This document shows positions 1 to 28,640 of a stretch of DNA of 28,640 nucleotides, piece by piece. Origin of the DNA: a virus. The stretch covers positions 1 to 28,640 of IMG/VR virus record IMGVR_UViG_3300020450_000073. The stretch is one strand, 5' to 3'. Below the pieces are notes generated by a model. It was given only the letters and a program-made list of their open reading frames with translations. It ran no database searches and had not been told where the DNA came from. Both the position numbers and the translations under genes were made by a program. Each line of letters begins with the position of its first letter. Positions within the stretch are counted from its first letter, which is position 1.

Positions 1-300
1 GCTCCATCAGCTTTATATGAAGGTGATGAAACTAGACTGACTGAAGTTTATGAAAAACTTTATTCTTTACAAGATTTCTTAAAACCAGAAAACTATAAAA
101 CTTATGATGAGTTATCAATGAAACTTAATAAAGTATTAGGTATTGATGCAGGCCACGCTCCAGCAGCGGCGCCAACAATGACAACTGCAGAAGCAGAATC
201 ATTTGGCCAACCTGCAGTGGAGTCAACTCCAGTAGTTGAAGAAACAACTGAAGAAGATGACACACTATCTTATTTTGCTAAGTTAGCTAAAGAAAGTTAA
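1..300 (+). CDS. gp32: ssDNA-binding protein gp32, C-terminal part (5'-truncated)
   Basis: The reading frame is open from base 1 to a TAA at 298-300, giving about 99 residues with the start outside the window. It reads as the C-terminus of T4 gp32, which coats single-stranded DNA during replication, recombination and repair. The visible part contains a helical stretch with YSLQDFLKPENYKTYDEL and KLNKVLG, resembling the end of the gp32 core in marine T4-like phages. A low-complexity Ala/Thr/Pro linker and an acidic tail (VVEETTEEDDT) follow; in T4 the acidic tail recruits replication partners. The tail ends in YFAKLAKES. An internal ATG at 118 would give only 60 residues and is not the real start. 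The gene ends just before a hairpin terminator and converges on the minus-strand operon. The assignment rests on the short C-terminal pattern and acidic tail, so it is good but not certain. Confidence 0.72.
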   Translation, partial: APSALYEGDETRLTEVYEKLYSLQDFLKPENYKTYDELSMKLNKVLGIDAGHAPAAAPTMTTAEAESFGQPAVESTPVVEETTEEDDTLSYFAKLAKES

Positions 301-315
301 TTTAAATTAGTTTTG

Positions 316-344
316 AAAGGGACTCGAATGGGTCCCTTTTTTTT
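316..344 (+). terminator. Rho-independent terminator after gp32, possibly bidirectional
   Basis: AAAGGGAC (316-323) pairs perfectly with GTCCCTTT (332-339) around an 8-nt loop, and the T-run extends to 344. It lies 15 nt after the gp32 stop and abuts the last codons of the converging minus-strand gene. Read on the minus strand the same stem is followed only by TTTCAAAAC, so termination in that direction would be weaker. Confidence 0.85.
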
Positions 345-2229
345 AATCACCAGTACTTGTTTGGAATCCGCCGCCTCCGCCGGATAATATAAGCATTCTC
401 ATTGCTGTAGCAGTATTACTTCCTAACATTGAACCGCCACCTAAATTAAAAGTATCACCGCCAGTAATGTTGTTTTGTGTTGATGCATCTATACCACCTC
501 TTCCAAAGTTATCAGTTGCTGTTTTAATTGCTTGCAATTCTCTTGATTTAAAGTCTATTTCATTACCCTCAGAATCAAGACCGTCCATTTTTGTTTTCTT
601 AGCTTCAAGTGCACCAGTTAATCCATTTGACATGTGTTCTCGGAATGCTTCACTAAATGCTTCCATACGTTCTTTAGGACCAGCTCTAAATCTAGTAGTT
701 AATGCAGCAAATGCGCCTTTAGCAATTGCTATTGGGAAATCTGCTATCTTAGTAAATATTTGTCCTATAGATATTAACATATTTTTTATTATTCCACCAA
801 AACCTATATCATCTAAAGTATCTCTTATTAAATTAAGACCATTTACTAAAAAGTCTGCAACTGCAAAATACATATTATCAAAGAATTCTGCAAATGAAAA
901 ACCGTCACTCATAGCTTCTGCAGTTTCTGTAAATCCGAGCTTTTTCAATATAAATGCTGGTATAGTAATTAATAATAAATCTAAAAATTCTCCTACTAAT
1001 ATTCTAACAGCACCTCTTGCAAAACCAACAACGCCTCTTATAATTCTTTCACCTCTATCTGTTATGCCTTGAATATCTTTAAACGCTCCCATAAGACCGC
1101 CTATCGCACCAAATAAAGGAAAGAGTAGTTTAGAACCTATCACTGACCCTATCCTAACAAATACAGCTTGTAATTTTTGAAAGAAGCCAAAAAATCTACT
1201 TAGTGGACCTGATTTAGCAAAGAAAGCACGAATCTTATCTCCAAGTTGAGAAAACTTTGTTCCATCTACGCCACCAAAAAATTTTAATGCTTTATCAAAT
1301 ACTCCACCGATTGAATTAATCATACCTACAAAGAAAGTTTTGATATTATTACCTATCTTTATAAATGGACCTTTAAATGTAGTAATTAAAGCTCCAAGCC
1401 CTGCAAAAAATTTAGAGTTAGAAGTAATTGCAAGCCTCATATCTTTTAAACCAGCAAATGCAACAGGTGCGCCAGTAAATACGCCTATAATTGCTCTTCC
1501 TATTTGTTTTAGATTAAAGAATAGATTTTTTACTATTTGTGTTAAATCTTTAAATATCATCCTTACTTCAGTAAAGACTTGACCCATTAAACTACCTTTG
1601 CCGGCACCTTGGAAAAATTTTGCTAATTTTGTATTTTTAAAGAAATTAAGAACATTAACTTTTATATTGTTTAAACCTTGTTTCATGGCAGCAAAGAGTT
1701 CAGGGAATTTCATTATTCTTACAAAGTCTTTTGTGACAGTTTTTATACCAGTAGCTACTTTTTTAATTGCAGCTATATATGGCGAAAGAAATCCTTGTAC
1801 TACGCCAATTACTAATCCAACAACTGCAGTTCTAAAAATCATTCCTAAAATAGATGACTTATCATCTTTAAACATTTTTAACAATAACTTGTATTGTTTC
1901 TTTAATTGTTTTAAATTATCTTTTAGAAAATCATTTCTTTTTTCATCTCTTTTTTCTTCAGCTCTTTGTCTTACAAGCTCTTCTCTTGAGGCTTCAATAT
2001 CATCTAATCTTCCTTCTCTTAAAGCAAGAATCATTTCTTGCATTGTTATTATTTGTTGATTAGTTAATTGATGACCTTCATTTTGTACGTAATCTTGTAA
2101 TTCATTGGCATATATAATAGATTCTTTTTGCAAAGCAGTTTGGTCATCATTCATTTCTTTCAGTTTGTCAACTACACTATCAAGTGTACTCTTAACTGGC
2201 CCTGTAGATTCTTTTGTTATTCTTGCCAT
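343..2229 (-). CDS. Tape-measure-like tail protein (628 aa)
   Basis: This long protein has the usual look of a tail tape measure. Residues 1-125 are charged, helical and probably coiled coil. Hydrophobic segments suited to membrane insertion lie near residues 125-146, 360-381 and 400-428. In between are repeated amphipathic helix-plus-FF patterns (FFKN, FFVG, FFGG, FFAK, FFGF). The C-terminus is Gly-rich and probably disordered. T4 gp29, the tape measure, is 590 residues, so the length fits a T4-sized tail. The gene is last in the minus operon, downstream of gp26, its putative frameshift extension and a two-TM protein; in lambda-type phages the tape measure follows the frameshifted chaperone genes. 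I recognise no sequence motif that proves gp29 identity, so the role is inferred from architecture and position. Alternatives are another internal tail protein or a hub protein. Confidence 0.6.
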   Translation of the reverse strand: MARITKESTGPVKSTLDSVVDKLKEMNDDQTALQKESIIYANELQDYVQNEGHQLTNQQIITMQEMILALREGRLDDIEASREELVRQRAEEKRDEKRNDFLKDNLKQLKKQYKLLLKMFKDDKSSILGMIFRTAVVGLVIGVVQGFLSPYIAAIKKVATGIKTVTKDFVRIMKFPELFAAMKQGLNNIKVNVLNFFKNTKLAKFFQGAGKGSLMGQVFTEVRMIFKDLTQIVKNLFFNLKQIGRAIIGVFTGAPVAFAGLKDMRLAITSNSKFFAGLGALITTFKGPFIKIGNNIKTFFVGMINSIGGVFDKALKFFGGVDGTKFSQLGDKIRAFFAKSGPLSRFFGFFQKLQAVFVRIGSVIGSKLLFPLFGAIGGLMGAFKDIQGITDRGERIIRGVVGFARGAVRILVGEFLDLLLITIPAFILKKLGFTETAEAMSDGFSFAEFFDNMYFAVADFLVNGLNLIRDTLDDIGFGGIIKNMLISIGQIFTKIADFPIAIAKGAFAALTTRFRAGPKERMEAFSEAFREHMSNGLTGALEAKKTKMDGLDSEGNEIDFKSRELQAIKTATDNFGRGGIDASTQNNITGGDTFNLGGGSMLGSNTATAMRMLILSGGGGGFQTSTGD

Positions 2230-2239
2230 TTAATGTTCT

Positions 2240-2617
2240 CTATTTTCCAAAAGCTTTACCAGCTTCTGAAATACCAAATGAACCTAGTGTGACTACTACA
2301 AATGATGTATATATTGTTTCAGATACTTTTAAGTCTATATCCCATACTAGTGCTGTCACTAAGTCTGTAATTCCAAAACACATCATTAAAAAGAAAGATA
2401 TAAATCCTATGATTGCTTTTTCATTTAAATCATTATCATCTAAAAACAAGTCGATAAATTTTCTTTTACGTGGTCCAAGTCGCTCTGCAGCTAACCTGGC
2501 TTCCTCTTTCATTTCTTTTATCTGGTCTTCTTGTTCATCAAGCTTCTCAATCATAGCCATATACTTATCTAAGTCTATTTCTACTTCATTTCTGCTGTTA
2601 TCTTGTACTTCAGCCAT
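2240..2617 (-). CDS. Small protein with coiled coil and two TM helices (125 aa)
   Basis: Residues 1-50 are charged and helical (EKLDEQEDQIKEMKEEARLA). A basic patch follows (RLGPRKRKF), then two hydrophobic helices around residues 68-90 and 98-118, ending GISEAGKAFGK. The start ATG overlaps the stop of the upstream 46-codon ORF by 1 nt (TAATG) and has a good Shine-Dalgarno AAGGAGA. Two TM helices with a short C-tail recall small holins, but the position between the gp26 chaperone region and the tape-measure candidate argues for a tail role. In T4 the membrane-associated hub protein gp28 lies between 26/51 and 29, a positional parallel only. I do not recognise the family. Membrane localisation is the one property the sequence clearly supports. 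Confidence 0.75.
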   Translation of the reverse strand: MAEVQDNSRNEVEIDLDKYMAMIEKLDEQEDQIKEMKEEARLAAERLGPRKRKFIDLFLDDNDLNEKAIIGFISFFLMMCFGITDLVTALVWDIDLKVSETIYTSFVVVTLGSFGISEAGKAFGK

Positions 2618-2757
2618 TATCTCATTCTCCTTTCTTCGGCTTTTATCCGTTCGTTTTCTTTATCTATATGTTCCTTGAGAAGAGCTATGTATATCTCCCT
2701 TTCCCACGGCACCATATTATCTAATTCTGTCAAAGAATATTGATGATGCTGCATCAT
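2617..2757 (-). CDS. 46-codon ORF, likely C-terminal domain of a gp26 frameshift fusion
   Basis: The ORF starts at a tandem ATG ATG (2757-2752) and ends in TAA at 2619-2617. It encodes a 46-residue helical protein with HHQYSL, then DNMVPWEREIY, then a charged tail ending EERRMR. No AGG, GGA or GAG occurs in the roughly 25 nt before ATG ATG, whereas the neighbours have clear ribosome binding sites. The frame is open upstream without a stop to the end of gp26, where it is the -1 frame leaving the slippery run at 2811-2817. With frameshifting it would be residues 254-299 of a fusion protein. The pattern of acidic and aromatic residues on a short helical tail is like the T portion of tail assembly chaperones, but this is inference. 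It could also be translated alone by coupling, as an independent small hub-assembly protein. Confidence 0.7.
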   Translation of the reverse strand: MMQHHQYSLTELDNMVPWEREIYIALLKEHIDKENERIKAEERRMR

Positions 2758-2804
2758 TGCAAAGTTTGTCTTATAATGGTTTACAAGACTATCGTGCGAA
2801 AGGC

Positions 2805-3515
2805 CTACGTAAAAAAACTAGTAAGTCCTCTTAATTCTTGTTTTTGTTCCTTTCCACAAGTACATTTAAACTCTACATCATGTTTTAAACTAGGCATATC
2901 TCTAAAAAAGTCTGATAATCTCATAAATTGTACAGTGCTTAAAGAATCTATAAACTTTTGCAAGTTTTCTTTAGTTTCATCTTCTACAGGATATACTTCA
3001 TCCTTATCAAAGATTACATCTATACTAGACATTATCATATTCATTGCCTGTTCAGCATCAGTATCTCCGACTTCAGTTAATTTTTCCATATATTTCATAG
3101 ATGGATATTTCATTACAACACCTACTTCATCAGTAATCATAATTTTGTTAATTTCATCAGTCATTACTGGTCTTTCAATATCATCAAAATTTATAACTAT
3201 GTCATTGACAACGTCACATTCTTCATCTTCACATTTTATTTTTAAATCAACTGTTTCACCAACTGATTTAGACCTTAATTCTAGAAATATTGTTTCAATG
3301 TCAAACATTGCTAACTCATCTATATTAAGTTCATCATTAACACAAGATTTAATAACATCTGCTGTAGCCTTCATAATAACTTTATTATCATTAGACTCCA
3401 TAGCCATCATTAATATCTTTTCTTCTTTAACTAGATATGGTCTGAAAGAAATAGTATCTCCAGTTGATGGTATTACCATCTCATACCTAGCTGTATTTAG
3501 CTCTGGTAAAGCCAT
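2805..3515 (-). CDS. gp26: gp26-like baseplate hub assembly protein/chaperone
   Basis: This 236-aa protein reads as the T4 gp26 family (T4_baseplate): a short N-terminal beta segment (residues 10-30, IPSTGDTISFRPYLVKEEKI), a helical region with NDNKVIMKATADVIKSC, then a beta section. T4 gp26 is 208 residues and acts in baseplate hub assembly. C95 and C100 (CEDEEC) together with C218 and C220 (CTC) could form a four-cysteine metal site. The start has AGGAGA a few bases upstream and lies 17 nt after the gp54-like stop. The last residues, LTSFFT, lie on a slippery T-run that would let some ribosomes read on into the downstream small ORF, giving about 299 residues. That arrangement suggests a tail chaperone role comparable to lambda gpG. 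Family assignment is good; the chaperone role is inferred. Confidence 0.8.
   Translation of the reverse strand: MALPELNTARYEMVIPSTGDTISFRPYLVKEEKILMMAMESNDNKVIMKATADVIKSCVNDELNIDELAMFDIETIFLELRSKSVGETVDLKIKCEDEECDVVNDIVINFDDIERPVMTDEINKIMITDEVGVVMKYPSMKYMEKLTEVGDTDAEQAMNMIMSSIDVIFDKDEVYPVEDETKENLQKFIDSLSTVQFMRLSDFFRDMPSLKHDVEFKCTCGKEQKQELRGLTSFFT
2811..2817 (-). promoter_or_regulatory. Candidate programmed -1 frameshift site T_TTT_TTT in gp26
   Basis: On the minus strand gp26 ends AGT TTT TTT ACG TAG. The seven T's form an X_XXY_YYZ heptamer in the correct phase, eight bases before the end of the gp26 stop. After a -1 slip the next codons are TAC GTA GGC and the frame stays open for 64 codons to the TAA at 2617. 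The -1 frame has a TAG immediately upstream of the heptamer, so entry must occur at the run. An anti-SD-like AGAGGA ends 8 nt upstream of the heptamer, similar to the stimulator of dnaX frameshifting. A 7-bp hairpin (GTCTTGT/ATAAGAC) begins about 21 nt downstream, rather far for a classical stimulator. Confidence 0.65.
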
Positions 3516-3532
3516 AATATTCTCCTATATTA

Positions 3533-4168
3533 TTATCCAAATATGGATAGCACACTTTTAATTAAGCTACCCGTACTGCTTAACGGTCCTTGCGGTACCG
3601 CTTTATCATAAGTAAAATTCACATTCAATTTTTGAATTTGCGAAACGCTTTCATTTGATAGCGTGATTTCACTCATCGATGTTGGATATGCATTCTCCAA
3701 CATAACCCCGTATATTGGCGTATCTTGTTCATCTAACTGCTGTATTACTACATCACAAGTTATATCATCTTTATACGCAACACAATATTTTTCTGGGTCT
3801 ACTATAGTATTTATCCATTTATCAAAGATAGTTTTCATATAGTAATCGTTTGTTAATAAAAAACCTAATGATACTTCAGCTTCTACATATCCATAAGGTA
3901 TTTTAACTGTTTCTTTATGTGCCTGGTATTCAAGTGTGGTAATTTGTTTACCTGGTATAATAACTGAATCACATAGTAATGAAATATCTCTTGGGTCATT
4001 AACAAAATTTTTGGCACTAAAATTTCCTGATACTGCAGCACTTATGGCAGTTTGAAAATTTAAATTTAAAAGAGATTGAGTTGGTGGTGTAAACATAACA
4101 TTGAATCTATTAGCTTTTGCTAATCCACCTTTTTGACTTACTAATGATTTTAATCTTTCTATGCTCAT
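3533..4168 (-). CDS. gp54: Tail-tube-fold protein, gp54-like baseplate/tube initiator
   Basis: The 211-aa product has the pattern of T4 tail-tube-related proteins (gp19/gp54/gp48 family). It starts with RFNVMF near residue 22, then CDSVIIPGKQI (residues 66-76), PYGY (91-94) and a beta-alpha segment FLLTNDYYMKTIFDKWINTI. It closes with YGVMLENAYPTSMSEI and a final beta strand pair, LNVNFTYD. Gp48 is recognised separately in the window, so the most likely role is gp54, the platform on which the tail tube polymerises. It is shorter than T4 gp54 (320 aa) and nearer to tube protein gp19 (163 aa). The start ATG overlaps the TGA of the upstream gene (ATGA, 4165-4168), implying translational coupling. 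Membership in the tube-fold family is fairly sure; gp54 rather than another tube-like protein is inferred from context. Confidence 0.62.
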   Translation of the reverse strand: MSIERLKSLVSQKGGLAKANRFNVMFTPPTQSLLNLNFQTAISAAVSGNFSAKNFVNDPRDISLLCDSVIIPGKQITTLEYQAHKETVKIPYGYVEAEVSLGFLLTNDYYMKTIFDKWINTIVDPEKYCVAYKDDITCDVVIQQLDEQDTPIYGVMLENAYPTSMSEITLSNESVSQIQKLNVNFTYDKAVPQGPLSSTGSLIKSVLSIFG

Positions 4169-4809
4169 TTTTTCTTCATGTTCCTTGTGTAATAAGCTTT
4201 AGTATTTTTAGCACTGAAACCAGGACTATTTGCTTGTCTAAGACTATCTTGCCAAATTGCTTGTTTACCACTTTTCTTAAATTGTTCAACTGGTAAAAAT
4301 ATAGCTATTTCCCAATCAGTCATTGGCACTCTTGATAACTGTGATTTTACATTACTTCCTAAATAATGTTTAAAACATGGTCTGAATTCTTTAAATTTTC
4401 TTACACCACTTATTAAGTTATATCTTAATCCTGTAAGACGTGAACTTTCAGTAGCGTTTGGTGGACCAAATGCCATTAAATCATCTAAAAATTTTGCCCT
4501 AGTGCCGTATGGTAAGTAATGTAAATTTAATCCATAAAATCCACCAGGTGCACCATCAACTAATACTGTCAATGGAAATCTATCATAATATGGTAATGTT
4601 GCTTTGAACTTAGGGTCATAAAAATACATATACATACTACCACGAACTGGCACATTAGTTGTTTTTAATGCTGTATCTCTTAAAAGAGCTGACCTTGATA
4701 CCTGTAAATTTTTAACATTAGTTGAGAACCATTTACGCGATGCTCGTGTACGCGCTTTAATTCCAGCTCTAAATGCATTTGCTTGTAATGTATCAAATAA
4801 ACTTGCCAT
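4165..4809 (-). CDS. Conserved T4-like structural protein next to gp4 (214 aa), possible gp2
   Basis: The N-terminus is basic and helical (KARTRASRKWFS). The core carries YMYFYDPKFKATLPYYDRFP followed by a GGFYGLNLHYLPYGTRAKFL segment (residues about 67-114), a pattern I associate with virion proteins of many myoviruses. The C-terminus is Lys/Arg-rich (TRNMKKK). It sits directly downstream of gp4. In T4 the DNA-end protector gp2 (274 aa) is adjacent to gp4, so gp2 is a plausible identity, but I cannot confirm it from sequence. No Shine-Dalgarno precedes ATG 4809; instead a TATAAATA lies 6 nt upstream. The gene overlaps the next one by ATGA. It is certainly a gene; its function is uncertain. 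Confidence 0.75.
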   Translation of the reverse strand: MASLFDTLQANAFRAGIKARTRASRKWFSTNVKNLQVSRSALLRDTALKTTNVPVRGSMYMYFYDPKFKATLPYYDRFPLTVLVDGAPGGFYGLNLHYLPYGTRAKFLDDLMAFGPPNATESSRLTGLRYNLISGVRKFKEFRPCFKHYLGSNVKSQLSRVPMTDWEIAIFLPVEQFKKSGKQAIWQDSLRQANSPGFSAKNTKAYYTRNMKKK

Positions 4810-4815
4810 ATAATC

Positions 4816-4823
4816 TATTTATA
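4816..4823 (-). promoter_or_regulatory. T4-type late promoter motif TATAAATA before the 214-aa gene
   Basis: An exact TATAAATA on the minus strand lies in the 19-nt gap between gp4 and the next gene, ending 6 nt before ATG 4809. T4 late transcription starts about 6-7 nt after this motif, so the transcript would begin at or next to the start codon. The motif is common by chance in AT-rich DNA; placement is the only support. Confidence 0.4.
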
Positions 4824-4828
4824 CAGAT

Positions 4829-5269
4829 TTATAGTATCTTTATACCTAAATTTTTTAAAGTTTCTTCAGTCCATACCTGAAACTTCCAACCTTTATGTTC
4901 AGCAAATTCTGCTGCAGCCTCCCATTTATCTTGATTCTTAATAAATGTAAGTTGTTCATTGATATATCTTTTAGTTTGTCTTTTAGGCTTTTTAGGTGGC
5001 TTTGTTTCTTTTTTTGGTTTAATCTCAACTAGATAAGTTGATTTATCGTTCATTTGTATTAATAAGTCTACAAAATATCTATGTAGTTTTTTATCTACAG
5101 TAGATTTATATGGTACAACTACTTCTTCTGAATTCCACATTTTAACATTTGGATTATTTTCGCACCATTTAAATGCTTGTCTTTCCCATAAAGAACGATA
5201 TACTACTTTTTTAGCGTCACCTGCATACTTTTCTGGATGTTTTAATGTGTATCTACCTTTATAACTCAT
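4829..5269 (-). CDS. gp4: gp4 head completion nuclease-fold protein
   Basis: This 146-aa protein matches the T4 gp4 (head completion) pattern: KHPEKYAGDAKKVVYRSLWE at the N-terminus, SEEVVVPY, then KKLHRYFVDLLIQM and YLVEIKPKKE. These suggest a PD-(D/E)XK/TnsA-like nuclease core, with E29 in WER, D68 in YFVD and E82-x-K84 in VEIK as likely catalytic residues. T4 gp4 (about 150 aa) acts after DNA packaging to finish the head before tail joining. A very basic stretch, residues 84-101, follows the EIK motif and probably binds DNA. It is the first gene of the minus operon, with two overlapping late-promoter motifs upstream. Only a weak AGAG lies before the start. The identification is confident; catalytic residues are assigned by pattern. 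Confidence 0.88.
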   Translation of the reverse strand: MSYKGRYTLKHPEKYAGDAKKVVYRSLWERQAFKWCENNPNVKMWNSEEVVVPYKSTVDKKLHRYFVDLLIQMNDKSTYLVEIKPKKETKPPKKPKRQTKRYINEQLTFIKNQDKWEAAAEFAEHKGWKFQVWTEETLKNLGIKIL

Positions 5270-5276
5270 ATAAATA
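5269..5276 (+). promoter_or_regulatory. T4-type late promoter motif TATAAATA for the gp48 operon
   Basis: An exact TATAAATA on the plus strand overlaps the last base of the gp4 start codon and lies 47 nt before the gp48 ATG at 5324. It would start a leader of about 40 nt containing AGGAAAA 6 nt before gp48. It faces two minus-strand copies 18-35 bp away in the same spacer. Confidence 0.6.
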
Positions 5277-5293
5277 ACTCTATAGTAAAAAAA

Positions 5294-5311
5294 TATTTAT
5301 ATTTATTTATA
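5294..5311 (-). promoter_or_regulatory. Tandem T4-type late promoter motifs for the gp4 operon
   Basis: Two exact TATAAATA motifs on the minus strand (5294-5301 and 5304-5311), 10 bp apart and so on the same helix face, lie 24 and 34 nt before the gp4 start. They sit in the only divergent spacer in the window. Transcripts from them and from the plus-strand motif at 5269-5276 would overlap at their 5' ends. Confidence 0.6.
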
Positions 5312-5323
5312 TAGGAAAAACGT

Positions 5324-6328
5324 ATGGGTAAAAGATTTGATGACTGGTTAGCCGAACAAAAAGCAGCCCAAGCAGAAAGAAAAGCAGCAAGACAAGCAAG
5401 ACGTGAAAAACGTGCACAAGAGAGAGCTGACAAAGAAAATGCTGAAGGATTTATTGAAAATTTAAAGAATCTTGATTTAACTCAAGAAAGAGTTGATATA
5501 AATGATAAACAACATTTTTACTTTCCAGAAGATTTACAAGCTGGAGCTAATCAAGGATATCCTTTTATAAGATTTGGCATAAAAAATAATAACGGCGACG
5601 ATAAAGTAGCAATATATTTATACCACCCACCTGGCTTATCAGTGACAGACGGTGCGAACTATTCTGGATTTAATGCTGGTGTTTTAAAGGCTGGCTTAAT
5701 TGGAGCTCAAAAAATGTTTGCTAACCAAGACGGTTCAATTAGTGAAGCAGACCTTTTTGCTACAGCTTTAATAGCAAGAGATAAAAGGGCAACACCTGGT
5801 AGTACAATAGAAAAAATAACAAGTTCAGCTGCTTTAAAGGCGGGAGTTGCTACAAATCCTTATACTAGAACAGCATTTGAAACTACAAATATAAGAGGAT
5901 ATCAATTTGCTTTTAAATTAGTAGCAAGCAATGCTGAAGAATCAGCCAAAATTGTGGCTATAGAAAGAACTTTTAGAAAGTTTTTATACCCAAAAAGAAT
6001 GGGGTCTATTGCTTTAGTATATCCACCTTTATTTCATATTTCATTTTATGCAGAAGGCAGAATAAATAATTATTTACCAAAAATAAAGCCATGTTATTTA
6101 ACTACTTTAGATTCTGTATTTAATGCAACATCTAATACTTTTCACCAAGATACTGGAGCTCCAGTAGAAGTTGATTTAACTCTTACATTCCAAGAAGAAA
6201 GAGTTCTTGTTCGTCAAGATTTATATCCAGCAGATTCAGATATAGATGAAGCAGATGGATATTATCAAGAAGCAAGTACTGGAGGAGATGATTCAGCAGC
6301 TAGTAAAACTAAAACAAATGGAGATTAA
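5324..6328 (+). CDS. gp48: gp48 baseplate tail-tube cap protein
   Basis: The 334-aa product begins with a very charged Ala/Arg/Lys helix (residues 1-40, WLAEQKAAQAERKAARQARR), then a beta-rich tube-like domain. The segment VAIYLYHPPGLSVTDGANYS (residues about 92-111) and the later KFLYPKRMGSIALVYPPLFH and FYAEGRINNYLPKIKPCYLT are characteristic of the T4 gp48 family in marine phages. T4 gp48 is 364 aa; it and gp54 cap the hub and start tail-tube assembly. The C-terminal 30 residues are acidic and Ser/Thr-rich, probably disordered. The start has AGGAAAA upstream. It is the first plus-strand gene after the divergent spacer and lies 5 nt before gp53. Confidence 0.8.
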   Translation: MGKRFDDWLAEQKAAQAERKAARQARREKRAQERADKENAEGFIENLKNLDLTQERVDINDKQHFYFPEDLQAGANQGYPFIRFGIKNNNGDDKVAIYLYHPPGLSVTDGANYSGFNAGVLKAGLIGAQKMFANQDGSISEADLFATALIARDKRATPGSTIEKITSSAALKAGVATNPYTRTAFETTNIRGYQFAFKLVASNAEESAKIVAIERTFRKFLYPKRMGSIALVYPPLFHISFYAEGRINNYLPKIKPCYLTTLDSVFNATSNTFHQDTGAPVEVDLTLTFQEERVLVRQDLYPADSDIDEADGYYQEASTGGDDSAASKTKTNGD

Positions 6329-6333
6329 CAATA

Positions 6334-7110
6334 ATGTATTTTAAACAATTTCCAAAAGTTGATTATGATTTTAATCGTACAGGCGTTGTACAAAGAATGG
6401 TTGATTTATACAGAAGTGTAAGACCATTACCTAGTTTTTTAGATACATATTCTGCTTATGGATTCTATAATGTAAAAAATGGTGAAAGGCCAGACATAGT
6501 ATCAGGCAGATTATATGGAACCTCTAGATATTATTGGACATTTTTTGTAATTAATGACCATTTACATGATGGTTATAGAGCATGGCCTTTAAGTCAAGAG
6601 TCTTTATTAGATTATATGTTAAAAGAATATCGTGGATTTGCGATAGAAACTAGTCCCAAAGTCACAAGTGGACCTGATGGCGATTTTGAAAATAGTTTAT
6701 CTGGCAGATTTACTTTAGGCGAAACAGTAATTGGTTCAACATCTAATGCATCTGGTACAGTCACTAAAAAAATTGCTGACTTAAGTCAATTAATTGTACA
6801 AGATACTACAGGAACTTTTACAGCTCCTGAATTAATAGTAGGTCAAACTTCAACTAATTCAGTTTCATCAAATAGAGTATACAAATATATTGATGCTCCA
6901 TATTATTACTATAAAGCTGGCGACGCGTTAAAAAGACCAGTGACAAGTAATGACTTTATTACTGGTGGAGTTAATCATAGTCAATTAGAGTTTGTTAGTA
7001 ATCGTGCTTATTTAGAAGACCAAAATGATTCTAATGCAACTATAAGATATGTAGACCCAGCTTTTATTAATAAATTTTCAAAAGCATTCAAAGATTTAAT
7101 CAATAGATAA
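6334..7110 (+). CDS. gp53: gp53 baseplate wedge protein with inserted beta module
   Basis: The N-terminal part reads as T4 gp53: RPDIVSGRLYGTSRYYWTFF (residues 52-71) then VINDHLHDGYRAWPLS, matching the family pattern of a small domain followed by a wedge-binding region. T4 gp53 is 196 aa; this one is 258 aa. The excess of about 62 residues matches a beta-rich segment at about residues 122-183 with GETVIGSTSNASGTV and a second half-repeat LIVGQTSTNSVS, a pattern also seen in gp8 and the 1831-aa protein downstream. The C-terminal YYYKAG... and FSKAFKDLINR probably return to the gp53 core. Gp53 attaches the wedge to the hub. It is followed after 5 nt by the hub gene. Confidence 0.82.
   Translation: MYFKQFPKVDYDFNRTGVVQRMVDLYRSVRPLPSFLDTYSAYGFYNVKNGERPDIVSGRLYGTSRYYWTFFVINDHLHDGYRAWPLSQESLLDYMLKEYRGFAIETSPKVTSGPDGDFENSLSGRFTLGETVIGSTSNASGTVTKKIADLSQLIVQDTTGTFTAPELIVGQTSTNSVSSNRVYKYIDAPYYYYKAGDALKRPVTSNDFITGGVNHSQLEFVSNRAYLEDQNDSNATIRYVDPAFINKFSKAFKDLINR
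6697..6882 (+). repeat. Inserted beta-rich module within gp53
   Basis: Residues about 122-183 of gp53 hold two half-repeats of the form GE(T)VxGxTS. The length equals the difference from T4 gp53. Related segments occur in gp8 (residues about 434-500) and the 1831-aa protein (about 97-236), so it looks like a shared structural module. Boundaries are approximate. Confidence 0.5.
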
Positions 7111-7115
7111 TTATT

Positions 7116-8453
7116 ATGTTTGGTAATTTTACAACTAAAGATGAAGAAAGTATAAGTCCTATAGGATTTTCTGTAAATGCTATTGAAATGATAAGTAATA
7201 GTGGTCATACTTTTTCATTTACAGATTTAGTGCATCAAATAAAAATAATTGAAAATTTAAATATGAAAAGTATTATAGTACTTGTATTTATTGAAGATTC
7301 AATTAATTTAGGTTCTGAAATAAAATTAGCTGGTAATGAAAATATTAGAATTTCTATAGGCAGAGTAGAACCTGGCGGTGAAGAAAAAGTTTTAAATTTA
7401 AATTTACAAGTCTCTGATATTACTAATTATTCAGAACCAACTCCATCAAGCCAAGCATATACATTAGTATGTGTATCAAAGCATGCTTATTTAAATAATA
7501 AAAAGCTTTTAAATAAACCTTTTAATGGACCAGCAAAAGATTTAATTGAAGATATTGTAAAATCTCATTTACAATCAGAAATTGATATTCAAGTTTCAAG
7601 TAAAGGTTTAATGAAAGGTATATATCCTAATTTAAAACCTTATGATGCAATTCAATGGTTAATGAGAAATGCAACTATTAATAACTCTCCAATGTTTTTT
7701 TATGAAACAGCTAAAGATGGACTAATATTTACATCTTATTATCATTTATTAAAAAATAAAGATACTCCTTTTAATGTTTATAATAAAAATCCATTTTTTA
7801 GTGGAACTTTAGATGGTAAGAAACCTGATGAAATATTCATGGAAGAAAAACTTAAAATACGAAAGTTTAATTCTTCTATGGAGCTTTCAAAGCTTACTCC
7901 AGCTGAAATTGGTATGTTTGGTTCAACATTAAATACTATAGATATATCAACTAAAACTATTAATAAACATGAATTTGATTGGAATGAAGAACCACTTCAA
8001 GAATATTTAAATGCGTTTCCAGCTGTAGCTCCAGAAATGAAAATTACAGATACTGATTCAACTCTTTTTGATTTAAAATATAAACAATATTATCAATCAC
8101 TTAATAAACATGCATTTGATGAAGGAGTAAATTATCATGCTAATACAGATGGTAATGGTTTATTAAAAGCTTTTACTGCTGGAAAATTACTTCATAATTT
8201 TGCTATTGAAATAGACCTTGCTGGAGATTTTGAAATGACTCCTGGCAATATTATTGAATTAGAAACATTAAAATACGCAGATATACAAAAAGATGTAGAT
8301 AATGAAGAAGACTTTATGGATGAATTTACTGGTGGAAATTATTTAGTGCAAGGAGTTGAACATACCTTTAACAAAAATGGATATTTAATGAAAGTTAAAG
8401 CTATAAAAGATTCTTTATTGACATATCCAGTAGATTTTATTGGAGATGTATAA
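7116..8453 (+). CDS. gp27: Baseplate hub protein, gp27-like
   Basis: This 445-aa beta-rich protein lies just before the spike gp5, the position and size of the T4 hub gp27 (391 aa), which forms the trimeric ring between the tail tube and the spike. Features of hub proteins include an N-terminal beta domain (residues 1-95), then a helical section with LNKPFNGPAKDLIEDIV and the segment GIYPNLKPYDAIQWLMRNA followed by SPMFFYE, a common hub signature. The C-terminus, IDLAGDFEMTPGNIIELETL and YLVQGVEHTF, resembles the second barrel. The stop overlaps the gp5 start by 1 nt (TAATG at 8450-8454). Sequence similarity to T4 gp27 is weak by eye, so identity rests on these segments and synteny. Confidence 0.72.
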   Translation: MFGNFTTKDEESISPIGFSVNAIEMISNSGHTFSFTDLVHQIKIIENLNMKSIIVLVFIEDSINLGSEIKLAGNENIRISIGRVEPGGEEKVLNLNLQVSDITNYSEPTPSSQAYTLVCVSKHAYLNNKKLLNKPFNGPAKDLIEDIVKSHLQSEIDIQVSSKGLMKGIYPNLKPYDAIQWLMRNATINNSPMFFYETAKDGLIFTSYYHLLKNKDTPFNVYNKNPFFSGTLDGKKPDEIFMEEKLKIRKFNSSMELSKLTPAEIGMFGSTLNTIDISTKTINKHEFDWNEEPLQEYLNAFPAVAPEMKITDTDSTLFDLKYKQYYQSLNKHAFDEGVNYHANTDGNGLLKAFTAGKLLHNFAIEIDLAGDFEMTPGNIIELETLKYADIQKDVDNEEDFMDEFTGGNYLVQGVEHTFNKNGYLMKVKAIKDSLLTYPVDFIGDV

Positions 8454-9046
8454 TGAAAAGAAAAGATGACCAATATAAAAATGGACTATTTACTTGGTTC
8501 TTAGGAAGTATAGAAGAAATAGATGACCCTCTAAATTTAAATAGAGTTAAAGTAAGAGCTTATGGTTATTATGATAGTGAAGAAATAAAAACAACTGATT
8601 TACCTTGGGCTACTGTTATGATGCCAGTTACGTCAGCATCTATAAAAGGCAATGGCGGTAATCATCATTTAGAAAAAGGTTCATGGGTTGTAGGATTTTT
8701 TAGAGATGGTCCATCAGCTCAAGACCCTATGGTTATAGGTTCAATTGCAACTCAAACAGCTGACGAAACTTTTGATTTCAGCAAGAATAAAAAAATCGAT
8801 ATTTTTAAACAAGATATACCATCAACTGCGTCAACAACAAATAAAGTACATCATACAAAAGCTGGCCATAAAATAGAATTTGAAAATAAAGAAGGCGATG
8901 AAAAAATTACTGTTCAACATGCTAATGGAGCCACAATTACTATTGATAAAGATAATAATGTTTCAATAGCTAATGGAGGAACTACAAGTATTACATCTTC
9001 TGGAGCTATTACAATTACATCAGCTGAAAAAACAACAATTATATAA
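8453..9046 (+). CDS. gp5: gp5-like baseplate spike without lysozyme domain
   Basis: The 197-aa protein has an OB-fold N-terminus (residues about 10-105: WFLGSIEEIDDPLNLNRVKV, DLPWATVMMP, GSWVVGFFRDGPSAQDPMVI), as in T4 gp5 and VgrG. Residues about 128-197 are a beta-helix stalk with HHTKAGHKIEFENKEGDEKI, then GATITIDKDNNVSI. T4 gp5 is 575 aa with an internal lysozyme between these parts; here there is no room for one, so this spike punctures without digesting murein. The C-terminus ends TSAEKTTII with no obvious metal-binding tip (HxH). It is coupled by TAATG to genes on both sides. The stalk is short, which implies either a short spike or a separate tip protein. Confidence 0.83.
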   Translation: MKRKDDQYKNGLFTWFLGSIEEIDDPLNLNRVKVRAYGYYDSEEIKTTDLPWATVMMPVTSASIKGNGGNHHLEKGSWVVGFFRDGPSAQDPMVIGSIATQTADETFDFSKNKKIDIFKQDIPSTASTTNKVHHTKAGHKIEFENKEGDEKITVQHANGATITIDKDNNVSIANGGTTSITSSGAITITSAEKTTII

Positions 9047-10314
9047 TGGCCGAACTTCCAAAAATAACCTTACCTGAGCTAGAATGCGCAGAAGTTATAC
9101 TACCACAACCAGTTAATTTATCTAACTTTTTTAGTGGTTTAGCTACTCTTCCAGGTAAATTAAAAGCTTTAGCACAAAATTTAATTGAAGAAGAAAAAGC
9201 TGAGTTTGAAAAACAAGCAGATGAAATACAAAAAATTATTGATGATATAAGAAAACTATTTGGTCCTTATGACCCTAAGTTTAAAAAATTAGAAATACCA
9301 GAAAAAGAATGGGAAATTATAATACAAAGGTTAATTGAAGAATATCCTATGTATATACAAACTCAAATAATGAATTTAATTACAACATTATTTCCAATAG
9401 AGTTTACTGTACCAATTCTTGGTATACAAATAGATGTTTTAAAGTTAGTCACTGACCGAGCATATTTAGATTCTATAGCTGCAGATATATCTGGGTTTGG
9501 CGCTGACATAGAAGCTAAAATTGCGCAGTTAGGCGATGATTTATCAGCTGAAGAATTACAAAAAGAAATTGATAAATTACGTAATGATAAAATAGATTCA
9601 TTGTATGCATTATTACCTGATGAATACAAATATTTTGACGGTGAATTTGGTTTAGAAAATCAAGAACTTAAAGCAAAACAAATTATGGACTTTATAAAAA
9701 ATGAAGCAACTAAGTTTATGAATGGTCAACTATTTAGTGGATTTGGTGGTTTAATAGATAAGTTTGATGAAATATGGAGTGCATTAGGTTTACCAGAATT
9801 ACCTATACCTTTAACAGGACCCGATGTAGGAGCATTAATTAAAGCAATTATTGAAGAAGAAAAAGCTAACTTTCAAGCAGAGTTAGATAAATTAGGCGAT
9901 ATAAAAGATGATTTAACTAAAGAAAAGTTATTACGAAAAATGCATGAAGGTATATTAGATAAATTAGAAAATTTAGAAATTCTTGGATTTAAAGTAGGTG
10001 CTTTATTTGGTGGTGACTTTGAAGATAAGTTTGAAAATCTAGATTTTAAAATTGCTAGAATATCTGCTAAATTAAAAGAGTTTAGAGAAAATTGGCAAAC
10101 TTATTTATTAAGAAAGTGGATGGAAACTGTAGATAAGTTTTTTAAACAAATTGGTTTAGGTGACTTGACTCAATGGGCTACATTTACATTCTGCGATTTT
10201 TTAAAACTTATAGGTATACCAACAACATTAGATTTAAGTGGATTTGGTAATATTACTACAGTAAGTAATACATTACAAGGAATTGAATCACAAGTACCCG
10301 AAGGAGCAACATAA
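9046..10314 (+). CDS. Unknown helical structural protein between gp5 and gp25 (422 aa)
   Basis: I do not recognise the family. The protein is mostly amphipathic helix, rich in Glu/Lys/Leu/Ile. The segment LIEEEKAEFEKQADEI (residues 46-61) recurs as IIEEEKANFQAELDKL (268-283), and each lies near Gly/Phe-rich turns (GFGADIEA, SGFGGLIDKF), suggesting internal duplication. A hydrophobic segment at about residues 101-135 (MNLITTLFPIEFTVPILGIQ) could be buried or membrane-active. It starts by TAATG coupling to gp5 and ends 17 nt before gp25, so it is very probably made with the hub and spike. A tail-lumen, spike-associated or hub-plug role is possible but unproven. Confidence 0.8.
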   Translation: MAELPKITLPELECAEVILPQPVNLSNFFSGLATLPGKLKALAQNLIEEEKAEFEKQADEIQKIIDDIRKLFGPYDPKFKKLEIPEKEWEIIIQRLIEEYPMYIQTQIMNLITTLFPIEFTVPILGIQIDVLKLVTDRAYLDSIAADISGFGADIEAKIAQLGDDLSAEELQKEIDKLRNDKIDSLYALLPDEYKYFDGEFGLENQELKAKQIMDFIKNEATKFMNGQLFSGFGGLIDKFDEIWSALGLPELPIPLTGPDVGALIKAIIEEEKANFQAELDKLGDIKDDLTKEKLLRKMHEGILDKLENLEILGFKVGALFGGDFEDKFENLDFKIARISAKLKEFRENWQTYLLRKWMETVDKFFKQIGLGDLTQWATFTFCDFLKLIGIPTTLDLSGFGNITTVSNTLQGIESQVPEGAT

Positions 10315-10318
10315 AGAG

Positions 10319-10326
10319 TATAAATA
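10319..10326 (+). promoter_or_regulatory. T4-type late promoter motif TATAAATA abutting gp25
   Basis: An exact TATAAATA sits in the 17-nt gap before gp25 and ends 5 nt before its ATG. Initiation 6-7 nt downstream would produce a leaderless or nearly leaderless gp25 message. No Shine-Dalgarno lies at normal spacing (AAAGAG is 13 nt away). Placement in a tiny gap is the main support. Confidence 0.45.
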
Positions 10327-10331
10327 GTATT

Positions 10332-10778
10332 ATGGCATTATATTCAGGAGATAAACAAATATCAGGTAATCTAGAACAAGCTAAGATTGTTTCTAGAAAA
10401 AAGCCTCATCGTGATTTAGATTTGTCTTTAAATATACATCCAATACGTAAAGATATAATACCTTTAAAGGATGATGCTGCTGTAAAAAACGCAGTAAAAA
10501 ATTTACTAATAAGTAATTTTTATGAAAGACCATTCCAAGATGATTTAGGAGCTAATTTAAGAGGATTACTCTTTGAACCGGTTGGTGTTATAACAAATAT
10601 AGAATTAAGAGATAACATAAGATTTGTATTAGAAAAATATGAACCAAGAATAGAAGTATTAGGTATAGACATTTTTGATGTATTTGATACAAATTCATAT
10701 CGTATAAAAGTAAATTTTAGAATAAAACAAAACAATCAATCTGATGCAGTTGAAATAGTATTAAGAAGGTTAAGATAA
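10332..10778 (+). CDS. gp25: gp25 baseplate wedge protein
   Basis: The 148-aa protein is a clear GPW/gp25 family member. The core has NFYERPFQDDLGANLRGLLF (residues 62-81) followed by EP, then LRDNIRFVLEKYEPRIEVLG (92-111) with the family's EPR triplet at 104-106, and a final beta pair to VLRRLR. T4 gp25 is 132 aa and forms part of the wedge core that holds gp6 and the sheath initiator site; homologues exist in all contractile systems (TssE). It is followed after 1 nt by gp6, as in most contractile tails where gp25 precedes the J-like protein. Confidence 0.92.
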   Translation: MALYSGDKQISGNLEQAKIVSRKKPHRDLDLSLNIHPIRKDIIPLKDDAAVKNAVKNLLISNFYERPFQDDLGANLRGLLFEPVGVITNIELRDNIRFVLEKYEPRIEVLGIDIFDVFDTNSYRIKVNFRIKQNNQSDAVEIVLRRLR

Positions 10779-10779
10779 A

Positions 10780-12624
10780 ATGGCAACAAATTTAAACGTA
10801 ACGGAACTAGATTTTTTAGATATTAAAAATAATCTAAAAAACTTTTTAAAACAACAAACAGAATTTAATGATTATGACTTTGAAGGTTCAGGTCTTAATG
10901 TATTATTAGATGTATTAGCGTATAATACACATTATAATGCTATGAATGCGCATTTTAGTTTAAATGAAGCATTTTTAGATTCTGCTCAACTTAGAGGTAA
11001 TGTAGTCACTAGAGCTAAATTACTTGGTTATACACCAAGGTCAGTTTTATCACCAAGAGCTCAAGTTGATATAGTTGTAAATATTGCAGGAGAAACTGGA
11101 ACGATACCTACTACACTTACATTACCAAGAGGTACAAAATTAAATACATCTGTAAGTGGAGAAGAGTTTCAATTTGTTGTATTAAATACACAAACAGCTA
11201 ATTTAGTTGGAACAACTTATACATTTAGTGATGTTTCAATTGTAGAAGGCGACTTAAGAGAAATAAAATATAGAGTTGATAATGATATAGAAAATCAAAA
11301 ATTTCAACTTTCAGATTTTGATGCTGACACGAGCACGCTACGCGTACGTGTACAGGCAAACCAAGAATCAACAGCATTTGATGTATATACTAAATTTGAA
11401 ACATTAAGAGGAGTTGATTCTACATCAAAGGTTTATTTTTTACAAGAGAATGCTGCTGGATATTATGAAGTACATTTTGGAGATGGCGTAACTGGATTTA
11501 AACCATCAAATAATAACATCGTTACTATAGATTATATGACAACACAAGGTAAAGAAAGTAATGGTGCTAATAGTTTTACCATGGTAGATTCAATTGGAGG
11601 ATTTTCTAGTATTACACTTACATTAGATAGTGCTGCTGCAGGTGGAGCTGAAGCTGAAACATCTGAATCAATAAGATTTAATGCACCACTTACTTTTATA
11701 GCTCAAAACAGAGCTGTGACGGCTGATGATTATGCATCTATTATTAAAAAAGAATTTTCTAATATAGATTCAATATCAACATGGGGTGGTGAAGATAACG
11801 ACCCACCAGATTTTGGTAGAGTTTATATTGCTATAAAACCTTTATTAGCTGATACACTTACAGAATCAGAAAAAACAGATATTATTGGTTCAATATTGAA
11901 AGGTAAAAATGTTGTTTCAATTACACCTGAAATTGTTGACCCCAACTTTACTCATTTAGAATTAGATGTTAATTTTAAATTTAATCCTAATTTAACTGAT
12001 AGAAGTTCAGTTGAGTTATCATCTGTTGTAAGAGATACAATAACAGATTATAATTTTAATAATTTAAATAAGTTTGACGGTGTATTTAGACACTCACAAT
12101 TAACAAGAGCAATAGATAATAGTGACCCATCTATTTTAAATACAATAATACGTCCAAGAATGTTTCAAAATATTACACCAGTAAATAATGCAGATAATAA
12201 TTTTAATTTATCTTTTTCATCACCATTTTTTCAGTCAGGAGATTCAACAAAGTTTTTACTTAATTCAACTGCATTTAAAATAAATAATATTGACCATTTC
12301 TTTGGTGATGAACCAATTGTTGGTTCTACAAAAAGAAATGTTATTGTATACAAAGTTGTCAATCAACAAAATATAACAGTTATATCTGATGCTGGAGAGA
12401 TAGATGTCGAAAATGGTAAAATAACTTTAAATAAATTTAGACCTGATACTACTGATGCTATTAAAATTACTGTAATACCTAATTCATTAGATTTAGCTCC
12501 TAAAAGAGACCAGTTAATTTCTATAGATAATAGTTTTGTAGTAATAACACCAGAAGTAGATACTATAGCAACTGCAGGTTCAGCTGGTTCTATTAATTAT
12601 AAAACAACTTCAAGATTTAAATAA
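10780..12624 (+). CDS. gp6: gp6 baseplate wedge protein (Baseplate_J-like)
   Basis: The 614-aa product compares with 660 aa for T4 gp6. The N-terminus (residues 8-60) has FLDIKNNLKNFLKQQTEFND then LNVLLDVLAYNTHYNAMNAH, the conserved start of gp6/TssF-like wedge proteins. Around residues 225-255 is FLQENAAGYYEVHFGDGVTG, and at 298-350 the J-like core SIRFNAPLTFIAQNRAVTAD with DYASIIKKEF. The C-terminal 200 residues are beta-rich. Gp6 dimers join wedges into the inner baseplate ring. The gene is coupled by TAATG to the gp7-like gene. Confidence 0.92.
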   Translation: MATNLNVTELDFLDIKNNLKNFLKQQTEFNDYDFEGSGLNVLLDVLAYNTHYNAMNAHFSLNEAFLDSAQLRGNVVTRAKLLGYTPRSVLSPRAQVDIVVNIAGETGTIPTTLTLPRGTKLNTSVSGEEFQFVVLNTQTANLVGTTYTFSDVSIVEGDLREIKYRVDNDIENQKFQLSDFDADTSTLRVRVQANQESTAFDVYTKFETLRGVDSTSKVYFLQENAAGYYEVHFGDGVTGFKPSNNNIVTIDYMTTQGKESNGANSFTMVDSIGGFSSITLTLDSAAAGGAEAETSESIRFNAPLTFIAQNRAVTADDYASIIKKEFSNIDSISTWGGEDNDPPDFGRVYIAIKPLLADTLTESEKTDIIGSILKGKNVVSITPEIVDPNFTHLELDVNFKFNPNLTDRSSVELSSVVRDTITDYNFNNLNKFDGVFRHSQLTRAIDNSDPSILNTIIRPRMFQNITPVNNADNNFNLSFSSPFFQSGDSTKFLLNSTAFKINNIDHFFGDEPIVGSTKRNVIVYKVVNQQNITVISDAGEIDVENGKITLNKFRPDTTDAIKITVIPNSLDLAPKRDQLISIDNSFVVITPEVDTIATAGSAGSINYKTTSRFK

Positions 12625-15251
12625 TGGGTTATAAAAAGACATTAACACCTGGTGCGATTGAAGTCGAACAAGGTACTTTGTCTGCAACAAGAGAAGATGT
12701 ACGTCTTAATCAATTAGTACCTTCTGAAATATTAGAAAATAAAGATAAATTAGATAAGTTTTTAAAAGCTTACTATACATTTATGAATATGGATGAGTTC
12801 ATATTTCAAGAAACTAATACATTTACTGATGTTGTACTTAATGGCCAAGCTCAATTTAGAATACCAGACCCTAATAATGAAAACAATAAATTTTTTACAG
12901 ATGAGTCAGGAGCTGATTCCACACTAGTACTTACATCACCTACAGGAACTACTAATAATATAACTTTAAATGCAATTAATGTTGCTATAACAAATGGTAA
13001 TGAATTACCTGGTACACTTGCAACATCTACATCTGAAATAGGTAAAACATTTACTGTCACTGGATTAGAATCTTTTAATAATCATACAGCTAAATTAACT
13101 ACAATACAAAAAAATTGGGTTGGTCCAGGTCCATCATATGTAATGAATACTATTGAAGAAGCTATGGATATCGATACTAATGATGAGGGTTATCTTGAAT
13201 TAATGCAAAAAGAAATTGCTGCTACAATTCCAAGAGGAGTCACAGTAAATAAAAGAACTTTATATAAACAAATAATAGATTTTTATAGATTAAGAGGTAC
13301 AACAGATTCTATTGAAATATTTTTCCAAATATTATTTAATGATTTTGCTGAAATAGAATTTCCTTTTGATAAAGTATTAATACCATCATCTGGTAATTGG
13401 GATGTTAATCCATCATTATCAAGAGGTGGACAATATTTAGATAATAAAGGATTTTTATCTGATAGTATTAAAATACAGGATAGTAAAAAGTTTCAAAAGT
13501 TTTCTTATTTAATTAAAACTGGTAAAAATTTAAGTGACTGGGATTTATCTTATAATAAATTAGTACACCCAGCTGGCTTTATTTATTTTGCTGAAATATT
13601 AATATTTTTACAATTGACAAAAGCAGTACTAGGTGAAGATGAAATTAAACAAGATGTTATAAGAAACGATGGTTTACCATTAGGTGTAAGAAAAGTTTTA
13701 TCAGCAATTCCGACAAGACAACCTGGTATAGTAGGACCTGAAGATATTCCATTACTCATAGAAATGTTCGTATCAACATTTTTACCAAACCCAATTACTA
13801 AAATTCATAAATCAGGAACTGTTTCACTTACACTTAAAAATGGAGTAATAAATGCTATTACCATAACAAATGGTGGAACAGGTTATACAGCTGTTCCAAC
13901 AATAACTACATCTGATGCTGCAGTTGCTAGTGGATTTACAACTGCTTCATTGACACCAGTTATAACAAACGGTTCAGTTGCTTCAGTTACGATAACAGAT
14001 GGTGGAAGAGATTATGGTATACCACAAATAGCATTTTCTGCTCCAACAGCTCAGACATTTAATGGTTCAAGTGCATCAATTGTAAGTACATCAAATAATA
14101 CTATAACATTAAGTGCTACACAAAGAGCTTCATGGCAGGTTGATGACCAATTAGTGTATTCAACTACTGGAACAGCTATTGGTGGATTACAGGCAGGCGG
14201 TACTTATTATATAAAAACAATTACCGGTAATGCGATATCTCTATATCAAAATACTACTACAAAAGCTGAAATTAATATATCAGGCCTTGGTGTAGGTTCA
14301 ACACATACATTAACAGGTATAACAGCTACTGGAACAGCAACTTCCTTAAATGGTCAATTAAAAGCTTTAACAGTAGAAGAACCTGGATTTGGATATACTG
14401 GTTCTTCAGTATCAATAAGTTTTAATGGTGTAGCCATTGATGGACTTACAGGTGTTGCACCAGTTGTATCAATAGCTTTAGATTCAGAAGGTAAATTAAA
14501 TGGTGAAGCAATTACAATTACTAGTAGAGGTAGTAATTGGTCTAACTTATTTGGTTCAGTTCCAGCAAATCCAAATGCAAGTAAAATAGCTTCAATATCT
14601 CTTGTTGGATTATCAAATAAATTATATTCAACAGCTCCTACTATAATATTCCCTGAACCAACTGCAGTTGATGCTGAAGGTAATTTACTAAGTACAAACG
14701 TAAAAGCAGTAGCTAATTTTACTTTAGATTCAGAAGGAGAAATAACAGGAGTAAATATATCAAATGCAGGTAATGGATATGTATTTGACCCGATTATATC
14801 TTTTGGTAGTGGACCTAATAATGAAACAAGAGTAAAAGATGTAGCTGAAGTATTAGAAATTAATTGTAATCATAATGAAGTGACACCAATAGATAGTGTT
14901 GTAGTAAATCCAAGACAAGCCTCTGGTTCACAAGATGGCAGAACATTATTTAATGGTGGATTACTAAAAATTGGTGCATTATCAAGTGGAGCAAATTGGA
15001 CAATAACTCAGTCATCAAGTTCAGCAGATAAATTTTTACCAGAACATAGAGTAAAAGTCAAAAATGATAATTTTAGAACTATAATAAATAATAATTATAT
15101 ACAAAGAAAAGGTACGGACAATTTTTTTACAAGTCCAAGGCTTTATAATACTAACAGAACAATTGAGTCTTTAGGTAATAAAACGTTGCAAACTATCGAC
15201 TCAAGTGATATAAATAATAATAACACTAGTACATTTGTACACATTGAATAA
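12624..15251 (+). CDS. gp7: gp7-like baseplate wedge protein with beta repeat region (875 aa)
   Basis: Position after gp6 and the helical core (residues about 170-345) fit gp7/gpI-type wedge proteins: NTIEEAMDIDTNDEGYLELM, TLYKQIIDFYRLRGTTDSIE, FFQILFNDFAEIEFPF, NKLVHPAGFIYFAEILIFLQ. T4 gp7 is 1032 aa. Residues about 404-728 are a beta-rich array of about five copies of a motif like ITITNGGTGYTAVPTI, interrupted at about 480-567 by a different module with GLQAGGTYYIKTITGNAISL. The C-terminus (NNNYIQRKGTDNFFTSPRLY) is again conserved-looking. Gp7 links the inner ring to gp8 and gp10-type peripheral proteins. The repeat region probably decorates the baseplate edge. Confidence 0.72.
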   Translation: MGYKKTLTPGAIEVEQGTLSATREDVRLNQLVPSEILENKDKLDKFLKAYYTFMNMDEFIFQETNTFTDVVLNGQAQFRIPDPNNENNKFFTDESGADSTLVLTSPTGTTNNITLNAINVAITNGNELPGTLATSTSEIGKTFTVTGLESFNNHTAKLTTIQKNWVGPGPSYVMNTIEEAMDIDTNDEGYLELMQKEIAATIPRGVTVNKRTLYKQIIDFYRLRGTTDSIEIFFQILFNDFAEIEFPFDKVLIPSSGNWDVNPSLSRGGQYLDNKGFLSDSIKIQDSKKFQKFSYLIKTGKNLSDWDLSYNKLVHPAGFIYFAEILIFLQLTKAVLGEDEIKQDVIRNDGLPLGVRKVLSAIPTRQPGIVGPEDIPLLIEMFVSTFLPNPITKIHKSGTVSLTLKNGVINAITITNGGTGYTAVPTITTSDAAVASGFTTASLTPVITNGSVASVTITDGGRDYGIPQIAFSAPTAQTFNGSSASIVSTSNNTITLSATQRASWQVDDQLVYSTTGTAIGGLQAGGTYYIKTITGNAISLYQNTTTKAEINISGLGVGSTHTLTGITATGTATSLNGQLKALTVEEPGFGYTGSSVSISFNGVAIDGLTGVAPVVSIALDSEGKLNGEAITITSRGSNWSNLFGSVPANPNASKIASISLVGLSNKLYSTAPTIIFPEPTAVDAEGNLLSTNVKAVANFTLDSEGEITGVNISNAGNGYVFDPIISFGSGPNNETRVKDVAEVLEINCNHNEVTPIDSVVVNPRQASGSQDGRTLFNGGLLKIGALSSGANWTITQSSSSADKFLPEHRVKVKNDNFRTIINNNYIQRKGTDNFFTSPRLYNTNRTIESLGNKTLQTIDSSDINNNNTSTFVHIE
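13833..14807 (+). repeat. GxGY-type beta repeats in gp7-like protein
   Basis: About five degenerate copies (residues near 405-431, 447-472, 576-600, 617-645 and 695-727) share the pattern xVxITNGGxGYxxxPxIxF. A separate 88-residue module sits between copies two and three. Two further copies occur in gp8 at about 275-300 and 318-350. Confidence 0.6.
15209..15216 (+). promoter_or_regulatory. T4-type late promoter motif TATAAATA before gp8
   Basis: An exact TATAAATA in the last codons of the gp7-like gene lies 48 nt upstream of the gp8 ATG. The leader would hold the AGGACAGGA ribosome binding site. Position supports it, but the motif is inside coding sequence that encodes Asp-Ile-Asn-Asn, so chance is possible. 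Confidence 0.4.
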
Positions 15252-15264
15252 TTAGGACAGGAAA

Positions 15265-16905
15265 ATGCCAGCAATAATAACATCAAATTTTAGAACTTTA
15301 AACGCACAACATTTTAAAGAGCAAATATCAGGTTCTAGTGTATACGTAGGTATAGGTAAATCAGACCCATGGTCATTGACTACTTCAGATACTACTGACA
15401 CTACTCCATTTACACCAAGTGATAGATTGGACGATTTAGGAGAAGCAAGAGCTAATTTAATAGGATTGAAAAAAATCGTAGCAGCAGATATTGCACATGT
15501 AGTACCAAGACATACATGGACTTCCGGAAGGTCATATGTAGCATGGGACTCAGACGACCCAGATATTTTTGATAAAGCGTTTTACATAGTCACATCTGAG
15601 TTTAAAGTATATAAATGCATCATAGCTGGTGGAGGTGCTTCAAGTATACAACCAACTCAAACATTAACTGACCCAACAGCAGAATCAGATGGATATACAT
15701 GGAAGTTTATGTATACAATATCAGTCACAGATGCTGAAAAGTTTTTAACTAATAGTTATATGCCAGTAAAAACTGTGTCATTAGGCGCAACTGCTACAGT
15801 AGCAGTAGCTTCATCTACAACTACAATAGTATTAACTGAAACTGTACCAGAAATAGTTGTGGGTATGACAGTATCAGGAACTAATGTAGGTTCTGGTAAA
15901 ACTGTTTCAGCAATTAATGGTTCAGTATTAACATTAAGTGGTACACCAAGTGGTTCAGTATCAGGTATACTTACATTTGCATACGCAAATGATGCAGCTG
16001 CCGAAGCTAGTCTTTCAGAGGCTGACTTTGCTCAATACTTAAACCAAAAAGCTTCAAGAGATTCATCAACAGCTGCTGGTATTGAAAGAATTGAAGTCAC
16101 AGCTGCTGGTTCATCTTTTAGTAGTAAACCTAATGTGGTAATAACTGGTGATGGAACAGGAGCCACAGTAGCTGCAGGCAATATTACAATGGCTGGTTCT
16201 GGTTCAAGCCAAACAGTTTCGAGTATCACTATACAAAATAAAGGTAGTGATTATAGATTTGCAGATATTTCTATAACTGGTGGTGGAGGTTCAGATGCCA
16301 CTGCAAGAGCAGTTATAGCTCCAAAAGCTGGTCACGGTGTTGACCCAGTTGCAGAATTAGGCGGATTTTTTATATCACTTAATTCTAAATTAGATGGTAA
16401 TGATGGTGGTGATTTAACAGTAGGTAATGATTTTAGACAAATTACTTTATTTAATGAGCCAAGAGTATTTAACTCAACTCCATTAGCTGGTTTACTAGCT
16501 ACAGCAGATACTTTAAAAGGTACTAAAGCTTTAGATTTTAATTCATCTGCAAATGTATCAAATTATGTAATTGATGAATTACTTGTAGGTGGTACATCAG
16601 GAGCTCAAGCATATGTAGTTGAAATTGATACATCAAATGGATTTGTAAGATACCATCAAAATTCTAAAACCGGTTATAAGTCTTTTACAACTGGAGAAGT
16701 AGTCACTGGTCAAACTTCTAGTAATGCAGGAACATTAGAAGCTAATGCATCAAATCAAGTAAGTGGTATAACTTATATAGCTGATGCAGTAGTAGCTCCA
16801 GAAGTAGATAGACATAGTGGTGATATACTATTTTTAGAAAATAGAAACCCAATTAATAGAACAACATCACAGATTGAAGATATTAAAGTTATTATAGAAT
16901 TCTAA
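15265..16905 (+). CDS. gp8: gp8 baseplate wedge protein with inserted beta modules
   Basis: The N-terminus (residues 1-165) matches T4 gp8: ITSNFRTLNAQHFKEQI, SSVYVGIGKSDPW, RHTWTSGRSYVAWDSDDPDI, KAFYIVTSEFKVYKCI and YTWKFMYTISVTDAEKFL. T4 gp8 is 334 aa; this protein is 546. The extra length is beta modules: residues about 172-239 (MTVSGTNVGSGKTVSAINGS), two GxGY-like repeats at 275-350, and a GETVTG-type segment at about 434-500. Conserved gp8 pieces resume between and after them (VDPVAELGGFFISLN, VDRHSGDILFLENRNPINR, IEDIKVIIEF). Gp8 dimers link gp7 to the hub-proximal wedge. AGGACAGGA precedes the start. Confidence 0.9.
   Translation: MPAIITSNFRTLNAQHFKEQISGSSVYVGIGKSDPWSLTTSDTTDTTPFTPSDRLDDLGEARANLIGLKKIVAADIAHVVPRHTWTSGRSYVAWDSDDPDIFDKAFYIVTSEFKVYKCIIAGGGASSIQPTQTLTDPTAESDGYTWKFMYTISVTDAEKFLTNSYMPVKTVSLGATATVAVASSTTTIVLTETVPEIVVGMTVSGTNVGSGKTVSAINGSVLTLSGTPSGSVSGILTFAYANDAAAEASLSEADFAQYLNQKASRDSSTAAGIERIEVTAAGSSFSSKPNVVITGDGTGATVAAGNITMAGSGSSQTVSSITIQNKGSDYRFADISITGGGGSDATARAVIAPKAGHGVDPVAELGGFFISLNSKLDGNDGGDLTVGNDFRQITLFNEPRVFNSTPLAGLLATADTLKGTKALDFNSSANVSNYVIDELLVGGTSGAQAYVVEIDTSNGFVRYHQNSKTGYKSFTTGEVVTGQTSSNAGTLEANASNQVSGITYIADAVVAPEVDRHSGDILFLENRNPINRTTSQIEDIKVIIEF
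15778..15981 (+). repeat. VxGT-TVSAI beta module in gp8
   Basis: Residues about 172-239 of gp8 align by eye with residues about 142-207 of the following 1831-aa protein: both have the order TTTIVLT-like strand, VG..V.GT, TVSAI.G, LTLS and a closing LTF. It is absent from T4 gp8. Confidence 0.6.
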
Positions 16906-16930
16906 TAGATAATATTAGGAAGAGAGATTT

Positions 16931-19900
16931 ATGGCAACAACAGTAGTAAAAAGTTTTTTAGAAGCACCACATTTTGATGATTTTGACGAAACTAAAAATT
17001 ATCATAGAGTTCTTTTTAGGCCTGGACATGCGGTTCAAGCAAGAGAATTAACTCAATTACAAACAGCATTACAAGCTCAAATTGATAGATATGGTCAATT
17101 TGCATTTAAAGACGGTTCAAGAGTTGTTAATGGTAAAGCTACACTTAATGTAAATTATGATTTTGTAAAAGTTGAATCATCATTTACTCATTCATCACAG
17201 GGGCCTTTAAATACTGATAATTATTTAGATGAATTTGTAGGTTCAACTATTACTGGTACGACAACAGGAGTCACAGCTATTGTAAAACAAGCAGTTGCTG
17301 CTGTATCTGGTGGAGACCCAGCAACTTTATATTTACAATATACAGCTGCTGGTACTGAAGCAACTGTAGCTAGTGCTGTAAGTAATAGTACTTCAGTCAC
17401 TTTATCTGCAGCAAATACATTAATTAAAGTTGGACAAAAAGTCACAGGAACTGGTATAAGTGGTACAGTGACAGTTTCTGCAATTAGTGGTACCACACTT
17501 ACATTATCAAGTAATCAAACAATAGCAAATTCAACTGTATTAACTTTTACTGGTACTAGTCAAACATTTGCAAATGGTGAAGAATTAACATCTGATACAA
17601 GTACAACAAGTGGTATAGTTAGGCATGCTAAATCATTAGCTTCATCTTCTACAGGACTGGGTTCATCAATTAATATTGAAGAAGGAGTATACTTTATAGC
17701 AGGTACTTTTGTTTTTGTACCAGCAGGTTCTTTATTATTAGACAAATATACAAATACACCAAGTTATATTGTAGGTTTAAAAGTCACAGAATCTAAAATT
17801 GATTCAAGTACAGATACTACATTACTTGATAACGCACAAGGTGTTCCAAATGCAGCTGCACCAGGAGCATTAAGATATCAAATTAGTACAACTCTTATTA
17901 AAGAGCCTTTATCATTAGCATCAAGAACAGAAGATAATTATATTACTTTATTGGTAATTGAAAATGGTTTAACAGCTGTAGATAAAACAGATAAAAATAC
18001 AGAAACTGAATTAACTGAAAGATTAGCAAGAAGAACATTTGAAGAATCCGGCGACTATGTTGTAGAGCCATTTCAAATTAATTTAAAAGAATATTTAAAA
18101 ACTGGTGATAATTTTGGATTTAAAACAGTAAGTGAAATTGAAGCAGAAGAATCTTTAAGTACAGCTGATGCTACAACATTCGGTGATAATAGATTTCAAG
18201 TTGGTATTGACCCATCAGTTGCTTATGTAAAAGGATTTAGAGTTGCTAATGGTATTACAAAACAATTAACAGTAGAAAAGCCAAGAGGCGCAAGTTCTAC
18301 TAATACAGTTAATGTTTCAACAACTTCAGTTTTAGTTGGAAACTTTGTTAAATTAACAGCAGCAACAGTAAAAGGTATGCCAGATGTAAATGAATTTAGT
18401 ACAATAGATTTACATAGTGTTAATATAGCAGGCACTCAGTCAAATAGTAATAAAATCGGTACTGCAAGAGCAAGAGCTTTAGAATTTGTAAACAATGAAC
18501 TAAGACTTTATTTATTTGATATTAATATGACTGGTTCTAATGTATTTAGTTCAGTAAAATCTGTAAATCAAACTGGTAATACACAAAACTTTATAGGTGA
18601 TTTAGCAAGTATAGGTAATTTATTTGATGTAGGTAATAATGGTTTAATATTTAAATTACCACAAACAGCTGTTAAAACATTAAGAACTGGAGCAACTACT
18701 ACAGATACAGTTTATATTGTTAAACAATTATTTGATGTTAACTCAAATACAATCAGTGTGTCTAATGCAACATTTGTAAATACATCTAGTATTGTAGCTT
18801 CATTAGGTAATGGTGTAATTGATACATCACCTACTATATCAAGTGGTTCTGATGGTTCTACATCATTAACATTTAGTGATATAAGTGGAGCAACTCCAAA
18901 TACTGCTAGAATGAAAGTAATGGCTGATGTACAAAAAAATATAGTTGAAAAAACAAAGACAAGAGTTAATGGTTCAACTGTGACAGGAGCTCTTTCAAGT
19001 GGCGCATTAAGTTTAGCTAAATCTGATATTATAAGAGTCACTGAAGTTAAAGATGCTCAAAATGTTGTTATCACAGATAGATTTATTTTAGATAATGGAC
19101 AAAGAGATAATTTTTATCAAAATGGTAAAGTAAGTCTTAAACCTGGTAATCCAACGCCAAGTGGAAATATAACAGTAACGTTTGACCATTATACACATAC
19201 ATCAGGAGATTATTTTTCAGTTGATTCATATCCAGAAGCTGATAGGTTAAAGAAAGTTTTATTCGATAGTAATCAAGGTGAGGTTAACTTACTTGATTGT
19301 TTAGACTTTAGACCAAGAAAAGCTGATGCTGGAGCTGATAACTTTACAGGTACTAATGGAAGTCATCCACAACCACCTAAACCAAATCATGCAGCCATAG
19401 CACAAGTCGAACATTTTATGCCAAGAATTGATAAAGTATATATTACAAGAAAAGGCGAGTTTAAAACAGAAGTTGGTGTACCAAGTTTAACACCTAAAGC
19501 TCCTAAGACACCAGATGATTCAATGGCAATATATAACTTATTTTTAAATCCTTTTGTATATGATTTAGATGATGTAAGTCCAAAAATTATAGAAAATAGA
19601 AGATATTCTATGAAAGATATTGGCGACCTAGATAGTAGAATAAAAAATCTAGAATATTATACATCATTATCTTTATTAGAACAAAGTGCTGCTGATGTAG
19701 AATTATTTGATGGAAGTGGATTCTCAAGACTAAAAAATGGATTTATTGTTGATGGATTTAAAGGCCACAATGTTGGAGATACTGCAAATCCAGATTATAC
19801 AGCATCAATAGATAAAAAGAATGGTATATTAAGACCTAAGTTTGACGAAAGAAATGTTAACTTAGTAAGATTAAGTAGTGAAGCAAATGGTAATGGTTCT

Positions 19901-22426
19901 AATAACTTTGCTACAAAAAGTGCTTCACTAGTCACATTACCATTTACAGAAACAAATTATGTTAACCAACCATACTCATCATTCTTTTCAAATGTAAACC
20001 CATACAATGTATTTACTTGGGGTGGGATGATGGACTTATCTCCTGATTCTGATGAATGGAAAGAAACTGATGTAAGACCAAATGTTATTATTGATGACTC
20101 TGCAGCTTATGAACAATTTGCTCAATTAGCAGAAGAATCTGGTATATTAGGTACAGTATGGAATGAATGGGAAACAAACTGGACTGGTGTAGAAGTTGAT
20201 TCATCACAAACAAGTAGTGGTGCTGGATTCTTTGATGACTTCTTTGACTTAGATTTTGGTGATGGTAGATTTGACCCATTATTAAGAGGTAGAAGGAGAA
20301 GAAGAGGTGGACGAGGAAACGTCACAACTATAACAACTACTACAACTACTCAAAATCAATCAAGGTCCGGTTTAAGAACTGACCTTGCATTTGATACAGT
20401 ACAAAGAAGTGACGGTCAAAGAGTTGTAGAAATTAATTTTGTACCATTTATACGTTCAAGAAAAATACATTTTAAAGCTCAATTAATGAAACCTAATACT
20501 ACAGTATTTGCATTCTTTGATGGAGTAAATGTAGCTAATTATGTTCAAGAAGAAAGCTTTGTAGAGTTTTCTGATTCTACTGGAGTAAAAACATTTGAAG
20601 GATTAGATGAAAATAGTTCAGAAATTACTCCAGGCGCTTTAACCACTGATGCTGCTGGCATAGTTGAAGGTTCATTTATCATACCAAGAAATGCCGCTTT
20701 TAGATTTCCGACTGGGGTAAGAGAATTTAGACTCTCAGACGATTCAACTAATAATAAAGATAATGAAACTACCTATGCCGAAGCTCAGTATCATGCACAA
20801 GGTTTAATAGAATCAGTAGAAAGCAGAATAGTATCTACAAAAGTTCCAACATTAGTCACAACAGAATTAAATGATGATAGAACAATAGTTGATACAAATG
20901 TATCTGAAAGAACAGAATGGGTTGACCCATTAGCAGAAACTATACTAATTGATAGAGAAGGTGGTATATTTGCTAAGTCAGTAGATTTATTCTTTAAAAA
21001 GAAAGATACTTCTATACCAGTAAGAGTCACCATAAGAACTACTCAAAATGGTATACCTACACAAAGAATAGTACCAGGTGCAGATAAAATTTTATATCCA
21101 ACATCAGTTAATATTTCAGATGATGCTTCTGCTGCTACTAATTTTGCTTTTGATTATCCAGTATATTTATCGCAAGATACTGAATATGCAATAGTTATTA
21201 CTTCACAATGTGATAACTATGAAGTTGCTGTAGCTGAAATGGGTGGATTTGATTTAACAAATCTAGGTGAAAGAATTACAAAACAACCTTATGGTGGTGT
21301 ATTCTTTAGTTCACAAAACGCATCAACATGGACTCCTGAACAATCTAAAGATTTAAAATTTAAATTAAATAGATGTTCGTTTAGTACAGCATCTAAAACT
21401 TTAACTTTAGTAAATGATGCTATACCAGCTAGAAGATTACCAGGTAATCCGTTGACAACAACTCAAAATTCTGGAGTAATTACAGTCACTCATAAAAACC
21501 ATGGAATGTATGGTGGTGGTACAAATAAAGTAGTTATAGCCGGTGCAACAGATACTAATGGTATTGCAGCTGCAAATATTAATGGTACACATACAATTGC
21601 AAATATAACTCATGATACTTATACTATTACTGCTGCTAATTCAGATGTATCAACTAATTCATCTGCAGGAGCTGGAGCTGGTGGTGGAAGTGCTGTGACA
21701 GCTACAGAAAATAGACACATGGATGTTATGTACCCAGTTATTCAAAATATACAAATACCTGGAACATCAATTAGATTCCATCTTACTTCAAAAACAAATA
21801 AAAGTATAAATGGTTCTGAAACAGCTTACTCTAATATATCTGAATTTGAAATATTACCAAATAAAAACTTTTCGTTTTCATCACCAAGAGTTATTGCATC
21901 AGCTGCAAATGAAACACAAAATTTAAGTGGTGCTAAATCATTTCAAATAAGATGTGTACTGAGTACAAGTGATGAAGCTCATTCACCAGTAATAGATTTA
22001 AATAGAACATCAGTACATACAATACAAAATATTATAAGTTCAAATGGTGGAGCAGAAAATGTTGCATCAGGTGGAGCAGAGTTAGCTAGATATATTACTA
22101 AAAAAGTAGAATTAAATGAAGAAGCTGATTCAGCCACAGTATTTTTAAATGTAAATAGACCGGCTGCATCAAATGTAGATTTATATTTTAGAGTTTTAGA
22201 AGGTGGTTCAAATGCTGACATTAGTGATGTAGCATTTACAGCGTTATCACCAGTAGAAGCAATACCAGTAAATGAAAATTCATTTTCTGAAATAAGATAT
22301 GATTTAACAGAATCTATATTATCTAATAAGAGTTATGGTACAATACAGTTTAAAATAGTATTACGTTCGACATCTACATCTAATGTACCAAAAATTAAAG
22401 ACTTTAGAGCAATTTGCGCAACATAG
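16931..22426 (+). CDS. Large DUF4815-type baseplate/fibre protein (1831 aa)
   Basis: Residues about 20-65 carry KNYHRVLFRPGHAVQARELT then QLQTALQAQIDRYG, the start of the DUF4815 proteins found after gp8 in marine T4-like phages. The protein is beta-rich throughout. Residues about 97-236 hold a GE/TG-type beta module split by a second module (142-207). Around residues 1100-1140 an acidic Phe/Asp stretch passes into RGRRRRRGGRG and a Thr run, probably a hinge. At about 1512-1594 is a further module with VTHKNHGM and DTNGIAAANINGTHTI. The segment VYLSQDTEYAIVITSQCDNY, then PYGGVFFSSQNASTWTPEQS, is a recognisable C-terminal beta domain. Position after gp8 suggests the outer baseplate role of T4 gp9/gp10, linking wedge to fibres, but homology is not shown. 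It has AGGAAGAGAG before the start. Confidence 0.8.
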   Translation: MATTVVKSFLEAPHFDDFDETKNYHRVLFRPGHAVQARELTQLQTALQAQIDRYGQFAFKDGSRVVNGKATLNVNYDFVKVESSFTHSSQGPLNTDNYLDEFVGSTITGTTTGVTAIVKQAVAAVSGGDPATLYLQYTAAGTEATVASAVSNSTSVTLSAANTLIKVGQKVTGTGISGTVTVSAISGTTLTLSSNQTIANSTVLTFTGTSQTFANGEELTSDTSTTSGIVRHAKSLASSSTGLGSSINIEEGVYFIAGTFVFVPAGSLLLDKYTNTPSYIVGLKVTESKIDSSTDTTLLDNAQGVPNAAAPGALRYQISTTLIKEPLSLASRTEDNYITLLVIENGLTAVDKTDKNTETELTERLARRTFEESGDYVVEPFQINLKEYLKTGDNFGFKTVSEIEAEESLSTADATTFGDNRFQVGIDPSVAYVKGFRVANGITKQLTVEKPRGASSTNTVNVSTTSVLVGNFVKLTAATVKGMPDVNEFSTIDLHSVNIAGTQSNSNKIGTARARALEFVNNELRLYLFDINMTGSNVFSSVKSVNQTGNTQNFIGDLASIGNLFDVGNNGLIFKLPQTAVKTLRTGATTTDTVYIVKQLFDVNSNTISVSNATFVNTSSIVASLGNGVIDTSPTISSGSDGSTSLTFSDISGATPNTARMKVMADVQKNIVEKTKTRVNGSTVTGALSSGALSLAKSDIIRVTEVKDAQNVVITDRFILDNGQRDNFYQNGKVSLKPGNPTPSGNITVTFDHYTHTSGDYFSVDSYPEADRLKKVLFDSNQGEVNLLDCLDFRPRKADAGADNFTGTNGSHPQPPKPNHAAIAQVEHFMPRIDKVYITRKGEFKTEVGVPSLTPKAPKTPDDSMAIYNLFLNPFVYDLDDVSPKIIENRRYSMKDIGDLDSRIKNLEYYTSLSLLEQSAADVELFDGSGFSRLKNGFIVDGFKGHNVGDTANPDYTASIDKKNGILRPKFDERNVNLVRLSSEANGNGSNNFATKSASLVTLPFTETNYVNQPYSSFFSNVNPYNVFTWGGMMDLSPDSDEWKETDVRPNVIIDDSAAYEQFAQLAEESGILGTVWNEWETNWTGVEVDSSQTSSGAGFFDDFFDLDFGDGRFDPLLRGRRRRRGGRGNVTTITTTTTTQNQSRSGLRTDLAFDTVQRSDGQRVVEINFVPFIRSRKIHFKAQLMKPNTTVFAFFDGVNVANYVQEESFVEFSDSTGVKTFEGLDENSSEITPGALTTDAAGIVEGSFIIPRNAAFRFPTGVREFRLSDDSTNNKDNETTYAEAQYHAQGLIESVESRIVSTKVPTLVTTELNDDRTIVDTNVSERTEWVDPLAETILIDREGGIFAKSVDLFFKKKDTSIPVRVTIRTTQNGIPTQRIVPGADKILYPTSVNISDDASAATNFAFDYPVYLSQDTEYAIVITSQCDNYEVAVAEMGGFDLTNLGERITKQPYGGVFFSSQNASTWTPEQSKDLKFKLNRCSFSTASKTLTLVNDAIPARRLPGNPLTTTQNSGVITVTHKNHGMYGGGTNKVVIAGATDTNGIAAANINGTHTIANITHDTYTITAANSDVSTNSSAGAGAGGGSAVTATENRHMDVMYPVIQNIQIPGTSIRFHLTSKTNKSINGSETAYSNISEFEILPNKNFSFSSPRVIASAANETQNLSGAKSFQIRCVLSTSDEAHSPVIDLNRTSVHTIQNIISSNGGAENVASGGAELARYITKKVELNEEADSATVFLNVNRPAASNVDLYFRVLEGGSNADISDVAFTALSPVEAIPVNENSFSEIRYDLTESILSNKSYGTIQFKIVLRSTSTSNVPKIKDFRAICAT
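17354..17551 (+). repeat. VxGT-TVSAI beta module nested in the 1831-aa protein
   Basis: Residues about 142-207 match the gp8 module at 15778-15981. Here it lies between TLYLQYTAAGT and QTFANGEELT, which look like consecutive parts of another module, so it appears to be inserted inside it. Confidence 0.6.
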
Positions 22427-22434
22427 GATAAGAA

Positions 22435-22638
22435 ATGCCAAGAAAGAAAAAAGTAGAAGATTTACCAGGATACGAAAAAGATACTGTTACGAACGTAATT
22501 ATAAATACTAATAGTAGTGCTTTTTCTAATAGAAGAGACCAGCTTCAAAAACTTAAAGAAAAAGACAGTGAAATCGAGCAAATGAAAACTGATATAGAAG
22601 AGCTTAAAAAAATTATTAAAAAATTAGGTAGTAAATAA
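22435..22638 (+). CDS. Small coiled-coil protein before the fibre (67 aa)
   Basis: A short basic N-terminus (MPRKKKVEDLPGY) and a beta-like stretch (TVTNVIINTNSSAFSNRR) are followed by a strong heptad coiled coil at residues 38-67 (LQKLKEKDSEIEQMKTDIEE). AGGATAAGA precedes the start, and the stop overlaps the fibre ATG by 1 nt. Tight coupling to the fibre gene suggests an assembly partner or a trimeric collar for fibre attachment. I do not recognise a family. Confidence 0.78.
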   Translation: MPRKKKVEDLPGYEKDTVTNVIINTNSSAFSNRRDQLQKLKEKDSEIEQMKTDIEELKKIIKKLGSK

Positions 22639-25600
22639 TGGCAATAAGAGACGAAGTAAGAATATTTAAATCAAGTACTCTAGAAGAATTTAGACAAAAG
22701 AGTAATGAACTTTCTATAAGAAATGTAGGTGATGATAATCTCATACATACAAATATTGCAGATAAAAAAGAATCATTCACAGCTGCAGCAAGTCAAAAGT
22801 TTTTTGAACTAAGTGGTAGGTTTGAAATATTACCTGACCAAACTATTGATAAAACAACAGGAGTTGCTGAAGCATATAGAGTTGGAGCTGTAAGAGTAAC
22901 GAAACAAGGTACTGCTTTAGTTCAAGGTTTAGAATCAGCTAATTTTAAAGTACCTAATTATACTTTAAAAGTCACATTAACAGGTTCACCAACAATACCA
23001 GCTGAGTTTGTAGAAAATGCTGTGTTAACTCAATCAGGTGGATTCTCAGGTACTCTTTTATCAGCAGATTCTACAACATTAAGATTTAAATCATTTACTG
23101 GTACGTTCAATACAGGTCAAAACTTAGGTATACCTCATACAAATGTAGATAAAAGAGTTGTTGCGGGTAATATATCAGCAAAAACAGATATTGATGCTGG
23201 CCATGGTATTTTAATTGAATTAATAACAGGTGCAAGTGCTAATGATGTTATTATTGTCGATTCAACTAGTTTAGTTGATGCAGTTAACGAATTACAAGAT
23301 GACGTAGGTATAGTAGAAAATTTATCAACTAGCGCCAAAGTATTAACACTTGCAGTTAATGAGCACGAAACAGATTTATTTGGAACAGGCAATGTCACAT
23401 TTAGTGGATTATCATCTACAGGATTTCAAGATGCTATTGAAGAAGTAAGAACTGAATTAGGTGCTCATACTTCATTGGGTACTACATTTACAACAAATGT
23501 TGTTGGAGCTGTAAATGAATTAGAAACTGCAATAAGAGGAAGTGGAAGTAATTATACATTAGGTACAGACTCAAGTAATATTATATCAGCTATTAATGAA
23601 TTAGAAACTGGTATAAGAGGTAGTACTTCAGATTATGCAACAACTGTTAATGCTGGAAGTATAACACAAGATATTGATACATTAGACGCTGAACTTGGAA
23701 CAATTACCGCGGGTGCAATGGGTACAACTGCTTCAACAGTAAGTGGTGCTATAGCTGAACATGAAACTCAAATAGGTAATGCAAATATTAATAGTATTGC
23801 ATCAGGCAATAATACTATTACAGGAGCTTTAGTACAATTACATACAGAATTAGGAAGTGCTTCATTAGATACAGGTGCTACTACTCATGCTGGTGCGATT
23901 AATGAATTACATGGAGAAATAAATTCTAACGATACAGATATAGCTACAATTAATACCAAACTTGGTACAATTTCGGCTGCAGCATTTGGTACATCAGCAT
24001 CTACAGTAAGTACTGCAATTGCAGAATTACATACTGATGTTGATGCAAGAGTAAAATTAGTTTCTGGTTCAGAACAAACACTTGCTTCTGACCTTAAATT
24101 AGGAAGTGGAAAAACTCTTGATTTATCAGATGGTACATTATTACTTGCGGCAGGTGGTGCGGGTTCAGTATCTAGTTTTGGTACAGCTTTCTTACAAGTA
24201 GATGGCAATTTAACTTCTTCCCCTATGGGAGTAAGAGTTGATAGAGACCATATCACTCCATCAGGTTCAATGACTAATCATGATGTTGAATTACAATGGG
24301 ATGAAACACAAGTAGCCTCTAATGCAAAAAGAGCATGGAGATTAAAAGGAATGGCCGATAACGGTTCTGCAAATACTGCAGATATCGTAACTTTCTATAA
24401 TGCTGAAGATTTAATTACAAATAATGCAGAATCTGGTATATCAGTCACATGGGATTCAACAAATCAAAACTTTGATTTTGATGTTAATGACCCAACAATT
24501 TCTTTAACAGGAGATGTGACTGGTTCAGCAACAATGACTAATTTAGGTAATGTAAGTATTGCCACAACAATAGCTGCAAATTCAATAGCTTTAGGAACAG
24601 ACACAGTTGGTAATTATGTTTCGACAATTGCTGGTACTTCAAATGAAATCGAAGTATCAGGTTCTGGTTCTGAAACTGCAACAGTCACTATAGGCTTACC
24701 AAACGATGTGACTATAGGACAAGATTTATCTGTCACTCGTGATGTAGCAATAACTAGAAATTTAACAGTAGGTGGAAATACTACTTTAGGTAATCAATCA
24801 TCTGATACAGTTTCTATTCCTGGTAATTTAACAATTACTGGCGACTTGACTGTTAATGGTACTAATACAATCTTAAATACAGCAACATTAGAAGTAGAAG
24901 ATACTTTAATACTTACAGGTACTGCTGGTACCGAACCATCAACAGGTGGTTTTGGTATTGAAACAAGATTGTTCACCGGTACAAGTGTACCAAGTGGAGC
25001 AGCATCAAATGTCACAGGTACTCATTCATTAGTATATAACTTTGCTACAGACCAATGGGAAGCAGATGGTTCATTAGTATTATCAGAAGCTACATTAGGA
25101 ACAGCTAAAGTTGAAAACACAGATTTTGGAAGTGGCAAAGATTTAGTATTTGCAGCTGGTTCAGGTTTATCAGAAGCAGTCACAGGTTTAAGTGGTAATA
25201 CTTTTACTGTCACATATACAAATACAGATAAAGGTTCATCTCAATTATTCTATAAAACATTTACTACTGATGCTGGTTCAAATGTAGTTGCTAGTGCAAA
25301 TAATGATACTATAGATTTTGAAGGTGGAACTGGTTTGACAACTACTGGTTCAGCAGATAAAGTATCAATTAAATTAGATGACACATCAGTCACAGCAGGA
25401 AGTTATGGTAGTGGTACTGCAATTCCAACATTTACTGTAGATGCTCAGGGGCGTTTAACAGCTGCAGGTACAGTTTCAGTTGATACATATTCAGGCTGGA
25501 ATCTAACAGTTGCTGGAACAGATAGAGGTAATATATCAGAAAATGAAAATGTATCATTTGTAGGTGGAACAGCTATTGATGCAACTTATAGTGCTACAAA

Positions 25601-26894
25601 TAATGTTATTACATTTAATCACGCAGATACATCAAGTGTCAGTGATGTAGACAATAGTGGTACTAATTTCATACAAGATATGACTTTTGATACTTTTGGT
25701 CATGTTCAATCAGTCACATCAGCTGGATTCAGTTTAGGTAATGGACAACTTACAATGAATACTTCTGGTAGTGGTTTAAGTGGTTCACAAACATTTACAG
25801 CTAATGCTACAGGTAATTCAATATTTACTGTCACATTAAATTCAGACACTGGTTCAAATGCAGATACAGTTGCATTAAGAGATACTAATGGAAATATTGC
25901 TGCTAATTTCTTTAAAACAGATGATGCAAACAATATTTCATCTGGAAGCGTTACTAAGTTATTTGCTGAATCAGGTAATGATGGATTTATTAGATATGCT
26001 CAACCTGCAGCAGTAAGACAATTTATAAACGTTGCTGATGGAGCTACAAATACTACAAATCCAAATAATGCTACTATAACAGTATCAGCTGGAACATCAC
26101 TAAGTGGTGGAGGTTCATTTACAACTGACCAATCAAGTAATGGTACAATTACAATTAATCATGCTGATACATCCAGTCAAGGTTCTGTAAATAATAGTGG
26201 TAGAACATACATACAAGATATTACACTTGATACTCATGGTCACGTTACTGCTATTAATTCAGCTACAGAAACTGCAGTATCAGATACAGGTACACCAGCT
26301 ATTACAAGTAATGGTTCATCACCATCATTAAATTCTGGTATAAGTGATGCAGAAATAAGAACCTTAATTGGAGCTGGTACTTCATCATTCTCAGGAGCAT
26401 ATGCTGATTTAAGTGGTAAACCAACAATACCTACAAATAATAATCAATTAACAAATGGCGCTGGATATAGTACTTTTACATCAAACCAAGGATTAAATAC
26501 TAATGATAATGTTAGGTTTGACGGATTAAGAGTTGGTGATTTAACATCAGCTCCAGCAAATACTATTCAATGTACTGGAGATATTGTAGCGTTTGCAAGT
26601 TCAGATGAAAGATTAAAAGATAACTTATCACCAATAAGTAATTCATTAGAAAAAGTTGGACAATTAAAAGGTTATGAGTTTGATTGGAATGATAAACAAG
26701 AAGTATATGCAGGTCATGACGTTGGTGTGTTAGCTCAAGAGGTAGAAAAAGTGGTACCAGAAATTGTAGAAACAAGAGAACATGACGGATATAAAGCAGT
26801 TAAATACGAAAAATTAGTACCATTATTAATAAATGCTATTAATGATTTAAAAGCTGAAATTGAAGAACTAAAAGATATAAATAAGAAGGTATAA
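22638..26894 (+). CDS. Large tail fibre with C-terminal S74 self-cleaving chaperone
   Basis: This 1418-aa protein is a trimeric-fibre type protein. Residues 1-200 form an attachment region with a beta module (VLTQSGGFSGTL, residues about 129-140). Residues about 208-470 have about ten helical repeats of 26-27 residues (AINELETGIRG, AVNELETAIRG, AIAEHETQIG, AINELHGEIN), suggesting a triple coiled-coil shaft. Then come beta-helix modules (NLTVGGNTTLG, GDLTVNGTNT) and two HADTSS...GHV units near residues 996 and 1175. The last 100 residues are a peptidase S74 intramolecular chaperone: SSDERLKDN with S1322 and K1327 as the likely Ser-Lys dyad, VLAQEVEKVVPEIV and a final coiled coil. S74 domains fold the trimer and then cut themselves off. 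It probably recognises the host. The start is coupled by TAATG. Confidence 0.88.
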   Translation: MAIRDEVRIFKSSTLEEFRQKSNELSIRNVGDDNLIHTNIADKKESFTAAASQKFFELSGRFEILPDQTIDKTTGVAEAYRVGAVRVTKQGTALVQGLESANFKVPNYTLKVTLTGSPTIPAEFVENAVLTQSGGFSGTLLSADSTTLRFKSFTGTFNTGQNLGIPHTNVDKRVVAGNISAKTDIDAGHGILIELITGASANDVIIVDSTSLVDAVNELQDDVGIVENLSTSAKVLTLAVNEHETDLFGTGNVTFSGLSSTGFQDAIEEVRTELGAHTSLGTTFTTNVVGAVNELETAIRGSGSNYTLGTDSSNIISAINELETGIRGSTSDYATTVNAGSITQDIDTLDAELGTITAGAMGTTASTVSGAIAEHETQIGNANINSIASGNNTITGALVQLHTELGSASLDTGATTHAGAINELHGEINSNDTDIATINTKLGTISAAAFGTSASTVSTAIAELHTDVDARVKLVSGSEQTLASDLKLGSGKTLDLSDGTLLLAAGGAGSVSSFGTAFLQVDGNLTSSPMGVRVDRDHITPSGSMTNHDVELQWDETQVASNAKRAWRLKGMADNGSANTADIVTFYNAEDLITNNAESGISVTWDSTNQNFDFDVNDPTISLTGDVTGSATMTNLGNVSIATTIAANSIALGTDTVGNYVSTIAGTSNEIEVSGSGSETATVTIGLPNDVTIGQDLSVTRDVAITRNLTVGGNTTLGNQSSDTVSIPGNLTITGDLTVNGTNTILNTATLEVEDTLILTGTAGTEPSTGGFGIETRLFTGTSVPSGAASNVTGTHSLVYNFATDQWEADGSLVLSEATLGTAKVENTDFGSGKDLVFAAGSGLSEAVTGLSGNTFTVTYTNTDKGSSQLFYKTFTTDAGSNVVASANNDTIDFEGGTGLTTTGSADKVSIKLDDTSVTAGSYGSGTAIPTFTVDAQGRLTAAGTVSVDTYSGWNLTVAGTDRGNISENENVSFVGGTAIDATYSATNNVITFNHADTSSVSDVDNSGTNFIQDMTFDTFGHVQSVTSAGFSLGNGQLTMNTSGSGLSGSQTFTANATGNSIFTVTLNSDTGSNADTVALRDTNGNIAANFFKTDDANNISSGSVTKLFAESGNDGFIRYAQPAAVRQFINVADGATNTTNPNNATITVSAGTSLSGGGSFTTDQSSNGTITINHADTSSQGSVNNSGRTYIQDITLDTHGHVTAINSATETAVSDTGTPAITSNGSSPSLNSGISDAEIRTLIGAGTSSFSGAYADLSGKPTIPTNNNQLTNGAGYSTFTSNQGLNTNDNVRFDGLRVGDLTSAPANTIQCTGDIVAFASSDERLKDNLSPISNSLEKVGQLKGYEFDWNDKQEVYAGHDVGVLAQEVEKVVPEIVETREHDGYKAVKYEKLVPLLINAINDLKAEIEELKDINKKV
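23259..24047 (+). repeat. About 27-residue helical repeats in the fibre shaft
   Basis: Motif starts fall near residues 212, 235, 263, 289, 316, 342, 369, 395, 418, 435 and 459, mostly 26-27 apart. The consensus is roughly xxAINELETxIG, separated by Gly/Thr/Ser turns. The copies are diverged at DNA level. Confidence 0.7.
24783..24890 (+). repeat. Beta-module shared between the two fibre genes, copy 1
   Basis: ACTTTAGGT, ATCATCTGATAC and GGTAATTTAACA blocks occur in the same order at 28317-28425 in the next fibre gene. Both translate to a TLGxxSSDTVxxxGNLTxxGxLTVxGT pattern. Confidence 0.65.
26598..26891 (+). other. Peptidase S74 chaperone domain of the fibre
   Basis: Residues 1321-1418: SSDERLKDN start motif, GYEFDWN, GVLAQEVEKVVPEIV, a GYKAVKYEKLVPLLINAI core and a terminal helix. 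Predicted autocleavage falls just before the Ser of SDERLK, releasing about 97 residues. Confidence 0.88.
26876..26883 (+). promoter_or_regulatory. T4-type late promoter motif TATAAATA before the 112-aa gene
   Basis: An exact TATAAATA in the last fibre codons ends 18 nt before ATG 26902. A transcript starting near 26890 would have a leader of about 12 nt. AAGAAGG (26883-26889) lies at the edge of the predicted start. It would allow separate expression of the small fibre-associated genes. Confidence 0.4.
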
Positions 26895-26901
26895 AGAATA
26901 A

Positions 26902-27240
26902 ATGGCTGTTTACTCTAATATAGTTATAGACCAAGGAGCAGATTACACAGCTTCTATCGATGTGACTGATGCAGATGGAGATGCCGTTGATTTGACTGGA
27001 CATACAGGTAAAGGTCAAATAAGGAAATCATATGCATCATCAACAGCTGTAGATTTTACTGTAAATGTAAAAGCACCAGCAACTAATGGAGTATTAACAA
27101 TTGGTTTGACAAATGTACAAACTAATGCTATGAAAGCTGGACGTTATGTATATGATGTAGAAATAACAAGTTCAGCTGGTACAAAAACAAGAGTTTTAGA
27201 AGGACAAGTAGAAATAACACCTGGAGTAACGCAAACATAA
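26902..27240 (+). CDS. Small Ig-like/BppU-N-like virion protein (112 aa)
   Basis: The protein is an all-beta domain: YSNIVIDQGADYTASIDVTD, then DLTGHTGKGQIRKSY, VLTIGLTNVQTNAMKAGRYV and YDVEITSSAGTKTRVLEGQV. This order (strand, acidic turn, DLTG, IRKS, GxYxYDVE) resembles the N-terminal domain of BppU-type baseplate proteins and small structural proteins of marine T4-like phages. It starts after the fibre and is coupled to the next gene by TAATG. It probably acts as a fibre adaptor or decoration protein. Family resemblance is by eye. Confidence 0.7.
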   Translation: MAVYSNIVIDQGADYTASIDVTDADGDAVDLTGHTGKGQIRKSYASSTAVDFTVNVKAPATNGVLTIGLTNVQTNAMKAGRYVYDVEITSSAGTKTRVLEGQVEITPGVTQT

Positions 27241-27485
27241 TGCCTAATTATAAAGCAAGAATAAATCAAGATGCAAACCTAAAGAGTAAGGTTAAAGGCA
27301 ATCCAGATAAAATTGTAGCTCAAACTTTAAAGGTTGGTAATGTTGGATTATCAGACTTAACTGATGTTAATCCTACTAACCTTGGAGATGGAGCCCTTTT
27401 ACAATATAATGCTGCATCAGCTCAATGGGACGCTAAAACAAATATTGATAACGGAAACCTAGTAATAACAGGGGGAGTATTTTAA
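27240..27485 (+). CDS. Small fibre-associated protein (81 aa)
   Basis: A basic N-terminus (MPNYKARINQDANLKSKVKG) and a short beta strand precede LSDLTDVNPTNLGDGALLQY and NAASAQWDAKT, a motif frequent in tail-fibre proteins (beta prism segments ending in W-x-x-KT). It ends ITGGVF. It starts by TAATG coupling and ends 3 nt before the next fibre gene. It could be an adaptor or a fibre head piece detached as its own gene. Confidence 0.72.
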   Translation: MPNYKARINQDANLKSKVKGNPDKIVAQTLKVGNVGLSDLTDVNPTNLGDGALLQYNAASAQWDAKTNIDNGNLVITGGVF

Positions 27486-27488
27486 AAA

Positions 27489-28640
27489 ATGGCAGCTTTA
27501 ACAAGAATAAAACATCTTACCAGTTCAGGAACTACTGCACCAAGTAGTTTATTAAAAACTGGTGAGATTGCATATACATTTGGCGCTGGGACACAAGCTA
27601 ATGGTGGTGGAAGAGTTTATATAGGTGTTGGTGCAGAATCTGGTGGTATTGCAAGTGGTCAAGAAATAGTAGGTGGTAAGTATTTTACAGATTTATTAGA
27701 CCATGCACATGGAACTACAACTGCAAATAGTGCATTAATTGTAGATAGTGCAAAACACATAACAGAATTAAATATTGGAAGTTTAGCTCTTGAAGCATCA
27801 GGTGGTTCAGGACAAGTAGTCACAGCAATATCTACTGATACTTCAATGGGTGGAGGTTCAGCTTCTAACGCAAACCTTGCAACTCAATTAGCTATTAAAA
27901 CTTATGTTGATGCTCAAGTCACAGCACAAGATTTAGATTTTCAAGGCGATACAGGTGGTGCTTTATCTATAGATTTAGATTCAGAAGTATTTACAATTGC
28001 TGGTACAGCTAATGAAATAGAAACAGCAGGTTCTGGTAATACTATAACTATTGGTTTACCAACCAATGTAGATATTACTGGTGATTTAGATGTAGCAACT
28101 TTAGATGTTGCAACTTCAGCTGAAATAGCTTCAGCTAAAATAGAAGATTTAACAAACAATAGAGTAGTAATTGTAGGTACTGGTGGCGAACTAGAAGATG
28201 ATGGAAACTTTGTATTTGATGGCACAACTTTAAATGTTGGTGCAGGTAATTTTACAGTTGCTCAAGGTACTGGTAATACAGTTGTTGGTGGAACATTACA
28301 AGTAAATGGAAACGTTACTTTAGGTGATTCATCATCTGATACTGTTCAAACTCAAGGTAATTTAACAGTTGGTGGAAACTTAACTGTTCAAGGTACAACT
28401 ACATCAGTTAATTCAACACAAACAACTTTAACTGACCCAATGATAGAATTGGCAAAAGATACTTCTTCTGCTGATGGTCTTGATAGAGGGGTAAGATTTA
28501 AATACCATAATGGTTCAGCAGTTAAAGATGGATTCTTTGGTTTAGATATACAAACAGAAAGATTTATATTTACTAAAGATGAAGATTTCTCAGGTGGAGA
28601 AAATGCTTCAACTCCTTTCCATGATGCTCAGTTTGGCGGT
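27489..28640 (+). CDS. Second tail fibre, N-terminal part (truncated by window end)
   Basis: The frame opens at ATG 27489 (MAALTRIKHLTSSGTTAPSS) and is open for 384 codons to the last base. The N-terminus with TGEIAYTFGAG and GRVYIGVGAES resembles the head domain of T4-like marine fibres. A central region (GLPTNVDITGDLDVATLDV) is followed by beta repeats, including TLGDSSSDTVQTQGNLTVGG and GNLTVQGTTTSVNSTQTTLT, similar to modules in the 1418-aa fibre. The last visible part (DRGVRFKYHNGSAVKDGFFG, then IQTERFIFTKDEDF) is a common fibre domain. No S74 domain is visible; the C-terminus is outside the window. Confidence 0.8.
   Translation, partial: MAALTRIKHLTSSGTTAPSSLLKTGEIAYTFGAGTQANGGGRVYIGVGAESGGIASGQEIVGGKYFTDLLDHAHGTTTANSALIVDSAKHITELNIGSLALEASGGSGQVVTAISTDTSMGGGSASNANLATQLAIKTYVDAQVTAQDLDFQGDTGGALSIDLDSEVFTIAGTANEIETAGSGNTITIGLPTNVDITGDLDVATLDVATSAEIASAKIEDLTNNRVVIVGTGGELEDDGNFVFDGTTLNVGAGNFTVAQGTGNTVVGGTLQVNGNVTLGDSSSDTVQTQGNLTVGGNLTVQGTTTSVNSTQTTLTDPMIELAKDTSSADGLDRGVRFKYHNGSAVKDGFFGLDIQTERFIFTKDEDFSGGENASTPFHDAQFGG
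28317..28425 (+). repeat. Beta-module shared between the two fibre genes, copy 2
   Basis: This is the partner of 24783-24890, with the same block order at DNA and protein level. It could serve as a recombination site between fibre genes. Confidence 0.65.

Follow-up and report, generated by a model that had tools for sequence, protein, structure and literature searches.

The window, a stretch of 28,640 nucleotides of viral DNA analysed over its whole length (IMGVR_UViG_3300020450_000073), has T4-like phage tail genes on each of its strands. The gp26 gene lies on the minus strand (2805..3515) and encodes a protein of 236 amino acids that matches PF12322 in Pfam (E 1.5e-56) and phrog_150, "baseplate hub", in PHROG (E 2.9e-63); it is interpreted here as the short form of a chaperone pair (TAC-N, similar to lambda gpG). 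It is followed on the same strand by a gene for a 125-aa protein (2240..2617), for which no family could be assigned as neither PHROG nor Pfam gave a match, and by a gene for a 628-aa tape-measure-like protein (343..2229), the match of which to phrog_1272 ("tail length tape measure protein") is weak (E 2.6e-5). An earlier note on this DNA had placed a tape-measure-like gene one gene after the chaperone, and this order, with a single small gene in between, is borne out to the extent that this weak match allows; the 628-aa protein is presumed to be the client of the gp26 chaperones. Caulobacter phage Cr30 has the same gene order, with an annotated tail tape measure. Small unknown proteins are also encoded at the position of the 125-aa protein in the phages Mosig, Cr30 and phiM9. 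Elsewhere in the window, the gp4-like head closure protein (4829-5269) has a match in PF08722, the N-terminal family of TnsA-like endonucleases (E 6e-20).

The 3' end of gp26 reads AGA GGA CTT ACT AGT TTT TTT ACG TAG. Its seven T's (2817..2811, minus strand) form a T_TTT_TTT heptamer in X_XXY_YYZ phase relative to gp26, the last codon of which sits one codon before the stop, and a Shine-Dalgarno-like AGAGGA (2826..2831, minus strand) is found 8 nt upstream. After slipping one base back, the sequence reads FFYVGLSHDSLVNHYKTNFAMMQHHQYSL... and ends at 2617; the -1 frame is open for 64 codons past the slip pair, up to a stop at 2617-2619, giving a product of 299 aa. The phase, the open frame and the product length of about 299 aa proposed in the earlier note are thus all present in the sequence, as is the AGAGGA motif at the distance given there. 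A TAG in the -1 frame directly precedes the T7 run, so that this frame does not open until 10 nt short of the gp26 stop; the suggestion that this TAG restricts entry to the run holds for the window and fails for part of the wider group, as only some relatives have a -1-frame stop directly upstream of the run, the frame being open farther upstream in the others. Residues 2-65 of the extension (FFYVGLSHDSL...RRMR; 2617..2817, minus strand) match phrog_634, "baseplate hub assembly catalyst" (E 3.1e-27), and the extension has a further match at the far end of phrog_150, the profile found for gp26; it is assigned as a putative TAC-C domain, similar to lambda T, on the basis of phrog_634, its coding signature and its homology to the C-terminus of T4 gp51. 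The 46-codon open reading frame at 2757..2617 (minus strand) is the last part of this -1 frame. As the earlier note had remarked, it has no upstream Shine-Dalgarno sequence (upstream letters ATTATAAGACAAACTTTGCA), unlike gp26 and the next gene in the window, both of which have one.

The DNA is AT-rich, and the T-run could in principle be a chance homopolymer with no function, in line with the caution expressed in the earlier note that such runs are common in DNA of this kind. The counts go the other way: the window contains 13 T7 runs, about a third of the mean of 37 in dinucleotide shuffles, and this rarity, on both strands, suggests that slippery runs are avoided. The 18 main genes of the window (8778 codons) contain 93 in-phase X_XXY_YYZ heptamers, and only that of gp26 leads into a -1 frame reaching more than 90 nt beyond the end of its own gene. 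With this unique reach past the gene end, the deficit of T7 runs, the conservation of the site and its synonymous constraint all standing against chance, the probability of a functionless run is negligible. This candidate was rejected because the site is conserved in phages infecting Pelagibacter, cyanobacteria, Caulobacter, rhizobia, Aeromonas and Vibrio.

Relatives of gp26 were gathered from named phages and IMG/VR, and 267 had a readable gp26 end; scans of viral contigs with the gp26 of Caulobacter, Aeromonas and Kuja phages yielded few loci. The hosts include Pelagibacter, Methylophilales, Prochlorococcus, Synechococcus and Caulobacter, together with Sinorhizobium, Rhizobium, Stenotrophomonas, Aeromonas and Vibrio. 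An in-phase heptamer is found near the gene end in 264 of these 267 relatives, which are phylogenetically correlated, so that neither this count nor the codon counts given below represent independent events. The heptamer takes the form T_TTT_TTC (162 relatives), T_TTT_TTT (100) or T_TTT_TTG (2), and is separated from the stop by one codon in 232 cases, by none in 16 and by eight in 16. Pelagibacter phage Mosig (locus L087, 1803-2534) belongs to the group with eight gp26 codons after the heptamer. All 260 complete -1 extensions are open, over 56-69 codons, and none is short. These were the two comparisons proposed in the earlier note, and both came out in favour of frameshifting. A purine motif is also present about 8-10 nt upstream of the heptamer in most relatives, at a nearly fixed distance. 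The extension is present but unannotated in Aeromonas phage Aeh1 (locus L091, 3200-3390), S-CAM1 and P-RSM1 (loci L005 and L100).

The three exceptions to the heptamer are Ackermannviridae. In members of this family too (loci L092, L094 at 3292-3477, L271, L272 and L273), gp26 is followed in the -1 frame by a TAC-C-like domain. The canonical heptamer is missing from them: the Kutter-, Limestone- and Klebsiella phages have ATT TTC ATT TAA in common, and the Vibrio phages of the family share CTT TTT NNN TAA. In Ds20CZ, the -1 frame is closed until 10 nt ahead of the gp26 stop, which calls for an unusual shift site or some other mechanism.

Codon choice around the site was analysed at synonymous positions in 217 distinct gp26 genes. 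The first Phe codon of the run is TTT in 217/217, against a background of 0.76. In the codon before the run, Ser is AGT or TCT in 156/156 (about 46% of Ser codons elsewhere lack a final T), Asp is GAT in 44/44 and Asn is AAT in 14/14. At the position of the Shine-Dalgarno-like motif, Glu is encoded by GAG in 72 of 95 cases (background 0.28) and Arg by AGA or AGG in 50 of 53 (background 0.69). This codon bias indicates that the motif upstream of the heptamer is under synonymous selection, and AGAGGA at 2826..2831 is likely to act as a stimulator of the frameshift. Synonymous variation along the fusion falls to zero at codons 232-235 and again at codons 237-238, where the 0-frame stop overlaps; in pelagiphages it is zero across the run and returns to the gene average about three codons after the slip.

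Some of these observations also bear on the possibility that the long form is translated from an edited mRNA, generated by RNA polymerase slippage on the T-run. AT-rich bacteria are known to show polymerase slippage at T/A runs, and the run does consist of seven T's in this phage. However, 162 of the 264 relatives have six T's followed by C, the X_XXY_YYZ phase is kept in 264/264 although slippage by a polymerase requires no phase, and the Shine-Dalgarno-like motif lies at the distance of a ribosomal stimulator and is itself under synonymous selection. Transcriptional slippage therefore appears very improbable, and frameshifting by the ribosome is retained as the explanation for the heptamer.

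A different account would have gp26 end at its TAG and translation reinitiate at the ATG at 2757, yielding an independent gp51 of 46 aa. Many relatives do have an ATG there, S-PM2-like phages have one just after the gp26 stop, and gp51 is listed as a separate gene in public annotations. The stretch before the ATG is, however, kept as a -1-frame protein. Over the 18 codons from the slip to the ATG, pairwise comparison of 30 unique pelagiphage sequences gave 2587 synonymous and 714 nonsynonymous differences in the -1 frame, versus 368:2692 and 240:2871 in the two other frames, each of which contains a stop in 30/30 sequences. A coding signature of this kind before the first shared ATG points, as an evolutionary signature, to translation of this stretch in the -1 frame. 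The ATG is, moreover, missing from this place in several aligned relatives, and the distance between the slip and the first start codon varies from 1 to 32 codons; Shine-Dalgarno sequences are nearly absent before start codons in the extension (3/203, versus 195/263 for gp26 starts), and in T4 gp51 the domain of the extension is joined to an N-domain. Reinitiation is accordingly given about as little weight as polymerase slippage, and an independent 46-aa gene was rejected because of the coding-frame evidence and the lack of a Shine-Dalgarno sequence.

The potential for RNA structure was assessed as z scores of 50-nt windows just downstream of the slip, with control windows taken 200 nt upstream. 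Mean z was -2.7 in cyanophages, -1.9 in pelagiphages and -1.4 in Mosig-like phages, versus 0.0, -0.4 and -0.4, respectively, in the controls. A few nucleotides downstream of the heptamer there are strong stems in S-PM2 (z -3.9) and P-SSM2 (z -3.3), and a stimulatory role for downstream structure is plausible in cyanophages. In the window, a possible stem-loop, GTCTTGTAA-ACCA-TTATAAGAC (2768..2789, minus strand), begins 21 nt after the heptamer, with a weak z of -1.1 in a 73-nt window. It is absent from the RNAalifold consensus of the pelagiphage alignment, in which the search for a conserved downstream element returned weak long-range pairing only (covariation term -0.11); downstream structure is possibly a stimulator in this phage too, albeit a weakly supported one. 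A more general model, in which a three-part signal (Shine-Dalgarno-like motif, T_TTT_TTY and downstream stem) has diverged by lineage in its RNA part, being strong and close in cyanophages and more distant or weak in pelagimyophages, with Ackermannviridae using an unusual shift site and no canonical heptamer, is put forward only tentatively and is rather doubtful.

The predicted structure of the short form is consistent with a chaperone. AlphaFold2 was run on 65 sequences, and the gp26 model has a pLDDT of 87. In Foldseek, the top two PDB chains come from a single entry, 2ob9, the tail assembly chaperone of HK97 (E-values of 0.17 and 0.50, with probabilities of 0.92 and 0.28), and VIA-align ranked 3fgx (Z 7.9), 2ob9 (7.6), YqbN 3klu (7.3) and the PICI-like ORF19 protein 5ir0 (5.4) ahead of the next match (4.0). 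These matches cover residues 1-95 of gp26 only, and searching PDB chains with the gp26 sequence produced no meaningful match. HK97 gp13 (2ob9) and Bacillus subtilis YqbN (3klu) share their fold with predicted gp26 residues 1-87, whereas about 150 further residues of gp26 are unmatched by either structure. Each of these values is moderate, but their agreement is telling, and gp26 may be assigned a TAC-N fold with moderate confidence.

Profile alignments relate both forms to T4 proteins. The short form matches T4 gp26 (E 6e-23), and the frameshift product aligns with T4 gp51 (E 1.5e-17, 236 columns) from end to end, the alignment crossing the slip site and reaching the final gp51 residue. Taken by itself, the extension matches the T4 gp51 C-terminus (E 1.2e-8) and has no match to gp26, and T4 gp26 and T4 gp51 match each other (E 6.6e-7). 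It follows from these matches that T4 has a gene for each form, short and long, with marine phages making the long form by frameshifting. The long form of T4, gp51, is a single open reading frame of its own, whereas the downstream open reading frame here holds the C-domain only, with no second N-domain. The annotated "gp51" of cyanophages and pelagiphages is, judging from these alignments, the frameshift tail of gp26. Cyanophage gp51 has been described as about 20% as long as other gp51 proteins, with C-terminal similarity only and without the first ~200 residues of T4 gp51, and Aeh1 as seemingly lacking gp51 (PMC3037559, 2010). A frameshift route to the long form accounts for both remarks; Aeh1 has an unannotated extension. 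The puzzle of the short cyanophage "gp51" is thereby explained: this tail of gp26 is often annotated as a separate gene in marine phage records, or left out.

Two versions of the chaperone are thus almost certainly made through a one-base back-slip of the ribosome at the seven T's. In the mechanism proposed, a fraction of the ribosomes reaching T_TTT_TTT before the gp26 stop would move one base backwards together with both Phe-tRNAs, assisted by pairing of the upstream AGAGGA with 16S rRNA and possibly also by downstream RNA structure. The slipped ribosomes would read 64 further codons, producing the long form (TAC-NC, about 299 aa), and the 46-codon "gp51" would be the frameshift domain rather than an independent gene. 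On the model of lambda G/GT, the tape measure protein would be coated by many copies of the short form and few of the long form, which would also recruit subunits of the tail tube. We put at roughly 93% the probability that gp26 and gp26-fs are the TAC-N and TAC-NC of a T4-related pelagimyophage, the long form arising by -1 frameshifting at T_TTT_TTT; slippage in vivo, the ratio of the products and binding to the tape measure are what we infer from the sequence. The equivalence to G and GT suggested in the earlier note is supported by frame evolution, synonymous constraint, T4 gp51 homology and the HK97/YqbN fold match.

Vladimirov, Gautam and Davidson, writing in Virology in 2022, reportedly identified the tail assembly chaperones of T4-like phages and found frameshifting to be conserved in several groups, T4 using genes 26 and 51. 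Poly-T -1 signals in the TAC-N genes of T4-like phages are known, the credit being given in PMC12846349 to Vladimirov et al. 2022 (PMID 34826709, cited in PMC10885494 as well), and some T4-like phages carry one short and one long chaperone gene (PMC10885494). The in-phase heptamer and the T4 gp26/gp51 homology described here agree with both points. The earlier note knew of no description of frameshifting in gp26 but allowed that there might be one; for T4-like phages it is described (PMC12846349), but for pelagimyophages no description was found. More broadly, our literature search found no direct description of gp26 frameshifting in pelagiphages or cyanophages; if either group was part of the 2022 study, the pelagimyophage case is already known. 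It looks as though gp26 frameshifting is largely known for T4-like phages, with the pelagimyophage case undocumented. The site provides a cleanly conserved natural frameshift signal in phages of SAR11 and cyanobacteria.

The arrangement resembles lambda gpG/gpGT, in that a short form and a -1 frameshifted long form are encoded upstream of the tape measure gene. The slip site of lambda G/GT is G_GGA_AAG; it is T_TTT_TTT here, and there is an extra small gene before the tape measure gene. The layout also resembles that of E. coli dnaX, in which a Shine-Dalgarno-like motif about 10 nt upstream, a slippery heptamer and a downstream structure are combined, but the heptamer here is T-rich, the structure is weak in this phage (and clear in cyanophages), and the gene is unrelated. 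With the separate long gene of T4 set beside the frameshifted version, two routes to one chaperone pair can be compared.

What the first reader, a model, noticed from the sequence alone, without database searches (positions are those of the whole stretch)
8627..28318. GTTAC/GTAAC survives only where a neighbouring base makes CG; GTCAC/GTGAC used instead
By eye I find 13 GTWAC pentamers: starts 8627, 10798, 11488, 11521, 13986, 19175, 22486, 22896, 24387, 25950, 26244, 27226 and 28314. Every one is preceded by C or followed by G. None occurs with other flanks, although about 40 would be expected. GTSAC occurs about 55 times, around twice expectation. Val-Thr is written GTC ACA, GTG ACA, GTT ACG or GTA ACG, or preceded by rare C-ending codons (AGC, AAC, CAC, ATC, GGC), but never as the otherwise favoured GTT ACA or GTA ACA after A/T/G. 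The rule holds on both strands. It looks like avoidance of a 7-bp palindromic word, not-C GTWAC not-G, by restriction, a modification-dependent nuclease or a self-encoded nuclease.
Basis: partly seen in the sequence, partly recalled or inferred. Interest (0 to 1): 0.75.

Follow-up and report, generated by a model that had tools for sequence, protein, structure and literature searches.

The report
Phage genomes purged of flank-limited GTWAC
A marine virus of bacteria has removed nearly every copy of one short DNA word from its genome, except copies with a C before or a G after, and a distant cousin shows the mirror-image exception, which points to unseen DNA-cutting defences of marine bacteria.

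Summary
The window (28,640 b, a T4-like marine phage contig) holds 13 GTWAC words, all preceded by C or followed by G. Forbidden forms (D-GTWAC-H) number 0 against about 50 expected from two codon nulls. The pattern is lineage-specific: it recurs in 14 of 80 gp6 relatives and genome-wide in one clade. Most relatives are normal, and so are two other marine phage families (0 of 115 testable contigs below 0.2 of expectation).

Two other T4-like phages show related rules. Contig C79 (121 kb) has no GTWAC in 120 kb (about 218 expected), and also lacks ACSGT, CCGG, GGWCC and nearly all GATC and GTAC, mostly familiar restriction sites. Contig G061 (140 kb) has the mirror rule: only G-flanked sites survive (66 of 78 expected, against 3 of about 140 without G).

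Best reading: host type II restriction has purged three nested forms of one word. "CG" as such is not the general cause. Whether the C exemption is the enzyme's recognition or protection by modified cytosine (the clade carries a dCMP-hydroxymethylase cassette) is unresolved. No enzyme was found.

The parts
8627..8631 (.). AGTTACG, exempt GTWAC (G after)
10798..10802 (.). CGTAACG, exempt (both flanks)
11488..11492 (.). CGTAACT, exempt (C before)
11521..11525 (.). CGTTACT, exempt
13986..13990 (.). AGTTACG, exempt
19175..19179 (.). AGTAACG, exempt
22486..22490 (.). TGTTACG, exempt
22896..22900 (.). AGTAACG, exempt
24387..24391 (.). CGTAACT, exempt
25950..25954 (.). CGTTACT, exempt
26244..26248 (.). 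CGTTACT, exempt
27226..27230 (.). AGTAACG, exempt
28314..28318 (.). CGTTACT, exempt
1..28640 (.). whole window: 0 D-GTWAC-H (about 50 expected) and 0 GATC
10780..12624 (+). T4 gp6-like baseplate wedge gene, used to find relatives and build the tree
   Evidence: PHROG 219, E 1e-171; relatives; tree

Best explanation
The missing word is the recognition site of a restriction endonuclease met by this phage lineage in its hosts, most likely an orthodox type II enzyme with a 7-bp degenerate palindrome, D-GTWAC-H. Sites were lost mainly by single changes W to S at the centre (GTT ACA to GTC ACA) or by gaining a flank the enzyme does not accept (GTT ACA to GTT ACG; codon ending changed to C). Shown: the depletion, its flank dependence, its lineage specificity and its whole-genome extent. 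Shown in other phages: a mirror-flank form (G061) and a flank-independent form (C79), the latter beside purged classic restriction sites. Inferred: that a host nuclease is the agent, and that its outer base is part of its recognition.
For: Codon nulls exclude codon and codon-pair usage. In 20 de-duplicated contigs of the clade (209 kb, 66,643 codons) forbidden words are 0 against 300 expected, while 92 non-avoiding relatives sit at 0.71 to 1.22 of expectation in every flank class. Per contig the observed/expected ratio is bimodal. It is not general to marine phages: 0 of 115 testable contigs of HMO-2011-type and HTVC010P-type phages fall below 0.2. In C79 GTWAC (0 of 235 expected) is purged together with GATC (1 of 440), GTAC (1 of 346), CCGG (0 of 70), GGWCC (0 of 90), ACSGT (0 of 96) and GTGCAC (0 of 14). 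G061 shows the same core with the opposite flank (A/T flanks 1 of 102, C flanks 2 of 38, G flanks 66 of 78). One exempting flank on either side suffices in both rules, as expected for a dimeric enzyme on a palindrome. A promoter-side 11-bp repeat that reads TGTTACA in non-avoiding relatives reads CGTTACA or CGTAACA three times in strict avoider contig L338. Published: avoidance in phages is mostly of orthodox type II sites (PMC6286503, passages seen).
Against: No enzyme, methylase or host was identified. The phage clade seems to make 5-hydroxymethyl-dCMP, which normally blocks most type II enzymes (T4 DNA resisted 214 of 227; PMC7653180 passages), so the enzyme would have to tolerate a modified terminal C. 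The flank effect is graded, not all-or-none: CGTWACC is depleted (4 against 15.6) although it should be exempt, and partial avoiders lose TGTWACA most. Near-avoider L273 keeps three TGTWACA in one intergenic array. I recall no catalogued enzyme with these exact specificities; this was not checked in a database.
Confidence: 0.5

Rival explanations
1. The enzyme recognises plain GTWAC; C-flanked copies survive because the flanking cytosine (CpG) is modified in this clade. The clade carries a dCMP hydroxymethylase, glycosyltransferase-type genes and a C5-MTase-like gene between gp43 and uvsX, so a bulky or methylated C at -1 would block cutting.
For: The cassette is present in avoiders L241 and L212 and in non-avoiding relatives; the hydroxymethylase matches T4 dCMP hydroxymethylase at E 1e-70 with the dCMP-type Asp motif (motif reading recalled). 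Phages C79, G061 and G060 lack the tested cassette genes, and in C79 and G061 C-flanked sites are not exempt (0 of 37 and 2 of 38).
Against: G061 has an equally sharp exemption for G flanks, with no cassette and no PF01555, PF00145 or PF05063 methylase found. If all C is modified, the C inside GTWAC is modified too and does not protect. CGTWACC is depleted. Residual GATC sites in GATC-poor contigs show no CpG-specific survival: GGATCC-type flanks survive as well as CpG ones.
Confidence: 0.28
2. A phage-encoded nuclease with GTWAC specificity destroys host or rival DNA, and the phage has purged its own sites.
For: Avoidance tracks phage lineage: avoiders and partial avoiders fall in one 33-row clade of the gp6 tree, and no avoidance was seen in two other marine families.
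Against: No nuclease-like gene was associated with avoidance in the regions compared, but the head, nrd and variable early regions of avoiders were mostly not sampled. C79's parallel loss of several unrelated restriction words is not explained by one phage nuclease.
Confidence: 0.1
3. A modification-dependent (type IIM or IV) nuclease reads modified cytosine in GTWAC of hydroxymethylated phage DNA.
For: The clade's inferred hydroxymethylcytosine.
Against: C79 and G061 show GTWAC avoidance without the cassette. A published survey found only weak avoidance for modification-dependent enzymes (PMC6286503 passages).
Confidence: 0.06
4. The word is a binding site (for example of a response regulator at 11-bp repeats) kept at promoters and purged elsewhere.
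For: Tandem TGTTACA-N4 arrays at 11-bp period precede a promoter-like sequence in several relatives; L273 has 3 of its 4 forbidden words there.
Against: Phages with intact arrays (L256, L276, L280, L282, L290, L292) are labelled non-avoiders, with normal GTWAC elsewhere, and most strict avoiders have no array in the sequence held.
Confidence: 0.03
5. Codon, codon-pair or mutational bias, or chance.
For: None found.
Against: Both codon nulls; relatives with 80 to 85% identical gp6 and similar GC show normal counts.
Confidence: 0.01

Closest known systems
Restriction-site avoidance by lytic phages (orthodox type II systems; Rusinov et al. 2018, PMC6286503)
   Same: Near-complete loss of a short palindromic word, on both strands, by synonymous change, in a lytic-type dsDNA phage.
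   Different: The word is flank-limited, with one outer base exempt, and related phages show the mirror exemption or none. The host and enzyme are unknown.
Type II enzymes of the GTNAC group: MaeIII (GTNAC), Tsp45I (GTSAC), BstEII (GGTNACC); specificities recalled, MaeIII/GTNAC seen only in a search listing
   Same: Same GT-N-AC core.
   Different: GTSAC is enriched here, not avoided, so the pressure is W-centred. The outer-base limits D/H do not match these.
Degenerate D/H recognition as in Bsp1286I, GDGCHC (recalled, not checked)
   Same: Shows that a type II enzyme can exclude one base at a symmetric position.
   Different: Different core; no link shown.
T4-type hydroxymethylcytosine phages
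   Same: The clade encodes a T4-like dCMP hydroxymethylase and glycosyltransferase-type genes.
   Different: hmC coliphages avoid few sites (2.4% against 55.8% without hydroxymethylase; PMC6286503 passage); this clade still purges GATC and GTWAC.

Membership tests
Restriction-site avoidance (orthodox type II) | palindromic word strongly under-represented beyond composition and codon usage | tested here: met
Restriction-site avoidance (orthodox type II) | genome-wide, not one gene or strand | tested here: met
   window plus gp43, gp32, gp23 regions of relatives; strand symmetry is inherent in a palindrome
Restriction-site avoidance (orthodox type II) | lineage-specific, absent from close relatives | tested here: met
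Restriction-site avoidance (orthodox type II) | same word avoided together with known restriction sites | tested here: met
   C79; in the window clade only GATC accompanies it clearly
Restriction-site avoidance (orthodox type II) | host encodes the cognate enzyme and methylase | not testable with these tools
   host unknown; MAG contigs around C79 show normal GTWAC
CpG-methylation protection of overlapping sites | all CpG-overlapping sites exempt, others not, in every phage with the rule | tested here: not met
   G061 mirror rule; CGTWACC depleted in the clade
T4-type hydroxymethylcytosine phage | dCMP hydroxymethylase gene | tested here: met
   in relatives L241, L212, L179 and others; the window itself does not cover that region
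T4-type hydroxymethylcytosine phage | hydroxymethylcytosine in virion DNA | not testable with these tools
   needs virion DNA

The most novel reading that the evidence does not exclude
Marine bacteria carry an undescribed family of restriction systems that share a GTWAC core and differ in the outer base pair they exclude: D-GTWAC-H, H-GTWAC-D and plain GTWAC. Phage genomes record each specificity well enough to read it from sequence alone.
Probability: 0.4. Interest if true: 0.72.

Novelty: new variant of a known kind. Interest (0 to 1): 0.62.

Why it matters
Avoidance of restriction sites by phages is known. What is unusual is that the flanking base decides survival so sharply and in opposite ways in two phage lineages, so that phage genomes can serve as a readout of defence specificities in uncultured hosts. 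It also gives a test case for how a phage clade that apparently makes hydroxymethylcytosine remains exposed to two particular nucleases.

Tried and rejected
Additive-specificity idea with optimum GGTWACC: an early table suggested GGTSACC was avoided too; the larger de-duplicated set gave 5 against 5.5 expected (boundary-preserving null), so it was dropped. CpG protection as the general cause: weakened by the mirror rule. Gene-content association with avoidance: nothing nuclease-like; the best hits were a 58-aa family and an apparent antisense shadow ORF. Avoider-specific modification cassette: rejected, because avoiders and non-avoiders share it. PF12851 (TET) search: empty, but its controls rang nowhere, so uninformative. 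A TET-type route was considered because of the Pfam name TAGT and set aside when the TS-family gene proved to be dCMP-hydroxymethylase-like. Host search through an IscU-like phage gene returned only 3 MAG contigs: C79 is a phage by gene content, the other two were not avoiders, and no host follows. The C79 MTase (L511:5608-6492) was absent from 9 related contigs, but it cannot cause avoidance and was not pursued. Rfam search of window, L084, L266 and L270: none. Burke 2021 (PNAS) was recalled and is not held. GTWAC searched in the paper library: 2 unrelated papers.

Caveats on counts: one search scored 591 units; 238 lacked power (under 5 expected), 318 had the word, 25 window-type, 3 mirror (L524 is part of G061), 2 all-purged (L260 weak, 0 of 3.1 expected C-flanked), 4 undecided, 1 mixed. 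Many contigs overlap or are near-copies (window, L001 and L002; L064 and L065; L028 and L029; L138 and L527). ORFs in scripts were called by a simple longest-ORF rule.
Full report
Observation. The window is a whole virus record of 28,640 bases, 31.8% G+C (from the base counts), with a T4-like tail and baseplate gene block. All 13 GTWAC words lie where stated and each has C before or G after. D-GTWAC-H is 0, against 51.8 +- 3.9 under synonymous-codon permutation and 49.1 +- 4.7 when codon-boundary dinucleotides are kept; C/G-flanked GTWAC is 11 against 6.8 and 5.8; GTSAC is 54 against 16.4 and 21.8 (19 genes). Of 55 Val-Thr pairs, GTW ACH occurs 5 times, always after a C-ending codon, against about 47 expected. 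GATC is also absent, 0 against 44 to 84 expected depending on the null.

Relatives. More contigs around gp23, gp43 and gp32 show the same, so the rule is genome-wide. In the gp6 tree all 15 strict avoiders and the 8 partial ones fall in a 33-row clade with SH-aLRT 95, together with 10 normal rows; the avoiding label needs 4 changes. GATC avoidance is separable: L042 lacks forbidden GTWAC but keeps 11 GATC, while L075 and L080 lack GATC and have normal GTWAC.

Flank grading. In 20 de-duplicated avoiding contigs (66,643 codons) forbidden words are 0 against 300 expected. Exempt classes by 5' flank pair: C.C 21 against 3.6, A.C 42 against 24.1, C.T 17 against 21.5, C.G 4 against 15.6. Non-avoiders (92 contigs) range from 0.71 to 1.22 in all classes. 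In 29 partial avoiders the forbidden survivors are 52 A.T, 23 A.A, 6 T.T, 10 G.T and 7 A.G; relative to the class expectations, T.T is the most depleted. So C protects most, and T or G flanks are worst.

Not general. In contigs of two unrelated marine phage families found with the HMO-2011 polymerase and the HTVC010P terminase, 0 of 115 testable contigs fall below 0.2 of expectation and 2 lie between 0.2 and 0.4. Cultured Melnitz, Mosig and HTVC008M have normal GTWAC in the 49-kb stretches examined but few GATC (10 against 164, 7 against 125, 28 against 133).

Two informative phages. A scan of bacterial genomes with an IscU-like gene of a near-identical phage led to G057:C79, a 121-kb contig in a Sphingobacteriales metagenome bin, which carries gp23, gp20, gp18, TerL, gp43, nrdAB and a gp6 36% identical to the window's, so it is a T4-like phage. 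Its 120 kb examined hold no GTWAC in any flank context, against about 157 forbidden and 61 exempt expected. It also lacks ACSGT (0 of 96), CCGG (0 of 70), GGWCC (0 of 90), GTGCAC (0 of 14), nearly all GATC (1 of 440) and GTAC (1 of 346). A list like this is what several restriction systems would leave. G061 (140 kb, found through C79's gp23) shows the mirror rule: words with A/T flanks only 1 of 102, C flanks 2 of 38, G flanks 66 of 78, mixed C and G 11 of 18. G060 (151 kb) has normal GTWAC but lacks CCGG, GGWCC, GTGCAC and GACGTC (140 kb examined). Contig L152 also looks mirror-type, with low power.

Modification. Between gp43 and uvsX the clade carries a TS-family protein that matches T4 dCMP hydroxymethylase (E 1e-70), a dCMP deaminase, variable genes (glucosyltransferase-like, HMUDK_hel, inositol-phosphate-synthase-like) and a C5-MTase-like protein. 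Avoiders (L241, L212) and non-avoiders (L179, L247) share the hydroxymethylase region, so it does not cause the avoidance. It could explain why this clade purges few words: hydroxymethylase phages avoid few restriction sites (PMC6286503, passages seen) and T4 DNA resists 214 of 227 type II enzymes (PMC7653180, passages seen). It could also explain why a flanking C protects; C79, G061 and G060 have no match to the cassette genes tested. The mirror rule in G061, in which no PF01555, PF00145 or PF05063 methylase was found (D12 not tested there), shows that a sharp flank rule does not need that cassette.

A regulatory array. Several non-avoiding relatives have 3 to 4 copies of TGTTACA-N4 at exactly 11-bp period upstream of a promoter-like sequence; near-avoider L273 keeps three copies, 3 of its 4 forbidden words; strict avoider contig L338 has the same kind of array with every unit in exempt form, CGTTACA or CGTAACA. 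The homologous gaps of avoiders L084, L260, L270 and L314 have no array. The array resembles response-regulator repeats (recalled).

Conclusion. The window phage lineage has purged D-GTWAC-H. Restriction is the best-supported cause; the 7-bp degenerate recognition site is the simplest account of the flank rule because mirror and flank-free forms exist in other phages, and protection by modified flanking cytosine is the main rival. The responsible enzyme and the hosts remain unknown.

Noticed in passing
window 1-28640: GATC is completely absent (44 to 84 expected); also absent or nearly so in many relatives, in HTVC019P (42 kb) and in 50 kb of HMO-2011, so it is a wider marine-phage feature than GTWAC.
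   Followed up: partly
L241:11756-18363; L179:15793-22256; L212:6891 onward: DNA hypermodification cassette between gp43 and uvsX: dCMP hydroxymethylase, dCMP deaminase, interchangeable glucosyltransferase-like or HMUDK_hel/inositol-phosphate-synthase-like genes, and a conserved C5-MTase-like gene with a PC motif.
   Followed up: partly
L256:1913, L273:4937, L276:3091, L280:5297, L282:952, L290:617, L292:4813; L338:6848: Tandem 11-bp repeats TGTTACA-N4 upstream of promoter-like sequences; exempt CGTWACA form in the avoiding contig L338.
   Followed up: partly
L511-L516 (G057:C79): Near-complete T4-like phage contig (121 kb) binned in a Sphingobacteriales MAG, lacking at least six restriction-like words and carrying its own N6/N4 DNA methylase (L511:5608-6492).
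   Followed up: partly
L606-L612 (G060): T4-like 151-kb contig with CCGG, GGWCC, GTGCAC and GACGTC at zero but normal GTWAC.
   Followed up: no
L084:865-2700; L083 gene I899_gp019: Phage-encoded CHASE2 plus adenylate/guanylate cyclase protein, shared by several relatives and annotated as cyclase in HTVC008M.
   Followed up: no
L084:3850-4030, L266, L270, L314: Conserved, structured-looking intergenic segment before an early promoter; no Rfam match in L084, L266 and L270.
   Followed up: partly
avoiding contigs: AGCTA is 2.6 times more frequent and TCGA about half as frequent as in non-avoiding relatives; possibly codon or tRNA related.
   Followed up: no
window: CTTAAG (2 against 11.8) and ACATGT (2 against 12.7) are also low.
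   Followed up: no
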